Assembly (NCBI GenBank): GCA_030066685.1 | Contig: JASJBF010000001.1 | Coordinates: forward strand, 124,001 to 188,000 | Direction: 5' to 3' | Source: Kiloniellales bacterium | GTDB lineage: Bacteria; Pseudomonadota; Alphaproteobacteria; Kiloniellales; JAKSBE01 | Length of the DNA: 64,000 nucleotides | Part shown: positions 1 to 64,000 of the stretch, piece after piece | Position numbering within the stretch: the stretch's first letter is position 1 | Layout: the number at the start of each line of letters is the position of its first letter | The notes under the pieces: generated by a model | What the model saw: only the letters and a program-made list of their open reading frames with translations | Databases searched by the model: none | Told to the model about the DNA's origin: nothing | Position numbers and translations under genes: made by a program

Positions 1-1024
1 CGTCGTCACCTTCGATCTGCCGCCGGAGCTGGCCGAGGCCTATGCCTACGTCCAGGGCCAGCACCTGACCCTGCGCCGTGACATCGACGGCGAGGATGTC
101 CGGCGCAACTATTCGATCTGTAGCGGCGTCGACGAGGGCCGGCTCAGCATCGCGATCAAGCGGGTCGAGGGCGGCCGTTTCTCCAGCTTCGCCAACGACG
201 CGCTCAAGCCCGGCGACAGGCTCGAGGTCATGACCCCGACCGGCTCCTTCCACACGGCCTTGGATCCGGCCCAGGCCAAGACCTACGTCGCCTTCGCCGC
301 GGGCAGCGGCATCACGCCGATCATCTCGATCATCAAGACCACCCTGGCGCACGAGCCCGATAGCCGCTTCCTTCTGTTCTACGGCAACCGCAGCGTGGCC
401 TCGATCATCTTCCGCGAGACCCTGGAGGATCTGAAGGACCGCTACCTGGAGCGCTTCTCGCTCTATCACGTGCTCAGCCGGGAAAAGCAGGAGGTCGAGC
501 TCTTCAACGGCCGCCTGGACGCCGAGATGGCCGAGGCGCTGCTCTCCGCCTTCTGCCCCGTGGAGTCCATCGACGAGGCCTTCATCTGCGGCCCCGGGAC
601 CATGATCGAGGCGGTCAGCGGCAAGCTGACGGACCTGGGCCTGCCGGAAGCCAGGATCCACTTCGAGCTCTTCACGACCGAGGTCCAGCGCGCGCCCGAG
701 TTGCGCCCGGTCGCGCATGGCAAGGTCGAAGGCAGCGGCGACGCGGCCGAGATCACCGTGATCCTCGACGGCGTGCGGACCCGCTTTGAGCTGCCCTACG
801 ACGGCGAGAGCCTGCTCGACGCAGCCTTGAAGGAAGGCCTCGACCTGCCCTTCTCCTGCAAGGGCGGTGTCTGCTCGACCTGCCGGGCCAAGCTGGTCGA
901 GGGCAAGGTCGACATGACCGTCAACTACGCTCTGGAGGACGCCGAGGTAGACGCCGGCTTCGTCCTGACCTGCCAGTCGCATCCGCTGACCGAGCGCATC
1001 GTCCTCGACTACGACGAGGCGTAA
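1..1024 (+). CDS. paaE: Phenylacetyl-CoA epoxidase reductase subunit-like (PaaE), 5' truncated
   Basis: The reading frame is open from base 2 and the true start lies before the window; 340 residues are visible. It is a ferredoxin-NADP reductase-type flavoprotein with a C-terminal plant-type 2Fe-2S domain. The FAD motif RNYS lies near visible residue 35, a nucleotide-binding AAGSGITP near 100, and CGPGTM before the linker. The cluster ligands follow as C-x4-C-x2-C (CKGGVCSTC, visible residues 286, 291, 294) plus LTCQ at 324. This FNR-then-ferredoxin order is that of PaaE, which passes NADPH electrons to the PaaABCD epoxidase. The other paa genes would lie upstream and are not visible, so a related class IA oxygenase reductase is possible. 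It converges on the next gene. Confidence 0.85.
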   Translation, partial: VVTFDLPPELAEAYAYVQGQHLTLRRDIDGEDVRRNYSICSGVDEGRLSIAIKRVEGGRFSSFANDALKPGDRLEVMTPTGSFHTALDPAQAKTYVAFAAGSGITPIISIIKTTLAHEPDSRFLLFYGNRSVASIIFRETLEDLKDRYLERFSLYHVLSREKQEVELFNGRLDAEMAEALLSAFCPVESIDEAFICGPGTMIEAVSGKLTDLGLPEARIHFELFTTEVQRAPELRPVAHGKVEGSGDAAEITVILDGVRTRFELPYDGESLLDAALKEGLDLPFSCKGGVCSTCRAKLVEGKVDMTVNYALEDAEVDAGFVLTCQSHPLTERIVLDYDEA

Positions 1025-1042
1025 CGCCGCAGCGTGCAGGGG

Positions 1043-1435
1043 TCAACAGGCGTCGGCGGCCTTCGAAGATATCAGGATGCAGCCGGTATCGCGGCGGTAG
1101 GGGCTGAAGGTGCCGATATAGACCTCGTCTTGCGCCGGGCCCGTGCCCGCTCGCGTGTGGTCGGCCTGGTCCTTGCCGATGTGGCCGCGCGGCGTCGGGT
1201 CGCCGGCGAAGCCCCAGGTTGCGGTGTCGGGATCGATCCAATAGCGGCCGCTGGGCACCGGGCCGCCGGCAAGTTCGTCGAGCAGCGCAAGCTGCTTTTC
1301 CGACAATGCCTGGCCGTTGACGATAACCAGACGTTCCTGCGCATTCCCGTCCAGGGCGGCGAGGCCGACCAGAAAGGCGATGATCGCCAAGGTCAGAGCG
1401 AGACGTCCCAAGGTCGGTCGGTTTACCATGTGCAT
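1043..1435 (-). CDS. Small exported protein of unknown function
   Basis: 130 residues. I chose the ATG at 1435 because GGAG sits about 6 nt upstream and because a signal peptide follows directly (MHMVNR, then a hydrophobic stretch LALTLAIIAFLVGLAAL and a likely cleavage after GNAQ). Longer upstream extensions are Arg/Pro-rich and look non-coding. The mature part has a hydrophilic middle with YWIDPDTATWGFAGDP and a C-terminal segment with two Cys (one at the very end), which could form a disulfide. No family recognised. Its last codons lie 19 nt from the stop of the convergent reductase gene. Confidence 0.6.
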   Translation of the reverse strand: MHMVNRPTLGRLALTLAIIAFLVGLAALDGNAQERLVIVNGQALSEKQLALLDELAGGPVPSGRYWIDPDTATWGFAGDPTPRGHIGKDQADHTRAGTGPAQDEVYIGTFSPYRRDTGCILISSKAADAC

Positions 1436-1799
1436 CCTGATCTCCGTTCGGACGCCGCCGGCTCCTGCAGATGACGGCGGGCGCTCAGTTCGAATCCGGC
1501 CCGCGACCGGATCCGACCTGCGAGATAGGGCCTTGCGTGCAAACCGCATGTGATTATTCGCACAGGGCCTGGCCGACCAGGCTTTCGCCGAAGGGGCCGG
1601 CCCCGACGAAAAGAAGGGCCGGCCTCTGATGAGGCCGGCCAAGGCATGATTTGGCGGGAGGTTCGGTGAGAGGGAGCCGGGATCGCCGCCGGCACTGCGG
1701 CATCCGTCTCGCTGTCTCACACCAAGAAATGGTGCGCCCCGAGGCGCCGAAAAGTGACGGTCGTCACAGTTCCCACAGTCCAGGCGCCGAGATGGCGCC
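1436..1799. other. Intergenic gap with a strong hairpin
   Basis: 364 nt between two minus-strand genes. The only clear structure is the terminator-like hairpin at 1617-1640, listed separately. The stretch between the hairpin and 1436 must hold the promoter of the small exported protein, but I see no convincing -35/-10 pair. Reading frames here are Arg/Pro-rich and not credible. Confidence 0.5.
1603..1640 (-). terminator. Rho-independent terminator downstream of the BT1/MFS transporter gene
   Basis: A perfect 10-bp stem GGCCGGCCTC / GAGGCCGGCC (1617-1626 and 1631-1640) has a TGAT loop. Reading the minus strand, the stem is followed by CTTCTTTTCGTC, a U-rich tail, so it should stop transcripts arriving from the transporter gene that ends at 1800, about 160 nt upstream of the stem. 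Confidence 0.7.
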
Positions 1800-3431
1800 T
1801 CACTGCCGGGTCTTGAGCGGCGAGAGCTGGACGATGGCGATGGTCACGAGCGGCGCCATGAGCGTGATCAGGGCCACGGAGATCAACAGCCAGCCGAGTT
1901 CGCCGTAGTCGGCGGCGACCTCGACGGCGCCCGTCGCCCGGTCGACGACCTCGCGCGTCACGACGTAGATCTGGTTCATGTACTTCGTGCCGAGACTGGC
2001 GGCGGAGAGCGCGAGGTTGGTGAAGGAGGCCATGACCGCGAAGAAGGTCGCCTTCAGGTGCGGCGGCGCGTTCTTGGCGATCCAGGCCAGCATCGGGATC
2101 ATCGAGATCTGCGCCAGCGGCGATTCGATGGCGGTGTCGAGGATCGCGATGAAGCGCGCGTCGACGATGCCGCCGCTCCAGCCGGCGGTCCATTCGTGCA
2201 GGCCGTAGTACAAGCCGATGTTGGGCAGCGAGAGCAGGCCCGCGGCCAGAGTCAGCAAGGCCATGACGTAGGCGATGGAGCGCGTCGCCATCAGGGGCCG
2301 CAGAACCACCATGCCGACCAGCGCCAGGCCCGAGGTGATCAGCGACAGCACGGAGAGAAACTGCTGGTCGAAGCCGAGGACGTCGATCTCGAACCAGGTC
2401 ACGCCGGGGCCGGGCAGGGGCACGGCGCGGAACACGAAGATGATGATGGCGGTCCCGACCAGGGCCTTCCGGACCCCGGCGTCCAGTTCCCGGATCAGCC
2501 GGTTCATCAGGAAGATCACGATCGCCATGGATCCGGCGAAGACGATCTCCTGGGCGTAGGGCACCTGGCCGAGGCCGATGCCCAGGGTGAAGACGGCGAA
2601 GGCGAGGCTGCCCCCGAGGATATACCAGTTGGGCCGTGTCTCGCCCGCGGGCTGGAACAGCAGCCGTTGGATCCGGAACTCGTCGACGCCGCGCCGGCGC
2701 AGACGCCGGGCCCGCAGGCGCAGGGTGAGCTGGCCGAGCAGAACCCCGGTGACCGAGACCGCGGGGATGCCCAGGGCGAGCAGGTAGATCCGGGCGTAGA
2801 CCTCGACCTTGTCGGCCTCCGACATGGCCTCGACCCCGGCGAACATGAAGATGTTGACCGCCGAGACCGCGGCCAGGCCACTGATGATCGCGAAGCGGCC
2901 GAGGGTCTGCATGGTGGTGTGCATGGCCTTGATCTCGGCTTCGGGATAGGGCCGGCCCTCGTCGTCGGCGGTCGGGACCGCTTCCACGGTCATGGCGTCG
3001 GCGACGACGTCCTGGACCACGTAGCCGGTCGGCGCCAGCAGGGCCGAGGTCACGTACCAGGCCTCGATGGGCATGAAGCCGGTCATCCACCCGGTGTGGG
3101 CGATCAGGCCGTACATGATCCCGATTGCGAGCGCGATCAGCGCCGCGCCGAGGTAGACCAGCAAGGCCTTCCAGCGCCACAGCAGGTCCACCAAGTGGCC
3201 GAGCGGCATCTTCAGTGCCCAGGGAATCCCGGCCCAGAAGCCGAGACCGGCCAGAAAGGCCGCCGAGAGACCCAGGTACTCCTTGATGAAGAAAGTGCCG
3301 ACGATCGCAGTCAGCCCGGAGACGCCGGCGGCGAGGTAGACCAGCAGGGGCGGCAGGTAGGACCAGCGCAGCTGGCGCGCCAGGTCGATGAAGGTGGCGT
3401 CGAGCCAGCGCCAGAGGGCGCGGGCGGTCAT
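1800..3431 (-). CDS. BT1-family / MFS-type integral membrane transporter
   Basis: 543 residues from an ATG at 3431 (GGAG about 10 nt upstream); a GTG at 3470 would add 13 residues. There are about 12 hydrophobic segments, a first half with LGHLVDLLWRWKALLVYLG and the segment GYVVQDVVADAMTVE. The latter resembles the DVVADA signature of BT1 (folate/biopterin transporter-like) members of the major facilitator superfamily. A long hydrophilic Arg-rich central loop (RLRARRLRRRGVDEF, near residue 245) separates two halves of six segments, as usual for MFS proteins. The substrate is unknown; folate or biopterin is only the namesake ligand. It appears monocistronic, with a terminator downstream. Confidence 0.75.
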   Translation of the reverse strand: MTARALWRWLDATFIDLARQLRWSYLPPLLVYLAAGVSGLTAIVGTFFIKEYLGLSAAFLAGLGFWAGIPWALKMPLGHLVDLLWRWKALLVYLGAALIALAIGIMYGLIAHTGWMTGFMPIEAWYVTSALLAPTGYVVQDVVADAMTVEAVPTADDEGRPYPEAEIKAMHTTMQTLGRFAIISGLAAVSAVNIFMFAGVEAMSEADKVEVYARIYLLALGIPAVSVTGVLLGQLTLRLRARRLRRRGVDEFRIQRLLFQPAGETRPNWYILGGSLAFAVFTLGIGLGQVPYAQEIVFAGSMAIVIFLMNRLIRELDAGVRKALVGTAIIIFVFRAVPLPGPGVTWFEIDVLGFDQQFLSVLSLITSGLALVGMVVLRPLMATRSIAYVMALLTLAAGLLSLPNIGLYYGLHEWTAGWSGGIVDARFIAILDTAIESPLAQISMIPMLAWIAKNAPPHLKATFFAVMASFTNLALSAASLGTKYMNQIYVVTREVVDRATGAVEVAADYGELGWLLISVALITLMAPLVTIAIVQLSPLKTRQ

Positions 3432-3523
3432 GTTCGCGCAGCTCCACGCCGGCCGCAGGCCGGCGCGCACGCCTGCAACGTGGCGTCGGGGCAGGGTCGC
3501 GAAGTCACCCTAAGGCCCGCCGA

Positions 3524-3880
3524 TCACTTCAGGTATTTCGAATCGAGCGGCTTGGCCGTCTTGTTCGGGTCGATCCAGAAAACGTGCCCGCGCAGATCGT
3601 CGGGCAGGGTTGTGTGCTCGGAAAGGTCGAAGGTGTAGTCGACGATCCCGCCCTCGCCGTCGGACGTCTGCGCGCCGATGTAGAGCGCGCCGTGCCGGAC
3701 CGAGTAGACCATCTTCGTGACCCGCTCGCCGGGCGGGTTGTCCAGGGTGATCTTCAAGATCTTGCCCTCGTAGCGCACCTCGGCCTTGTAGCGGGCCAAG
3801 TCCTCCTGGCTGATGTCGGAGGAGATGGTTTCGCAGGCGAACAAGAGGAGGCAGGCGAGGACGGCAGAAAGCTGCTTCAT
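3524..3880 (-). CDS. Small lipoprotein of unknown function
   Basis: 118 residues. The N-terminus is a type II signal peptide: MKQLSAVLACLLLFAC with the lipobox LFAC, then ETISSD. The mature domain is mostly beta-prone and polar (KILKITLDNPPGERVTKMVYSV) with no motif I recognise. It reads away from the divergent hydroxylase gene at 4097, so the 216-nt space between them carries both promoters. Probably an outer-membrane or periplasm-facing lipoprotein. Confidence 0.65.
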   Translation of the reverse strand: MKQLSAVLACLLLFACETISSDISQEDLARYKAEVRYEGKILKITLDNPPGERVTKMVYSVRHGALYIGAQTSDGEGGIVDYTFDLSEHTTLPDDLRGHVFWIDPNKTAKPLDSKYLK

Positions 3881-4096
3881 GGTGTTCCAGTCGCTGTGAC
3901 GCCGAATCCGAGCGTATTGACCGGGAAACGGGCGGTGGAGTCAAACGCCCGGCCACCCGGGCTGCCGCCGGGCCGCTGGGCGCCAGAATCTCCTCTTGCC
4001 TTGGCCTCCCGGCTTCGGTGGATTGACACGGCCGGGGCGAGGCTCGCGCCTTCGGCCTGGGACAAGAGGCGGAGCGAAGAGGAGCAGAGGGACAAC

Positions 4097-6448
4097 ATGG
4101 CTGCGACACGTTTTGGATTGGGACAATCGGTCAGGCGCGTCGAGGATCGGCGCTTCCTGACCGGCCAGGGCCGCTACCTCGACGACATCGCATTCGACGG
4201 CCAGCTGCAGGCCCGCGTCCTGCGTTCGCCTTACGCCCACGCCGAGATCCGCCGGATCGACGTTAGCGCGGCGGCCGCCGTGTCCGGCGTGGTCGCGGTC
4301 CTGACCGGGGCCGAGGTCGCGGCCGACGGCCTGGGCGATATCCCGCCGGGCGCCCTGGTCACCAATCGGGACGGCAGCTCGAACCACGTGCCGTCGCGGC
4401 CCGCCCTGGCCCGGGAGCGGGTGCGTTTCGTCGGTGAGCCGGTGGCCCTGGTCCTGGCCGAGAACCTCGAGGCGGCGCGCGACGCCGTGGAGCAGATCGT
4501 CGTCGACTACGCCGACCTGCCGCCGGTCGTCGGGACCGAGGCGGCCCTGGCGGCGGGTGCGCCGCAGATCTATCCGGAGGCGCCGAACAACCTCTGCCTG
4601 GACTGGGAAAAAGGTGACGAGGCGGCGACCGAAGCTGCCTTCGCTGCGGCCGATCGTGTCGTGACCCTGGATCACGTGAACAGCCGCGTCGTGGTCAACC
4701 CGATCGAGCCGCGCGGCTGCGTCGGCCTCTGGGACCCGGCGACCGAGAGCTACACGCTCTACAACGCCGGCCAGGCGGTCCACGGCATCGCGCGCATGCT
4801 GGCGACCGGCGTCTTCAAGACCACGCCGGACAAGCTGCGGGTGATCTCGCCAGACGTCGGCGGCGGCTTCGGCACCAAGAACTTCGTCTACCCGGAAATG
4901 GCCCTGGTGCTCTGGGCCGCGCGGCGGCTGGGCCGGCCGGTGAAATGGATCTCCGAACGGACCGAAGGCTTCGTCAGCGACACCCAGGGCCGCGACCATG
5001 TGATGCGAGCGGAGCTGGCGCTGGCCGCCGACGGCCGCTTCCTTGGCCTGCGCATCGCCTCCATCGCCAACATCGGCGCCTACGTCTCGACTTTCGGCGC
5101 GATGATCCCGACCAACCCGGTCGCGGTCGTGCTCGGCGGGGTCTACGACATCCCGGCGATCCACTACCGGGTCAAGGGTGTCTTCACCAACACCGTGCCG
5201 GTCGATGCCTACCGCGGCGCCGGCCGGCCCGAGGCTTCCTACGCCATCGAGCGCCTGGTCGATCTCGCCGCGCGGGAGCTCGGCGTCGATCCCTTGGAGC
5301 TGCGCCGCCGGAACTTCATCCGGCCGGAGGCCATGCCCTACACCACCGGCGTCGGCAGCGTGCTCGACTGCGGCGAGTTCGAGCGGATCCTCGACCGGGT
5401 CCTGGAGACCTCGGACCATGCGGGCTTTACGGCGCGCCGGCAGGAGTCGGAAGGGAAGGGGCGCCTGCGCGGGCGCGGCTTCGCCTGCTACTTCGAAGCG
5501 ACCCTGGGCCTGCCCAGCGAGAAGACCGAGGTCCGCTTCGACAAGGACGGCGGGGTCACCGTCCTGGCCGGCACAATGTCCAACGGCCAGGGCCACGAGA
5601 CCACCTACGCCCAGATCCTGCACCAGCGCCTGGGGCTGGACTTCGAGAGCATCCGTTTCCTGCAGGGCGACAGCGGCCGGATCGCGGTCGGCGGCGGCCA
5701 CGGCGGCTCGCGTTCGATGCAGCTGGGCGGCAACGCCCTGCTCGCCGCCGCCGACATCATCGAGGAGAAGGCCAGGAAGCTGGCCGGCCACCTGCTGGAG
5801 GCGGCGCCGGCCGACATCGAGCTGGCCGAGGGCGCCTGCCGCGTGGTCGGGACCGACCTCAAGATAAGCCTGCCCGAGCTGGCCCGGATCTCGAGGGATC
5901 CGGCGCGCCTTCCCGAGGGCATGGAGCCCGGCCTGGACGCGGTCGGCGGCTACGAGCGGGAGGCCAACACTTTTCCCAACGGCGCCCACGTCGCCGAGGT
6001 CGAGGTCGATCCAGAGACCGGCGCGGTGCACCTGGTCGCCTATCACGTGGTCGACGACTTCGGCACGCTGCTCAATCCCATGATCACCGCCGGCCAGGTC
6101 CACGGCGGCGTCGCCCAGGGGGTGGGACAGGCCCTGCTGGAGCGGACCGTTTTCGACCGCGAGAGCGGGCAGCTGCTGTCCGGGTCCTTCATGGACTACT
6201 GCATGCCCCGGGCCGACGACCTGCCGGATATCGAGGTCGTCTTCGAGCCGGTGCCGACCGAGACCAATCCCCTCGGCGTCAAGGGCTGCGGCGAGGCCGG
6301 CTGCATCGGCGCCCTGCCGGCCGTGATCAACGCGGTGGTCGACGCACTGAAACCTTACGGCATCCGCCATCTAGACATGCCGGCCACGCCGGAGCGGGTC
6401 TGGCGCGCGATCCAGGATGCCACGTCCGGACGACAAGGTGGGTCGTGA
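4097..6448 (+). CDS. Xanthine dehydrogenase-family molybdopterin-binding large subunit (CoxL-like form II)
   Basis: 783 residues from the ATG at 4097, preceded by AGAGGGACAAC; the open frame upstream is non-coding extension. The N-terminal domain begins GLGQSVRRVEDRRFLTGQGRYLDDI, typical of CoxL/XdhB-type aldehyde oxidase a/b hammerhead domains. Mo-cofactor contacts include VGGGFGTKNF, AYRGAGRPEASY and GGGHGGSRSMQLGG, and the catalytic Glu lies in GCGEAGCIGALPA near the C-terminus. AYRGAGR rather than the AYxCSFR loop marks form II, so CO oxidation is unlikely. Partner genes for the FAD (CoxM) and 2Fe-2S (CoxS) subunits are not adjacent, so electron partners must be encoded elsewhere. It ends 4 nt before a convergent gene. 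The substrate is unknown, probably an aldehyde or N-heterocycle. Confidence 0.85.
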   Translation: MAATRFGLGQSVRRVEDRRFLTGQGRYLDDIAFDGQLQARVLRSPYAHAEIRRIDVSAAAAVSGVVAVLTGAEVAADGLGDIPPGALVTNRDGSSNHVPSRPALARERVRFVGEPVALVLAENLEAARDAVEQIVVDYADLPPVVGTEAALAAGAPQIYPEAPNNLCLDWEKGDEAATEAAFAAADRVVTLDHVNSRVVVNPIEPRGCVGLWDPATESYTLYNAGQAVHGIARMLATGVFKTTPDKLRVISPDVGGGFGTKNFVYPEMALVLWAARRLGRPVKWISERTEGFVSDTQGRDHVMRAELALAADGRFLGLRIASIANIGAYVSTFGAMIPTNPVAVVLGGVYDIPAIHYRVKGVFTNTVPVDAYRGAGRPEASYAIERLVDLAARELGVDPLELRRRNFIRPEAMPYTTGVGSVLDCGEFERILDRVLETSDHAGFTARRQESEGKGRLRGRGFACYFEATLGLPSEKTEVRFDKDGGVTVLAGTMSNGQGHETTYAQILHQRLGLDFESIRFLQGDSGRIAVGGGHGGSRSMQLGGNALLAAADIIEEKARKLAGHLLEAAPADIELAEGACRVVGTDLKISLPELARISRDPARLPEGMEPGLDAVGGYEREANTFPNGAHVAEVEVDPETGAVHLVAYHVVDDFGTLLNPMITAGQVHGGVAQGVGQALLERTVFDRESGQLLSGSFMDYCMPRADDLPDIEVVFEPVPTETNPLGVKGCGEAGCIGALPAVINAVVDALKPYGIRHLDMPATPERVWRAIQDATSGRQGGS

Positions 6449-6452
6449 AGCT

Positions 6453-6797
6453 TCAGCCTTCGGCGAGCTGGTCGAAGGCCTCGAGGGCCTGCGCCCCGTA
6501 GACGTAAGAGGGCCCGCCGCCCATGTAGATCGCCATGCCGACGGTCTCGAGAACCTCTTCGCGCGTGGCCCCTAGCCTGATCGCCGCCGCGGTGTGGAAG
6601 CCGATGCAGCCGTCGCACCGCCCTGCGATGCCGATCGCCAGGGCGATGAGCTCCTTGGTCTTCATGTCCAGCGCACCCGGTCCGTTCGCAGCGCTCGCGA
6701 GCTCGGAGAAGGCCTTGGCGACCTCCGGCGCGAGCGCGCGGTAGTTCGAGATCGCCTCGGACAGGCTGCTGTTCTCGGCTTTCCAATCCTTGTGCAT
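6453..6797 (-). CDS. Carboxymuconolactone decarboxylase / AhpD-family protein
   Basis: 114 residues from the ATG at 6797; upstream in-frame sequence looks non-coding. The CMD-domain signature is clear: ELIALAIGIAGRCDGCIGFHTAAAIRLGATREEVLE, with the redox CxxC followed by x3-H (CDGCIGFH) that in AhpD-like enzymes reduces peroxides or disulfides. The length fits single-domain family members. It is convergent with the molybdopterin hydroxylase gene (4-nt gap), so antisense read-through is possible. The specific function, peroxidase or decarboxylase, cannot be decided from sequence alone. Confidence 0.85.
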   Translation of the reverse strand: MHKDWKAENSSLSEAISNYRALAPEVAKAFSELASAANGPGALDMKTKELIALAIGIAGRCDGCIGFHTAAAIRLGATREEVLETVGMAIYMGGGPSYVYGAQALEAFDQLAEG

Positions 6798-6970
6798 GGC
6801 TTCCGGCTCCAGGCTTGCAGGGAGATTCTCCTGTTCGCGATCTTGCGGCCACCGGTGAGTCCGAGCGCTGACCCACGTCAAGTCGAAGGGTTCTTTCGGG
6901 CAGGTTCGGGCACAGAGTTTACTGGCAGGAGTCCAGCGCCGAACCCAAGTAGAGTTGCGAGGAGGTCCGC

Positions 6971-7915
6971 ATGACAGAAGAAGCCTCGAAACTCAGCCGA
7001 CGCGCTGTCTTGGCATCGCTGGGCGCTGTCGGGCTCGCGGCGGGGATCGTTCGAGGCCGTGCCGCGGCGCGAACCCGGGCGGCGGATGGCCCCCTGACCA
7101 GGCCGATCCCGGCGAGCGGCGAGGCGCTGCCGGTGATCGGCATGGGCTCCTGGATCACCTTCGACGTCGGCGCCGACCAGGATGCGCGCGACCGGCGGGT
7201 CGAGGTGCTGCGCGCCTTCTTCGAGGCCGGCGGCGGGATGATCGATTCCTCGCCCATGTATGGGTCCTCCGAAGAGGTGATCGGCCACGCCCTGGCGCGG
7301 CTCAAGGACGGTGCGCCGCTGTTTTCCGCGACCAAGGTCTGGACGCCCTCGGTGCGCCGCGGGCCGGATCAGATGGAGGCCTCGCGGCGGCTCTGGGGGA
7401 TCGAGCGTTTCGACTTGATGCAGGTCCACAACCTCGTCGAATGGGAAGGTCATCTGGAAACGCTCAAGGCCTGGAAGGCCGAGGGCCGGGTCCGCTACCT
7501 CGGCGTCACCACCTCCCACGGCCGCCGGCACGCCGCCCTGGAGCGGCTGATGGCGACGGAGCCGCTGGACTTCGTGCAGTTCACCTACAACCTGATCGAC
7601 CGCGAGGCCGAGCGGCGCCTCTTGCCCCTGGCCGCCGAGCGCGGCCTGGCGGTGATCGTCAACCGGCCGTTCCGGCGCGGCGCGCTCTTCGACGCCTATG
7701 CCGGCAAGCCCCTGCCGGGTTGGGCAGCCGAAATCGACTGCGAGAACTGGGCGCAGCTCTTCCTCAAGTTCGTGGTCTCGCACCCGGCGGTGACCTGCGC
7801 CATCCCCGCGACCTCGCGGGTCGACCACATGCGCGAGAACATGGGCGCGGCCTACGGCCGGCTGCCGGACCCGAAGCTCCGCCAGCGTATGATCGGCTAC
7901 ATCCAGAGCCTTTAG
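6971..7915 (+). CDS. Aldo/keto reductase with Tat-type signal
   Basis: 314 residues; GAGGAGG lies 7 nt before the ATG. The N-terminus has LSRRAVLASLGAVGLAAGI, a twin-arginine motif followed by a moderately hydrophobic stretch and an Ala-rich cleavage region, so the enzyme is probably exported folded with its cofactor. The AKR fold follows: VIGMGSW, then the tetrad D (GMIDSSPMYG), Y (MYGSSEE), K (SATKVW) and H (LMQVHNL). The C-terminal part IPATSRVDHMRENMGAA matches the family's NADPH-binding region, although the usual Arg/Ser pattern is modified. Tat-exported AKRs are annotated in proteobacteria; the substrate is unknown. Confidence 0.85.
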   Translation: MTEEASKLSRRAVLASLGAVGLAAGIVRGRAAARTRAADGPLTRPIPASGEALPVIGMGSWITFDVGADQDARDRRVEVLRAFFEAGGGMIDSSPMYGSSEEVIGHALARLKDGAPLFSATKVWTPSVRRGPDQMEASRRLWGIERFDLMQVHNLVEWEGHLETLKAWKAEGRVRYLGVTTSHGRRHAALERLMATEPLDFVQFTYNLIDREAERRLLPLAAERGLAVIVNRPFRRGALFDAYAGKPLPGWAAEIDCENWAQLFLKFVVSHPAVTCAIPATSRVDHMRENMGAAYGRLPDPKLRQRMIGYIQSL

Positions 7916-8046
7916 CGGTGGATCGCGACCGCCTCACATTCGCCTGGTACGGCTTCGGCTTCGAGGCGGTGTCGGAGGAATACCTGGTCGAGGGCGGCGT
8001 GCCGCACATCGACATGCGGCGGTCGCCCTTAGCTTGAGGGCCGCCT

Positions 8047-8553
8047 CTAGCCGAGCGCCGCCGTCACTTCGACCGGCGGGCCGGCCTTCAGGGTCTGATA
8101 GACGACGCAGTAGCGCTCGGTCAGCTTGAGCAGGGTTTCGAGCTGCTCCTCGCTCAGATCGCCGTCGAGGTCAAAGGCGAGGCGGATCGCGCGGAAGCCG
8201 ACCGGGGCCTCCCGATCGACGCCCAGAGTGCCGCGGAAGTCGAGGTCGCCCTCGGCCTTCACGGTTGCGTCGCGCAGCGGCAGCTCGAGCGCGGTTGCCA
8301 CGGCGTTCAAGGTGACGCCGGCGCAGGCCACCAGGGCTTCGAGCAGCATGTCGCCGGAGCAGGCGTGGACCCCGCTGCCGCCGGTCGCCGGATGCAGCCC
8401 GGCCTCGACCAGAGCGCGGCCGGTGTCGACTTTGCAGGTCACGCCTTGGCCCATCCGCCCTTCGGCCTTGAGGGTAACCACCGCGGCCTCCGGATCTTCC
8501 CGGTATTTGGCCTTGATCGGTGCTTGGGTCTCCTTCAGCTCTGCCGCGTCCAT
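8047..8553 (-). CDS. OsmC/Ohr-family protein
   Basis: 168 residues from the ATG at 8553. The sequence has the OsmC hallmarks: an N-terminal beta domain, then HACSGDMLLEALVACAGVTLNAVATALE, where the helical segment contains Cys, followed by FRAIRLAFDLDGDLSEEQLETLLKLTERYCVVYQTL with the second conserved Cys. In OsmC/Ohr these two Cys act as peroxidatic pair for organic hydroperoxides. Spacing and the GDM variant place it among generic OsmC-like proteins rather than Ohr. It is divergent from the exported protein at 8746 and converges on the aldo/keto reductase. Probably cytoplasmic peroxide defence. Confidence 0.85.
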   Translation of the reverse strand: MDAAELKETQAPIKAKYREDPEAAVVTLKAEGRMGQGVTCKVDTGRALVEAGLHPATGGSGVHACSGDMLLEALVACAGVTLNAVATALELPLRDATVKAEGDLDFRGTLGVDREAPVGFRAIRLAFDLDGDLSEEQLETLLKLTERYCVVYQTLKAGPPVEVTAALG

Positions 8554-8745
8554 CGCGTCCTCCCGTGCTGTGGCCGCCGGCGTCCCGCCCGCCGAAGCGA
8601 ACCCGATGATGCGGGCCGTCAAGCGCCAAGGCAAGACGCGGGGCGCGCGTGGCAAAACCCACCCCTGCCACCGCCACCGCATGCTAGGCCTCTTGCCGCT
8701 GCGGGGGCGTTTCCGCTGCCGCGGATCGGAAAAGGAGGCCGAACC

Positions 8746-9276
8746 ATGCCGCGCTCGCCGATCGTCTTTGCCCTCGCCCTGCTGATCGTCTTGGCGGCGC
8801 CACCGATGGACCGCGCCAAGGCCGGTTTCGGCGGCATCCAGGGCACCTGGGAGGTTACGGTCACACCCCAAGCGACGCCCGACGTCCCGCCGCCGGCGCC
8901 GTTCCAGGCGCTCTTCAGCTTTCACTTCGGCGGTACCCTCTCGGAGACCGACGGCGGCATCCACCCCGGCAGCCAGGCCGAGCTCTTTCCCGAGCTTGGC
9001 ACCTTCAGCGCCAGCGACGGCCTCGGCGTCTGGTCGCGCAGCGGGCATCGGCGCACTGCCTTGACCTTCTTCAAGGTCCTCTTCGTCGAGCAGGAGCAGG
9101 TCGGCTATCTGCGGATCCGCGGCAAGGTCGCCTTGAGCCACGACCGCAAGCGCTTCACCGGCGAGGCCCTTTCTGACTTCATCCTCGGCCCCGACCTGGA
9201 GACCGGCGAGATCTTCTTCACGGGCCCCGTCCGCCTGGACGGCCGGCGCCTCGGCGTCGTGGCGGCGACCCCCTGA
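8746..9276 (+). CDS. Exported protein of unknown function
   Basis: 176 residues. The ATG at 8746 has AAGGAGG 8 nt upstream. The signal peptide is MPRSPIVFALALLIVLAAPPMDRAKAG. The mature protein starts GIQGTWEVTVTP and runs as alternating beta strands (FQALFSFHFGGTLSETDGGIHPGSQ, GVWSRSGHRRTALTFFKVLF, VALSHDRKRFTGEALSDF), suggesting a small beta-barrel of the lipocalin-like type. That fold is an inference from pattern only. It is followed 24 nt later by a membrane-anchored coiled-coil protein, so the two are probably co-transcribed. Confidence 0.65.
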   Translation: MPRSPIVFALALLIVLAAPPMDRAKAGFGGIQGTWEVTVTPQATPDVPPPAPFQALFSFHFGGTLSETDGGIHPGSQAELFPELGTFSASDGLGVWSRSGHRRTALTFFKVLFVEQEQVGYLRIRGKVALSHDRKRFTGEALSDFILGPDLETGEIFFTGPVRLDGRRLGVVAATP

Positions 9277-9300
9277 GCGGCGAAGCGAGAGGAGGCTGTC

Positions 9301-9987
9301 ATGGCGAGCGAAGGGGGCGAGCGCTACGCGCTGGGGCGCCTGATCCTGGACTACCTGCGCAGCTTCACCTGGCCGGCGATCCTCCTTGCCGTGGTGCTCT
9401 TCTACAGCAGCGACGTGCGGGAAATCCTGCGCAGCCGCGAGCTCGAGGTCGTGGGCTTCCTCAAGATCGGCCAGAAGGTGGAGGAACTGGAGGCGCAGGC
9501 CGCAGAGGAGATCGCCGACGTACGGGCCCTGCTGCAAGAGCTGCAGGCGCGGCCCGACCTGCCGGCCGAGGCGGTGGCTGCGGACATCGACGGCAAGCTC
9601 ACCCGGCTGAGCAGCAACCTTAGCCGCGAGGTCCAGCAGATCCAGCAGATCGCGCCGGACCTGGCCTCGGGCGCGGCGACCGCCCAGGTCGCGCTGACCC
9701 CGCGCCCCGCCGCCTCGGTCGTCGATCTGGAGCGTGAGGGCTTCGAGGCCTTGCTCGACCGCGATGCCGAAAGGGCTCTGGAGACCTTCGGGAGGGCCGA
9801 GGCGCTGGTGCCCAACCACAACAGCGTGGCGGCCATCCGTGCCCTCCTGGCCGAGCACCGGGCCGAGCTCGCGGACCCCGAGTCCCGCGCCTGGAGCAAG
9901 CTCTACCGTGTCATCCTGACCAAGCACTCCTGGGGCATGCCCAGCGGCTTTCGCCCCAAGTTCCGGCGCCTGGCCGCGGCCTCCTAG
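9301..9987 (+). CDS. Membrane-anchored coiled-coil protein of unknown function
   Basis: 228 residues; GAGAGGAGG lies 5 nt before the ATG. One transmembrane segment (FTWPAILLAVVLFYSS, residues about 22-37) is followed by a heptad-rich coiled coil (IGQKVEELEAQAAEEIADVRALLQEL; LTRLSSNLSREVQQIQQI). The C-terminal part (EGFEALLDRDAERALETFGRAEALVPNHNSVAAIRALL) resembles one TPR-like helical hairpin. Topology with a short cytoplasmic N-terminus and a long soluble C-terminal part is likely. No recognised family. It sits 24 nt after the exported protein gene with which it probably forms an operon. Confidence 0.6.
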   Translation: MASEGGERYALGRLILDYLRSFTWPAILLAVVLFYSSDVREILRSRELEVVGFLKIGQKVEELEAQAAEEIADVRALLQELQARPDLPAEAVAADIDGKLTRLSSNLSREVQQIQQIAPDLASGAATAQVALTPRPAASVVDLEREGFEALLDRDAERALETFGRAEALVPNHNSVAAIRALLAEHRAELADPESRAWSKLYRVILTKHSWGMPSGFRPKFRRLAAAS

Positions 9988-10132
9988 CGAGATGCTCTCG
10001 AAGTCCGGCGCTCTTTGTGCGTCTGACCGGGAAAGGGCCAAGACACAAGAAACCCGGCTCTGCCGTCGCCTAATCCCCGGAAATGGGTTACCTCTATGGG
10101 CTTGATCGAAAGCCTGCCGAGGAACTTGCCCC

Positions 10133-10573
10133 ATGCCGAGTGCTTGCTCTAGAAGTCTCGTTCTTACATTCGCGGTCCTGATCGTCCTCTCGGTCGGGTT
10201 GCGCGAGGTCTCTGCCCAAGGCGATATCGATGACATCCTCGGTGCCGGCGACAAGGAGCTCTCGCTCGAGGCGATCTTCGCGCTGATGGACAAGAACGGA
10301 GACGGAATCGTGACCCGCGACGAGCTGCGCACCCACAAGATGGGGGTGTTCTTCCAGCTCGACCGCAACAGCACCGGCAAGCTGTCCCGAGAAGATCTGC
10401 CGCGCCTGACCGACGCCGAGTTCGTATCGATGGATGAGGACGGCGATGGGCAGATCTCCGGCTACGAGTTCAATCAGGCCAAGGTGATCGAGTTCGAAGC
10501 CCTCGACTTGGATGGTGACGGCAAGATCACCTTGGAGGAATTCCTGAACGCTCCCAGCGATTCGGCCAAGTGA
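10133..10573 (+). CDS. Exported EF-hand calcium-binding protein
   Basis: 146 residues with a signal peptide (LVLTFAVLIVLSVGLREVSAQ). Four EF-hand loops occur at residues 53-64 (DKNGDGIVTRDE), 77-88 (DRNSTGKLSRED), 101-112 (DEDGDGQISGYE) and 125-136 (DLDGDGKITLEE). All have acidic positions 1 and 12 and Gly or an equivalent at position 6. The loops recur with an exact 24-residue period, shorter than the roughly 36 of calmodulin-like pairs. A paralogue with the same spacing is encoded at 25936. Calcium binding in the periplasm is likely; partners are unknown. A 102-nt space separates it from the channel gene downstream. Confidence 0.8.
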   Translation: MPSACSRSLVLTFAVLIVLSVGLREVSAQGDIDDILGAGDKELSLEAIFALMDKNGDGIVTRDELRTHKMGVFFQLDRNSTGKLSREDLPRLTDAEFVSMDEDGDGQISGYEFNQAKVIEFEALDLDGDGKITLEEFLNAPSDSAK

Positions 10574-10675
10574 TGCTTTCCGGCACCGTGGCGCGCTCGG
10601 TCACGAACGGCGTCGCGCGGCCGGGCCGCGGCGGGAAGCGGGCAGCATTCCGGCCGAGCTGACCGAGGCAAGCGG

Positions 10676-11788
10676 ATGAAGGAACCCGGACTTCAGTGGC
10701 TCCAGGCCCCAGTCCTCACCCTGGTTGCCATTCTCTTGATCACGCTGGCCAGCGGCGGCACCGAGTTCATCTTCGGGCTGACGATGTCGGTGGTCATCTT
10801 CGCCGGTGTCGGGACCATTTATCTCCTGTTTCCGGGCAGCCGCTTCTTTTCGATCTCGCTGGCCAACTTCCTCGCGGTCTACGCCTGCGTCTACGTCTTC
10901 CTCGTCGAGACGAACTTCCTCAAAGCCTCCGACATGGCCGGAAAGATCGGGTTCATGCTGCCGGTCGCCGCCTTCATCGGCGGGGCCTTGCTCCGCCGAC
11001 GCGAGGTTCAGGAGATCATTTCCGAAGCGCCGCGCCTGGGAGCCGAAGCTGTCGGGCGCGGCCTGCTCTGGCTGCTTCCGCTTGCCGTAATCGGCATGCT
11101 CAGCTTCGCCGTTCCCATGCTCGCCTGGAGCGCCGACCAAGAAAGCGTTGCTCTCCTGGCTTCCATGACCTTGGTATCCCTGCTCGTTTTCCTCCTAAGC
11201 CCCAGCATCGGCGCCTTCCTGCTCTTCGCAGGCCAGATGTTCGATCATTTCTTCGACCGCGTCGTGGGGCTCGTGATACCGGCCTTCGCCTTCATGACCT
11301 TCTACTCGCTGCAGGTGATCCTCTTCGCCTGCCTCTACCGGATCATCGACCTCTATGTCCCGGGAAATCACTTCAACTTCAACGGCGCGCCCTACGAGCC
11401 CAGTTTTTCGGACAGCCTCTATTTCTCGATCGTGACGATGTCGACCCTTGGCTACGGGGACATCGCGCCGGCCAGTCAGCTGATTCGCGCCCTGACCGCC
11501 ATCGAGATCGTCAGCGGCGTCCTGCTCTTGCTCTTCGGCTTCTCGGAGATCATGCGTTATGTCCAAGACCGGGAACAGGCGACCGAGGGCCCAGCGAAAG
11601 ACCGGCTAGGCGCCGGCTCCAGCCGGCGTCTTGACACCGAAGAAGAGGGCGTAGAGCACCGGGACGAGGAGCAGGGTCAGCACGGTCCCCAGGGCCAGGC
11701 CGAAGGCGATCACGCAGGCCATGGAGAAGAACAGGGGATCGACCAGGATGATCAGCGGCAGCACGCCCAGGATCGTCGTGGTCGCTGA
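10676..11788 (+). CDS. Multi-spanning membrane protein with potassium-channel pore
   Basis: 370 residues as an open frame. Seven or more hydrophobic segments are followed by a pore loop SLYFSIVTMSTLGYGDIAPASQLIRALTAIE near residues 250-275; TLGYGD is the potassium selectivity filter of the Ion_trans_2 (2-TM pore) family. The conserved part ends near residue 290 (FGFSEIMRYVQDREQ). The last 60 or so residues are a highly charged Glu/Gln/His-rich tail that is simply the antisense of the RND permease C-terminus, so the stop lies 183 nt inside the convergent gene. Either the tail is genuine but unconstrained, or a frameshift has removed an earlier stop. Confidence 0.75.
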   Translation: MKEPGLQWLQAPVLTLVAILLITLASGGTEFIFGLTMSVVIFAGVGTIYLLFPGSRFFSISLANFLAVYACVYVFLVETNFLKASDMAGKIGFMLPVAAFIGGALLRRREVQEIISEAPRLGAEAVGRGLLWLLPLAVIGMLSFAVPMLAWSADQESVALLASMTLVSLLVFLLSPSIGAFLLFAGQMFDHFFDRVVGLVIPAFAFMTFYSLQVILFACLYRIIDLYVPGNHFNFNGAPYEPSFSDSLYFSIVTMSTLGYGDIAPASQLIRALTAIEIVSGVLLLLFGFSEIMRYVQDREQATEGPAKDRLGAGSSRRLDTEEEGVEHRDEEQGQHGPQGQAEGDHAGHGEEQGIDQDDQRQHAQDRRGR

Positions 11789-14677
11789 CATCAGGATCGG
11801 CCGGAAGCGCGAGACGGCGGCGAGCACCACCGCCTCGTAGTCCGAAAGCCCGGCCGCCCTTTGGCTGTCGATCCTGTCGATCAGCACGATGCCATTGTTG
11901 AGGATGACCCCGGCCAGACTGAGCAGGCCCAATATGCCGAAGAAGTCGAAGGGCGCCCGCATGATGATCAGGCCGACCAGGGCGCCGGCGAAGGCCATGG
12001 GGATGGTCAGCATGATAATCGTCGGCCGGCGGAAGGAATTGAACTGCCAGATCAGCAGGACCACGATCCCGATGACACAGGCCGGCATGTAACGGAACAG
12101 CTTCTCGTTGGTCTCCTCCGAGTCCTCGATCTCGCCGCCGACCTCCCAGCGATGGCCGAGCTTGAGGCCCAGCGCCTCGATCTTCGGCGTCATTGCTGCC
12201 AGCAGCTCCGGCGCCTTCAGGTGCTGATGGCGGGCGTCGACGGTGACGGTGCGCTCCTGATTGTACCGGGCGATCCGGCTGTATTCCCACTCGCCCCGGT
12301 AGTCGGCGACCTGCGACAGCGGCACCATCTCCTCGCGAGCCGAGGAATAAACATTCACGTTCCACAGGTCGCCCAGCGTCTGGCGTTCGTCCTCGACCGC
12401 GCGGAAGACGACCGGGATCGCGGTGTCGCCCTCCCGGTAGTCGGTGATCTGCGCGCCATCCATGAAAGCGTTCAATGAAGTCGCGATCTCTCGCGATGTG
12501 ACCCCGGCCCGCCGGGCGCGGGACTGGTCGACGACCACGTTGACCTTCAGGACCTTGTTCTCCCAATCGATCAGAGCGTAGTCGATACCTGGCATGTCCT
12601 GGAAGGCCCGCTCCAGTTCGTGTCCCTTGGCGAAGAGATGTTCGGCATCGATGCCGATCAGGCGGATCTCGAGCAAGCCCGGCTCGGAGGACCCCATCCA
12701 CATCCTCTTCAACTGGGGCTCGACGTCGGGGAAGGACTCGGCAAGATAGAGCTTGCTGCGCCTGATCACTTCCGGGACCTGATCGGCCTTGGCCGTATTC
12801 ACAACCAAAAAGCCCCGGTGGGGGTCTGGGTCCTTCGGCGAGAGCGAAAGGAAGAATCGGGGCCCTCCGGTGCCAACGTAGGCGATGCTGCTGGTTACTT
12901 CGGGGTTGGCCGCCTCGTCGCCCAGCCAGGCCGCGTATTGCTGCACCACTTCGTCCGTCGTCTGGATGCGCGAACCGGCGGGCAGGTCCAGATAGACCAG
13001 GAACTGGTTTCGGTCGCTCGGCCCGAAGAACTCCCGGACCAGGGAGGATGCTGCATAGCCGGCGACGATCAGAAGCCCGAGCGTCACGGCGAGGGTGGCG
13101 TATCGCTGCCTAAGGACGAATTCCAGGAATGAGCGATATCGGCGGTAGAAGCCGCTGTCGTAGGGATCCTCGCCTGAGTCTTTCCCACCGGCCGGCGCCT
13201 TGACCACGAGGAACCAGTTGCACATGGCCGGGGTCATGTACATCGACAGCAGCCAGGACGCCAAAAGCAGGATGATCACGACCATCGGCAGAGCGAAGGC
13301 ATACTCTCCCGTCTGGCCGTCGATCAGCAGCATCGGCAGGAAGGCCAGGATGGTGGTCAGCGACGATGTCAGTAGAGGGACCGCCAGGGTCTGACCCGCG
13401 GCAAGGCAAGCCTCGCGCTGCTCCTGGCCGCGCTCCATGCGGGCCCGGATGTCTTCGACCACCACGATCGCGTTGTCGACCAGCATGCCCAGGGCCACGA
13501 TTGCGGAGAGGATCGAGACGCGGTGCAGCTCGATGTCCATGAGCCACATGACGATCAGGCCGAGCAGCATGGTGATCGGGACGAAGGAGCCGACGATCAG
13601 CCCCGCCCGCAGGCGCAGGAAGAGAACGACCACCACGAGCACGGTCACCAGGGTCTGGTAGACGTTGCTGAGCGCACCGTCGACCGCCGCCTGGACCAGG
13701 TCTGGTTGGAAGGTCGCGTACTCCATCACGTAGCCGACGGGCAGCCCCGCTTCGAGCTCCCTGATCTTGCGGGTGAGCTGCCTCCCGAACTCCACGCTGT
13801 TCACGCCGGGCGTTATGGAGAGGCTGATCACGACCGCCGGCTTCCCCTTGTAGTAGGCGAGACTCGACGGCGGGTCGACGTAGCCGCGCTCCACCGAAAC
13901 CAACTCGGTCAGGTTGACCAGCTGGTCGGACTCGGGGATCGAGATCAGCACCGCTTCGATGTCTTCGATGCTCTGGAAGTCGCCGGAGGGTTCGATGACG
14001 AGGTCTTTCTCTTCCACTTCGACGGTGCCGCTGGGCAGGATCACGTTCTGCTGCTGCAGGGTGGTCAGCACGTCGTAGATGCTGATCCCGAACTGGGCGA
14101 GCTTGGCGTTGGAGAACTTGAGATAAACCTGTTCGTCCTGAACCCCGTAGAGCTCGACCTTGCGGATTCCTTTGAGCTCGTAGAGCCGGTCGCGCACGTC
14201 GCGGGCGACCAGGCGCATCTCGGCCATCGAGAAGCCGTCGCTCCAAAGCGCGATGGTGGCGACCGCGGTCAGGCCGAACTCGTCATAGACCAAGGGACCG
14301 ACCGTGCCCTCTGGCAATTGCGGCCGGACGTCGTCCATCTTGTTGCGTAGCCGTTTCCAGATCGCCTCTAGGTCCTCGTACTCGTCGCGCAGGATGGCGT
14401 GGATGACGGTGATGCCGGTCTTGCTCTCCGAGGTGATCTCGTCGATCTCGGGCATGGTCCGGATCTCTTCTTCGATCCTGCGGGTGATCAAATCCTCGAC
14501 CTGAAGCGGATCCATGCCCGGAAAGGCCGCAGTGATCACCGCCTCGCGGATCACGATCGGCGGATCCTCGAGGCGCGGAAACTGTACGAAGAGATAGATG
14601 CCGACGATGACGATGCCGAGGATCGCCGTGATGGTCAGTCGGCTGGTGTTGATGGCGAAGTCGGTGATCGAGAACAT
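11606..14677 (-). CDS. RND-family efflux permease
   Basis: 1023 residues from the ATG at 14677 (GGAG 6 nt upstream). It has the two-fold repeated RND plan: TM1 near residue 15, a large periplasmic loop, TM2-6 from about 340, and a second half ending in TM7-12. Conserved stretches include FPGMDPLQVEDLITRRIEEEI, ALGMLVDNAIVVVEDI (residues 396-410) and SRFRPILMSATTTILGVLPL. Compared with AcrB, the TM4 pair D407-D408 is D401-N402 here and the TM10 Lys of the relay (K940) is Asn in GVILNNGIVL, so the proton path differs. The adaptor gene lies 39 nt upstream in the same operon. No outer-membrane factor gene is adjacent; the nearest is at 26736. Confidence 0.9.
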   Translation of the reverse strand: MFSITDFAINTSRLTITAILGIVIVGIYLFVQFPRLEDPPIVIREAVITAAFPGMDPLQVEDLITRRIEEEIRTMPEIDEITSESKTGITVIHAILRDEYEDLEAIWKRLRNKMDDVRPQLPEGTVGPLVYDEFGLTAVATIALWSDGFSMAEMRLVARDVRDRLYELKGIRKVELYGVQDEQVYLKFSNAKLAQFGISIYDVLTTLQQQNVILPSGTVEVEEKDLVIEPSGDFQSIEDIEAVLISIPESDQLVNLTELVSVERGYVDPPSSLAYYKGKPAVVISLSITPGVNSVEFGRQLTRKIRELEAGLPVGYVMEYATFQPDLVQAAVDGALSNVYQTLVTVLVVVVLFLRLRAGLIVGSFVPITMLLGLIVMWLMDIELHRVSILSAIVALGMLVDNAIVVVEDIRARMERGQEQREACLAAGQTLAVPLLTSSLTTILAFLPMLLIDGQTGEYAFALPMVVIILLLASWLLSMYMTPAMCNWFLVVKAPAGGKDSGEDPYDSGFYRRYRSFLEFVLRQRYATLAVTLGLLIVAGYAASSLVREFFGPSDRNQFLVYLDLPAGSRIQTTDEVVQQYAAWLGDEAANPEVTSSIAYVGTGGPRFFLSLSPKDPDPHRGFLVVNTAKADQVPEVIRRSKLYLAESFPDVEPQLKRMWMGSSEPGLLEIRLIGIDAEHLFAKGHELERAFQDMPGIDYALIDWENKVLKVNVVVDQSRARRAGVTSREIATSLNAFMDGAQITDYREGDTAIPVVFRAVEDERQTLGDLWNVNVYSSAREEMVPLSQVADYRGEWEYSRIARYNQERTVTVDARHQHLKAPELLAAMTPKIEALGLKLGHRWEVGGEIEDSEETNEKLFRYMPACVIGIVVLLIWQFNSFRRPTIIMLTIPMAFAGALVGLIIMRAPFDFFGILGLLSLAGVILNNGIVLIDRIDSQRAAGLSDYEAVVLAAVSRFRPILMSATTTILGVLPLIILVDPLFFSMACVIAFGLALGTVLTLLLVPVLYALFFGVKTPAGAGA

Positions 14678-14716
14678 GGCGAACTCCGGCAGCGGGGTGG
14701 GACGGGGCAGGGCTGA

Positions 14717-15868
14717 CTACTGCGAGAGCAGCTTCACTTCCTGGCCGTCCTTCAAGAAGCTGACCCCGGCGATCGCCACGACATCGCCTGCGGTCACACC
14801 CTCCGTGATCACCACCAGGTTATCCCGGACTCCGTCCGCCTTGACCGGTGTTCTCTTGACGGCCGAGGTCTCCGGATCGAAGACGAAAATGTAGCCTTCC
14901 CTCGGGTTCTGCGGATCCACCCCGGGCGCGAGGGCCGAGATCGGCACCAGGTAGGACTCCGCCTCGTCCTCGCCGCCCAGGATCAGGCTGACTTCGGTGG
15001 TCATGCCGGGCAGCGCGCCCTCCTGCTGCTCGAGGATCGCAACCTTGACCGGGAACACGTTGCCGGCCTCCGCCTGTGTGCCGATTTCCGACACCCGTCC
15101 CTTCACGGTCCCGATCGGCCCGGTCAGGAATCGGACCTCGGCGGGCAGGCCGAGGTAGATGTCGCGAACGGTGCCCTCCGGCACGCTGATCTTCGCCTCC
15201 ATGGCGCCCTCGACGTAGACGTCGAAGATCGTCTGGCCTCGAGAAACCTCGGCGAAGGCGTCGACGTAGCGCCTGGCGACCACCCCGTCGAGCGGCGCGA
15301 GCAGCTCGGTCTTCTCCAGATCGCGGCGCGCAAGGTTCAGCTCGGAGACCCGGTACCTGACCTGGTTCTGCGCACTCTCATAAGCCGCCAGGGCCTGCTC
15401 CTGGGCCGACCTCGCCACCCATTGCTTCTTGTAGAGGGCGTCCTGACGCTCGAACTCGGTCCTCTTTTCGGCCTCGTCGGCCCGGGCTCGGCCAAGCGCC
15501 GCCTTGGCCGATTCGACGCTCAGCTCGAAGGTCTGTCTGTCGAGCGCGGAGAGAACCTCCCCGCTCTTGAAGCGATCGCCGACATCGACCTTGAGCTCCC
15601 TGACGTTGCCGGCGACCTCGAAGCTCAGGGCCGAAGTATCGACGGCCTCGATCACGCCCGGGAACTTCCTGAGTTGCCCGGAAGCTCTCTGCGAGACCGT
15701 GGTGGTCTTGATCGCCCGGACCTGCTCGATCGTCTCGGGCGCCTCCTTCTCGCAGGCGACGAGCCCCCCGGTGCCGAGCAGCATCGCGGCCACCAGGCCG
15801 AGGTACCGGGGTCTCGGGCAGGGACGCCAAGAATGGGTCCTGGTCGACAACAAGTTGCTTCTCCCCAT
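14717..15868 (-). CDS. RND efflux periplasmic adaptor (membrane fusion) lipoprotein
   Basis: 383 residues from the ATG at 15868 (GAAGG 8 nt upstream); a GTG at 15913 would add 15 residues but has no well-spaced ribosome site. A lipobox (GGLVAC, then EKEAPE) predicts anchoring to the inner membrane. The HlyD/AcrA order is visible: a lipoyl-half segment (FEVAGNVRELKVDVGDRFKSGEVLSALDRQ), a long alpha-hairpin (AKAALGRARADEAEKRTEFERQDALYKKQWVARSAQEQALAAYES), the second lipoyl half (ELLAPLDGVVARRYVDAFAEV), then beta-barrel and membrane-proximal domains. It should bridge the adjacent permease to an outer-membrane factor. Confidence 0.9.
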   Translation of the reverse strand: MGRSNLLSTRTHSWRPCPRPRYLGLVAAMLLGTGGLVACEKEAPETIEQVRAIKTTTVSQRASGQLRKFPGVIEAVDTSALSFEVAGNVRELKVDVGDRFKSGEVLSALDRQTFELSVESAKAALGRARADEAEKRTEFERQDALYKKQWVARSAQEQALAAYESAQNQVRYRVSELNLARRDLEKTELLAPLDGVVARRYVDAFAEVSRGQTIFDVYVEGAMEAKISVPEGTVRDIYLGLPAEVRFLTGPIGTVKGRVSEIGTQAEAGNVFPVKVAILEQQEGALPGMTTEVSLILGGEDEAESYLVPISALAPGVDPQNPREGYIFVFDPETSAVKRTPVKADGVRDNLVVITEGVTAGDVVAIAGVSFLKDGQEVKLLSQ

Positions 15869-15922
15869 TAGATTGACCTTCGATGACAGGTTGCGCGGCC
15901 TCAGGAAGATCACTCGAGCCCG

Positions 15923-16945
15923 CTACTGCCTCTCCTCCTTGATCGCCCGAAAGAACTCCGTCAGATCGCTCTTCATGCGCTTCTGGCCGACCGATTGCGC
16001 GACCCCGCTGAAGAAGCCCGTGATCTGGTCTGTGAAGGCGCTGTTGACGAAGAAGACCGCGCTGCCGCCCTCGACCGGGAGCGCCACCGCGATGACCTGC
16101 AACGACTGATAGGTGTGGCCGACGAAATACTCGCGGCTGGTCAGGAGCGTGTAGTCCTCGTTGCCCGCGACCATGTCGTGCATGAGTGTCAGGGCGGGCC
16201 GGCCTTCCACGTTGCGTTTCAGCCAGAAGAAGTTGTGGGTGATCTCGGCATTCTTGGTCTCGGGGAACCCGAAGAAATCGGCCGCGAAGTCGGGAAAGTA
16301 GCTCTCGAGGAAATTCCTTGCCTGCTCCGATATGTCTTTCAGTTCCTTCGCCGGCTCGAGAGTCGCGTTGCCGCTACGGTAAGGCGCGATCCCGCCCAGA
16401 CCGCCCTTCTGGTAAGCCTCGAAGCGCCCGACAAGGATCTCACGATATGCGGCAGAGACCGTCTCGACCATGTCCTGGGAGTCGGCGTCCAGGTCTCTCA
16501 GTTTGGTTCTCAGCGTCTCGATCTCCTCGGCACTGAGATTGAAGTCCTTGCCGCCCCGATAGCCGAGAAGCTTCCTGGCCTCGGCGCCCTCCGACGGCGC
16601 GAAGCCAATCGCCTGCCATTCCGCAGGTTCGGTGGCAGGGCTCAGCGCACCATAGGCGAGAATGCCTTGGTCTTGATCGAAGCCTCTTCCCTTTCGCGTG
16701 TCGTCCGTCAGCGTCTTCACCGGCACCGGAAGAAACACGGCCGCAGCCGCGATCAGCTGATCGTCCCGCGTCCGCTTGACGTCCGTCGTGACGATCTTGC
16801 CGGACTTGAGGGCCTGGCGGTCCTTCTCGCTGTAGCCGAGGCGCGACATCACCTCGTCGACGCTCGGCGGCTTGGTGTCCTGCGCCGCCGCCGCGCCGAG
16901 GGTGACCGTCAAGAAGAGCAGCGCGCTTGCACAGGTTTTCAGCAT
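15923..16945 (-). CDS. Exported protein of unknown function, first gene of the RND operon
   Basis: 340 residues from the ATG at 16945 (GGGAGAG 4 nt upstream). The signal peptide is MLKTCASALLFLTVTLGAAAAQ, cleaved before DTKPPSVDEV. The mature protein is alpha/beta with no motif I recognise; it contains VKTLTDDTRKGRGFDQDQGILAYGALSP and a C-terminal part EGGSAVFFVNSAFTDQITGFFSG with weak membrane affinity. The adaptor gene starts 54 nt downstream, so the three genes form one unit. It may be a periplasmic accessory of the efflux system or a stress-related protein; the role is unknown. Confidence 0.6.
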   Translation of the reverse strand: MLKTCASALLFLTVTLGAAAAQDTKPPSVDEVMSRLGYSEKDRQALKSGKIVTTDVKRTRDDQLIAAAAVFLPVPVKTLTDDTRKGRGFDQDQGILAYGALSPATEPAEWQAIGFAPSEGAEARKLLGYRGGKDFNLSAEEIETLRTKLRDLDADSQDMVETVSAAYREILVGRFEAYQKGGLGGIAPYRSGNATLEPAKELKDISEQARNFLESYFPDFAADFFGFPETKNAEITHNFFWLKRNVEGRPALTLMHDMVAGNEDYTLLTSREYFVGHTYQSLQVIAVALPVEGGSAVFFVNSAFTDQITGFFSGVAQSVGQKRMKSDLTEFFRAIKEERQ

Positions 16946-17356
16946 GATCTCTCCCGATGTCGGCCGATTGCGTCCGCCGTCCGGCAGTACCCTAACCCTC
17001 AAGACAGGCCGACACCAACACATCCAATGAGACCGGCGCAGACCTCTGTCACGCCCCGGCGCCGGCGGGCTTTGCGAGAGCCCCCCTGCGGCCGAACTTT
17101 CTGGCAATGCCCGCATCATATGCGCGAAGTGGATAGTCCGGTTCTGCCAATTGCGACTAAATTGAGGGTCTTCTACCGCGACACGGCAGCTCAGGCCTTG
17201 TGTCCCCGCTACGTCGCCAGCGCGCGGGTGCGGTTGTTGGCCGAAGGGCCGGATAGAGAGGGTTCCGAATCTGCGCCTTGGAATGTCGGACCTGTGACAG
17301 CCCGGGATATCGGCTACGATGGATCGTACCAGTCAGCTGCGAAGTGGAGGATCAGG
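16946..17356. other. Divergent intergenic region between the RND operon and small exported proteins
   Basis: 411 nt that must hold the minus-strand RND promoter and the plus-strand promoter of the small exported proteins. The plus-strand site at 17121-17163 is described separately. I see no clear minus-strand sigma-70 promoter, and reading frames here are not convincing. Confidence 0.5.
17121..17163 (+). promoter_or_regulatory. Pm-like promoter, copy E (22-nt spacing)
   Basis: TGCG-CGAAGT-GGATA at 17121-17135 matches TGCN-N6-GGATA. A TAAATT -10 hexamer lies at 17158-17163, 22 nt after GGATA (21 in the other four copies). It is the most divergent copy (AAGT in place of AATC before GGATA). It lies about 195 nt upstream of the glycine-zipper gene at 17357. 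Confidence 0.45.
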
Positions 17357-17824
17357 ATGATGCGTGGATTGGCTCTGGCTGTCGGGGCGTCAGCGGCGCT
17401 CGCGGTCGCGCGGCCGGCGGCGGCCCAGGAGCTCTATTTCTATCCCAGTCAGGGACAAAGCCAGCAGCAGCAGAACCAGGACTTCGGGGAATGCCATGCC
17501 TGGGCGGTCCAGCAATCCGGCTTCAATCCCATGGCGCAGCCGGCGCCGCCGCCGCAGGAAGCCACGCAGGGCGGTCTGCTCCGCGGCGGTGCCCGCGGCG
17601 CAGCGGCCGGCGCGGTGGTCGGTGCCATCACGGGCAATGCCGGCCGGGGCGCCGCGGCCGGGGCCGCAGGCGGCGCCCTGATCGGCGGATTTCGCAGGCA
17701 GGATCAGCGCAGGCAGCAGGAGCAGGCGCAGCGGCAGTACAACCAGCAGCAGGCCGCCGGCCGCTCCTCCTACAACCGGGCCGTCAGCGCTTGCATGCAG
17801 GGCCGCGGCTACGGCGTGAGCTAG
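17357..17824 (+). CDS. Exported glycine-zipper protein
   Basis: 155 residues; GTGGAGG lies 6 nt before the ATG at 17357. The signal peptide is MMRGLALAVGASAALAVARPAAAQ. A Gln-rich stretch (QGQSQQQQNQ) precedes ECHAWAVQQSGFNP, then a glycine-zipper membrane-type segment GAAAGAVVGAITGNAGRGAAAGAAGGALIGGF (residues about 80-110) and a Gln/Arg-rich tail ending SACMQGRGYGVS. Glycine-zipper domains insert or oligomerise in membranes; the family resembles YMGG/OmpA-associated glycine zipper proteins. It is the first of four small exported-protein genes. Function unknown. Confidence 0.7.
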   Translation: MMRGLALAVGASAALAVARPAAAQELYFYPSQGQSQQQQNQDFGECHAWAVQQSGFNPMAQPAPPPQEATQGGLLRGGARGAAAGAVVGAITGNAGRGAAAGAAGGALIGGFRRQDQRRQQEQAQRQYNQQQAAGRSSYNRAVSACMQGRGYGVS

Positions 17825-17838
17825 GAAAGGATCCGCAT

Positions 17839-18246
17839 ATGCGACTCTTCGGTACGCTTGTCCTGGCCGCGCTCCTGCTGGCTTCACACGCTGCTCGGTC
17901 GGAGGGCTTCGACAGGTCGAATCCCGTGATCTGCGCCTCCGTCGACAGTCTTTCCTGCGCACCGGGCGAGGCCTGTCAGGCCGCGACCACGGAGGCACTC
18001 AACATTCCTCAGTTCTTCCGCATCCACTTTGCCGAGAAGGTGGTGAAGGCGGAGCGACCCGATGGCGAGGAGCGCACGTCGGAAATCAGGAGCATCGACG
18101 AGCTCGAGAACGAGCTGATCCTGCAGGGGACGCAGGGCGGCCTCGGATGGAGCCTCACGATTGCGCGCGCGACCGGCAAGATGTCCTTATCCGCCGTCGG
18201 GGATGAGGTCGCCTTCGTTGTCTTCGGCGCCTGCACCCGCCTGTGA
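17839..18246 (+). CDS. Small exported protein of unknown function
   Basis: 135 residues from the ATG at 17839 (GGAAAGG 8 nt upstream), 14 nt after the glycine-zipper gene. Signal peptide MRLFGTLVLAALLLASHAARS. The mature protein has four Cys: CASVDSLSCAPGEACQAA near the N-terminus and ACTRL at the end, suggesting disulfides in the periplasm. The rest is beta-prone (FFRIHFAEKVVKAERPDGEERTSEIRSI; GWSLTIARATGKMSLSAVGDEVAFVVFGAC). No family recognised. Probably in the same transcript as its neighbours. Confidence 0.65.
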   Translation: MRLFGTLVLAALLLASHAARSEGFDRSNPVICASVDSLSCAPGEACQAATTEALNIPQFFRIHFAEKVVKAERPDGEERTSEIRSIDELENELILQGTQGGLGWSLTIARATGKMSLSAVGDEVAFVVFGACTRL

Positions 18247-18348
18247 TGGAGGTGAAGGCCGGGCTCGGTCGGTGATGGAAGACCTGCAGTGTTTCAGGAG
18301 CAGCGATGCTCCGAGCAAGTCCAGGGAGACGAAAAGGAGGCTAGAAGC

Positions 18349-18747
18349 ATGAGAAAGACGGCATTGGCTCTCGCCACGGCCTTGGCCCTTGCTGCGACCG
18401 GCGCTCTGGCGCAGGGCAGCAATAAGATCAAGACCCTTTCGGTCGATGATTTCCAGCTCGACACCGCCAAGGAGCTGGTGGAGATCTGCACGCTCGAATC
18501 CGCCCATCCCGATTTCCAGACGGCCATAGGGTTCTGCTACGGCTATATCTCGGGCGGCGGCCATTTCCATAGGGCGCTGGCCAATGGACCGGAATTCGAT
18601 CCCATGGTGTGCCCACCGACGGAAGTCACTCACGACCAGGTGGTGAAGATCTTCACGGCCTACACCCAAGCCAATCCGCAGTTTCTCGAGGAGCCGGCGA
18701 TGGATGTCCTGTTCCGTGCCGCGGTTGCCAAGTGGCCCTGCGGGTAG
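18349..18747 (+). CDS. Exported Rap1a/Tai-like protein
   Basis: 132 residues from the ATG at 18349 (AAAAGGAGG about 9 nt upstream). Signal peptide MRKTALALATALALAATGALAQ. The mature part has the Rap1a-type pattern: an early Cys (EICTLES), FCYGYISGGG, a proline-rich VCPP, then DQVVKIFTAYTQANPQFLEEPAMDVLFRAAVAKWPCG with a terminal Cys. In the Rap1a/Tai4 family such proteins are periplasmic immunity proteins for type VI effectors, but many members are unlinked to T6SS, and no effector gene is next to this one. The immunity role is therefore only a family-level possibility. Confidence 0.7.
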   Translation: MRKTALALATALALAATGALAQGSNKIKTLSVDDFQLDTAKELVEICTLESAHPDFQTAIGFCYGYISGGGHFHRALANGPEFDPMVCPPTEVTHDQVVKIFTAYTQANPQFLEEPAMDVLFRAAVAKWPCG

Positions 18748-18790
18748 AGGGCTTTCGTGGATCGCCTTTGAATTTGGGAGTAAGGGAACT

Positions 18791-19174
18791 ATGACGAAGA
18801 CCATGGCAATAACCGGTACTAGCCACCCGGACGGCGGCCTGCTGCGGCGCATCGCGATTCCGTTTCTCGTGGCCTGCGCACTCATTCTCGCTGGTTGTTC
18901 CTCGGATCCCTCGAAGCGGGAGACCGAGGAGCGTACCGGCAAGGGCGTCGGCATCGGGGCGGCGGCAGGCGCGGCAGGCGGCGCCTTGTTCGGCGCAATC
19001 GCCGGCAAGCCCGGAACCGGCGCAGCGATCGGGGCGGCGGCAGGCGCGGTCCTCGGCGGTGCCGGCGGCTACATCTACGACCAGAGCCAGAAGCGCAAGG
19101 ACGCCGAGAGCGAGAACGAGCAGCTCAAGCGCGAGAATGAGGAGTTGCGCCAGCAGCAACAGCAGCAGCAGTAG
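18791..19174 (+). CDS. Glycine-zipper lipoprotein with C-terminal coiled coil
   Basis: 127 residues from the ATG at 18791 (GGGAGTAAGGGA upstream). The lipobox LAGC (ACALILAGCSSDPS) predicts a lipoprotein. A glycine-zipper segment (GVGIGAAAGAAGGALFGAIAGKPGTGAAIGAAAGAVLGG, residues about 57-96) precedes GGYIYDQSQKRKDAESENEQLKRENEELRQQQQQQQ, a short coiled coil ending in a poly-Gln run. YMGG/OmpA-like glycine zipper lipoproteins of this shape are associated with cell envelope stress and are widespread in proteobacteria. It is the last of four small exported-protein genes. Confidence 0.7.
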   Translation: MTKTMAITGTSHPDGGLLRRIAIPFLVACALILAGCSSDPSKRETEERTGKGVGIGAAAGAAGGALFGAIAGKPGTGAAIGAAAGAVLGGAGGYIYDQSQKRKDAESENEQLKRENEELRQQQQQQQ

Positions 19175-19545
19175 CTGTCCTCGGCACCGGGATTGCGGCC
19201 CCGACGAGGAAGCGAGCCGATCTCTGCACCGCCTGGGGGAGGGTGGGCATTGCCCACGCGAGGGATTCGCGGCCCAAGGCCTTCGGAAGTCGAGCCTGTG
19301 AACCTTCCGCCGGGCGCCGGCCGCGCCCCGAGCGAGAGGTTCGAGCCCCGCCGCACACCCGGGTGGCCTTCGTCGCAAGATGGCCAGGCTTGCGGGGTGA
19401 TGTATGGTAGTGACCTGAGTGTCACGGTGAAGGAGGGTATCTGAGTCAAGGGGTTGCTAGGTTCGATCGGGGCCGGGTCTGCGCCCGGCGCCGTGTGCGG
19501 GGGCGGGAGCTGTCGTAGTTCCAAGCGTCCTATGGGGGAGCGAAA
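19175..19545. other. Intergenic region before the mla operon
   Basis: 371 nt. The only structure I see is a 7-bp inverted repeat GTGGGCA / TGCCCAC (19243-19249, 19251-19257) with a 1-nt centre. A T-arm-like GGTTCGAGCCCC near 19338 has no acceptor stem or anticodon arm around it, so it is not a tRNA. The mla promoter must lie here but is not obvious. Confidence 0.4.
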
Positions 19546-20694
19546 ATGACCGCTGAGACAACAGCGACGAAAGGCGGTGAGCTTGAGCTCGAACCGACGC
19601 GGGAGGCCTTGGTCCTCAAGCTGAAGGGGCCCTGGCGGTTGGCCAGGGGAATCAGTTCGATGGAGAGCCTCTTCGCGCGGCGCGAGCTCACATCGATCCC
19701 CAAGCAGATTAGGATCGATTCCTCTGCGCTGACGGAGTGGGACAGCGCTCTGATTTGCTTCCTGGTCGAGCTGAAGAAGCGCTGCCAGACCTTGAACATC
19801 GCCTTCGATGCGAGCGATCTTCCCGAGGGCGCCAAGCGCCTCGTCGACCTCGCCCTGGCCGTTCCGGAGCGCGAGGATTCCAAGCGGGCGGAGAGCCGCA
19901 GCGACTTCCTGACCGTGATTGGTCGCGATGTCATAGACTCCCTCAAGAGCGCCGGCGAAATGCTTGATTTCTTGGGCGAGAGCTTCATCGCCTTGGGTCG
20001 CGCGATCCGTGGCCGCGCGCGCTTCCGCATGTCCGACGCGTTACATCTGGTTCAGCAGTGCGGGCCCGACGCCCTGCCGATCGTGACCCTCATTTCATTT
20101 CTCGTCGGCATGATCTTGGGCTTCGTCGGTCTGGTCCAGCTCGAGCAGTTCGGCGCCGACATCTTCGTGGCCAATCTTGTGGCCGTCGCCATGGTCCGTG
20201 AAATGGGCGGCATGATGACGGCGATCATCATGTCCGGGCGGACCGGCGCCGCCTTCGCCGCCCAGCTTGGCACCATGCAGGTCAACGACGAGATCGCCGC
20301 CTTCCGGACCATCGGCATCCCGCCGATCGAGTTCATCGTCCTGCCGCGCATGCTGGCGCTGATCTTCGCGGTTCCCCTGCTGACGATCTACGCCAACATC
20401 ATCGGTATGCTGGGCGGCTCGCTGGTCACCGTGGCCCTCACCGAGGTGTCGATGCTGCAGTACTACGTGCAAACCGTGCAGTCCGTCGGCCTGATCGATT
20501 GGGCCAGCGGCCTCGTCAAGGCCACCGTCTATGGGATCATCATCGCCATCTCGGGCTGCCTGCGCGGCATGCAGTCCAAGAAGAGCGCGGCTGCCGTGGG
20601 CGAGGCCGCCACCTCGGCCGTGGTCATGTCGATCGTCTTGATCATCATCGCCGAAGCGATCCTGACGATCATGTACCAGATCCTGGGGATCTAG
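19546..20694 (+). CDS. mlaE: MlaE-type lipid ABC transporter permease with N-terminal STAS domain
   Basis: 382 residues; GGGGGAG lies about 4 nt before the ATG. Residues about 15-110 form a STAS-like domain (IRIDSSALTEWDSALICFLVELKKRC), and from about 130 the MlaE permease domain follows (LISFLVGMILGFVGLVQLEQFGADIFVANLVAVAMVREMGGMMTAIIMSGRTGAAFAAQLGTMQVNDEIAAFRTIG). In E. coli the STAS domain (MlaB) is a separate protein; here it is fused to the permease, as in many alphaproteobacterial MlaE proteins. MlaE moves phospholipids across the inner membrane with MlaF and MlaD. The mlaF gene starts 2 nt after the stop. Confidence 0.9.
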   Translation: MTAETTATKGGELELEPTREALVLKLKGPWRLARGISSMESLFARRELTSIPKQIRIDSSALTEWDSALICFLVELKKRCQTLNIAFDASDLPEGAKRLVDLALAVPEREDSKRAESRSDFLTVIGRDVIDSLKSAGEMLDFLGESFIALGRAIRGRARFRMSDALHLVQQCGPDALPIVTLISFLVGMILGFVGLVQLEQFGADIFVANLVAVAMVREMGGMMTAIIMSGRTGAAFAAQLGTMQVNDEIAAFRTIGIPPIEFIVLPRMLALIFAVPLLTIYANIIGMLGGSLVTVALTEVSMLQYYVQTVQSVGLIDWASGLVKATVYGIIIAISGCLRGMQSKKSAAAVGEAATSAVVMSIVLIIIAEAILTIMYQILGI

Positions 20695-20696
20695 CG

Positions 20697-21512
20697 ATGG
20701 CCGAACAGCAGGTCCCCGAGCCAAGCAGGGTCAGCCCACCGGCCGTCGGGCCGCAGGCCGGTGCGGATGCGCCCATCGTGATCGAGGACGTGACCATGGC
20801 CTACGGCACCTTCGTGGTGCAGAAGGACCTCAACTTCACGGTCAAACGCGGCGACATCTTCATCATCATGGGTGGCAGCGGCTGCGGCAAGAGCACGGTG
20901 ATGCGCGCCCTCATCGCGATGCAGCCGCCGGCCAAGGGTCGCGTCTGGTTCGAAGGCGAGAGCCTGTGGGAGATAGAGGAACAGGCGCGCCAGACCCTGA
21001 TGCAGGAGACCGGAGTCGTCTTTCAGAGCGGCGGCCTGTGGAGCTCCATGACCCTGGCCGAGAACATCTGCCTGCCCCTGGGCGAGTACACCGACCTCTC
21101 GGAGAAAGACTCCTTCGAGGTCGCCAAGCTCAAGCTCGCCCTGGTCGGCCTGGCGGGTTTCGAGGATTTCTATCCCTCCGAGATCTCCGGCGGGATGCAG
21201 CGCCGCGCTGGTGTGGCTCGCGCTTTGGCGCTTGATCCGCAGATCCTGTTCTTCGACGAGCCTTCGGCCGGGCTCGATCCGATCAGCTCCCGGCGCCTCG
21301 ACGACCTGATTCTCGAACTCCGGGACAGTCTCGGCACGACGATCATCGTCGTCACCCACGAGCTCGCCAGCATCTTCACCATCGGCAACAACTCGGTGGT
21401 TCTCGACCCGGACAGCAAGACCCAGATCGCGACTGGGGATCCGAAGTGGCTGCGCGACCATAGCGAAGATCCGCGTGTGCGTGCGTTCCTGAACCGCGGA
21501 GAGGAAGAATGA
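20697..21512 (+). CDS. mlaF: MlaF-type lipid ABC transporter ATPase
   Basis: 271 residues. The ABC ATPase motifs are Walker A GGSGCGKST, Q-loop VVFQSGGLWSSM, signature SGGMQRR and Walker B ILFFDEPSAGLD, followed by the switch H in VVTHELAS. An N-terminal extension of about 25 residues (EQQVPEPSRVSPPAVGPQAG) precedes IVIEDVTMAYGTFVVQKDL. It should energise phospholipid transport by the MlaE permease encoded just upstream (2-nt gap) with MlaD encoded 41 nt downstream. Confidence 0.9.
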   Translation: MAEQQVPEPSRVSPPAVGPQAGADAPIVIEDVTMAYGTFVVQKDLNFTVKRGDIFIIMGGSGCGKSTVMRALIAMQPPAKGRVWFEGESLWEIEEQARQTLMQETGVVFQSGGLWSSMTLAENICLPLGEYTDLSEKDSFEVAKLKLALVGLAGFEDFYPSEISGGMQRRAGVARALALDPQILFFDEPSAGLDPISSRRLDDLILELRDSLGTTIIVVTHELASIFTIGNNSVVLDPDSKTQIATGDPKWLRDHSEDPRVRAFLNRGEEE

Positions 21513-21553
21513 CGTTCACGGACCGCGCAACGGAGGGGGAGGACTGAGACGCC

Positions 21554-22498
21554 ATGGCCAAGGCCAATCCTAGAACCGTTGGGGGGTTCGTGCTCGGCGC
21601 CGTCGCTCTTGCCGTCGCCGCTGTTGCCGTCTTCGGCACCGGAAGGTTCTTCGAGACACGGGACACGGTGGTCTCTTTCTTTTCTGGCTCGCTCATGGGC
21701 CTTCGCGTTGGCGCCCCGGTGGAGATGCGTGGGGTCCTGATCGGCACGGTCACGGACCTATGGGTCGAAGTCGATCCGGAAACTCTAGAGTTTACCTTCC
21801 CGGTCCTGATGGAAATCCAGCAATCGAGAATCCGCGGCATTGCCGAAGTCGAAGAGGATCGTCTCGACGAACTCATCGACGACGGGCTTCGCGCGCAGCT
21901 CGCCACACAGAGCCTGGTGACGGGCCAGCAGTCGATCCAGATGCAGTTTCTGCCGGAAACGGAGGTCGAGTTCGTAGAGACGACTCTTCCCTATGACCAG
22001 ATTCCCACCGTGCCATCGGTGTTCGAGCAGATCGAGAGCGATGTCAGCGAGGTGATGAGGCGGGCGAACATACTGCTGGACCGTGTGAATGACATACTCT
22101 CCGATGACAACCGGTCGAGGGTCGGAACCATTCTGGACAACCTGACCAAGACGACGACCGAACTTGAGCAGGGCATAGACTCCCTGAACCGGCTGGTGGA
22201 GGATGCGCAGGAGGTGGTGCTGAACGTCAAGAACACCGATCCGAAGATACAGAGACTTCTCGATACCGCGAACGGGACTCTGGAGCGCTATGGTGCCCTA
22301 GCCGAGCGCAGCACGGCGCTGGTCGAGGAAAATCGCAAGGGCATGAAGGACTTCACCACGACCGGGCTCTACGAGCTGACCAACCTGGCGGTCGACGCCC
22401 AGGGTGCGATCGAGCAGTTTCGACGGGTAATGGAAGAGATGGAGCGCGACCCCGCGCGCTTCTTCCTGGGCAGGCCCGCAGAGGTGGAGGTGCAATGA
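21554..22498 (+). CDS. mlaD: MlaD-type MCE-domain lipid-binding protein
   Basis: 314 residues with an N-terminal transmembrane anchor (VGGFVLGAVALAVAAVAVFG) followed by the MCE domain (VSFFSGSLMGLRVGAPVEMRGVLIGTVTDLWVEVDPETLEFTFPVLMEIQ), then a region of helical heptads (DRVNDILSDDNRSRVGTILDNLTKTTTELEQGIDSLNRLVEDAQEVV). MlaD hexamers receive phospholipid from the permease in the periplasm. The long C-terminal helical part is typical of larger MCE proteins. The last codon overlaps the next gene by 4 nt (ATGA), so translational coupling is likely. Confidence 0.9.
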   Translation: MAKANPRTVGGFVLGAVALAVAAVAVFGTGRFFETRDTVVSFFSGSLMGLRVGAPVEMRGVLIGTVTDLWVEVDPETLEFTFPVLMEIQQSRIRGIAEVEEDRLDELIDDGLRAQLATQSLVTGQQSIQMQFLPETEVEFVETTLPYDQIPTVPSVFEQIESDVSEVMRRANILLDRVNDILSDDNRSRVGTILDNLTKTTTELEQGIDSLNRLVEDAQEVVLNVKNTDPKIQRLLDTANGTLERYGALAERSTALVEENRKGMKDFTTTGLYELTNLAVDAQGAIEQFRRVMEEMERDPARFFLGRPAEVEVQ

Positions 22499-23142
22499 TG
22501 GACTGGCGCAAGCAAGGTCAGACTCCGATTACAAGGCGCTTTTTTGGCGGTCTCTTGCTCTCGGTTCCGGCGCTGGCGCTGGTTGCTTGCAGCCTTCCGG
22601 GCGGGCGCAAGGCGCCCCGCCGCGTGAGGCTGACGGCGGCCGAGGACTTCCCGCCGAACATGCCTTCGGTGGCCTGGACCTTGCTGGTCAACGAACCGCA
22701 GGCGACGCTCTCGCTCAACTCCGCGAAGGTCGCCTACATCGGCGAGAAGAAACAGATCGCATATCTCGCGACCGCTGAGTGGGCGAGCCGGGCGCCGGAG
22801 ATGGTCATGGAACTGCTGGTCGAGTCCTTTCAGAACTCGAACAAGATCCTGACGGTCGGCGACCGTCGGGCGCGGATCCGGCCGGACTTCGAGCTCGAAA
22901 CCAGACTCGTCGAGTTCTTCTTCGAGCAGACCGACAAGAACGCCGGCGAGGTGCGGGTCCAGCTTGAGACGACCCTCATCAAGCGCCCGCAGCGCTCGCC
23001 CCTGGCCACCTTTTCCTTCGAGTCCACCTCCACAGTCTCGCCGCGCTCTCTCGACAACATTATCGCGGCCTTCGACGAGAGCCTGAGGGACGTGATGGAG
23101 CAGACGGTGGAGTGGACGCTCCAAACCGGCGCGCGCGCCTAG
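22495..23142 (+). CDS. ABC-type transport auxiliary lipoprotein (PqiC/YmbA-like)
   Basis: 215 residues, beginning inside the mlaD stop (ATGA overlap). The N-terminus has TRRFFGGLLLSVPALALVACS: a twin-arginine motif, a hydrophobic stretch and the lipobox LVAC, so it may be a Tat-exported lipoprotein. The mature domain has LSLNSAKVAYIGEKKQIAYLATAEWASRAPEMVMELLVESFQNSNKILTV, matching the PqiC/ABC_trans_aux family (beta sheet with YLATAEWA where members usually have Y...W). It likely bridges the MCE protein to the outer membrane. The operon ends here, with hairpins at 23192-23294. Confidence 0.8.
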   Translation: MMDWRKQGQTPITRRFFGGLLLSVPALALVACSLPGGRKAPRRVRLTAAEDFPPNMPSVAWTLLVNEPQATLSLNSAKVAYIGEKKQIAYLATAEWASRAPEMVMELLVESFQNSNKILTVGDRRARIRPDFELETRLVEFFFEQTDKNAGEVRVQLETTLIKRPQRSPLATFSFESTSTVSPRSLDNIIAAFDESLRDVMEQTVEWTLQTGARA

Positions 23143-23191
23143 CGCGGGCCGGGAACGCCAGCCTGTCCGCGCTCGGCCGAAAGTTCGATCT

Positions 23192-23241
23192 AAAGCGGGG
23201 TGATTTGAAGCTGAACCGGCTTCAAAACTGAATCCCGCTTT
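23192..23241. repeat. Nested inverted repeats between convergent genes
   Basis: Outer arms AAAGCGGG (23192-23199) and CCCGCTTT (23234-23241) enclose an inner perfect 8-bp stem TTTGAAGC / GCTTCAAA (23204-23211, 23219-23226) with a 7-nt loop. The whole folds as one interrupted hairpin downstream of the mla operon (ends 23142) and, on the other strand, downstream of the AraC gene. No clear U-tract, so a terminator role is uncertain; a dispersed palindromic element is an alternative. Confidence 0.65.
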
Positions 23242-23267
23242 CCCTTAACGATTGAGAGTACGGCTCA

Positions 23268-23294
23268 GACATGAGGTCGATTCGACCTCATGTC
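23268..23294. repeat. Perfect 13-bp palindrome next to the AraC stop
   Basis: GACATGAGGTCGA (23268-23280), one centre base, TCGACCTCATGTC (23282-23294). It ends 9 nt before the stop codon of the minus-strand AraC gene and 27 nt after the nested hairpin. It could form a 10-bp stem with a 7-nt loop in either transcript, suggesting a bidirectional transcript-end or mRNA-stability element. Confidence 0.7.
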
Positions 23295-23302
23295 ATCGTG
23301 CT

Positions 23303-24397
23303 CTAGGCTCGACCGCCCGCGCTGGTTGATGACACCGGCGGCGCTGCGACACGGTGCACCGGCTTCCGCGCGGCGGGCGAACGCTGCGTCCGGAAGAGCC
23401 GTGGCTGCCTCTGGGCCAGCGTCTTGGACGGCACTTCGCCGAAGTGCTTGCCGTAGGCCATCGAGAAGCGTCCGAGATGAAAGAAGCCCCAGCGGAAGGC
23501 GATGTCCGTCACCGAGGCCTCCGAGGGCTCGGATCGTCTCAGATCGGCGTGGGCACCCGTCAGGCGCCGCAGCATGTGATACCTCGTGGGCGAGATGCCG
23601 AAGTAGTTCTGAAAGGCATATTGCAGCGTCCTGACGCTGATCCCGACCTCGGCGCTGAGCTCGGTGAGTCCCAGGGGCTCGTGCCGCTTCGCCTCCATGA
23701 TTTCGCGGGCGCGTCGCGCGTGGAGGCGCACCTGCCGGGAATTCCCGGCAAGGCGCTGTCGTTTGTCCCAGTCGACGCTCGAAAGGGCCATAACCAGCAG
23801 ATTGCCGATGTCAACCGAGATCGTCCGGACGTCGGTCCCGAGACGATGGCGGTCCGTCGAGACAGCCCCTTTCATGAAGATCCTTGCGACATGTTCTTTA
23901 AGCGCCGCTGTCGCGGGCCCGTCGATTATGCAGTCCTGACCCCGGGCGCCCGGCATCTCGGCATCCGGGCCGAAGGCGGCGCGCCAGACGGCGAGATAGG
24001 CCGCCTCCGTCATGTAGACCCCGGCCAGCTGGGTCTCCTGCTGTATGAGGACGTCTTGCTCGGTACGGCCGTGAAATACAATCGCTTCGGCTTCGGTGAA
24101 GGCCCGTCCCTGGCAGCGCAACGACCGTCCGATTTTGACCGGCAGGATGATCGGGACGAGCTGCCTTGGACGCGTGCCCAGGCCATGAAGCGCAGGGCAG
24201 CGATGGGTTTTTAGCGAAAGATAAAGCCCGGGAAGCGCGAGACTTTGGTATCTGGCGGTATAGCTGCCGGGGGAGAGCTGTATGTAGCGAAGATCCCATC
24301 CCTCGGCCTCGGCGTAGTCCTGTGCCTCCTCAACGTCTGCGATGGTCTGACTGTGGATTTTAGGAACCTTGTCACCTGCCAGGTCGGTGATGTCCAC
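23303..24397 (-). CDS. AraC/XylS-family transcriptional regulator (paralogue 1)
   Basis: 364 residues from the GTG at 24397; GGGGGG lies 6 nt upstream and alignment with the neighbouring paralogue supports this start. The N-terminal sensory domain is unassigned (cupin-type is likely). The C-terminal AraC domain has two helix-turn-helix units: LGLTELSAEVGISVRTLQYAFQNYFGISPTRYHMLRRL and VTDIAFRWGFFHLGRFSMAYGKHFGEVPSKTL. The second closely resembles XylS (FLHLGRFAENYRSAFGELPSDTL, recalled from memory), which contacts GGNTA boxes. Upstream is an 18-bp tandem repeat (24454-24489), a possible operator. The effector is unknown. Confidence 0.88.
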   Translation of the reverse strand: MDITDLAGDKVPKIHSQTIADVEEAQDYAEAEGWDLRYIQLSPGSYTARYQSLALPGLYLSLKTHRCPALHGLGTRPRQLVPIILPVKIGRSLRCQGRAFTEAEAIVFHGRTEQDVLIQQETQLAGVYMTEAAYLAVWRAAFGPDAEMPGARGQDCIIDGPATAALKEHVARIFMKGAVSTDRHRLGTDVRTISVDIGNLLVMALSSVDWDKRQRLAGNSRQVRLHARRAREIMEAKRHEPLGLTELSAEVGISVRTLQYAFQNYFGISPTRYHMLRRLTGAHADLRRSEPSEASVTDIAFRWGFFHLGRFSMAYGKHFGEVPSKTLAQRQPRLFRTQRSPAARKPVHRVAAPPVSSTSAGGRA

Positions 24398-24453
24398 GCG
24401 AAGCCCCCCTAGATCATCGATAGCCTCAATCAGAACACATACATATCACTGCG

Positions 24454-24489
24454 GTGTGCCATTTCACGACAGTGTGCCTGTTCACGACA
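24454..24489 (-). repeat. Tandem 18-bp direct repeat, candidate operator of AraC paralogue 1
   Basis: Two adjacent copies, GTGTGCCATTTCACGACA (24454-24471) and GTGTGCCTGTTCACGACA (24472-24489), differ at 2 of 18 positions. They lie 57-92 bp upstream of the GTG start of the minus-strand AraC gene. Directly beside them is a GATGCTT-CAC-AAGCATC inverted repeat (24494-24510). AraC-family proteins commonly bind tandem direct repeats upstream of -35, so autoregulation is plausible. Confidence 0.6.
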
Positions 24490-24609
24490 ATGCGATGCTT
24501 CACAAGCATCGGTCCAGCGAAAAGCTGCCGCCGCAACATCACCCACGCGATGCGGTCTGAAGAACCGGAGCGTCCGAGGTTCACGGCACCGCCAACCTGT
24601 CGGCCACCT

Positions 24610-25686
24610 CTATGAAGACGCTTTCCGGGGCGTTTCCGGGTCCGGGACCGGCGGTCTGCGGGGCGCCCGCCTGGTCGCCGGTGTCCGCTGCCCTTGGAAC
24701 AGCCGCGTCTCGCGGCGGCTCAGCGTCCTAGAGGGCAACTCACCGAAATGGCTTCCGTAAGCTCTGGAGAACCGCCCGAGATGAAAAAAGCCCCAATGCG
24801 TGGCGACTTGCGTCACCGAGACCTCTGCCGGATCCGCTTGCTTGAGCTCGGTATGGGCGCCAGCCAGCCGGCGAAGCAGATGGTAGCGTCCCGGCGAGAT
24901 GCCGAAGTGGTCCTGAAAGGCGTACTGCAACGTCCTGACACTGACCCCGACCTGAATGCCGAGGTCGGTGAGCGTCAGCGGCTCGTGCCGCTTTTCCTCG
25001 ATGATGTCGCGGGCACAGCGGGCATGACGTGCTTTACGCTCGATGCTTCCGGGCTGCCAGGGGGGCAAGTCCTGGTCCTGGCCATAGACAGCGGCCACCA
25101 ACAGGTCTTTGAGGCGCCCTGAGAGGCCCGGGCTGCGCAGGTCCGGTATCTGAGCCTCCGGATCCGGTCCGAACAACGCGCCCAGCATTGTTTTCAAGAG
25201 CGCGACCTCCGGACCGCCCACGATCCGTATCGGCTTCGAGAGGTATTCCGCCCCCGGTTCGGAACCGCGAAGGACTGTAAGACGGGTTTCCTCTGGCAAA
25301 TAGGCAACGATCGCATGGATGCCGCCATCGATGGCCAGGTCGATGTCTTCTTGGCGGTCGACGAGGATCAGATCCGCGTCGCTGACCTTTCGCCCCTGGA
25401 ACTGAAACGACCGACCGGTCTTGACCGGAAGGATCACGGTGGCGAGGTCTCCTGGTGCTCTGCCTGAGATGTGCAGCGAATAACCGCGGTAGTTCTTCCG
25501 CACCAGAAAAAGAGCGGGTAGATCTAGGCGAGCGTAGTCACCGACGAAGCCACGGCTGGGGAGGGGAAGGAATCGGACATCCCAGCCTTCCACCATCGCC
25601 TGCTCCCGAGCTTCGTCGATGGTTTTGAGTTGCCGCCGCGAAATCTTGGGCCCGAGACCTTTCCCGAAAGGTGCGATTCGGCTCAA
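24610..25686 (-). CDS. AraC/XylS-family transcriptional regulator (paralogue 2)
   Basis: 358 residues from a TTG at 25686 preceded by GGGGGGA 7-8 nt upstream; the next ATG would remove about 30 residues that align with the paralogue, so TTG is preferred. Domain plan and sequence parallel the gene downstream: N-terminal sensory half (LARLDLPALFLVRKNYRG..., GRSFQFQGRKVSDADLILVDR), then HTH1 LTDLGIQVGVSVRTLQYAFQDHFGISPGRYHLLRRL and HTH2 VATHWGFFHLGRFSRAYGSHFGELPSRTL. The HTH2 matches XylS-type HLGRF...FGELPS. The two genes are separated by 212 nt and probably arose by tandem duplication. The sensory domains diverge more than the DNA-binding domains, suggesting different signals and shared or similar targets. 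Confidence 0.88.
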   Translation of the reverse strand: MSRIAPFGKGLGPKISRRQLKTIDEAREQAMVEGWDVRFLPLPSRGFVGDYARLDLPALFLVRKNYRGYSLHISGRAPGDLATVILPVKTGRSFQFQGRKVSDADLILVDRQEDIDLAIDGGIHAIVAYLPEETRLTVLRGSEPGAEYLSKPIRIVGGPEVALLKTMLGALFGPDPEAQIPDLRSPGLSGRLKDLLVAAVYGQDQDLPPWQPGSIERKARHARCARDIIEEKRHEPLTLTDLGIQVGVSVRTLQYAFQDHFGISPGRYHLLRRLAGAHTELKQADPAEVSVTQVATHWGFFHLGRFSRAYGSHFGELPSRTLSRRETRLFQGQRTPATRRAPRRPPVPDPETPRKASS

Positions 25687-25756
25687 ACCGGATTCCCCCC
25701 AAGCACTTCGTCATCCGAAGTCATTTTTGTTACGGGGATATGTCGGCGCCGGATCA

Positions 25757-25812
25757 AATTCCTTGCGTTCGCAGTGTCAGTCGGGGCAGGCACCCGGTGG
25801 TCGCAAGGAATT
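25757..25812. repeat. 11-bp inverted repeat in the divergent AraC/EF-hand promoter region
   Basis: AATTCCTTGCG (25757-25767) and CGCAAGGAATT (25802-25812) are perfect inverted copies 34 nt apart, about 70 bp upstream of the TTG start of AraC paralogue 2 and about 120 bp upstream of the EF-hand gene. The 45-bp centre-to-centre distance (about four helical turns) would suit a dimer or looping operator; a stem-loop is an alternative. Confidence 0.55.
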
Positions 25813-25935
25813 ACCATTTTAGGTCAGGCGAGCGCCGCGACCCGCTTCGGAGGCCCTTCGCATTGTGATCGGAAGCAGCGCAGGCTAGGCTCTGCGGCGT
25901 GGGTTCGCTGAGCGTAGAGGAAGGGAGCGGCGGCA

Positions 25936-26370
25936 ATGCACTTTCGAAAGTCGGGTCGTCTCGCTTTGGCGGGTCTGGTCCTGCTGGCTGTACCCGCGTC
26001 GGCGGAACCGATGGAGGGGTCGATGGCCAAGCTCGTCGGCCATCCCTCGGCCGACCTAACGCCCGAGGGCGTCTTCGAGCGAATGGACGAGAACAGGGAC
26101 GGCAAGCTCAACCGCGCAGAGCTGAGAAACCGCAAGATGAACGTTTTCTTCGTCCGCGATAAGAACCTGGACTCCTATATCTCGCGTGAGGAGTTCGATT
26201 CACTGAGCGATTCGGTCTTCGCCGCGCTGGACGAGGACAAGGATGGCCGGATCTCCGGGTTTGAGTTCAATCAGGGCAAGCTGACCGAGTTCGAAACGAT
26301 CGACACCAACGGCGACAACGTCATCAGCCTCGAGGAGTTCCAGGCCTTCAGAGTCCGTATTGAGGGATAG
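25936..26370 (+). CDS. Exported EF-hand calcium-binding protein (paralogue)
   Basis: 144 residues with a signal peptide (LALAGLVLLAVPASAE). Four EF-hand-like loops at residues 51-62 (DENRDGKLNRAE), 75-86 (DKNLDSYISREE), 99-110 (DEDKDGRISGFE) and 123-134 (DTNGDNVISLEE) keep the same 24-residue spacing as the protein encoded at 10133. They also share the FEFNQ/YEFNQ segment between loops 3 and 4. Loops 2 and 4 lack the usual Gly at position 6 (S or N), so affinity may be lower. It is divergent from AraC paralogue 2 and may be regulated from the same space. Periplasmic calcium binding is likely. Confidence 0.8.
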   Translation: MHFRKSGRLALAGLVLLAVPASAEPMEGSMAKLVGHPSADLTPEGVFERMDENRDGKLNRAELRNRKMNVFFVRDKNLDSYISREEFDSLSDSVFAALDEDKDGRISGFEFNQGKLTEFETIDTNGDNVISLEEFQAFRVRIEG

Positions 26371-26735
26371 ACTCAACCTCAGGCCCTGGAGACGGTCACC
26401 TAGCAGCTGCGCCCGGTCTTGTGCCGCGCGTGCGTCCGCTTTGATCCGGCGGATTGCGCTAGGGATGGTAGGGCGCGGAAGGCGGATCGAGAGGAGTCTC
26501 GAATGCGGAGGTGGAGCGCCGCTGCCTGGCGAGACGGCGTTTTTGCGCGAATCGGATAGCCCCGGTTCGAGGCGCGCGCTAAATTTTCGACCGTTGCGAG
26601 ACAGCTGGCTTGGCGAGAAGGCCGAATGACGGCGTGAACCTTTTGGGGGGTATCGCGAGAATCGGTCCACGCGAGTTTCGGGGGAGGATCTCAGATTCGA
26701 GGCACCCCTGGACGGACAGAAGGGGGAGTAGTCCG
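26371..26735. other. Intergenic region with Pm-like promoter
   Basis: 365 nt. It holds the Pm-like promoter at 26544-26585 and a 5' leader of about 145 nt before the efflux gene. No other structure is apparent; reading frames here are Arg-rich and not convincing. Confidence 0.5.
26544..26585 (+). promoter_or_regulatory. Pm-like promoter, copy A
   Basis: TGCG-CGAATC-GGATA (26544-26558), then G-C, and TAAATT (26580-26585) 21 nt after GGATA. A second TGC lies exactly 21 bp upstream (26523), where a distal XylS half-site would sit, but its GGATA counterpart is degenerate (GACGG). It serves the NodT-type efflux protein gene, about 145 nt downstream. Confidence 0.6.
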
Positions 26736-28373
26736 GTGTCGGCAAAGGTCCTGGCGATCATCTTTGTTTCGTTGTTCTCCTTGTGTGCCTGCGTGAAGGT
26801 CGGCCCGGATTTCGAGCCGCCGGAGGCGCCGCTTCAGGACGACTGGCTCGAGGACGCCGAGGCGGGGGTCAAGGCCGAGCCCGCGGACTTCAGCACCTGG
26901 TGGCAGGTCTTCGAGGATCCGGTCCTGACCGAGCTGGTGGAGACCGCGACCAGGCAGAACCTGACCCTGCAGTCCGCCGGCCTGCGGGTGATCGAGGCGC
27001 GCGCCCAGCTGGGCATCACGGTCGGCCAGCAGTACCCGCAGGTCCAGGACGCGGTCGCCGACTACTCCTACAACAAGGAGGCCAACAACGCACCGAACAC
27101 CAGGGGGAACGACCGCACCTACCAGAACCTCACCATGGGCATCGACAGCACCTGGGAGATCGACTTCTGGGGCAAGTTCGCGCGCGCGATCGAGTCCTCG
27201 AGCGCCAGCCTGGGAGCGAGCGTCGCCGACTACGACGACTTCCTGGTGATCCTGACCGCCGAGGTGGCGCGGAACTACGTCGTGGTCCGCGAGGCCGAGG
27301 AGCGCATCCGCCTGGCGCGCTCGAACGTGGTCATCCAGCGGCGCAGCCTGGAGATCGCGTCCTCGCGCTTCCGCGCCGGCGCGGTGAGCGAGCTGGACGT
27401 TCAGCAGGCGCGGGCGCTGCTGGCGGAGACCCAGTCCTCGATCCCCTTCTTCCAGATCCAGCGGCGCCAGGCGCGCAACGCCATCGCGGTGCTGCTCGGG
27501 ATCCCGCCGTCGGAGCTCCTGGAGATCTTCGGCGAGGATCCGGAAGAGGAGCTGGACGCACCGGAGGAAACCGAGCTGACCTTGATCCCGACGGCGCCCG
27601 GGGAGGTCGCGGTCGGGATCCCGGCGGAGCTGCTGCGGCGCCGGCCGGACGTTCGCCGCGCCGAGCTGGACACCGCGGCCCAGAGCGCGCAGATCGGCGT
27701 CGCGCGCGCTCAGCTCTTCCCGGCCTTCAGCCTGGGCGGCTTCGTCGGCCTGCAGACCGCCGGCAGCACCGACCGCCGCTCGAACAACGCCAGCCTCACC
27801 GATCTCTTCAAGACCGACAGCTTCACCGGCTTCATCGGCCCGACGGTCTCCTGGCCCTTCCTGAACTATGGCCGCCTGACCAACAACGTCCGGGTCCAGG
27901 ACGCCCGCCTGCAGGTCCTGATCGCCGACTACCAGAACACCGTCCTGGAAGCCTACCGGGAGGTCGAGGACGGCCTGGTCGGCTTCCTGCGCTCGCGCGA
28001 GCAGGCCGACTTCCTGACCACCAGCGTCACGGCCTCGAAGCGCTCGGTGGAGCTGGCCTTGCTCCAGTACCGCAACGGCGTGGTCGACTACACCCGGGTC
28101 CTGGACACCCAGCAGGACCTGGTCGAGCGCCAGGACGAGCTCGCGGTCTCCCAGTCGGCGATCGCCCAGAACCTGATCCTGAGCTACCGCGGCCTGGGCG
28201 GCGGCTGGCAGACCCGCGGGCCGAACGACTTCGTGCCGCCGGAGACGATCGAGGTCATGCGCACCCGCACCGACTGGGGCGGGATCCTGCCGCCGGACGA
28301 TCTCGGCGACGCCCCCGACAGCGGCACCGCAGCCGCCGAATCCGACACATACTTCAGAAGGCCGGACTTCTAA
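26736..28373 (+). CDS. NodT-family RND efflux outer-membrane lipoprotein
   Basis: 545 residues from the GTG at 26736 (AGGGGGAG upstream); the longer open frame upstream is non-coding leader. The signal is VSAKVLAIIFVSLFSLCAC with lipobox LCAC, then VKVGPDFEPPEAP, the NodT/OprM N-terminal pattern. The two OEP repeats are visible: WWQVFEDPVLTELVETATRQNLTLQSAGLRVIEARAQLG and LLRRRPDVRRAELDTAAQSAQIGVARAQLFPAFSLGGFVGLQ. Its trimers should form the outer-membrane duct for a tripartite pump; the RND permease and adaptor encoded at 11.6-15.9 kb are candidate partners. It carries a Pm-like promoter, not the RND operon's. Confidence 0.9.
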   Translation: MSAKVLAIIFVSLFSLCACVKVGPDFEPPEAPLQDDWLEDAEAGVKAEPADFSTWWQVFEDPVLTELVETATRQNLTLQSAGLRVIEARAQLGITVGQQYPQVQDAVADYSYNKEANNAPNTRGNDRTYQNLTMGIDSTWEIDFWGKFARAIESSSASLGASVADYDDFLVILTAEVARNYVVVREAEERIRLARSNVVIQRRSLEIASSRFRAGAVSELDVQQARALLAETQSSIPFFQIQRRQARNAIAVLLGIPPSELLEIFGEDPEEELDAPEETELTLIPTAPGEVAVGIPAELLRRRPDVRRAELDTAAQSAQIGVARAQLFPAFSLGGFVGLQTAGSTDRRSNNASLTDLFKTDSFTGFIGPTVSWPFLNYGRLTNNVRVQDARLQVLIADYQNTVLEAYREVEDGLVGFLRSREQADFLTTSVTASKRSVELALLQYRNGVVDYTRVLDTQQDLVERQDELAVSQSAIAQNLILSYRGLGGGWQTRGPNDFVPPETIEVMRTRTDWGGILPPDDLGDAPDSGTAAAESDTYFRRPDF

Positions 28374-28772
28374 AGGGGCGGCGGCCGCGTGACCCCTCGA
28401 GACCACCGCGTCACGCCTCCCGGTCAACTCGAAGAAGCGCAATCCGGCTCCGTCGACAGGCTGCAGTGGCGGAAATGCGGCCCTCCAGCATTAAAGTTCT
28501 GTTACAGCCATGGGTTGCATTAATCGGATAGCACCCGTCTGCGCCTGCCGCTAGGCTTTCTCATCTTCGACTTCGCCCGCATGGCGAGCGATTGGAGGTG
28601 AGGCAGGTCGCCTCGGGCGCTGTAAGTGGTGTCACGCGGTATGGGCGGCTCTCTGTCACGCAGCGTCCGTTCGTTTGGGACGCGGCCGCCGGCTGAATCC
28701 AAAGATGCCGACTTTCGAGGTCCGAGGCCGCGCCGCCCGCTCTTGCCATCCAAGAGACAGGAGAAAGCGGTT
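28374..28772. other. Intergenic region with Pm-like promoter
   Basis: 399 nt. It holds the Pm-like promoter at 28516-28557 and a leader of about 209 nt before the peptidase gene. I see no gene or terminator. Confidence 0.5.
28516..28557 (+). promoter_or_regulatory. Pm-like promoter, copy B
   Basis: TGCA-TTAATC-GGATA (28516-28530) is an exact match to the XylS half-site TGCA-N6-GGNTA. TAGGCT (28552-28557) follows 21 nt later; I recall TAGGCT as the published -10 of the TOL Pm promoter at the same distance. It precedes the double M28 peptidase gene (ATG 28773). Confidence 0.65.
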
Positions 28773-31349
28773 ATGAATCAAAGACGTAAAGGAACTTCGC
28801 GAAGCTTTGCGGGCGCACTCCTGGTGGCTGTCTTCACCGTGTCTTTCGCCTTCACGACCGTGGCTGGTTCAAAGCATGACCCTTACGCGGGCCTATCCGG
28901 AGAAGACCTGGCAGCCGTCTTGTCGAGCTTTCATACGCGCGTGATCGGAGATGAAAAGCGGGTCAAGGGAACCTCGAAGGAAAGACGAACGGCGAAGTAC
29001 ATCGCGTTTCAGTTGCGCCTAGCCGGCTATAACCCACGGCTGCAGCGGTTTGACGCGGCGACGGGCGAGCTGATCGGTCCCGAGAAGAAACGATACGGGC
29101 CCAGACGGGACCAAGTGATTTCCTACAATGTCATCGCTGAGAAGAAAGGCAGCGTCGACCCCGAACGTGTTCTCGTTTTGGGCGCTCATTTGGACTCGGT
29201 GCCGCAGAACGATGGCACCGGCTACTCGGACAACGGCGCCGGTGCGGGCGTCGGGCTCGGTGTCGCGCAGGTACTGGCCAAGCAAGATCTGCCGTTCACC
29301 ACCGTCTTCGTCTTCTTTGGTGCCGAGGAAAGCTGTCCGAGCTACATCGACTACTGCGTCGACAGCGGCCTGGCCGGCACCGGCGGCAAGAAGGGCTCAA
29401 CGGCCTACACATCGACGTTCACCCCTCAGCAGGTGAACGATACCGTTGCGATGCTGAACCTCGATACCGTCGTCGGCGGCGACTTCCTCTATGCCCATGG
29501 CGCGTCAGAGGGTTCGGACGGCTGGGTCAGGGAGCGCCTGCTGGAAATCGCGGCGGAGGCGAGGATCGACCTTCGCATCAATCCGGGCTATCCGATCGAC
29601 TATGCCGACGGCAAGGTGCTGTATCCCCGGGGTACGACCGGTGACTGGGGGGATCATTTCCCCTTCGAGGAAAAGGGCGTCGAGATCGGCTTTATCGAGG
29701 CGACCAACTGGGACATCGGCGATCTGGACGGCTACGAGCAGTCGGAGAAGCTGCTGAACGAAACCGGCGACGGCGCGATCTGGCATACCGACCGGGACAT
29801 CTTCAAGTTCCTGAAGAAGACCTTTCCCGGTCGGGTCCAGCGCCAGAACCGGGAAGCTGTTGCGCTGGTCTACCGCTTCCTGCGCGATCCCCAGCCGCCC
29901 GCCGAGCTTTCGCCCGGCGCCCTGGCCCGGCGTGAGGCCTCGATCTGCGCCGAGGTCATCGGCAAGAAGGTCGCCGGCACCTCCGGCGAGCTGGCGATGC
30001 GGGACTACATCCTCGAGCGGTTGCTGGAGATGGGCTACGACGCCGACATCCAGCCCTTCGAGATCCCCGAGGACGCCGACTACAGCGGCGGCGAGACCTC
30101 GTTCAACGTCTTCGCGGTCAAGCCGGGACAGAGCCCCACGGAAAGCGGCAAGGAATTCGTGATCGGATCGCACTACGACTCGGTGCCTCAGAACGACGGC
30201 AACGGCTACACCGACAACTGCGCCGGCACCGGCACCAACCTGGCCCTGGCCGATGTCCTGCAGGACGAAGCCGTGCCGGTCACCGTCCGGTTCATCTTCT
30301 TCGGCGCCGAGGAGCTCGGCAAGATCGGCTCGGAGGCTTATGTCGACGCCATGGATGGCGCGAGCACGGGAGTTGCAGGCGAGCCGCTCGGCGATATCGA
30401 CGATGTCGAGGGAATGCTGAACCTCGACACGCCCTGGGGCGGCGATTTCAACTATGTCCACGGCGCGTCGGAGGGCAACGAGGGCTGGATCCGGGAAGCC
30501 CTTCTGAGCATTGCCGAGGCGAAGCGCTACCAATGGCAAGAGAACCCGGGCAACTTCATCTCCGTGGCCTATTGGTACGGCGGCAACGGGACCGTCCCGC
30601 AGGACACGGCTTGCGTGACCGGCGAGACCTACGATACGAAGGCCGCAGAAGAGGGCGAGCCCCTGACAGTCGACGACTTCGACAGCGACGAGCTGATCGA
30701 CACCTCCGACGAGGAGGGCACCGACGTCAGCGCGGCCGACTACTGCGTCTTCCTGCCCGAAGGCACGACCGGTGACTGGTCCGATCACTTCCCATTCCAG
30801 GCCCAGGGCAAGGAGATCGGCTACATCGAAGCCACCAACTGGGATATCGGCGACTTCGACGGCTACCAGCAGTCGGCGGAGCTCTTGGAGGAGTTCGAAA
30901 ACTGCATCGCGAGCGGGGGCGATACCGACGATTGCGGCGACGCCGCCGGGGCCATCTGGCATACCGACCGGGACGAGTACGGTTTCCTGAACGAGACCTT
31001 CCCAAGCCGGATCCAGCGACAATCGACCGAGATCATGGAGGTGTTGCTCGCGTTCCTGCGCGCGCCGGAACTGCCTCTTGTCGCCAGCGTGCCGCCGAGC
31101 GCCGAGGTGGTGTCTGCCCGCAGCAGCGATGTGCGGGAGCGCATCTTGCGGCGGGGCCTGCGCGTTCGGCTCAAGGCCTTGGTTGAAGACCTGGGCAACA
31201 ACAACGAGAGCATCGATCTCCTGATCGAGGCGCTGAAACGGCGCGACGTCAACGACTCGGTGCTGATCAAGCGGATCCCGCCCGAGGCGGTCGCGCGCCT
31301 TGAAGAGCTGCGGGAGGAATTCGGAGACTTGCTGCGCGAAACACCGTAG
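28773..31349 (+). CDS. Exported double-domain M28-family metallopeptidase
   Basis: 858 residues from the ATG at 28773 (GGAG about 9 nt upstream); the open frame continues upstream but is leader. A signal peptide (SFAGALLVAVFTVSFAFTTVAGS) starts it. Two M28-type catalytic domains follow, each with dizinc ligands: domain 1 GAHLDSVPQNDGTGYSDNGAG (H139, D141, D153) and GAEES (E185-E186); domain 2 GSHYDSVPQNDGNGYTDNCAG (near 467-485) and GAEEL (near 513). Both seem catalytically intact. Each domain also has HGASEG and a GTTGDW.DHFPF segment. The C-terminal part is helical. It likely releases amino acids from peptides in the periplasm or outside; most M28 enzymes have one such domain. Confidence 0.88.
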   Translation: MNQRRKGTSRSFAGALLVAVFTVSFAFTTVAGSKHDPYAGLSGEDLAAVLSSFHTRVIGDEKRVKGTSKERRTAKYIAFQLRLAGYNPRLQRFDAATGELIGPEKKRYGPRRDQVISYNVIAEKKGSVDPERVLVLGAHLDSVPQNDGTGYSDNGAGAGVGLGVAQVLAKQDLPFTTVFVFFGAEESCPSYIDYCVDSGLAGTGGKKGSTAYTSTFTPQQVNDTVAMLNLDTVVGGDFLYAHGASEGSDGWVRERLLEIAAEARIDLRINPGYPIDYADGKVLYPRGTTGDWGDHFPFEEKGVEIGFIEATNWDIGDLDGYEQSEKLLNETGDGAIWHTDRDIFKFLKKTFPGRVQRQNREAVALVYRFLRDPQPPAELSPGALARREASICAEVIGKKVAGTSGELAMRDYILERLLEMGYDADIQPFEIPEDADYSGGETSFNVFAVKPGQSPTESGKEFVIGSHYDSVPQNDGNGYTDNCAGTGTNLALADVLQDEAVPVTVRFIFFGAEELGKIGSEAYVDAMDGASTGVAGEPLGDIDDVEGMLNLDTPWGGDFNYVHGASEGNEGWIREALLSIAEAKRYQWQENPGNFISVAYWYGGNGTVPQDTACVTGETYDTKAAEEGEPLTVDDFDSDELIDTSDEEGTDVSAADYCVFLPEGTTGDWSDHFPFQAQGKEIGYIEATNWDIGDFDGYQQSAELLEEFENCIASGGDTDDCGDAAGAIWHTDRDEYGFLNETFPSRIQRQSTEIMEVLLAFLRAPELPLVASVPPSAEVVSARSSDVRERILRRGLRVRLKALVEDLGNNNESIDLLIEALKRRDVNDSVLIKRIPPEAVARLEELREEFGDLLRETP

Positions 31350-32156
31350 CTTCACGGGCCGTCGTGGTGCGGGCGGCCCGCGCATCTCCGGGCTCCGGTC
31401 GGCCTCGAGGTTTCGGAGCGATCGCGGGTCGGAGGGCTGCATTGCCGCGGCGTCAACTGGCAAGGCGCGGCGACGAGGCGGTGAGCGACAGCGGCTCGGT
31501 CTGTGCCCGCCGGCTCGCGATCCGCCGTCGCGTGCCGAAGAGACCAAGACGCTTTCGTAACCAAAGTATAACACTTGCGTCCGGTCCCAACTCCTCGCGG
31601 TGGTGAGACTTCGATCCGCTCCGTCGGGTTTCTGTCGAACCCTCTCGAACCCGGCAAGACGCCGCTTGTGTGCGCAAAAGTCAATTGAGTTCAAAGCATT
31701 GGTTCAAGGCTCGCCCGCAAGGATCCTAGCGTGCTCGCGGCCTGCCGATGCGACTTGACGCTCGGACGATGTCGTCCTTTCACGGAGACAGCAGCCGTCT
31801 GTGTTCAATTGTTGCGTGAATCGGATAGCGCGGTATCGACGGCGGGCCTAGGGTCGTGATGACAGCCACAATCCGCGAGTGAACCAGCGGGGTGAATGTT
31901 GAAGGGGAGGGCCGTCGGCAGGGCTGGCGCGCAATGGCAGGTTTCCGATGCCTCTGTTTCCTACTGTTGCGCCGGGGCTATTCGCTGACCGCAGGGCGCC
32001 GACGGTCATGTTTGGCGGCGCATTGAGCGCAAGGTAACGGAAACGCGGCAAGGATGGCATCAATCGACGACGACGGAAGTGGGTCTCAAGAAACGGGTCC
32101 CGGGCGCTAGATGCCAGTCATTCCGCTGATCCGAGGGATCAGGGTGGGAGCGGAAG
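31350..32156. other. 807-nt intergenic region with Pm-like promoter and long leader
   Basis: The Pm-like promoter is at 31814-31855, leaving about 295 nt before the porin ATG. The rest (31350-31813) shows short overlapping frames in several phases, none with a signal peptide or ribosome site. A TATAAC hexamer near 31571 could be a -10 of a small RNA, with little support. No terminator with a U-tract is apparent after the peptidase gene. Confidence 0.45.
31814..31855 (+). promoter_or_regulatory. Pm-like promoter, copy C
   Basis: TGCG-TGAATC-GGATA (31814-31828), then TAGGGT (31850-31855) exactly 21 nt after GGATA. It is about 300 nt upstream of the porin gene and could drive the porin-to-arcA run (32157-38970). 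Confidence 0.6.
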
Positions 32157-33572
32157 ATGCTGATCAGAACGTGGTCAATCGCATTTGTTATCGCGATCTC
32201 CGTACAGGCTTTCCTCTCGGTACCGGTTGGGGCTCAGACGGTAGCCGTAGATGCGGAGCTGCTCAGGCAACTGCAGGAGCTCGTCAAGGAGCAATCCGAC
32301 CAGCTCAAGCAGCAGTCTCAGCAGCTCGGTTCGCAGGCGCAGACCATTGAGACGCTCAAGTCTCGGGTCGATCAGTTGGAGCGGGCCTCGACGGAAACAC
32401 AGAACATCGCGACCCAGGCGCAATCCACCGCGGCCGAGGCCCAGACAACCGCGACCGAGGCCCAAACGGTCGCCGCTAAGGCCATAGACACGGCGGAGCA
32501 GACGAGCGCTGGCCAGCTGCCAAGCAACGTCGTCACATCGGGCGACGACAAGATCAAGGTGACGGTTTCGGGCCAGATCAACCGGGCCGTCAACTTCACC
32601 GACGATGGCGAGGAAACCAGAGCGTACTTCGTCGACAACGACGTCTCGAATTCGCGCGTCCGCTGGGTCGGTGAGGGAACGACGATCGACGGCACCAATC
32701 TGGGCTCGAGGATCGAATTCGGCATCAGTCCCAACAACTCCGGCGACGTCAGCCAGCAAAACGAGACCTCCGACGACTTCCTCGACGTGCGGAAAGCAGA
32801 AGGCTGGGTCCGCAATGACACCTACGGCATGCTGCAATTCGGCAAAGGCCAGGCGGCGGCCGACGACACGGCGGAGTACGACCTCTCGCTGGTCGGTGCG
32901 GTGAATACCTACTCGGGTGTTGCCGATCTCTTCGGTGCCATTGAGTTCACCGAAAGCAACGAACTGACCGGTATCCGGGTCGACGACGTCTTCTTCAACT
33001 TCGACGGCGACCGGCAGAACCGCGTCGGAATCGATTCACCGGTCATCGGGCCGGGCCTTCAGATCGCGGCCTCGGCCGGCGACGACCAGCGCTACGACAT
33101 CGCGCTCAAGTGGGGCTACGACTACGGCGACTGGAGCGGTGTGCAAATCGGCGACTTCCTGACCCTGGGCGCCATTTCGATCCGGGATCCGAGCATAAAC
33201 AAGACGGACTGGCGCCTGGCGGGTTCCTTCTCGGCGATCCACGAGCCGACCGGTCTCGGCCTCACCGTTTCCGGGGGCATGGATGAGAGGGACCAGCGGG
33301 ACAATCCGCACAACATCTATGCAAAGCTGAGTTGGGACACCAGCTTCTTCGATTTCGGCGACACCGGGTTCGGAATCGACTACACCTACGGCAAGAATAG
33401 ACAGGCCGACTCTGACGAGAATCAGTCCTACGGCATCGGCGTCGTTCAGCTCATCGACGCCTGGGCGACGGAACTCTACGCCCAGTATCGCATCTTCAAC
33501 TACGAACGCGAAGACGAGCAAAACCCCGACAACATCATCGCCGGCACGATCGGTGGGCGGGTCAAGTTCTGA
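32157..33572 (+). CDS. Porin with N-terminal coiled coil
   Basis: 471 residues; GGGAGCGG lies near the ATG. Signal peptide FVIAISVQAFLSVPVGAQ. Residues about 28-120 form a periplasmic coiled coil (LLRQLQELVKEQSDQLKQQSQQLGSQAQTIETLKSRVDQLER, then repeated AQTTATEAQT). The beta-barrel part begins KVTVSGQINRAVNF and shows alternating strands with aromatic girdle residues (NRVRWVG..., LGSRIEFGIS, KAEGWVRNDTYGMLQFGKG) ending in ...GGRVKF with a terminal Phe, the usual outer-membrane protein signature. The barrel resembles general porins of alphaproteobacteria. Its stop overlaps the next lipoprotein gene (TGATG). Confidence 0.85.
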   Translation: MLIRTWSIAFVIAISVQAFLSVPVGAQTVAVDAELLRQLQELVKEQSDQLKQQSQQLGSQAQTIETLKSRVDQLERASTETQNIATQAQSTAAEAQTTATEAQTVAAKAIDTAEQTSAGQLPSNVVTSGDDKIKVTVSGQINRAVNFTDDGEETRAYFVDNDVSNSRVRWVGEGTTIDGTNLGSRIEFGISPNNSGDVSQQNETSDDFLDVRKAEGWVRNDTYGMLQFGKGQAAADDTAEYDLSLVGAVNTYSGVADLFGAIEFTESNELTGIRVDDVFFNFDGDRQNRVGIDSPVIGPGLQIAASAGDDQRYDIALKWGYDYGDWSGVQIGDFLTLGAISIRDPSINKTDWRLAGSFSAIHEPTGLGLTVSGGMDERDQRDNPHNIYAKLSWDTSFFDFGDTGFGIDYTYGKNRQADSDENQSYGIGVVQLIDAWATELYAQYRIFNYEREDEQNPDNIIAGTIGGRVKF

Positions 33573-33808
33573 TGCGCGCCGCAATTATCCTTGTGTGCCT
33601 TCTGGCGACCGCCTGCGGCGTGACGATGAAGCCCGGCTCGGAACCGCGCAACCGCCGGGAGATTCCTCCGGGCCCGGGGATCATGAGCGGCGAGGAGGGC
33701 GAGTTCGTGATCTATCGGCTTAATCGGACGCCCCCCGCAACGAGAGCCTCCGACGAAGCAGCGGAGGCGCCTGAAGAGGATGCCTCCGACGCGGAGTCAG
33801 GCCAATAG
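33572..33808 (+). CDS. Small lipoprotein
   Basis: 78 residues; its ATG overlaps the porin stop (TGATG), so it is translationally coupled. Lipobox LATAC (ILVCLLATACGVTMKPG). The mature part is acidic and disordered (TRASDEAAEAPEEDASDAESGQ). No family recognised; the tight coupling suggests a porin-related accessory or an outer-membrane lipoprotein. The next gene starts 69 nt later. Confidence 0.65.
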   Translation: MRAAIILVCLLATACGVTMKPGSEPRNRREIPPGPGIMSGEEGEFVIYRLNRTPPATRASDEAAEAPEEDASDAESGQ

Positions 33809-33877
33809 GGCCAGCGAAGACCTTACTGGAAGCCGAGGTCAGCCTGGCCGACGCAAGCGCAACAGGGACAGAGAGCA

Positions 33878-34795
33878 ATGGCGCATTCACATGGACGACC
33901 CTGGGGTCTTCGTGCGCTGGTCGCCATCGCGGCGATTCTGATATCGGCGGCCTCGCCGGCCTCCGCGCAGACCTTGGAACGGATCGCTGAAACCGGCGTG
34001 CTCAAGGTCGGCTACCGCGAGGACGCACGGCCTTTCTCTTTCAAGGGTGAGACGGGCGAGCCGAGCGGCTACGCGATCGAGCTCTGCCGGGAAGTCGCGG
34101 CCGACGTGGCGATCAAGCTCAAGCTGCCCGAGCTCTCGATCGACTATCGGCCGGTCTCGACGGAAGAGCGCTTTCGGGCCGTCGCGGAGGGACGGATCGA
34201 CATCCTCTGCGGTGCCAGCACGGTCACCCTGGCGCGGCGGGAGATCGTCTCCTTCTCGATCCCGACCTTTCAGACCGGGATCAGCCCGCTGCTGCGCGCC
34301 GATGCACCGGCCTTCCTGCGCGAAAGCCTGGCGCAGCGCAGACCGGCGCTGCCGCCGCGCGTCGTCCTGATGCAGGCCTTCGAAGACCGGAAGTTCGGCG
34401 TGCGCGCCGACACCACGGCCGAAGCGTGGCTGCGCAAGAGCATCAAGACGCTCGCCTCCAACGCGGAGATCGCAACCGTCGACAGCCACGACGAAGGCCT
34501 TCGCCAAGTCCTCGACGGCGAGCTCGACGCCTACTTCGCCGATCGGGCGATCCTTCTGGGCATGGCCTTGGCCAGCGACCGAATGAGCGAGCTCGTGGTC
34601 GGCGAGCGGCTCTACAGCCACGAGCCCTACGGTCTGGCCCTGGCGAAGGGGGACGAGGACTTCCGCCTGCTGGTCGACCGCAGCCTCAGCCGGCTTTACC
34701 GGACGCTCGCGATCACGCCGATTTACGCCCGATACTTCGGATCTCCGGGGCGGCTGGTCCTGGCCCTCTATCAGATGAATGCCCTTCCGGAGTGA
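33878..34795 (+). CDS. Amino-acid-type ABC transporter substrate-binding protein (SBP_bac_3)
   Basis: 305 residues. Signal peptide ALVAIAAILISAASPASAQ. The SBP_bac_3 plan is clear: TGVLKVGYREDARPFSF, GYAIELCREVA, FRAVAEGRIDILCGASTVTLARREIVSFSIPTF, FADRAILLGM and LALAKGDEDFRLLVDRSLSRLY. The family binds polar amino acids; ligand identity is not decidable. No permease or ATPase gene is adjacent, so it is either an orphan binding protein or serves transporter genes elsewhere. It lies between the porin pair and the arginine-type carriers, suggesting arginine-related ligand (inference). Confidence 0.82.
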   Translation: MAHSHGRPWGLRALVAIAAILISAASPASAQTLERIAETGVLKVGYREDARPFSFKGETGEPSGYAIELCREVAADVAIKLKLPELSIDYRPVSTEERFRAVAEGRIDILCGASTVTLARREIVSFSIPTFQTGISPLLRADAPAFLRESLAQRRPALPPRVVLMQAFEDRKFGVRADTTAEAWLRKSIKTLASNAEIATVDSHDEGLRQVLDGELDAYFADRAILLGMALASDRMSELVVGERLYSHEPYGLALAKGDEDFRLLVDRSLSRLYRTLAITPIYARYFGSPGRLVLALYQMNALPE

Positions 34796-34932
34796 CCCCA
34801 GGTGCCGATCTGTCCCACCACGAAGGGCCGGCGCCCGGACCCGGAGGCAAGCTCTGCGGCGGTGGCGCTCGAACTCCGTGACGGCGCGTTGGAAAAGGCT
34901 AAGGCGAGAAAACGCAGGGGAAGCGTGACACC

Positions 34933-36333
34933 ATGAAGTTTCCGAGCGCATACACCATTCTCTTCGGTCTCATCATCGCGGTCGCCATCGCGACCTGGTT
35001 CGTCCCGGCCGGAGAGTACGACCGCGAGATGAACGAGGCCCTCGGCAAGGAGGTGCCGGTGCCCGGCACCTACAAGGAGGTCGAGCCGAACCCGCAGGGC
35101 TTCGTCGACGTGGTGCTGGCGCCCATCGCCGGCTTCTACGATCCCGGCAGCTACGAGGCGGCGGCGATCGATGTCGCGCTCTTCGTGCTGGTCATCGGCG
35201 GTTTCCTGGGCATCGTGACCAAGACCGGCGCGATCGATGCCGGGATCGGCGGCGCTATGCGCAGCCTCGCGGGCCGGGAAAAGTGGATGATCCCGATCCT
35301 CATGGCGCTCTTCGCGGCCGGTGGCACGATCTACGGCATGGCCGAGGAATCGCTGGCCTTCTACACCCTGATCATTCCGGTCATGATTGCCGCGCGCTAC
35401 GACGCCGTGACCGGTGTCGCGATCATCATGCTGGGCGCCGGCGTCGGGACCCTGGGATCGACCATCAATCCCTTCGCCACGGTCATCGCGGCCAATGCCG
35501 CGGGCGTGCCCTTCACCGACGGGATCGTCCTGCGCTTCGTCGTTTTGATCCTCTGCTGGCTCGCCTGCGTGATTTACGTGATGCGCTACGCGGAGCGAGT
35601 CCGCAAGGATCCCGAGGTCTCCATCGTCGCCGACCGGCGCGCCGACAACGAGGCCCATTTCCTCAAGGGGCGCGATGAGGCGGATAACATGGAGCTGACC
35701 TTCACGCGCAAGATCATCCTCGTGATCTTCGCCGGCAGCTTCGGTGTGATGATCTGGGGCGTTTCCGCCGGCGGCTGGTGGATGGCCGAGATGTCCGGCC
35801 TCTTCATCGTCGCGTCGATCCTGGTCGGGATCATCGCGCGCATGAGCGAGGAGGACTTCACCAACACTTTCGTCGACGGCGCCCGCGATCTTCTGGGCGT
35901 GGCTCTGGTCATCGGCATCGCGCGCGGCATCGTGGTCGTGATGGATGCCGGCAAGATGACCGACACCATCCTGTTCTGGGCCGAGAGCGCGGTCTCCGGG
36001 CTGCCGGAGATCGCCTTCATCAATGCGATGTTCGGGCTCCAGGCGCTGCTGTCCTTCTTCGTGCCTTCGTCCTCGGGCCTCGCCGTGCTCACCATGCCGA
36101 TCATGGCGCCCTTGTCCGATTTTGCCGGGGTCCAGCGCGATCTCGTGGTGACCGCCTATCAGTCGGCAAGCGGCCTGGTCAACCTGATCAATCCGACCTT
36201 TGCCGTGGTGATGGGCGGTCTTGCCCTCGGTCGGGTGCCCTACGAGCGCTGGCTACGCTTCATGTTCCCGCTGCTCGTGGCCCTCACCGTCATCATCATG
36301 GCTGCGATCAGCGTGGGGACGATCCTGAACTAG
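34933..36333 (+). CDS. YfcC/DcuC-family membrane carrier, probably basic amino acid
   Basis: 466 residues with about 11-12 hydrophobic segments, beginning FPSAYTILFGLIIAVAIATWFVPAGEYDRE, the YfcC-family start. Later features include GGTIYGMAEESLAFYTLIIPVMIAARYDAVTG, LGAGVGTLGSTINPFATVIAANAAG and FFVPSSSGLAVLTMPIMAPLSDF, all matching the C4-dicarboxylate/YfcC group. Some YfcC-family carriers sit in arginine deiminase clusters and act as arginine/ornithine antiporters; the neighbour arcA and the APC antiporter support that reading here, but the substrate is inferred. Confidence 0.8.
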   Translation: MKFPSAYTILFGLIIAVAIATWFVPAGEYDREMNEALGKEVPVPGTYKEVEPNPQGFVDVVLAPIAGFYDPGSYEAAAIDVALFVLVIGGFLGIVTKTGAIDAGIGGAMRSLAGREKWMIPILMALFAAGGTIYGMAEESLAFYTLIIPVMIAARYDAVTGVAIIMLGAGVGTLGSTINPFATVIAANAAGVPFTDGIVLRFVVLILCWLACVIYVMRYAERVRKDPEVSIVADRRADNEAHFLKGRDEADNMELTFTRKIILVIFAGSFGVMIWGVSAGGWWMAEMSGLFIVASILVGIIARMSEEDFTNTFVDGARDLLGVALVIGIARGIVVVMDAGKMTDTILFWAESAVSGLPEIAFINAMFGLQALLSFFVPSSSGLAVLTMPIMAPLSDFAGVQRDLVVTAYQSASGLVNLINPTFAVVMGGLALGRVPYERWLRFMFPLLVALTVIIMAAISVGTILN

Positions 36334-36343
36334 GTGCGCGGGA

Positions 36344-37741
36344 ATGCTGCGGGAGGATGCCCAGATCGGCACGGCGCTGAACGGCGGTCACAGCGAAAGC
36401 CTGCCGGTCAGAAAACTGGGGCTTTGGATGTGCACGGCCCTCGTGGTCGGCAACATGATCGGCTCGGGCATCTTCCTGCTGCCGGCCGCCCTGGCGGCCT
36501 ATGGTCCGATCTCCATCGCCGGCTGGCTGGCGACCTCGACCGGGGCCATCGTGCTGGCCCTGATCTTCGGGCGCCTTGCTCGCCTGGTGCCCAAGACCGG
36601 CGGCCCCTACGCCTATTCGCGGGAGGGTTTCGGCGATTTCGCAGGCTTTATCATCGCCTGGGGTTACTGGATCGCGCTCTGGGCCGGCAACGCGGCGGTG
36701 GCCGTGGCCTTCTCGGGCTACCTGGGATTCCTGGTCCCGGCGATCGGCGACAATCCGTTGGCCGGCCTGGCCTCGGCCCTCGCAGCGATCTGGCTGCTCA
36801 CCTGGGTGAATGCGCGCGGCATCAGCGAAGCGGGCTTGGTGCAGCTCATCACCACGGTCTTGAAGCTGCTGCCCTTGTTGCTGGTCGCGCTGATCGGCCT
36901 GGTGTTCATCGACCCCGGCCTCTTCACCCCGATCAACGTCAGCGAAGAGAGCAACGCGGCCGCCGTGGCCGCCTGCGCGGCTTTGACCCTTTGGGCCTTC
37001 CTGGGCTTGGAGTCCGCGACCGTGCCGGCTGGGGACGTCGTGGAACCGGAGCGCACCATCCCGCGGGCGACCATCATCGGCACCGGCCTGGCAGCGGTCG
37101 TCTATATCGCCGTCACCGTGGTCGCCTTCGGGCTCGTGCCGGGTGCCGAGCTGAAGAGCTCGACCGCCCCCCTGGCCGACGTGGCCACGGCGATGTGGGG
37201 CGCGCTGGGCGGCACCTTCATCGCGGTCGCGGCCTGCATCTCGACCTTCGGGACCCTCAACGGCTTTACCCTGCTCACCGGCCAGGTGCCGCTCGGTGCC
37301 GCCCGCGACAGGCTCTTCCCGCCGCGCTTCGCCCGTCTGTCGAAGGCCGGGACGCCGGTCTTCGCGCTGGTCGTCTCGAACACCCTGGCGAGCATCCTGA
37401 TCGCGATGAACTTCACCAAGGGGCTGGTCGACCAGTTCGTCTTCATCATCCTCTTGGCGACCTTGACGACCCTGGTGCCCTACCTCTTCTGCGCCCTGGC
37501 CGAGCTGATGATCTACATCACGACGGGACGGACGATCGTGCGCAAGGGCCTGGCACCCGTTGTCGGCCTGGCGGTCGCCGGGTTCCTCTACTCCGCCTGG
37601 GCGATCTACGGGGCCGGCCAGGAGGTCGTCTTCTACGGGTTCCTGCTGATCACGGCAGGTGTCCCGGTCTACGTCTGGTTGAAGTGGCGCCTGCGCGCCG
37701 GGAACACGAGCACAGAGGTCATTCAAGGAGAAGCGACATGA
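36344..37741 (+). CDS. AdiC-type APC amino acid antiporter
   Basis: 465 residues with 12 hydrophobic segments. It starts with a [21 protein letters not shown]1 motif and has [29 protein letters not shown] in TM6-7, close to AdiC (arginine/agmatine antiporter: WSFIGVESAS recalled from memory). The gene starts 10 nt after the YfcC-type gene and its stop overlaps the arcA start (ATGA). Arginine/ornithine or arginine/agmatine exchange is the likely role, given arcA downstream. Two different carriers for the same pathway are thus encoded in tandem. Confidence 0.82.
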
Positions 37742-38970
37742 CGACGTTGGGAGTCCATTCGGAAGTCGGAAAGCTGAGGAAGGTGATCGTCCATCGCCCA
37801 GGCCTGGCGATCGCGCGCCTCACGCCGAGCAACTGCCACGACTTGCTCTTCGACGACGTGCTCTGGGTCAAGCAGGCGCGCCAGGAGCACCTGGCCTTCT
37901 GCGACGAGATGCGGCACCGGGGCATCGAGGTCTATCTCTTCCGCGAGTTGCTCGAGGAAACGATGAAGGATCCGGCAGCGCGCGAATGGCTGCTGAACCT
38001 CAGGATGCCGGAGAATACGGTCGGAGTCGGCATGGCGCGGGAGCTCTACGCCCACGCGATGGAGGTGGACGCCTACGATCTTTCGGTCCACCTGATCGGC
38101 GGTATCAACCGGGCGGAGCTGCCTTTCGAGCCCAAAGGTATGCTCGCCGCCATGCTCGATCCCCAGGATTTCGTCCTGGCGCCCTTGCCGAACCAGCTCT
38201 TCACCCGCGATCCCTCGGCCTGGATCTACGGCGGCGTGACGCTTCACCCGATGTTCTGGCCGGCGCGTCGCGCGGAGACACTTAACACAGCGGCGATCTA
38301 CAAGTTCCATCCGATGTTCAAGGACGCGGATTTCCAGTTCTGGTGGGGCGACGACGTCGAGAACGACCACGGCATGGCCCGCGTCGAGGGCGGCGACGTC
38401 ATGCCGATCGGCAAAGGTATCGTGCTGATCGGCATGGGCGAACGCACGACCCCGCAGGCGGTCGGCCAGGTCGCGCGCAGCCTCTTCGCCAAGGGCGGGG
38501 CCGAGCTGGTCATCGCCGCCGGAATGCCCAAGGAAAGGGCCGCGATGCACCTGGACACCGTCTTCACCTTCTGCAGCGAAGAGGTCGTCAACATGTTCCC
38601 GGATGTCGTGAACACGATCCGGCCCTTCTCCATCCGGCCGGGCGACAAGGAGGGAGAGATCTCGGTCGTCGAGGAGAAGAAGCCCTTCCCGACAGTGGTC
38701 GCCGAGGCGTTGGGGGTCAAGAAGCTCCATGCCGTCCACACCGGCGGCGACCCCTATGAGGCCGAGCGCGAGCAGTGGGACGACGGCAACAACGTGGTCG
38801 CCCTGGAGCCGGGCGTGGTGGTGGCCTACGAGCGCAACACCTACACCAACACCCTGCTGCGCAAGGCGGGGATCGAGGTCGTCACCATCGCCGGCAACGA
38901 GCTCGGGCGGGGTCGCGGCGGCGGTCACTGCATGACCTGTCCGATCGAGCGCGATCCGGTCGACTATTAG
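37738..38970 (+). CDS. arcA: Arginine deiminase
   Basis: 410 residues. It hydrolyses arginine to citrulline and ammonia. Guanidino-group motifs are complete: [29 protein letters not shown] and the catalytic Cys in [14 protein letters not shown] at the C-terminus. ATGA overlap with the antiporter shows coupling. It is the last gene before a 269-nt space and the arcBC operon, so the ADI pathway is split over two transcription units. Length and order of motifs match canonical ArcA. Confidence 0.95.
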
Positions 38971-39154
38971 GACCGGCCTGACCAGCGGGGGAAGTGACGG
39001 AGTGAATCCGATGTGCCATGACCCGCTTGAGGGCAGCCCCTGGCAGGCCAGGGCGTTGGATGCAAAGCCGGGCGACCGGCCCGGACTTCGCAGAGGATCG
39101 CGCGTCCGGGTCGGGCAGGGCAGTCGGGATCAGTTGTCTGTAGTCGAGCCGAAT

Positions 39155-39196
39155 TGCCTAAATCGGATAGCGGCGGCTCGAAGCAAGTCGTAGCGT
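39155..39196 (+). promoter_or_regulatory. Pm-like promoter, copy D
   Basis: TGCC-TAAATC-GGATA (39155-39169), then TAGCGT (39191-39196) exactly 21 nt after GGATA. Its transcript start would be about 35-40 nt before the arcB ATG at 39240, the shortest leader of the five copies, so it is the best placed promoter for arcB-arcC-V-ATPase. Confidence 0.65.
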
Positions 39197-39239
39197 TAAT
39201 GGTGTTGGCCAAAGGGCCGGTGAATGGAGATCTAAAAAG

Positions 39240-40241
39240 ATGGCATTCAATCTCAAGGGACGCAATTTCCTCAAGATCGTGGACTTCAACCAGCGCGAGC
39301 TGCGCTACCTGCTGGATCTGTCGCGGGATCTGAAGCGAGCCAAGTACGCTGGGACGGAGCAGCAACATCTGAAGGGTAAGAACATCTGTCTGATCTTCGA
39401 AAAAACCTCGACCCGGACGATGTGCTCCTTTGAGGTCGCCTCGATGGACCAGGGTGCCGGCGTCACCTATCTCGGCCCGTCGGGCTCCCAGATGGGCCAC
39501 AAGGAATCCATGAAGGACACGGCGCGGGTGCTGGGTCGTCTGTACGACGCCATCGAATACCGCGGCTTCGGCCAGGAGATCGTCGAGGAGATTGGAAAGT
39601 ACGCCGGAGTACCGGTTTTCAACGGTTTGACCGACGAATTCCACCCGACCCAGATGCTCGCTGACGTCCTGACCATGCGCGAGCACAGCGACAAGCCGTT
39701 GCACGAGATCTCCTACGCCTTCGTTGGAGACGCGGGCAACAACATGGGTCACTCCCTAATGCTTGTCGGCTGCATTATGGGCATGGACGTACGTCTTGCC
39801 GGCCCTAAAGAGAAGTGGCCGAGCGACGACTACGTGGAGCGAGCGCGAGAGCTCGCCGAGACTTACGGCGCACGCCTCACGATCACCGACGATCCCCATG
39901 AGGCGGTGAATGGCGCTGACTTCATCCACACCGATATCTGGGTCTCGATGGGTGAGTCCGCCGAGCTCTGGGAAGAGCGGATCAAGCTGTTCAAGCCCTA
40001 TCAGGTGACCAGCGAGCTGATGGCGGCAACCGGGGTCTCGAGCACCAAGTTCATGCACTGCCTGCCGGCCTTCCACAACCGCGAGACCAAGGTCGGCGAG
40101 GAGATGTATGAGAAGTTCGGCATCGCCGAGATGGAGGTCACCGACGAGGTCTTCGAATCCCCGGCCGCGATCCAGTTCGAGCAAGCCGAGAACCGCATGC
40201 ACACCATCAAGGCGGTGCTCGTCGCGACGATCGGGAGCTGA
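39240..40241 (+). CDS. arcB: Ornithine carbamoyltransferase (catabolic)
   Basis: 333 residues. It converts citrulline and phosphate to ornithine and carbamoyl phosphate in the ADI pathway. The three binding motifs are STRT ([13 protein letters not shown]), HPTQ (FHPTQMLAD) and HCLP ([15 protein letters not shown]). Length and the SxRT/HPTQ pattern fit ArcB/ArgF; catabolic use is inferred from arcC, 3 nt downstream, and arcA upstream. Start ATG 39240 lies about 10 nt after GGAG (AATGGAGATCTAAAAAG). Confidence 0.93.
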
Positions 40242-40244
40242 GCC

Positions 40245-41183
40245 ATGCGTGTCGTCGTCGCCCTGGGCGGCAATGCCTTGCTGCGTCGCGGCCAGGCGCT
40301 GACCGCGGAGAACCAGCGCGAGAACGTTCGGGTCGCCGCCCAGGCGATGGCGCCGATCGCCGAAGAGCACCAGCTGGTCATTTCCCACGGCAACGGTCCC
40401 CAGGTCGGGCTGCTCGCCCTCCAGGGGGCCGCCTACAAGCCGGACGAGGCCTACCCGCTCGACGTCTTGGGGGCGCAGACCGAGGGCATGATCGGCTACA
40501 TGATCGAGCAGGAGATGGGCAACCTGCTGCCCTTCGAGGTGCCCTTCGCGACCATGCTGACGATGATCGAGGTCGATGTCGACGACCCGGCCTTCAAGAA
40601 CCCGACCAAGTTCATCGGACCGGTCTACGAGGAGTTGGAAGCCCACCGGCTCGCGGAGGAGAAGAACTGGTCGATCCGGCAGGATGGCGACAAGTGGCGC
40701 CGGGTCGTGCCCTCGCCCTTGCCAAAGCGGATTTTCGAGCTGCGTCCCATCAAGTGGCTGCTCGAGCAGAACACGATCGTGATCTGCGCCGGCGGCGGCG
40801 GCATTCCGACGGTCTACGACGAGAACCGCAAGCTGCACGGCGTCGAGGCGGTGATCGACAAGGACCTCGCAAGTGAGTTGCTGGCGCGGGACCTCGACGC
40901 CGACCTCTTCATCATGGCGACCGATGCCGATGCGGTCTACCTCGACTGGGGCAAGCCCGAGGCGCGAGGCATCAGGCTGGCGTCGCCCGCCGCGATGCAG
41001 GACTACGAGTTCGCGGCCGGATCCATGGGACCCAAGGTCGCAGCCGCCTGTCAGTTCGCCGAGCAAACCGGCAAAGCGGCTGCCATCGGTGCGCTTGCCG
41101 ACCTGCCTGATATACTTGAGGGCAAGGCCGGCACGACAATCAGCGGGTCCGCCGAGGGAGTGGAATACCATAGCTCGGCTTGA
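40245..41183 (+). CDS. arcC: Carbamate kinase
   Basis: 312 residues. It makes ATP from carbamoyl phosphate and ADP, the energy-yielding last step of the ADI pathway. Amino-acid-kinase motifs: [16 protein letters not shown] at the start, [16 protein letters not shown] and [15 protein letters not shown], then a C-terminal [22 protein letters not shown]. The gene starts 3 nt after arcB and ends 101 nt before the V-type ATPase genes with no apparent terminator, suggesting read-through. Confidence 0.95.
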
Positions 41184-41284
41184 GGCCAGGCCGGGCTTCG
41201 GGCGGGCGAGAACATGAACGCCTTGACAGGCTGATCCCGGAAAAGGGGGCGACCGGGCGTTCAGGGAACAGGGAGTTTGCGGGC

Positions 41285-42796
41285 ATGACGCGCGAGTTGG
41301 TGCGTTACTCGAAGATTCTGTCGATCGTCGGCGATATTCTACAGGTTCAGGTGCCGGAAGCTGCGGAGGGCGAGGAAGCCGTCGTCCGCTTCAAGGACCT
41401 TGCCATCATCGAGGATGAGGGTGGTCACAAGGCCCTGGCTCAGGTCATCAACATCGTCCGCGACTCGGTTTCTTTGCAGATCTTCACCGGGACCAAGGGC
41501 GTCTCGACCAGCGCGACCGTAACCTTCCTCGGCCATCCGATGCAGACGACCTATTCCCCGAACATCCTGGGGCGCGTCTTCACGGGGGCGGGGGAGCCGA
41601 TGGACTCCGGGCCCGACCTCTCCATGGATCCGCAGGTCCCCATCGGCGGGCCGTCGGTCAACCCGGTCGAGCGCATCGTGCCGACCAAGATGATCCGCAC
41701 CGACGTGCCGATGATCGACGTCTTCAACAGCCTGGTCGAAAGTCAGAAGATCCCGATCTTCTCGGTCTCTGGCGAGCCCTACAACCCCTTCCTGGCGCGC
41801 ATCGGCATCCAGGCCGACGCCGACATCGTGGTCTTCGGCGGGCTCGGTCTGATCTTCGACGACTACTACACCTTCCGGAAGAACTTCGAGGACGCCGGCG
41901 TGTTCTCGCGGACCGTGATGTTCGTCAACCAGGCTTCGGATCCTATTGTCGAGCGCCTCCTCGTGCCGGACATGGCTTTGGCCGTGGCCGAGCGCTTTGC
42001 GGTCGAGGAGGGCAAACGGGTCTTGGTCCTGCTGACCGACATGACCGCCTATGCGGACGCGCTTAAAGAGATCGGCATCTCCATGGAGCGGGTGCCCTCG
42101 AACCGCGGCTACATGGGCGACCTTTATTCTCAACTCGCGCGGCGCTACGAGAAGGCCTGCGACTACGCCAAGGGCGGCTCGGTGACGATCCTCGCCGCGA
42201 CCACCATGCCGGGCAACGACGTCACCCATCCGGTACCCGACAACACCGGCTACATCACCGAGGGACAGTTCTATCTGCACAGCGGCGTCATCGATCCCTT
42301 CGGCTCGCTCTCGCGCCTCAAGCAGAACGTCATCGGCAAGGTGACGCGGGAGGATCACGGCCAGATCATGAACACGATGATCCGCTTCTACTCCGAAGGA
42401 CAGGACGCCGCGCAGAAGCAGGCCATGGCCTTCGACCTTTCGGACTTCGACCATCAGCTGCTCAAGTTCAACCGGCTGTTCCGCGAGCGCTTCATGAACA
42501 TCGAGGTCTCGATCCCGCTCGAGGAGGCGCTCGATCTCGGCTGGCAGACCTTGGCCGAGTGCTTCCGGCCGGAGCAGCTGTTGATGAAGCAAGACCTGGT
42601 CAACAAGTACTTCCCGCAAAACGTCTCGCCGACGGTCGCGGCGGAGGGCGCGGACGGCGAAGATGCCGAGACGCAGGAGGCCGAGGCAGCACCGGAACCC
42701 AAGGCCGCGGTGAAGGGGCAAGAGCAGGCCGGATCAGAGGCCGACGCCGGGACCGACAAGCAGGAAGGCAACCATGGCGAAGCTGCAGCTCAGTAA
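41285..42796 (+). CDS. atpB: V-type ATP synthase/ATPase subunit B
   Basis: 503 residues from the ATG at 41285. It forms the non-catalytic nucleotide-binding partner of A in the V1 hexamer. Subunit B features: [56 protein letters not shown] and [36 protein letters not shown]. The Walker A is absent as expected of B. A 50-residue acidic C-terminal tail ([19 protein letters not shown]...) extends past the usual end and has low complexity. The D gene starts inside its last codons (42774). Confidence 0.93.
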
Positions 42797-43379
42797 GTCC
42801 GCGCTCGCCCGGGAGCAGAAGAGCCTCAAGACCTTTGAGCGCTTCCTGCCGTCTCTCGACCTCAAGCGCCAGCAGGTCATGGCCGAGCGGGCGAAGGCCG
42901 AAAAGGCGCTGGCCAACACGCAGCAAGAGATCGAAAGGTTCCGAAAGGAAGCTGGCGAAAAGCTGCCGATGCTTGCCCTGGGCGAGGTGGATCTGACCGA
43001 TCTGGCGAAGCTGAAGAAAGTGACCCTCGGAACCGAGAACGTGGTCGGGACGCGTCTGCCGAAGCTTGAAGAGATCGAGGTCGAGGTGCGCCCCTATGCC
43101 CTTATGGGTCGGCCGCAGTGGGTCGATCGAACGGCGGAGATTCTGCACGACATGCTCGAGCTGCGCGTGCGGGTTCAGGTCGAGGAGCGCCGGCTGGCGC
43201 TCTTGGAGCAGGCGGTCAAGACGGTCACCCAGCGCGTCAACCTTTTCGACAAGGTTCTGATCCCGACCGCTAAGCAGAACATCAAGCGGATTCAAATCTA
43301 CCTGTCGGACCTTCAGACCGCTGCCGTCGCACGCTCCAAGCTCGCCAAGAAGAAACACGCATCCGCGGGGGCCGCATGA
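42774..43379 (+). CDS. atpD: V-type ATPase subunit D
   Basis: 201 residues, starting 23 nt before the end of subunit B (AGGAAGG, 5 nt before the ATG). It is the central rotor stalk protein: two long coiled-coil helices [46 protein letters not shown] and [37 protein letters not shown], with [17 protein letters not shown] between. Length and pattern fit subunit D of the V1 domain. The I gene follows with ATGA overlap. Confidence 0.9.
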
Positions 43380-45175
43380 GCATCGCCCGAGTAAAGAGGG
43401 TCACCGTCTGTGGCCTTTTGACCGAGAAGGATGACCTGCTGGAGGGGTTGCAGAGGCTCGGCTGCATGCATCTGCTGCCCTTGCGGCCGGCGCCGGCGGA
43501 AGCTGAGAACGTGGCGAGCCCCCGGGCCGAAGACGCCTACAAGGCCCTGCGCTTCCTCACCGACATGCCGGAGAAGCGCAAGCAGGTCACCAGGGACCCG
43601 ACGTTCGATGTCGAAAACCTCGTGCACGAGGCACTCGTCGTTAAGGACAGGCTGCGCGACGCCACCGACCGCCGCGAGTTTCTCGAGCATCGCATAGCGG
43701 CGGTCGAACCTTGGGGTGACATCGCGTTTCCGCCGCTTTCCGAGCTCGCCGGTTATCGGCTGTGGTTCTACGTCTTGCCGTCGGGAAAGGCCGCCGCCCT
43801 CGAAAAGGTCGAGCTCCCCTGGCAGATTGCCCGCAAGGACAACCGCTTCACCTACGTCGTGGTGATCGCCGAGGAGGAGCCGCCAGAAGATCTTCTGCCG
43901 GTGCCGAGGACCCGTACCGGCTCGCTTCCGCTGCAGGCTCTCAAGGAACGGCTCGAAGAGACCGAGATCGAGATCGAGGACACGATTGCCCGGCGCCACG
44001 CGCTGACACGCTACATTTATCTGCTGAGCGTCAATCTGGCCGAGGCCGAGAACCGGGCCTCGCTCGCCTATGCCGACCAGCAGGTCCGCGAAGAGCAGGG
44101 CATTGTCGCCGTGCAGGGCTGGGTGCCCGAGGATGCGGTGCCTGGCGTGCAAGCCTTTGCCGAGGAACGCGGCCTCGCCTGCCTCCTGGAGGAGCCCAAG
44201 CCGGACGAACAGCCGCCGACCTTGATTGAAGAGGCGCCCGAGATGACCGCCGGGGTGGACCTGGCGATGTTCTACACCGTGCCGCCCTACCGGATGTGGG
44301 ACCCCAGCGTGGTCCTGTTCTTTTCCTTCTCGGTGTTCTTCGCGATGATCGTGGCGGACGCCGGCTATGCCGCCGTCCTCTTGGCCGCCCTTTTTGCCTT
44401 CTGGAAGCGACTCGGGGACAGCGTCAGGGGACGCTCTTATCGCCTGCTCGGCCTTTCCATGCTCGGCTGCACCATCATCTACGGGACCATGATCGGCAGC
44501 TTCTTCGGCGTCACACCGCCGGAGGACTCCCTGCTCGGCGCCCTCAAAGTGATCGATTTGAACAACTACGGGGCAATGATGCAGCTCTCGGTCATCATCG
44601 GCGTCCTGCATCTGATTCTCGCGAATGCCGTGGTCGGCTTCACGAATCACAGGAGTACGACCGCGATCGCAAATCTCGGCTGGATTGTGGGTCTGATCGG
44701 CGGCACGGCGATGGTCTATGCCGAGGAGAATGGGGGCTTGGCGGAAGCGGCCCCCTATATCCTGGGCGCCGGCATCGGTCTTATCTTCCTCTTCTCCAGC
44801 GACCGGCCGATCGCGAAACTTCCAGGCGATCTTCTCTGGCGGGCCCTTGACGGCTTCAAGGCCTTGACCGGGGTGATGGGCGCGTTCGGCGACGTGCTGA
44901 GCTACATGCGCCTTTTCGCGCTTGGCCTGGCCGGCGCGTCTCTGGCCATAACCTTCAACAGCATGGCCATGCAGGCCAAGGACGCATTACCCGGGCTGGG
45001 CCTGCTCTTCGCGATCCTCATCCTTATCGGGGGTCATGTCATCAACCTGGGCCTGGTGATCATGAGCGGCGTGGTCCACGGCCTCAGGCTCAACTTCATC
45101 GAATTCTACAAGTGGGGCATGCCGGGGGAGGGCAGCCCCTTCCAGAAGTTCGCCCGCAAGGAGGTGCAACCGTGA
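43376..45175 (+). CDS. atpI: V-type ATPase subunit I (Vo a-subunit homologue)
   Basis: 599 residues. An N-terminal soluble part ([36 protein letters not shown], then a coiled coil with ELLSERLEETEIEIE-like heptads) is followed from about residue 310 by a membrane domain of seven or eight segments. It has FFAMIVADAGYAAVL, SFFGVTPPEDSLLGALKVIDLN and GVMGAFGDVLSYMRLFALGLAGASLAI, where SYMRLFALGLAGA holds the essential Arg of the ion path. It is the stator channel partner of K. Stop overlaps the K start (GTGA). Confidence 0.92.
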   Translation: MSIARVKRVTVCGLLTEKDDLLEGLQRLGCMHLLPLRPAPAEAENVASPRAEDAYKALRFLTDMPEKRKQVTRDPTFDVENLVHEALVVKDRLRDATDRREFLEHRIAAVEPWGDIAFPPLSELAGYRLWFYVLPSGKAAALEKVELPWQIARKDNRFTYVVVIAEEEPPEDLLPVPRTRTGSLPLQALKERLEETEIEIEDTIARRHALTRYIYLLSVNLAEAENRASLAYADQQVREEQGIVAVQGWVPEDAVPGVQAFAEERGLACLLEEPKPDEQPPTLIEEAPEMTAGVDLAMFYTVPPYRMWDPSVVLFFSFSVFFAMIVADAGYAAVLLAALFAFWKRLGDSVRGRSYRLLGLSMLGCTIIYGTMIGSFFGVTPPEDSLLGALKVIDLNNYGAMMQLSVIIGVLHLILANAVVGFTNHRSTTAIANLGWIVGLIGGTAMVYAEENGGLAEAAPYILGAGIGLIFLFSSDRPIAKLPGDLLWRALDGFKALTGVMGAFGDVLSYMRLFALGLAGASLAITFNSMAMQAKDALPGLGLLFAILILIGGHVINLGLVIMSGVVHGLRLNFIEFYKWGMPGEGSPFQKFARKEVQP

Positions 45176-45630
45176 ATGAACTAGTAGTGGCCTTGGGCTG
45201 GGTCGGGATCTACGCGCCCATGGCGATCGGTGCGATCGGCAGCTCGATCGGCTGCGCCCTCGCTGGCTCCGCTGCCTGCGGCGCAATGCTCGAGACCGAG
45301 AGCGGCTACGGCCGCTTCATCGGTCTGACGGCGCTGCCGTCGTCCTTCGTGATCTACGGCATCGTCATCATGTTCACACTCCAACGTGAAGTGAACCCGG
45401 AAAACGCCGGGGCCTTGTTCGGGATCGGGTTCTTCGCCGGACTCGCGTTTCTCTATGCCGGCATCTATCAGGGCCGGTCCTGCGCGGACGCGATCAATGC
45501 GGCGAAGGAGAAGCCCGAAATCTTCGGCCTGTCGATCGCACCGGCCGCCATCATCGAGGGCTTCGCGGTCTTCGCCTTCGTCTTCGCTCTGGTCGTGAGC
45601 GCCGGCATCCCGGCAGTGGGGGGCTCCTGA
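45172..45630 (+). CDS. atpK: V-type ATPase proteolipid subunit K
   Basis: 152 residues from a GTG at 45172 (AAGGAGG 7 nt before) that overlaps the I stop. Four transmembrane segments form two hairpins: the first with GAIGSSIGCALAGSAACGAMLE and LTALPSSFVIYGIVIMF, the second with AGIYQGRSCADAINAAKEKP and PAAIIEGFAVFAFVFALVVS. The carboxylate E in PAAIIEGF is the ion-binding residue and YQG holds the Gln used in E. hirae NtpK (Q110 by my recall). The position of NtpK Q65 is Phe in LPSSFVIYG, so the Na+ site looks incomplete. Confidence 0.9.
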   Translation: MNELVVALGWVGIYAPMAIGAIGSSIGCALAGSAACGAMLETESGYGRFIGLTALPSSFVIYGIVIMFTLQREVNPENAGALFGIGFFAGLAFLYAGIYQGRSCADAINAAKEKPEIFGLSIAPAAIIEGFAVFAFVFALVVSAGIPAVGGS

Positions 45631-46325
45631 TGGCCAAGGCAATCAAGGAGGCATTACCGCCTGCGAGCGGAGTCGATGCGCTCATCGCCAAGCTTCGCGA
45701 CGAGGGGGTCACGGCGGGCCGCGGCGAGGCCGACAGGATCATCGCCGACGCCCAGGCCCAGGCGAAGCAGATCATCGACAAGGCGAAAGCCGAAGCCAAG
45801 GCGCACTTGGCGGCCGCCCACAAGGAGGGCGATGCCTACCAGTCGGCCGGGGAAGAGGCGGTGAAAACCGCCTTGCGCGATACCGTCCTCGACATGAAGG
45901 CCCGCCTGATGCAGCGCTTCAGCGCGGACGTGAAGAGGCTGGCGACGGAAGAGCTCGGCAAGGACGACACGCTCAAGCAGATGATCCTCGAGCTGGTCGG
46001 CCGGGTGGGAACGGACACGGGCCTCGCCAAGGCAGGCGACGTCGAGGTCATTCTGCCGGAGAAGGCGGCGGGTCTGGAGGAGCTGCGCAAGAACCCGGCG
46101 GAGCTGCAAAAGGGCAAGGCGACTAGGTACGCTTTGGGTCTGAGCGACGCCATGCTGCGCGAGGGTGTCACCTTCTCCGCGTCCGAAGATGTCAAGGCGG
46201 GCGTCCAGATCCGCGTCGTCAAGAACAACATCACGATCGACCTGACCGACGAGGCGATCGCGGCCCTGCTGCTGCAGCACCTACAGCCGCGGTTTCGCGC
46301 CGTGCTCGAAGGCATCGTGAAGTAA
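45630..46325 (+). CDS. atpE: V-type ATPase subunit E
   Basis: 231 residues, starting on the last base of the K stop (TGATG). It is the peripheral stalk protein: a long N-terminal helix (GRGEADRIIADAQAQAKQIIDKAKAEAKAHLAAAHKEG) with the AQAQAKQI type of right-handed coiled-coil, then a globular C-terminal part (LAKAGDVEVILPEKAAGLEELRKNP...FSASEDVKAGVQIRVVKNNITIDLTDEAIAALLLQHLQPRFRAVLEGI). Usual family length about 190-230. Next gene starts 18 nt after. Confidence 0.85.
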   Translation: MAKAIKEALPPASGVDALIAKLRDEGVTAGRGEADRIIADAQAQAKQIIDKAKAEAKAHLAAAHKEGDAYQSAGEEAVKTALRDTVLDMKARLMQRFSADVKRLATEELGKDDTLKQMILELVGRVGTDTGLAKAGDVEVILPEKAAGLEELRKNPAELQKGKATRYALGLSDAMLREGVTFSASEDVKAGVQIRVVKNNITIDLTDEAIAALLLQHLQPRFRAVLEGIVK

Positions 46326-46343
46326 CGGACGAGCAGCAGGGCG

Positions 46344-47039
46344 ATGAGCGATCCGAACGTCTACATCATGCTGATGTCGAGCCTGCCCAGTCCGGAGGCG
46401 CTCTTCCTCGCGAAGCGGCCGCCGCTTTCGCGCCTGAAGCTGGATCGCCGCCTGCGCGTCCTCGCGCCAGCGCACGCCCGGGACCTCAAGGCGACCGAGC
46501 AGGTCCTTCACTGGGGAGAGATCCCCCTCTCCGTGACGGATGAGGAGATCGTCAGCCGGGCCAAGAAGGCGGTCAAGCAGATCGAGAGCGAGACCGTCCG
46601 GCTGATCATTCGCGATCGGCTCGAGATCCGGACTTGCATGGTGGCGCTGCGCCGACGCCATCGCGGCGAAACGGCGCCGGGGTCCAGCACCGTCTGGGGC
46701 TTCGGCCGCTGGACGAGGCACATTGCGCGCAACTGGACCGAGGCGACCTTCCGGCTGGACAACGTCTTTCCATGGCTTCGCGAGGCCGACCGCCTTCTGA
46801 AGGAGGGCGAGACCCTGCCTTTGCAACGGCTGATCCTGGAGCAGGCCTGGAAAGTGGTGAACCGCCGCAAGGGCAAGCATCAGTACGACTTCGAGGCTGT
46901 GGTCGCCTACGTCCTCAAGTGGAACATCGTGGACCGCTGGGGCCGCTACAACGGCGAGCAAGCGGCCGAGCGCTTCGAGCAGTTGACCCAGGCCGCTCTC
47001 GGAGACCACGCGAAGGTGTTCGAGGAAGGACAAGCCTGA
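46344..47039 (+). CDS. DUF2764-family protein, V-type ATPase subunit C-like
   Basis: 231 residues, between subunits E and A. It begins VYIMLMSSLPSPEALFLAKRPPLSRLKLDRRLRVLAP, the DUF2764 pattern (VYLMSSLP...), and continues with a helical body (WTRHIARNWTEATFRLDNVFPWLREADRLLKEGETLPLQRLILEQAWKVVNRR). DUF2764 genes sit in the same place in chlamydial, spirochaetal and Bacteroidetes V-type operons, where the protein is thought to take the place of subunit C linking rotor and Vo. Stop overlaps A's first ATG (TGATG). Confidence 0.8.
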   Translation: MSDPNVYIMLMSSLPSPEALFLAKRPPLSRLKLDRRLRVLAPAHARDLKATEQVLHWGEIPLSVTDEEIVSRAKKAVKQIESETVRLIIRDRLEIRTCMVALRRRHRGETAPGSSTVWGFGRWTRHIARNWTEATFRLDNVFPWLREADRLLKEGETLPLQRLILEQAWKVVNRRKGKHQYDFEAVVAYVLKWNIVDRWGRYNGEQAAERFEQLTQAALGDHAKVFEEGQA

Positions 47040-49024
47040 TGGCCAGCACCGATAAGCCCAAGAAACCCGCGAGCGCATCCGGGTCCGGTGGTGGCGGATC
47101 TCCGCAGGCGGCCAAGGCGGCGAGCCGGCCGAAACGCAAAGCGGCCGCGGCTTTGCCCGTCAAACCCAGGACCAAGAAACCGCAGGAGAGGCGAATGGCC
47201 GAAGGAAACCTGCAGGCGACGGCACGAGTCGTCGCCGTCCAAGACGACCTCGTCCAGATCGAGGCTGTCGACGACCTCGAGGGTAACCCGGCAGATCTCG
47301 TAAAGAACGAGGTGGTCTTTATCTGCCCCAAGCAGGTCAACGAGCTGGGCGAGCAGGAGAGGCTGAAGGCGGAGGTCCTGCGGGTCCGCGGACGGACCGC
47401 CGACGCGCAGGTCTACGAAGACACCGCCGGCGTCGCCATCGGCGATGCCGTCGAGCAAAGCGGCGAAATGCTCGCGGTCGACCTTGGCCCTGGACTGCTC
47501 GGGCAGGTCTACGACGGGCTGCAGAACCCCCTCTACGAGCTCTCCACGCGCTACGGCATCTTCCTGCCGCGCGGGGCGACGACGACTCCTCTGGATCCCA
47601 AAAGCAAATGGTCCTTCGTGCCGACGGTCAAGGTCGGCGCGACCGTTGCCGCCGGCGACACCATCGGCACCGTTCAGGAAGGACGCTTCAAGCACAAGAT
47701 CATGGTGCCCTTCGGCTGGACGGGCGAGTTCAAGGTATCTTGGATTCAGGAGGGGAACTTCACCGTCAGCGAAACGGTGGCCCAGGTCGAGGACAAGGCG
47801 GGGCGGGCGCAGGATATCCGCTTGGCCCAGAAGTGGCCGGTGCGGCGCGCGCTCGACTCCAATCTGATGCAGAGCCGAAGGTCGGAGCGGCTCTATCCCG
47901 ACGAGCCGCTGGTGACGACCCAGCGCATCATCGACACCTTCTTCCCGGTGGCGCGCGGCGGGACGGCCTGCATCCCGGGTCCCTTCGGCGCGGGCAAGAC
48001 GGTGCTGCAGAACATGATCTCGCGCTATTCCGCGGTCGACGTGGTCATCGTCGTCGCCTGCGGCGAGCGCGCCGGCGAGGTGGTCGAGACGATCAACGAG
48101 TTTCCCAAGATGAAGGATCCGACCACGGGCGGCTCGCTGATGGATCGGACCATCATCATCTGCAACACCTCCTCCATGCCGGTGGCGGCGCGCGAGGCCT
48201 CGATCTACACCGGGCTGACTCTCGGCGAGTACTATCGGCAGATGGGTTTCGACGTGCTCTTGATCGCCGATTCCACCTCGCGCTGGGCGCAGGCCATGCG
48301 CGAGACCTCCGGAAGGCTCGAGGAGATACCCGGCGAGGAGGGCTTTCCCGCCTATCTCGAATCCTCGATCAAGAACGCCTACGAGCGGGCCGGGATGATC
48401 AAGTCCAATGACGGCGCGGTCGGCAGCCTGACCATGATCGGCACCGTCTCTCCGGCCGGCGGGAACTTCGACGAGCCCGTCACGCAGGCGACCTTGTCGA
48501 CGGTCAAGGACTTCCTCGGCCTGTCCTACGATCGCGCCTACAAGCGCTTCTACCCGGCGGTCGATCCGCTCATCTCCTGGTCGCGCTACCTGAAGCAGCT
48601 GGAGCCCTGGTTCAACCAGAACGTCGACGTCGGCTGGACCAAGCGTGTCGAGGAGATGCAGGAGCTGCTGCACAAGGGCGAAGGCGTTTCGCAGATGATG
48701 CAGGTGACCGGCGAGGAGGGCATCACGACCGAGGACTTCGTGGTCCAGCAGAAGGCGCTGTTCCTGGATATGGTCTATCTGCAGCAGGATGCCTTCGACT
48801 CGGTCGACGCCTCGGCGCCCCTGGAACGCCAGAAATTGACCTTCGGCAAGGTCTACGACCTGGTGACGCGGCGCTACAGCTTCGCCGACAAGGAGGCGGT
48901 CCGGGACTACTTCACGAAGCTCACGGGCCTGTTCAAGAACTTCAACTACGCGGCTGAAGACTCGCCGGATTACAGCGGCTTGCTCAAGCAGATCGACGAT
49001 CTCGCGGCCGGTGTGCCGCAGTGA
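47039..49024 (+). CDS. atpA: V-type ATPase catalytic subunit A
   Basis: 661 residues if read from the ATG at 47039 (overlapping the DUF2764 stop); a second ATG at 47195 preceded by GGAGAGG gives 609 residues and is nearer the usual length. The extra 52 residues are Lys/Ala/Pro-rich ([16 protein letters not shown]...). The catalytic domain has Walker [25 protein letters not shown], the [12 protein letters not shown] and [15 protein letters not shown] motifs of V/A-type A subunits. It hydrolyses or makes ATP; the non-homologous region before Walker A (about residues 130-230) is present. Confidence 0.92.
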
Positions 49025-49065
49025 GCTGAAACGGAATTCCTGAACCAAAGGCCGCCTCAGTCAAC

Positions 49066-49090
49066 CCGGGCCGGCCGGAGAAGGGCCCGG
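49066..49090 (+). terminator. Candidate terminator after the V-ATPase operon
   Basis: CCGGGCC (49066-49072) and GGCCCGG (49084-49090) form a 7-bp stem with an 11-nt loop, 42 nt after the subunit A stop. The tail CTTCTCGTCC is pyrimidine-rich with only scattered U, so it may be a weak or Rho-assisted end. Confidence 0.45.
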
Positions 49091-49328
49091 CTTCTCGTCC
49101 ATCTCGCAAGAGACGGCTCTGCTATACCAGCAAAACCGCCTTGCGCCGCCCTTTCGAGATGTGCCCGACGGTGGGGACCGGCGCAGGATGATGGCCCAGG
49201 GCAACGCGACAGGTTGTGGCTTGGTGGTCTGGCGAAAACCCTGACAAATCCTCTCATGCTGCAATTGCGAAAAGGGCCGAAGTTTCCGCCGCTTAATCGT
49301 ACAGGCTGCTCCCGTCCACAGGCCAAAA

Positions 49329-49384
49329 TATAATCGCTATCACAAAAGCTTAAAGTTCCTTTCGTCGGGTTTCTGTGCTATAAT
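49329..49384 (+). promoter_or_regulatory. AT-rich promoter region with two TATAAT hexamers
   Basis: Perfect TATAAT at 49329-49334 and 49379-49384, upstream of the DUF3141 gene (ATG 49440). The second is 55 nt before the start. No TTGACA-like -35 is evident (TTCCTT at 49356-49361 is 17 nt upstream of the second), so activation by a regulator or weak -35 use is expected. Confidence 0.45.
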
Positions 49385-49439
49385 TTATTCGTAAGATTGC
49401 ATTTTGCAGATGCGAAGGTTCTTTAGTGGGAGGCACGCC

Positions 49440-51782
49440 ATGCCGCCGTCCAAGCAGATCGATCGCACCCAAGATCAGACACAATCCACAACGCAGTTGC
49501 CGTGGCAGGCCTTCTGGGACTACGCGACGGATTGCTGGCAGCGCAACGTGCTCTTTGCCGACGTCATGCGCCAACGCGGCAACCAGCACCTGGAGCACAT
49601 GGCGCAGCCGGTCCAGCATGTGCTGAACTACGATTTCGATCTGGTCATGGACGGACGCGATCTGCCTCGGCCGGCCAACTACGGCTTGGTCCGGATCCGC
49701 CCGCCGGCGGGGATAGAGGTCGATGATAACAAGCGTCCCTTCGTCGTCATCGACCCGAGGGCCGGGCACGGGCCGGGCATCGGCGGTTTCAAACCCGACA
49801 GCCAGGTCGGTGCCATACTGAAGGCTGGCCATCCCTGCTACTTCATCGGCTTCGTGTCGGAGCCGGTAGAGGGCCAGACCATCGAAGACGTCGGCGGTGC
49901 CGAGCTCGCCTTCCTGGAGCACGTCGCCGAGCTCCACCCCGCGACCGAAGGCAAGCCCTGCGTGATCGGCAATTGCCAGGCGGGCTGGGCGATCATGATG
50001 CTGGCGGCCGTGGCGCCCGACGCTGTCGGTCCGCTCCTGATCGCCGGTTCGCCCTTGTCGTATTGGGCCGGCGTGCGCGGTAAGAATCCCATGCGCTACA
50101 CGGGCGGGCTTCTCGGCGGCACCTGGCTGACGGCGCTCTCCGGCGACCTCGGGCACGGCATCTTCGATGGGGCCCATCTGGTCTCCAACTTCGAGAACCT
50201 GAACCCGGCCAACACCCTGTGGTCCAAGCAGTACAACCTTTGGTCCAAGATCGACACCGAGCCGGAACGCTACCTGGCTTTCGAGCGCTGGTGGGGTGGC
50301 CACGTCCTGCTGACCGACGAGGAGATGCAGTTCATCGCCGACGAACTCTTCGTCGGCAACAGGCTCGTCCAGGGCAAGATGCAGACCTCCGACGGGCTTG
50401 CCATCGACCTGCGCAACATTCGGTCCCCGATCGTCGTGTTCTGCTCCCACGGCGACAACATCACGCCGCCCCAGCAAGCGCTGCAATGGATCCTGGACCT
50501 CTACCAGGACGTCGACGAGATTCGGGCCTACGGCCAGACGTTCATCTACGCGCTGCACCACGACATCGGCCATCTGGGGATCTTCGTCTCCGGCCGCGTG
50601 GGCAAGAAGGAGCACACCGAGTTCACCCAGAACATGGACCTGATCGATGTCCTGCCGCCGGGCCTCTACGAGGCCGTGATCCGCGAGAAGACGGAGGAGG
50701 ACAGCAACGTCGAGCTCGCCCAAGGCGACTACATCATATCCTTCGAGGAGCGGAGCTTGGACGACATCCGCGCGCTGGGCGAGCAGGACAGCGACGACGA
50801 GCGCGCCTTCGAAGCGGTGGCCCGCGTTTCGGAGATCAATCAGGGCCTCTACAAGACCTTCCTGTCTCCCTTCCTGCGCGGCGCGGTGACGGAGCAAGGC
50901 GCCAAGGCGCTGCGGGATACGCACCCTGCACGCCTGCAGTACAGCTTGTTCTCGGACCAGAATCCCTTCATGGCCTGGGCCAAGGAGGCCGCCGAGACCG
51001 TGCGCGACAACCGGCAAAAGGTGGAAGACGACAACCCCTTCCGCATGGCCGAGAAACAGGTCTCGGACGGCATCGTCGCCTGGCTCGATTCCTGGCGCGA
51101 ACTGCGTGACCGCGCCCAGGAACAGCTCTTCTTCTCGATCTACGAGTCGGAGTTCCTGCAGGCGCTGGTCGGGCTCAGGTCGAGCAGCGAGGAACGGCGC
51201 AAAAGGACCGCGGCGCGCGATCCTGCCCGCGAGGCCCTGGTTCACGAGAAGATCCGGGACCTCAAGCAAAGGATCGCATCGGGCGGAGCGGCAGAGGCCG
51301 TGGTGCGCGCCTTGCTCTACGCCGGGCTGCCCGACGGTCGGATCGACGAACGCGGCTTTGGCGCCCTGAAGGTAATCCACGAGCAGTCTCCGCCCGCCGA
51401 GCAGATGGCGCTGGGCGAATTCAAGGCGCTGGTCCGAGACCAGTTCTTCATGCTGCTGATCGACGAAGAGGCGGCGATGAGGACCCTGCCGGACCTGCTT
51501 CCGACGGATCCGAAGGCGCGGCGCAAGTTGTTCGAGGAGGTTCTGTCGGTCTCGACCGCGGCCGGTCCGCCGAGCGACATACGACGTGCGCACCTGCGCG
51601 AGCTGGCGACCTGCTTTGGTCTGGACCCCGATGTCGCTGTGGATGGACGGAAACTGGAGGTGGTCGCCAAGGAACAGGCTGAACCGCAATCCGACGAGCG
51701 ACCCGCCCCGACCGCGCCGGTCACCCGGGCGCCGGCCGCCCGGCCGCGTCGCCGGACCGCTGCACGACAGCAAACCTCCTGA
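49440..51782 (+). CDS. DUF3141-domain protein, PHA-synthase-like alpha/beta hydrolase fold
   Basis: 780 residues from the ATG at 49440 (GGGAGG 7 nt before); an ATG at 49410 is also in frame. The N-terminal half has the class I/III PHA synthase-like fold: VIDPRAGHGPGIGGFKPDSQVG, the GxCxG nucleophile elbow GNCQAGW (near residue 180) and HHDIGHLGIFVSGRVG with a candidate catalytic His. The C-terminal third is helical and ends in an Arg/Pro/Ala-rich tail. DUF3141 genes are commonly followed by pta/ptb-, ackA- and fabI-like genes, as here. The role in acyl-phosphate or polyester metabolism is unresolved. Confidence 0.82.
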   Translation: MPPSKQIDRTQDQTQSTTQLPWQAFWDYATDCWQRNVLFADVMRQRGNQHLEHMAQPVQHVLNYDFDLVMDGRDLPRPANYGLVRIRPPAGIEVDDNKRPFVVIDPRAGHGPGIGGFKPDSQVGAILKAGHPCYFIGFVSEPVEGQTIEDVGGAELAFLEHVAELHPATEGKPCVIGNCQAGWAIMMLAAVAPDAVGPLLIAGSPLSYWAGVRGKNPMRYTGGLLGGTWLTALSGDLGHGIFDGAHLVSNFENLNPANTLWSKQYNLWSKIDTEPERYLAFERWWGGHVLLTDEEMQFIADELFVGNRLVQGKMQTSDGLAIDLRNIRSPIVVFCSHGDNITPPQQALQWILDLYQDVDEIRAYGQTFIYALHHDIGHLGIFVSGRVGKKEHTEFTQNMDLIDVLPPGLYEAVIREKTEEDSNVELAQGDYIISFEERSLDDIRALGEQDSDDERAFEAVARVSEINQGLYKTFLSPFLRGAVTEQGAKALRDTHPARLQYSLFSDQNPFMAWAKEAAETVRDNRQKVEDDNPFRMAEKQVSDGIVAWLDSWRELRDRAQEQLFFSIYESEFLQALVGLRSSSEERRKRTAARDPAREALVHEKIRDLKQRIASGGAAEAVVRALLYAGLPDGRIDERGFGALKVIHEQSPPAEQMALGEFKALVRDQFFMLLIDEEAAMRTLPDLLPTDPKARRKLFEEVLSVSTAAGPPSDIRRAHLRELATCFGLDPDVAVDGRKLEVVAKEQAEPQSDERPAPTAPVTRAPAARPRRRTAARQQTS

Positions 51783-51838
51783 GCGTTGGCAGACGCCTTT
51801 TCCGCCCAGCGCGAGCAGGATATTGGAGTGAGCATCCC

Positions 51839-52813
51839 ATGACGGACTTGGAGGCCCAGAAGGACGAGGGCCAGTGGAAACACCGGGGCGAGAAGTACGA
51901 TCGCTTGATCGCCGAGACTGAGCAAGTGCCGGTCATCGGCACCGTCGTAGTCCACCCCTGCGACAGCTCGGCCCTGGCAGGTGCTCTAGACGCTGCCAAG
52001 GCCGAGATCATCGAGCCGATCCTCGTCGGTCCAAGGCAGAAGATCGAAACAGTCGCCGCTGAGCACGATCTGGACATCTCGACCTGCGAGATCGTCGACG
52101 CGCCCCACAGCCACGCGGCCGCCGAGCGCGGTGTCGAACTCGTGCGTGAGGGGCGCGGCGAGGTCCTGATGAAGGGCAGCCTTCACACCGACGAACTGAT
52201 GCGTGCGGTGCTCAGCAGCTCGGCCGGGCTTCGGACCGAGCGGCGCGTGTCTCACGTTTTCGCCATGGACGTGCCGACCTATCCAAAGCCGCTGTTCATA
52301 ACCGACGGAGCGGTCAACATCTTTCCCGATCTCGCGGCCAAGGTTGATATCGTCCAGAACGCGATCGACATGGCCATCGGGCTGAACGTGGAGGAGCCAA
52401 AAGTCGCGATCCTTTCGGCGATGGAGACCGTAAATCCCAAGGTCCCCTCGACCGTCGAGGCGGCCGCCCTCTGCAAGATGGCGGAGCGGGGACAGATCAC
52501 CGGCGGATTGCTCGACGGCCCGCTTGCGCTCGACAACGCGATCAGCCTCGAAGCCGCCCGGGTCAAGCAGATCAAGTCGCCCGTGGCAGGCCAGGCCGAC
52601 ATCTTGGTTGCGCCCGACCTGGAGGCCGGCAACATGCTGGCGAAAAACCTGACCTTCTTGTCGGGGGCCTACGCCGCCGGCATCGTGCTTGGAGCCCGAG
52701 TGCCGATCGTGCTGACCAGCCGAGCCGACTCCCTGCAGACCCGCATGGCGTCCTGTGCCGTGGCCGCGCTCTACGCCCTGGCCTTGCGTGCAAAGAAGCC
52801 AGTCTCGGTCTGA
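51839..52813 (+). CDS. Phosphate acetyl/butyryltransferase-family protein
   Basis: 324 residues. It transfers acyl groups between CoA and phosphate. The PTA_PTB fold shows as LVGPRQKIETVAAEHDLDI, EVLMKGSLHTDELMRAVL, MAIGLNVEEPKVAILSAMETVNPKVPSTVEAAALCKMAERG, then QADILVAPDLEAGNMLAKNLTFLSGAYAAGIVLGARVPIVLTSRADS. Length is that of short Ptb/PduL-unrelated enzymes (PTB, about 300). It sits 2 nt before ackA and 56 nt after DUF3141, so acyl-CoA to acyl-phosphate to ATP is the likely flow. Acetyl or butyryl specificity cannot be decided. Confidence 0.85.
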   Translation: MTDLEAQKDEGQWKHRGEKYDRLIAETEQVPVIGTVVVHPCDSSALAGALDAAKAEIIEPILVGPRQKIETVAAEHDLDISTCEIVDAPHSHAAAERGVELVREGRGEVLMKGSLHTDELMRAVLSSSAGLRTERRVSHVFAMDVPTYPKPLFITDGAVNIFPDLAAKVDIVQNAIDMAIGLNVEEPKVAILSAMETVNPKVPSTVEAAALCKMAERGQITGGLLDGPLALDNAISLEAARVKQIKSPVAGQADILVAPDLEAGNMLAKNLTFLSGAYAAGIVLGARVPIVLTSRADSLQTRMASCAVAALYALALRAKKPVSV

Positions 52814-52815
52814 AC

Positions 52816-54009
52816 ATGTCGGAGACGATCCTCGTCCTCAACGCCGGCTCGTCGAGCATCAAGTTCCAGCTTTTCGCGATCGGCGGGGGGACGCCGTCGC
52901 GCCTTTTCAAGGGTCAGATAGAGGGTATTGGTGCGAAGCCGCGCCTGACGGCGAAGGATGCCGAGGGCGCAGCGCTCGTCGAGACCGCCTTCGAGCCCTC
53001 CGAAGTCGCCAACCTGCCGAGCGCGCTGGCGATCCTGCGGGACTGGCTGGAAGAACGGCTGGCCGGCAACCTGCCGGTTGCCATCGGCCATCGCGTTGTG
53101 CACGGGGGGCCGAGCTTCGACCAAGCGGTGCTGATCGATGACGCGGTCCTTGCAGAGCTTGAGCACTTTGTCTCACTGGCGCCCCTGCATCAGCCCAATA
53201 ACCTGGCGCCGATTAAGGCGATCCGAGAGCTCCTTCCGGACATCCTGCAGGTGGCGTGCTTCGATACGGCCTTTCACCGCAATCACGGGGAGCTGGCGGA
53301 TCGTTTTGCGCTTCCCGGCCGCTTCTACGACATGGGGATTCGGCGCTACGGCTTCCACGGCCTGTCATACGAATACATCGCGGGTGTGCTACCGGAAGTG
53401 GCGCCGCAGATCGCCCGCGGCCGCGTGATCGCCGCCCACCTGGGAAGCGGCGCGTCGCTCTGCGCCATCGACCGAGGGCGGAGCGTTGACAGCACGATGG
53501 GCTTCACCGCTCTCGACGGGCTTCCTATGGGCACGCGACCGGGTCAGCTCGACCCGGGGGTCGTTCTTTTCCTGATCTCGCACGAAGGCATGAGCCCGCA
53601 GGAGGTGGAGCGATTGCTCTACCACGATTGCGGTCTCAAGGGCTTGTCTGGGGTCAGCAACGATGTCCGCGACCTGCTCGCCAGCGAAGAGCCCGGTGCC
53701 CGCTTGGCCCTCGACTACTTCGCTTTTCGTGTCGCCAAGGAGGTGGGCGCCTTGACCTCGGTGCTCGGCGGCATCGACGCGCTGATCTTCACCGCCGGAG
53801 TCGGCGAGAACGCCCCGGAGGTACGCCGCGACATCTGCGAGCGTTTAGCCTGGCTGGGGATCTCTGTAGACGATGAGGCCAATCGGCAGAACGCTGCGCA
53901 AATCAGTCGAAAAGGCACGCGCCCCTTGGTCTATGTCGTTCCGACCGACGAAGAGCGGATGATCGCAACTCACGCGTTGCGTATCGTCGGCGCCGGCGTC
54001 GATGCTTGA
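52816..54009 (+). CDS. ackA: Acetate (or butyrate)-type kinase
   Basis: 397 residues. Acetate kinase motifs in order: LVLNAGSSSIKFQLF, GHRVVHGGPSF, RYGFHGLSYEYIAG, AAHLGSGASLCAI and FTAGVGENAPEVRRDICERLAWLG. Reaction: acetyl phosphate + ADP to acetate + ATP. It lies 2 nt after the phosphotransacylase gene and 16 nt before fabI. Length (about 400) and the ASKHA fold motifs favour acetate kinase over butyrate kinase. Confidence 0.93.
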   Translation: MSETILVLNAGSSSIKFQLFAIGGGTPSRLFKGQIEGIGAKPRLTAKDAEGAALVETAFEPSEVANLPSALAILRDWLEERLAGNLPVAIGHRVVHGGPSFDQAVLIDDAVLAELEHFVSLAPLHQPNNLAPIKAIRELLPDILQVACFDTAFHRNHGELADRFALPGRFYDMGIRRYGFHGLSYEYIAGVLPEVAPQIARGRVIAAHLGSGASLCAIDRGRSVDSTMGFTALDGLPMGTRPGQLDPGVVLFLISHEGMSPQEVERLLYHDCGLKGLSGVSNDVRDLLASEEPGARLALDYFAFRVAKEVGALTSVLGGIDALIFTAGVGENAPEVRRDICERLAWLGISVDDEANRQNAAQISRKGTRPLVYVVPTDEERMIATHALRIVGAGVDA

Positions 54010-54025
54010 TTGACGAGGTTTGATT

Positions 54026-54832
54026 ATGCCCCAGCGAAAACAAGATCAGATGTTCACACCGGAAGCCCTCACGCTGGAAGGCAAGAAGGGGCTGATCCTC
54101 GGGATCGCGAATGACCAGTCAATCGCCTATGGTTGCGCCAAGGCCTTCAAGGTCTTCGGGGCCGAGGACCTCGCCATCACCTACCTGAACGAAAAGGCGA
54201 AGCCCTATGTCCAGCCGCTTGCTGAGGAACTCGAGGCCGGGATCTTTATGCCGCTCGACGCTCGTGTCGACGGCCAAATGGAAGAGGTATTTGGGGAGAT
54301 CGAGCACCGCTGGGGGCGGCTTGACTTCGCCTTGCACTCGATTGCCTTCGCACCGAAGGAGGACCTGCAAGGCCGGCTGACCGACACCTCGCGCGACGGC
54401 TTTCTGCTCGCCATGGACGTATCCTGCCATTCCTTCATCCGGATGGCGCGCCTGGCCGAGCCGCTCATGACGAACGGGGGCGCCCTCTTCACCATGAGCT
54501 ACTACGGCGCCGACAAGGTGATCGAGAACTACAACCTGATGGGACCGGTCAAATCCGCGCTGGAATCGGCGACGCGATATCTGGCCTGGGAACTCGGACG
54601 CAAGGGCATTCGGGTTCTCGCGATCTCTCCGGGCCCGCTGAAAACGCGCGCGGCCTCGGGCATTAAGGACTTCGACGAGTTCCTGGACCGCGCTACGGCC
54701 GAGGCGCCGGCCGGCCGATTGGTCACGATCGAGGATGTCGGGGTCGCCTGTGCGGGTCTTGCCACCGACGCCTCAAAACTGATCACCGGCAAGACCGTCT
54801 ATATCGACGGCGGGCTGCACATCATGGGGTGA
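54026..54832 (+). CDS. fabI: Enoyl-ACP reductase (NADH), FabI-type
   Basis: 268 residues from the ATG at 54026 (GAGG upstream); a TTG at 54020 is also in frame. It reduces enoyl-ACP in fatty acid synthesis. Rossmann start GLILGIANDQSIAYGCAKAF with the variant GxxxxxSIA motif, LHSIAFAPKEDLQGRLTDTSRDGF and the Y-x6-K catalytic pair in YNLMGPVK. The SPGPLKTRAASGIKDFDEFL loop and ITGKTVYIDGGLHIMG are classical FabI. This location, after DUF3141-ptb-ackA, is conserved in proteobacteria; it may be a second FabI besides a housekeeping copy (inference). Confidence 0.9.
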   Translation: MPQRKQDQMFTPEALTLEGKKGLILGIANDQSIAYGCAKAFKVFGAEDLAITYLNEKAKPYVQPLAEELEAGIFMPLDARVDGQMEEVFGEIEHRWGRLDFALHSIAFAPKEDLQGRLTDTSRDGFLLAMDVSCHSFIRMARLAEPLMTNGGALFTMSYYGADKVIENYNLMGPVKSALESATRYLAWELGRKGIRVLAISPGPLKTRAASGIKDFDEFLDRATAEAPAGRLVTIEDVGVACAGLATDASKLITGKTVYIDGGLHIMG

Positions 54833-54921
54833 GGCGAGAAGCCCGCCCCAGGCCGAGATTCGCCAGACAGCGTCCGTGTTGATCCCGAGCCGTCGGGCCA
54901 GACAAAGACCTCAAATATATC

Positions 54922-54970
54922 CTGTTAATCAAAATACTAACAGAGAATCTTCAGGTGAGACTTGAAGATT
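54922..54970. repeat. Two inverted repeats in the AT-rich gap after fabI
   Basis: CTGTTA / TAACAG (54922-54927, 54938-54943) and AATCTTCA / TGAAGATT (54946-54953, 54963-54970). The second extends to a 10-bp stem (one G-U) with a 5-nt UGAGA loop. They lie in a local AT-rich stretch 90 nt after fabI and 160 nt before the PA2779-type gene, as candidate operator, terminator or small-RNA structure. No U-tract follows on the + strand. Confidence 0.5.
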
Positions 54971-55129
54971 ACCGTGGCGCGGCGCGGCCGTTCATCCGAC
55001 GGTGACCATAGCGTGGCAAAATGCTGTCCTCACTTGGCAGCAGGATTTGAGCGCGCCAATAATCCTGCCCAATCCGACCGGCAGCGACTCATACCGGTTG
55101 GCGCGAGGTAGCAGAGGGGTCCAACCCAG

Positions 55130-55540
55130 ATGACCGTTTTCAATCGCTTCTGCCGGGCCTTGGCAATGCCCTTGGCGCTCGTCATCCTCTTCGTTTCCCT
55201 GCCGGCCAATCTGGCTCAAGCCGCGATGGTCTCCACCGATCAGGTCCTGGCTGAGAGCGAGACCGAGTCGGACCGGGCGCGCGTGCTCGCTTTCCTGGCT
55301 CGCGAGGACGTGCGGCAGCAGATCACAGCCCTGGGAGTCGATCCCGACGAAGCGACCCGGCGGGTCCAGGGCCTCTCCGATGTCGAGATCGCGAAGATCG
55401 TCGATCAGATGGACCAAGAGCCGGCCGGCCAGGGGATCGTGGTCATCCTTGTGGCGACGATCCTTATCATCTTCTTGATCTTCATCATCACGGACCTGGT
55501 CGGCGCCACCGACATATTCCCCTTTATCAATCCGATCTGA
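55130..55540 (+). CDS. PA2779-family membrane protein
   Basis: 136 residues. An N-terminal hydrophobic segment (ALAMPLALVILFVSLPANLAQAA) acts as a signal, followed by a soluble domain (STDQVLAESETESDRARVLAFLAREDVRQQITALGVDPDEATRRVQGLSDVEIAKIVDQMDQEPAGQ) and a C-terminal transmembrane segment (GIVVILVATILIIFLIFIITDLVG). The DVRQQITALGVDPDEA...RV..LSD.E motif is that of the PA2779 family, with a Pseudomonas partner PA2778. The partner gene follows here, 93 nt downstream. The role is unknown; the pair is widely conserved in proteobacteria. Confidence 0.8.
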   Translation: MTVFNRFCRALAMPLALVILFVSLPANLAQAAMVSTDQVLAESETESDRARVLAFLAREDVRQQITALGVDPDEATRRVQGLSDVEIAKIVDQMDQEPAGQGIVVILVATILIIFLIFIITDLVGATDIFPFINPI

Positions 55541-55633
55541 CGGCCTTGACCGCACCCTGGGTGGAGACCGCAGGTCGCCGGGCGTGCTATCTTTCACCCC
55601 GAGACCCGATCACGCAGGTCGCTGCGAGGTTAC

Positions 55634-56653
55634 TTGGACAGGTCTTTGCTTCCGGGATTTGCGCCATCGTCGCTATGTGTCGACGTCGAGTGTGCCGGGC
55701 CGCCCTGTGCCGTAAGGATCCGGCGTCTCGCGTCTCGGTTGACAGGCCTGATCCTGGCTGTGGGGCTTGCCGCCTGCACTGCGACGCAAAGCGAGCGGCT
55801 GCGGGAACAGCCGGGCGATCTGCCGGCGCGTGCAGAGGTCGCCGAGGTGCCGTTTTTCCCGCAGGAACGCTACTACTGTGGCCCGGCGGCCCTGGCCATG
55901 GTTCTTGCCTGGTCCGGCTCACCGGTCACGGCGCAGGACCTGGTGCCGCAGGTCTACACGCCCGGGCGGGAAGGTACGCTGCGCAGCGACATCCTGGGCG
56001 GCGCACGCCGCAACGGCCGCCTTGCGGTCGAGACCCGACGCCTGGAGGCTTTGCTCGCCGAGCTGGCGGCTGGGCATCCGGTTCTGGTCTTCCAGAATCT
56101 GGGGCTCGATCTCCTGCCGCAGTGGCACTTCGCCGTTGCGATCGGCTACGACCTGACCGAAGGGACCATCACCCTGCATTCGGGAACCGAGGCCAGGCGC
56201 AGGTTCGACCTGGCGACCTTCGAGCGGACCTGGCGGCGGGGTGACTTCTGGGCGCTGACAGTCCTGGCCCCCGATCGCCTGCCGGCCACGGCGAGGCAAC
56301 GTGAGGTGGTCGAAGCGGCCGCCGGGCTCGAGCGAGCCGGGCGCCTTTCAGAGGCCGAAACCGCCTATGCGGCGGTCCTGGAGCGCTGGCCGGAAAGCCA
56401 TGCCGCCCTCATGGGGCTCGGCAACACCCGCTATGCGTCAAAGAACGCTGCCGGCGCGGAGACCGCCTTTCGGCGTGCGATCGAGCTGCGTCCCGACGCG
56501 GCGGCGGCTTGGAACAACCTGGCCTACGCCTTGAAGGCGCTCGGCCGCCGGACGGAAGCAATCTCGGCCGCGGAGCGGGCGGTGGCATTGGGCGGCACGC
56601 AGACGACGCGCTATCGGGAAAGCCTTCGGGAGATCCTTGACGACAAGCCTTGA
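55634..56653 (+). CDS. PA2778-family C39-like cysteine peptidase lipoprotein with TPRs
   Basis: 339 residues from a TTG at 55634 (GAGG 4 nt before); a later start is possible because the lipobox LAAC (LTGLILAVGLAACTATQ) lies near residue 48. The peptidase_C39-like domain follows: VPFFPQERYYCGPAALAMVLAWSG with the catalytic Cys and WHFAVAIGYD with the catalytic His. The C-terminal third is TPR-type helical repeats (AETAYAAVLERWPESHAALMGLGNTRYASKNAAGAETAFRRAIELRPDAAAAWNNLAYALKALGRRTEAISAAERAVALGG). It pairs with the PA2779-type gene upstream. Confidence 0.8.
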   Translation: MDRSLLPGFAPSSLCVDVECAGPPCAVRIRRLASRLTGLILAVGLAACTATQSERLREQPGDLPARAEVAEVPFFPQERYYCGPAALAMVLAWSGSPVTAQDLVPQVYTPGREGTLRSDILGGARRNGRLAVETRRLEALLAELAAGHPVLVFQNLGLDLLPQWHFAVAIGYDLTEGTITLHSGTEARRRFDLATFERTWRRGDFWALTVLAPDRLPATARQREVVEAAAGLERAGRLSEAETAYAAVLERWPESHAALMGLGNTRYASKNAAGAETAFRRAIELRPDAAAAWNNLAYALKALGRRTEAISAAERAVALGGTQTTRYRESLREILDDKP

Positions 56654-56706
56654 GACGCCGTGCTTCAGAAGGGGCGGCAAACCCCGAGAAGCGGCGCCTT
56701 GGTGGG

Positions 56707-57054
56707 TCAGACAGCCTCGCTCATCCGGCGCGGGCTCGCGGCGGGGGGCCACTCCGGCAGGGCCTCGATGACTTTCGGAAGGCTCGGTCCCTCTGCCAAG
56801 AGGTTCTGTCCATAGAGCGGGCAGCAATAGGAAAGGACGTAGGTACCGTCCAAGCGGCGCAGCTTGAAAACCGTGTCTCCCTCTGGCTCGCTCAAAATCT
56901 CGGCATAGGAGTCGCCGCCCTCGCTCCGGAGGTAAGCTAGGTGACCGGCGATGCCGCGGCTGAGGCGCCGACGGCAGATCGTCTCGAGGGCATCAATGTC
57001 CTCTGGCGAAAGGCCGTTCGTATCCAGGGTTGTCAGGACCGTTACTGCGGTCAT
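56707..57054 (-). CDS. Small soluble protein of unknown function
   Basis: 115 residues from the ATG at 57054 (GGAGG 5 nt upstream). No signal peptide. Helical N-terminal part (LSPEDIDALETICRRRLSRGIAGHLAYLRSE) then a beta segment (YAEILSEPEGDTVFKLRRLDGTYVLSYCCPLYGQNLLAEG) and an acidic-Pro end. No family recognised. It is divergent from the polyamine transporter operon, sharing its control region. Confidence 0.6.
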   Translation of the reverse strand: MTAVTVLTTLDTNGLSPEDIDALETICRRRLSRGIAGHLAYLRSEGGDSYAEILSEPEGDTVFKLRRLDGTYVLSYCCPLYGQNLLAEGPSLPKVIEALPEWPPAASPRRMSEAV

Positions 57055-57486
57055 GTCACCTCCGTCGTGAATTCGTTCCGCATCAAAGTTTTGTGACGGA
57101 CACCATTATAGGTTGCAAATTCTGGCAAAGGAAGATGTTAAAGCTGTGTCGTTGTCTGCCCGCGGAATCGAGGCGGTGACACGAGGGTCTGTGCCAACGA
57201 AATCCAGCTTTTCCGGTGCCCTGATCACCATGCTAGAAATCTGCAACACTCAATAATCTTAGTAAATTAGTAATTCCCCTAGGGGTGGTAACCTTTGGTT
57301 AACAGCCGGTCCGCGGCCATTCTTGTCCTTTCGGTGACAGACAGTTACCCAAAAGAGACTCCACCTTTCGCTTGCGCTCACGTAGCATCCGCGCCGGGGT
57401 CAGACTTGCCGACTGTGCCGGCGGGTAGGGCGCCTTCATGCAGCCGGCTCAGATCGGCCAAGGCAAGAAACGCAGGCAGGGGTGCC
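57055..57486. other. Divergent control region upstream of the polyamine-type transporter operon
   Basis: 432 nt. It includes a perfect CCCCTAGGGG palindrome (57276-57285) preceded by an AT-rich direct repeat TTAGTAA (57259-57265 and 57267-57273). A TGCA-N6-GGCAA string (57114-57128) resembles the Pm half-site but lacks GGATA and any -10 at the right place, so I do not count it. The open frame continues across the gap but has no ATG. Confidence 0.5.
57276..57285. promoter_or_regulatory. Candidate operator palindrome upstream of potA
   Basis: CCCCTAGGGG is a perfect 10-bp palindrome in an AT-rich tract, 202 bp upstream of the GTG start of potA and 222 bp upstream of the divergent gene's start. 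The adjacent TTAGTAA direct repeat suggests a regulated promoter. Chance occurrence cannot be excluded. Confidence 0.35.
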
Positions 57487-58617
57487 GTGCCTGGAGCAGG
57501 GAAGGACTTGGACGCCAAACCCACGTCATACGGCGGCGATGCGATCGTACGTTTCGAGCGCGTGCAGAAGAGCTATGACGGCACTCTGCTCGTGGTCAAG
57601 GATCTCAACCTGGAGGTCCGGAGGGGCGAGTTTCTGACCCTTCTGGGGCCTTCGGGGTCGGGCAAGACCACGGTCCTGATGATGCTGGCAGGCTTCGAGA
57701 CGGCAACCTATGGCGCCATCTCCCTGAACGGCGAGCCGATCAACAACGTGCCGCCGCATAAACGCGGAATCGGCATGGTGTTCCAGAACTACGCCCTGTT
57801 TCCTCACATGACGGTTGCCGAGAATCTCGCCTTTCCGCTGGAGGTGCGGCGGCTGCCCAAAAGCGGGATCGAGGAGAAGGTCCGACGTGCCCTGGAAATG
57901 GTGCGCCTGGGCGGTTTCGAGCATCGGCGACCCGGGCAGCTGTCCGGCGGCCAGCAGCAGCGCGTGGCCGTCGCCCGCGCCCTGGTCTTCGAACCCGATC
58001 TGGTTCTGATGGACGAGCCACTGGGGGCTTTGGACAAGAACCTCCGCGAAGAGATGCAGTACGAGATCAAGCACATCCACGAGAACCTGGGGGTCAGCAT
58101 CGTCTACGTCACCCACGACCAGTCGGAGGCGCTGACCATGTCGAACCGAATCGCCGTCTTCAACGACGGCCGGATCCAGCAGCTGGCCGCCCCGGACGAT
58201 CTCTACGAGCGTCCAGAGAACGCCTTCGTCGCCCAGTTCATCGGCGAGAACAACCGTTTGAGTGGCCAGGTCAGCCGGCTCAACGGGACGTCCTGCGCGG
58301 TAGATCTCGACGACGGCGGCGGCCGGGTCCAGGCCCTGGCGGTCAAGGTCGCCGGCGAGCAGGCCCGCACCACCTTGTCGCTGCGCCCCGAACGGGTCGC
58401 CATCAATCCAGAGGACGGCGCCTTTCCGAACGTCTTCGAGGCCCGCGTGCAGGAGCTGATCTATCTGGGCGATCACATCCGGACCCGGGTCAGCCTCTGC
58501 GGCAAGGACGACTTCATCATCAAGGTTCCCAACGCCCAAGGCCATGCCATGCTGCGCGAAGGCGAGCAGGTGCGCGTCGGCTGGGCGCTGGAGGACTGCA
58601 GGGCGCTTGATGCCTAG
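57487..58617 (+). CDS. potA: Spermidine/putrescine-type ABC transporter ATPase
   Basis: 376 residues from the GTG at 57487 (AGGGG 5 nt upstream); no ATG is available in this frame. ABC ATPase motifs: Walker A GPSGSGKTT, Q-loop VFQNYALFPHM, signature LSGGQQQRVAVARAL and Walker B LVLMDEPLGALD, then H-loop THDQ. A C-terminal TOBE-type beta domain (VRVGWALEDCRALDA at its end) follows. PotA-like ATPases drive uptake of spermidine or putrescine. The binding protein and both permeases follow. Confidence 0.85.
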   Translation: MPGAGKDLDAKPTSYGGDAIVRFERVQKSYDGTLLVVKDLNLEVRRGEFLTLLGPSGSGKTTVLMMLAGFETATYGAISLNGEPINNVPPHKRGIGMVFQNYALFPHMTVAENLAFPLEVRRLPKSGIEEKVRRALEMVRLGGFEHRRPGQLSGGQQQRVAVARALVFEPDLVLMDEPLGALDKNLREEMQYEIKHIHENLGVSIVYVTHDQSEALTMSNRIAVFNDGRIQQLAAPDDLYERPENAFVAQFIGENNRLSGQVSRLNGTSCAVDLDDGGGRVQALAVKVAGEQARTTLSLRPERVAINPEDGAFPNVFEARVQELIYLGDHIRTRVSLCGKDDFIIKVPNAQGHAMLREGEQVRVGWALEDCRALDA

Positions 58618-58747
58618 AAGCGAAGGAGCGTGCCTGCAAACGCGCTGTCCCGGGACCGGGGACGACGAAGGCGCGGAGAGGGACTTGGGGGAGAGCGAAG
58701 GGGCCATCACGACCCGGCCCCGGTATCAGACTGGGAGTTTGCGACAC

Positions 58748-59848
58748 ATGAAACGTGATCTGAAGAAATCCTGCTTGGCCATCGCCGGCGCCTCGGCTTT
58801 GGGGGTTTGGACCGCCATGCCGGCGCTTGCGGCGGACAGCTTGACCGTCGTGTCCTGGGGCGGCGCCTACACGAAGAGCCAGGTGGAGGCCTACCACAAG
58901 CCCTATACCGAGAAGACCGGCATCAAGATTCTGTCGGAGAACTACAACGGCGGCTTGGCCGAGATCAAAGCCCAGGTCGAGGCCGGCAACGTCAACTGGG
59001 ACCTAGTCGATCTTGAGCTGGCGGACGTGGTTCGTGGCTGCGACGAGGGCCTGCTCGAGACTCTGGACTTGGATGCCCTCCCGGCCGCGCCGGACGGCAA
59101 GGCGGCGCGCGACGACTTCATCGCCGGTACGCTGCACGAGTGTGGGGTCGCGACCATCATCTGGTCGACGATCTACGCTTACGACGACACCAAGTTCTCT
59201 GGCGGCAAGCCGACCACCCTGGCCGACTTCTTCGATACGGGGAAGTTTCCGGGCAAGCGCGGCATGCGCAAGACGCCCAAGGTCAACCTAGAGTTTGCCC
59301 TGATGGCCGACGGCGTGCCCTCGAACAAGGTCTACGAGGTGTTGGCGACCCCGGAAGGCGTCGATCGGGCCTTCGCCAAGCTCGACACCATCAAGGACGA
59401 TGTCATCTGGTGGGAGGCCGGCGCCCAGCCGCCGCAGCTTCTGGCCGACGGCGAAGTCGCCATGACCACGGCCTACAATGGCCGGATCTTCAACGCCCAG
59501 GCGCAGGAGAACAAGCCCTTCGTCATCGTCTGGGACGGCCAGGTTTGGGACATCGACCTCTGGGGCATTCCCAAAGGCGCCAAAAACAAGGACGCGGCCA
59601 TGGAGTTCATCAAGTTCTCCACCGACACCCAGCGCCTCGCCGATCAGGCCGCCTGGATCTCCTACGGTCCGGCGCGGCAGTCGTCGATCCCGCTGATCGG
59701 CAACCACGCCGACGCGGGTGTACCGATGGCTCCGCACATGCCGACGGCGCCGGAGAACTTCCGGACCGCGGTGCAGAACGACTTCGAGTTCTGGGCCGAT
59801 TACCAGGACGAGTTGAACGAGCGCTTCAACGCCTGGCTGGCGAGGTAG
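58748..59848 (+). CDS. potD: Polyamine-type ABC transporter substrate-binding protein
   Basis: 366 residues from the ATG at 58748. Signal peptide SCLAIAGASALGVWTAMPALAA. The mature protein starts DSLTVVSWGGAYTKSQVEAYHKPYTEKTGIKI and has DLVDLELADVVRGCDEGLLETLD and AYNGRIFNAQAQENKPFVIVWDG, typical of PotD/PotF-like SBP_bac_8 proteins. The ligand (spermidine, putrescine or related cation) is inferred from the operon. A strong hairpin (59860-59885) follows the stop. Confidence 0.85.
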   Translation: MKRDLKKSCLAIAGASALGVWTAMPALAADSLTVVSWGGAYTKSQVEAYHKPYTEKTGIKILSENYNGGLAEIKAQVEAGNVNWDLVDLELADVVRGCDEGLLETLDLDALPAAPDGKAARDDFIAGTLHECGVATIIWSTIYAYDDTKFSGGKPTTLADFFDTGKFPGKRGMRKTPKVNLEFALMADGVPSNKVYEVLATPEGVDRAFAKLDTIKDDVIWWEAGAQPPQLLADGEVAMTTAYNGRIFNAQAQENKPFVIVWDGQVWDIDLWGIPKGAKNKDAAMEFIKFSTDTQRLADQAAWISYGPARQSSIPLIGNHADAGVPMAPHMPTAPENFRTAVQNDFEFWADYQDELNERFNAWLAR

Positions 59849-59859
59849 TAGCAAACGGG

Positions 59860-59885
59860 CGGGGCGGGTCGGGAGGCCCGCCCCG
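59860..59885 (+). terminator. GC-rich hairpin after the binding-protein gene
   Basis: CGGGGCGGG (59860-59868), loop TCGGGAGG, CCCGCCCCG (59877-59885): a 9-bp GC stem 11 nt after the potD stop and 58 nt before the permease gene. There is no U-tract, so it more likely attenuates or stabilises the 3' end than terminates fully. Confidence 0.6.
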
Positions 59886-59942
59886 ACGCTCTTGGCGCCC
59901 TGACGCGCGGACAGGGCAGCGGATGGCGGGAGCGGAACGCGC

Positions 59943-61211
59943 ATGGTGGACATCGCAGGGAGCACCCAGTCGACGGCGGCCATGACGACCGCGGACGGGC
60001 GGCCGCTGGCACTGGCCCTGCGCCATGCTGAACGGATCAAGCGATGGAAGGCGCTGTTCCTAGTTCTGCCGCTCTTGCTCTTCCTCGGCGCGACCTTCCT
60101 GTATCCCATCGCGCTGATGCTGTTCCGCTCGGTCGAGAACCCGGTGGTCGCGGAAAATCTGCCGCGGACCCTCGAGGCGCTCGAGGCCTGGGACGGCAAG
60201 GACCTGCCCGACGAAGAGGTCTTCGCCGCCCTGGCGGTGGACCTTGGCGAGGCGAGGAAGAACAAGACCTTCGGCCGCCTGGCGACCCGGGTCAATCAGG
60301 AGCTGAGCGGCACGCGGACCATGATCATGCGCACGGCCCGGCGGGTCGCGCGCTTCGAGGCGCCCTTCAAGGACGCGATCACTGAAGCTCACCCCGGTTG
60401 GTCACGGCTCTCGACCTGGGCCGCGATCAAGCGCCTCGGTGACCGCTACACGCCGATCCAGTACCTGGCCGCCGTGGACCTGGGCTACGACGTGCAAGGC
60501 GACATCGTCGCCCAGCCCGAAAACCGGCAGATCTACCGCAACCTCTTCCTGCGCACCTTTTGGATGAGCGTGGCGGTCACCCTGGCCTGCCTGGCGCTCG
60601 GCTATCCGATCGCCTACCTGCTGGCCTCGCTGCCGGCTCGCTATGCCAACCTGCTGATGATCCTGGTCCTGCTGCCCTTCTGGACCTCGCTGCTGGTCCG
60701 CACGACCTCCTGGATCGTGCTGCTCCAGACCCAGGGCGTGCTCAACGATCTGCTGGTCTGGCTGGGCATCATCGGCGACGACCAGCGCATCCAGATGATC
60801 TTCAACGCCCAGGGTACCGTGGTCGCCATGACCCAGATCCTACTGCCCTTCATGATCCTGCCGCTCTACAGCGTCATGAAGACCATTCCCGAGAGCTACA
60901 TGCGGGCCGCTCAGTCGCTGGGCGCCCCGCGGTTCTACGCTTACTGGCGGGTCTATCTGCCGAACACCCTGCCGGGCATCGGGGCGGGCTGCCTGCTCGT
61001 CTTCATCCTGGCCATCGGCTACTACATCACACCCGCCCTGGTCGGCGGCGAGGACGGCCAGATGATCTCCAACCTCATCGCCTTCCACATGCAGAAAAGC
61101 CTGAATTGGAGTCTGGCGGCCGCCCTGGGCGGCATCCTCCTGGTCGGCGTGATCGCGCTCTACTGGCTCTACAACCGGCTGGTCGGCGTCGAGCGGCTCA
61201 AGCTGGGGTAG
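59943..61211 (+). CDS. potB: Spermidine/putrescine-type ABC transporter permease 1 (PotB-like)
   Basis: 422 residues. The ABC permease motif (EAA loop) reads YMRAAQSLGAPRFYAYWRVYLPNTLPGIGAG, with NTLPG. TM1 is near residue 38 (ALFLVLPLLLFLGATFLYPIALMLF), then an unusually long soluble insert (about residues 65-195, SVENPVVAENLPRTL...LGYDVQGDIVAQPENRQ) before the rest of the five or six segments. PotB is usually under 320 residues; the long insert is known in alphaproteobacterial members. Next permease begins 6 nt after. Confidence 0.85.
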   Translation: MVDIAGSTQSTAAMTTADGRPLALALRHAERIKRWKALFLVLPLLLFLGATFLYPIALMLFRSVENPVVAENLPRTLEALEAWDGKDLPDEEVFAALAVDLGEARKNKTFGRLATRVNQELSGTRTMIMRTARRVARFEAPFKDAITEAHPGWSRLSTWAAIKRLGDRYTPIQYLAAVDLGYDVQGDIVAQPENRQIYRNLFLRTFWMSVAVTLACLALGYPIAYLLASLPARYANLLMILVLLPFWTSLLVRTTSWIVLLQTQGVLNDLLVWLGIIGDDQRIQMIFNAQGTVVAMTQILLPFMILPLYSVMKTIPESYMRAAQSLGAPRFYAYWRVYLPNTLPGIGAGCLLVFILAIGYYITPALVGGEDGQMISNLIAFHMQKSLNWSLAAALGGILLVGVIALYWLYNRLVGVERLKLG

Positions 61212-61217
61212 GCGCAC

Positions 61218-62099
61218 ATGATCTCCCTGCCGCCTCATGCCGGTCCGCTCGAGCGCATCTGGCACTACCTTTTCCTGCTGATCTGCGTGCTGGTTTTCGG
61301 TTTCCTGATCGCGCCGCTGCTGGTCATCCTGCCCCTGTCCTTCAACGCCGAACCCTACTTCACCTTCACCGAGGGGATGCTGTCGTTGGATCCCGAGGCC
61401 TATTCGCTGCGGTGGTACGAGGCCCTCTTCGACACCAACCCGAACCGGGAAAACAAATGGCTGGAGGCGATCCCCAACTCGCTTTGGATCGCGCTCTGCT
61501 CGACCTTGCTGGCGACGGTTCTCGGGACCTTGGCGGCCCTGGGCCTGAGCCGTGCGGAGATGCCTTTTCGCAATCTGATCATGGGGCTACTGATCTCGCC
61601 CATGATCGTGCCGCTGATCATCACGGCGGCCGGCATCTTCTTCTTCTACGCAAGCCTAAACGAGTACCTGCAACTGACCGGTTCCTTTGTCGGAATCGTC
61701 CTGGCGCACACGGTCCTGGGGACGCCCTTCGTGGTCATCACGGTGACCGCGACCCTGATCGGCTTCGATCAGTCCCTGGTGCGCGCCGGCCTGATGTGCG
61801 GGGCGACCCCGACCCGCGTCTTCTTCAAGGTCGTGCTGCCCCTGATCCTGCCCGGCGTGATCTCCGGCGCGCTCTTCGCCTTCGTCACCTCCTTCGACGA
61901 GATCGTGGTGGTGCTCTTCGTCGGCAGCGTCGAGTACCAGACCATCCCGCGGCAGATGTGGGCCGGCATCCGCGAGGAGATCAGCCCGATCATCCTGGCG
62001 GTGGCGACTCTGCTGATCTGCGTTTCCACCCTCCTGATGATCGCGGTCGAGGTGCTGCGGCGCTACAACGAGCGGCAGCGCGGCGTCACGCCGAGCTGA
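61218..62099 (+). CDS. potC: Spermidine/putrescine-type ABC transporter permease 2 (PotC-like)
   Basis: 293 residues with six hydrophobic segments. The EAA loop reads QSLVRAGLMCGATPTRVFFKVVLPLILPGVISG, where PGVISGALFAFVTSFDE is the coupling-helix region. A long periplasmic TM1-2 loop (FTFTEGMLSLDPEAYSLRWYEALFDTNPNRENKW) contains the usual PotC-type RWY motif. Start 6 nt after PotB. It completes PotABCD-like order potA-potD-potB-potC. Confidence 0.9.
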   Translation: MISLPPHAGPLERIWHYLFLLICVLVFGFLIAPLLVILPLSFNAEPYFTFTEGMLSLDPEAYSLRWYEALFDTNPNRENKWLEAIPNSLWIALCSTLLATVLGTLAALGLSRAEMPFRNLIMGLLISPMIVPLIITAAGIFFFYASLNEYLQLTGSFVGIVLAHTVLGTPFVVITVTATLIGFDQSLVRAGLMCGATPTRVFFKVVLPLILPGVISGALFAFVTSFDEIVVVLFVGSVEYQTIPRQMWAGIREEISPIILAVATLLICVSTLLMIAVEVLRRYNERQRGVTPS

Positions 62100-62122
62100 A
62101 CGGCCGGAGGGATCTGCGGCAG

Positions 62123-64000
62123 TCAGCGCTGCTGCCGGCGCCAGCGTTCGACCACGGCGTCGATGAAGGCGCTGTCGCCCTTGTCGATCTTCCAGGTGTG
62201 GGAGAAGGGCGCGGTCCCGCTGAGCGGCCGGTATTCCCGCGGCAGCTCGTCGAAGCAGATCCGCACCGGCACCGGCACGCCCTCGCCGACCGCGATCGCC
62301 TCCGCGGTGCCGAGCAGCGGCAGGAAGTGCATCAGGCCCTCGGCGGATTCCGACAGGGTGCTGCGCACGAAATCCTGGTCCCTGCTGTTGCTCATCCTGA
62401 GCGCGAAGATCGTGTTGCACTGGGACAGGATGTCGGTGTCCAGCTCGGAGGGCCGCTGGGTGATGACGCAGAGCGAGACCCCGTACTTCCGGCCCTCCTT
62501 GGCGATCCGCGACAGGGCGCGCTTGGTCGGCTCAAAGCCCAGCGTGGGGTTCTGCGGCGCGTAGCGGTGCGCCTCCTCGCAGACGAAGAGGATCGGCAGG
62601 GCCCGATCGCTCCAGATCGCAAAGTCGAAGGTCATGCGGCAGAGCACCGAGACCACCACGTTCAGGATCTCGGAAGGCACGCCGGACAGGTCGATGATGG
62701 TGATCGGGCGGCCCTGCACCGGGATCCGGAAGATCCGCGAGATGATCTGCGACATGTTGTCGCGCAGGGCGACCGAGCCGAACATGAAGGAGAAGCGTGA
62801 GTCGGCCTGCAGCGCCTTGAGGCGGGCCTTGAGCCGCATGTACGGACCGAGGTCCTCGGGCTTCTCGAGCTTGCCGATGATCTCGTCGATCAGCTGGATC
62901 AGGTAGTTGAAGCGGTAGGGCACCGGCGTGTCGGCAGTGACGTAGCGGTGGTCCTCGGCGTCGCCCAGGAACTGCCGCTTGGCGATCGGAATCAGCTCGT
63001 TGAGGATCGAGGCCTCGATTGCGTCGGGGCTGCTCTTGCGGCCCAGGACGACCTCGACGAACTCCTCGAAGTTGAACAGCCAGAAGGGCAGCTCCAGGGT
63101 GCCCGGATCGATCAGTTCGGCCATCTCGCCGAAGGCGCGGTGGTATTCGTTATGCGGGTCCAGCAGTACCACGTGTCCGTTCTGATGCTCCTGCAGGATC
63201 TGGCGCAGAATCAGGGCGACGGCGCAGGACTTGCCCGAGCCGGTCGTGCCGAGCATCGCGAAATGCTTGCCCAGCAGGTCGTCGACCGCGACACAGGCGG
63301 GCAGGCGCCGGTCCTGGTGAATGGAGCCGACCCGGACCTTGCTGGCGTCGGGGCTGGCAAAGACGATCCCGAGATCCTCCATATTGGCGTGGAAGACGCT
63401 GTCGCCGAGGGAGGGAAAGGTGGTGACGCCGCGCTGGAAGCCGAGGCGGCGGCCGCGCTCGTTGATCTGGGTCTCGCCGAGGAGCTCCAGTTCGACGACC
63501 CGGACTTCCGGCTGCGTGGGATCCTGGGATGGCACCGGGACCGAGAGCGCCGCGACCAGGCCGAAGACCACGCTGCGGTCCGTGCGCATGGTCACCAGCT
63601 TGCCGATCTCCAGGCCGCAGGACTGCTCCCGGCCGTCGGCGCCGTCACCTTCCAGCAAGGCCACCGCCTGGGAGCCGGAGACCGAGACCACCCGTCCAAC
63701 CCTGATATCCGGCGCCGCGGCCGGCTGCGGTTGCGCGCCGCCTGGAGCGCTCTGCGCGGCAGGCGTGCCACTGCCGGCTGCAACGCTGGCCCTGGGCCCA
63801 CTCGCCGGTGGCGCAGTCGGGCTTCCGACTGGACCGCCGGACCCCGAAGCCTTGGCTTCGGGTTCGGCGCGCGCAAGCGACGAGGCCATCTCGCTCGCCG
63901 CGGCCTGCAGCCTGGCATAGCGGGCGTGCGGTTCGTTGGGCGCCGCGCCCCCCGACCCGTTCTGCGGGGCGCTCGGCAGTGTCGTTCCCGGATTCTGGGC
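62123..64000 (-). CDS. HerA-like ATPase/translocase, 5' truncated by window end
   Basis: At least 625 residues; the frame is open to base 64000 through a Pro/Ala/Gly-rich N-terminal region, so the start lies beyond. The P-loop is GTTGSGKSCAVALILRQIL and Walker B is PILFVCEEAHRYAP, followed by the sensor VITQRPSELDTDILSQCNT, as in HerA/DUF87 ATPases (hexameric DNA translocases). An N-terminal HAS-barrel-like segment (GLEIGKLVTMRTDRSVVFGLVAALSV) is present. It may work in DNA repair with a nuclease partner (NurA in archaea) or in plasmid or defence functions. It converges on the polyamine operon. Confidence 0.82.
   Translation of the reverse strand, partial: AQNPGTTLPSAPQNGSGGAAPNEPHARYARLQAAASEMASSLARAEPEAKASGSGGPVGSPTAPPASGPRASVAAGSGTPAAQSAPGGAQPQPAAAPDIRVGRVVSVSGSQAVALLEGDGADGREQSCGLEIGKLVTMRTDRSVVFGLVAALSVPVPSQDPTQPEVRVVELELLGETQINERGRRLGFQRGVTTFPSLGDSVFHANMEDLGIVFASPDASKVRVGSIHQDRRLPACVAVDDLLGKHFAMLGTTGSGKSCAVALILRQILQEHQNGHVVLLDPHNEYHRAFGEMAELIDPGTLELPFWLFNFEEFVEVVLGRKSSPDAIEASILNELIPIAKRQFLGDAEDHRYVTADTPVPYRFNYLIQLIDEIIGKLEKPEDLGPYMRLKARLKALQADSRFSFMFGSVALRDNMSQIISRIFRIPVQGRPITIIDLSGVPSEILNVVVSVLCRMTFDFAIWSDRALPILFVCEEAHRYAPQNPTLGFEPTKRALSRIAKEGRKYGVSLCVITQRPSELDTDILSQCNTIFALRMSNSRDQDFVRSTLSESAEGLMHFLPLLGTAEAIAVGEGVPVPVRICFDELPREYRPLSGTAPFSHTWKIDKGDSAFIDAVVERWRRQQR

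Follow-up and report, generated by a model that had tools for sequence, protein, structure and literature searches.

Single Pm-like operators mark a predicted AraC/XylS-family regulon in Kiloniellales

Introduction

Five promoter-like sites of one geometry, all on the same strand of a Kiloniellales contig, raise the question of which protein reads them and what it would control by doing so. They lie in the window, the whole 64,000-nt stretch of DNA analysed here, which belongs to a source genome (G000) of 5.96 Mb in 73 contigs. The sites are, with considerable probability, promoters of the class-II activator type that belong to one AraC/XylS-family regulon, whose predicted regulators are the proteins P0001 and P0002. 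The set looks like a new lineage-specific energy and envelope regulon under a known type of regulator, and no report of it was found in the literature on these MAGs. Sequence alone is used to define its operator, the geometry of its promoters and its most likely regulator, in Alphaproteobacteria known here from MAGs.

Operator sites in the window

The pattern TGC-N7-GGATAG occurs exactly five times in the window, always on the forward strand (Table 1), compared with a mean of 0.24 and a maximum of 2 in 100 shuffled versions of the same sequence. All five sites described in the first-pass annotation were recovered, the fourth of them starting at 31813 and not at 31814. The 11-mer AATCGGATAGC, singled out there as common to four sites and improbable by chance, is found four times where 0.01 occurrences are expected, and TCGGATAG followed by TANNNT is likewise found four times against an expectation of 0.02. 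Measured from GGATA, the TANNNT hexamer follows after 22, 21, 21, 21 and 21 nt at sites A to E, which bears out the spacings reported, 21 nt with a single exception of 22 nt; the hexamer TAAATT is used by both A and B. The 11-mer had also been described as intergenic only, and all five sites fall between called genes. Site B has the top sequence-profile score among the sites of the genome.

Table 1. Predicted operator/promoter sites, putative target genes and candidate regulators in the window; operon extents are taken from gene order and strand
Feature	Position	Strand	Description
Operator/promoter A	17121..17163	+	TGCGCGAAGTGGATAG, TAAATT 22 nt past GGATA; upstream of the glycine-zipper/Rap1a/MlaE-ABC-MlaD operon
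Operator/promoter B	26544..26585	+	TGCGCGAATCGGATAGC, TAAATT at 21 nt; upstream of the OEP (TolC-like) gene
Operator/promoter C	28516..28557	+	TGCATTAATCGGATAGC, TAGGCT at 21 nt; upstream of the M28/M20-type peptidase gene
Operator/promoter D	31813..31854	+	TGCGTGAATCGGATAGC, TAGGGT at 21 nt; upstream of alanine-zipper protein, SBP, DcuC-type carrier, amino acid permease and arginine deiminase genes
Operator/promoter E	39155..39196	+	TGCCTAAATCGGATAGC, TAGCGT at 21 nt; upstream of OTC, carbamate kinase, V-ATPase, DUF3141, Pta, AckA and FabI genes
Target operon A	17357..23142	+	Glycine-zipper proteins, Rap1a-like, MlaE permease, ABC ATPase, MlaD, ABC_trans_aux lipoprotein
Target B	26736..28373	+	Outer membrane efflux protein (OEP)
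Target C	28824..31349	+	Peptidase_M28 / M20 protein
Target D	32157..38970	+	Alanine-zipper protein, SBP_bac_3, DcuC, AA_permease_2, arginine deiminase
Target E	39240..54832	+	OTC, carbamate kinase, V-ATPase subunits, DUF3141, Pta, AckA, FabI-like
P0001	23303..24397	-	AraC-family candidate regulator, diverged copy; Pfam HTH_18 4e-20 (4.4e-20); XylS-like HTH2
P0002	24610..25686	-	AraC-family candidate regulator; Pfam HTH_18 2e-18 (2.2e-18)

Genome-wide occurrence and conservation

The genome-wide scan that had been proposed as a check on the window sites was run with a pattern of operator plus -10 at three or fewer mismatches, and returned 12 matches in the source genome against 0 for the same pattern reversed. 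The 15 sites of this genome combine to TGCRCGAATCGGATAG(C)-N19-TANNNT, with strong conservation confined to the operator and the enriched T/A/T of the -10 hexamer. According to the gene models all 15 are intergenic and each faces a gene, intergenic DNA making up about 14% of the sequence. A sequence profile gave 17 matches at E <= 1 in G000 and 3 and 6 in two congeneric Kiloniellales MAGs, G026 and G027, the weakest of these being doubtful; lower-scoring profile matches on C28, C44 and G027:C341, which have no TGC box, were excluded, as were looser pattern matches in G026 on C134, C416, C469 and C475, which have no TANNNT at the right distance.

In both congeners the same sites stand upstream of orthologous operons, and alignments of the orthologous promoters show that operator and -10 are kept while the flanks have diverged. 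Site A has its orthologue at L079:1552 in G027, where the odd 22-nt spacing is retained; those of site D are at L079:9556 and L081:10912, and those of site E at L079:14380 and L081:5679. The genes at congener sites are those for PPK2, a CHAD-CYTH protein and MipA, together with the same arginine deiminase (ADI) and V-ATPase operons. What the sites have in common, genome-wide and in the congeners, is one 16-bp operator with a -10 element at a fixed distance. Chance repetition or a mobile repeat element, which the 11-mer common to sites B to E might call to mind, is refuted by the scan (0 reversed matches against 12) and by the conservation at orthologous promoters, and sharing is limited to operator and -10 without the flanks; this explanation retains practically no probability.

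Offsets and bases were counted over a pooled set of 23 sites. TGC and GGATA are invariant in all of them, and TGC is followed by G at 16 sites, by A at 4 and by C at 3. Four of the 23 have no complete TANNNT at 21-22 nt, namely the C34 site (TAGCGC), both CHAD-CYTH sites (TAATAGAAA) and the C6 site (none); at two further sites, C13:33820 and the one on C16, it is off position or missing. Many ECF -35 elements begin with GG, as GGATAG does, and with spacing and orientation both fixed box and TANNNT could in principle be the -35 and -10 elements recognised by an alternative sigma factor of the ECF type. This is very improbable, however, given that the 26 bp from the start of GGATAG to the start of TANNNT exceed the usual -35 to -10 distance of 22-24 bp, that the TGC box 10 bp farther upstream is fully conserved, that the -10 resembles the housekeeping TANNNT, and that an AraC-type promoter has equal boxes and spacing.

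Across about 85,000 species genomes, a motif search returned 10 stretches, of which 3 are in Kiloniellales MAGs; the others are scattered and by estimate about equal in number what chance would produce. One near-perfect TGCGCGAAGCGGATAG lies on chromosome 2 of P. xenovorans LB400 (L061:5781-5822), with TATAGT at 21 nt and upstream of a porin gene, and may be either a chance match or a site of a local XylS-like protein.

Comparison with XylS/Pm and other systems

The AraC-type promoter that the sites most resemble is Pm of the XylS system, together with BenR/Pben, in the two-box TGC(A)-N6-GGNTA arrangement, the -10 at 21 nt (TAGGCT) and the position of the site over the -35. On the TOL plasmid pWW0, the boxes of Pm read TGCA-N6-GGCTA and are followed by TAGGCT at exactly 21 nt from GGCTA, the spacing seen at four of the five window sites, one having 22; the Pm-like architecture proposed in the first-pass annotation is thereby supported, and the HTH2 of the window's AraC proteins closely resembles that of XylS. 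The A of TGCA is usually absent from the present sites. Whereas Pm consists of two tandem direct repeats, a second upstream repeat sought at all offsets in the 23 pooled sites was conserved at none, and while the cores score 22.7 to 29.6, the mean at offset -21, that of Pm, was about -31, so that the doubt already voiced about the distal half-sites was justified. Because no upstream repeat is conserved, the predicted promoters are a single-operator version of Pm and not a copy of it.

Within the family, HTH1 reads box A and HTH2 reads box B. XylS is reported to contact box A (TGCA) and box B with two recognition helices (PMC5481539). The HTH2 of XylS, GFLHLGRF...FGELPSDTL, corresponds in P0001 and P0002 to GFFHLGRF...FGE(V/L)PS(K/R)TL, the common form being GF-x-HLGRF...FGE-x-PS-x-TL. 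BLASTP similarity of the two proteins to XylS is confined to the last ~100 residues, at 35-38% identity, with no detectable match to the N-terminal effector domain of XylS. They were accordingly rejected as XylS orthologues, full-length similarity being absent, and aromatic effectors are not implied for them. XylS regulates aromatic catabolism, while the targets here are unrelated to aromatics and amount to about 15 promoters in one genome. The XylS-type helix appears to have retained GGATA as its DNA word despite a different sensor, other targets and another number of sites.

Other relatives differ in further respects. AndR and EutR are the best NCBIfam matches of P0001 and P0002 (2e-28 and 1e-18, respectively), but identity with either was rejected at 99.7 and 85.9 bits against an equivalog cut-off of 350 for AndR, and at 67.3 and 61.3 bits against 319 for EutR; nor were the sites seen to be accompanied by anthranilate or ethanolamine genes. 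MarA/SoxS/Rob act at many promoters through a single asymmetric site of ~15 bp (GCAC-N7-...) (PMC4514859), a likeness to the present sites, although box sequence and protein architecture are different, P0001 and P0002 having an N-terminal domain. A precedent for the ADI pathway under an AraC/XylS-family regulator is provided by Pseudomonas ArgR, which raises expression of this pathway (PMC10963909). The ArgR box, TGTCGC-N6-GNAA with a second repeat that is generally less conserved, differs from the present sites, and V-ATPase, Mla and polyphosphate genes are not among the ArgR targets named in the text consulted.

Candidate regulators

P0001 and P0002 both possess the C-terminal domain of the AraC/XylS family with its two HTH motifs (HTH_18/HTH_AraC), and are 43% identical to each other. 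Their genes lie inside the site cluster, as does that of the relative in G027, and neither window gene has a site at its own promoter. Each congener encodes one full-length relative, with 50-56% identity to P0002 and 45-47% to P0001. Of the 63 genomes examined in the order, the same three have both full-length relatives and the motif set, and the other 60 have neither; these three are one genus and not independent, so that a Fisher value for 3 versus 60 overstates the association, and the co-occurrence counts as one evolutionary event. The regulon is most likely switched on by the AraC pair of the window, as its predicted binders. An unrelated regulator such as a response regulator that reads the site and resembles XylS by accident is slightly less probable still than the sigma factor discussed above, in view of the asymmetric two-box site with its boxes one helical turn apart, the HTH match to XylS and the co-occurrence with this AraC family.

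Further AraC genes adjoin sites on C11, C34 and C6 of G000 and could encode partners or be targets themselves. It is also conceivable, if unlikely, that one of their products reads the motif (the C11 or C6 protein, or an Arabinose_bd-type protein on C34 or C11) and that P0001 and P0002 lie in the cluster by coincidence. Besides the adjacency itself, the XylS-type HTH2 of the C11 and C6 proteins speaks for this, as do three tandem CGGATA repeats of 22-bp period on C11 (L044:4100-4170), between an Arabinose_bd-type and an XylS-HTH-type AraC gene. Searches of the motif-bearing G026 and G027 with P0001 as query, however, gave no match as strong as the C11 and C6 proteins, the Arabinose_bd-type proteins are without the HLGRF helix, and the P0001/P0002 family alone was seen to track the motif.

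With P0001 and P0002 as the regulators, the operator would be bound by P0002, by the diverged P0001 and, in each congener, by the one relative, with HTH1 on the TGC box and HTH2, a helical turn further on, contacting GGATAG. Positioned over the -35, the bound regulator would recruit RNA polymerase to TANNNT promoters devoid of a good -35 element. The N-terminal domain might sense the signal that triggers the regulon; in the structure model of P0001 this half has a mean pLDDT of 54, which is below usable confidence. The source species has two regulator copies to the one of each congener, and the diverged P0001 goes with an enlarged set of sites. These two features of the source species suggest that duplication of the regulator was accompanied by growth of the regulon.

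Target genes and predicted function

Outside the window, the targets in the source genome comprise PhoU-Pit-PPK2, RND efflux sets, a CHAD-CYTH protein, an outer membrane protein, a 2OG oxygenase and AraC genes. Once triggered, the regulon might turn on a respiration-independent supply of ATP through the arginine deiminase pathway and acetate kinase, and along with it the ion-pumping V-ATPase, phosphate and polyphosphate genes and envelope transport. Arginine-based ATP production, V-ATPase and polyphosphate genes would in this way be linked under one predicted switch. CHAD domains bind polyphosphate (PMC6537752); as PPK2 is multi-copy in the congeners, the polyphosphate link is merely suggestive. 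The common physiological theme is a putative one, pieced together from gene families, into which several targets, the peptidase, the 2OG oxygenase and the AraC genes, fit imperfectly. The most far-reaching reading, to which slightly less than an even chance is given, is that of a lineage-specific AraC/XylS global regulator that acts through a single Pm-like operator, couples ATP supply from arginine deiminase and acetate kinase, the V-type ion pump, phosphate/polyphosphate handling and envelope transport as one response, and expanded from about six to about fifteen promoters upon its duplication.

The genes from 39240 to 54832 form a single long run, with the arginine deiminase gene just upstream. 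Between the regulators and site B lies a gene for an EF-hand protein (26011-26370), the position of which is kept in G027.

Tandem sites at related AraC genes

Some other AraC genes with an XylS-type HTH also have TGC-N7-GGATA nearby. In G005, another genome of the order, tandem TGC-N7-GGAYA-like repeats of 20-bp period (L114:1930-2030 and L125:480-530) are found beside two AndR-like AraC genes. From these repeats and those on C11, the wider HTH group seems able to use tandem sites, which suggests a distinction from the present regulon with its predicted single ones. The repeat locus on C11 also adjoins an AstE/AspA-type gene.
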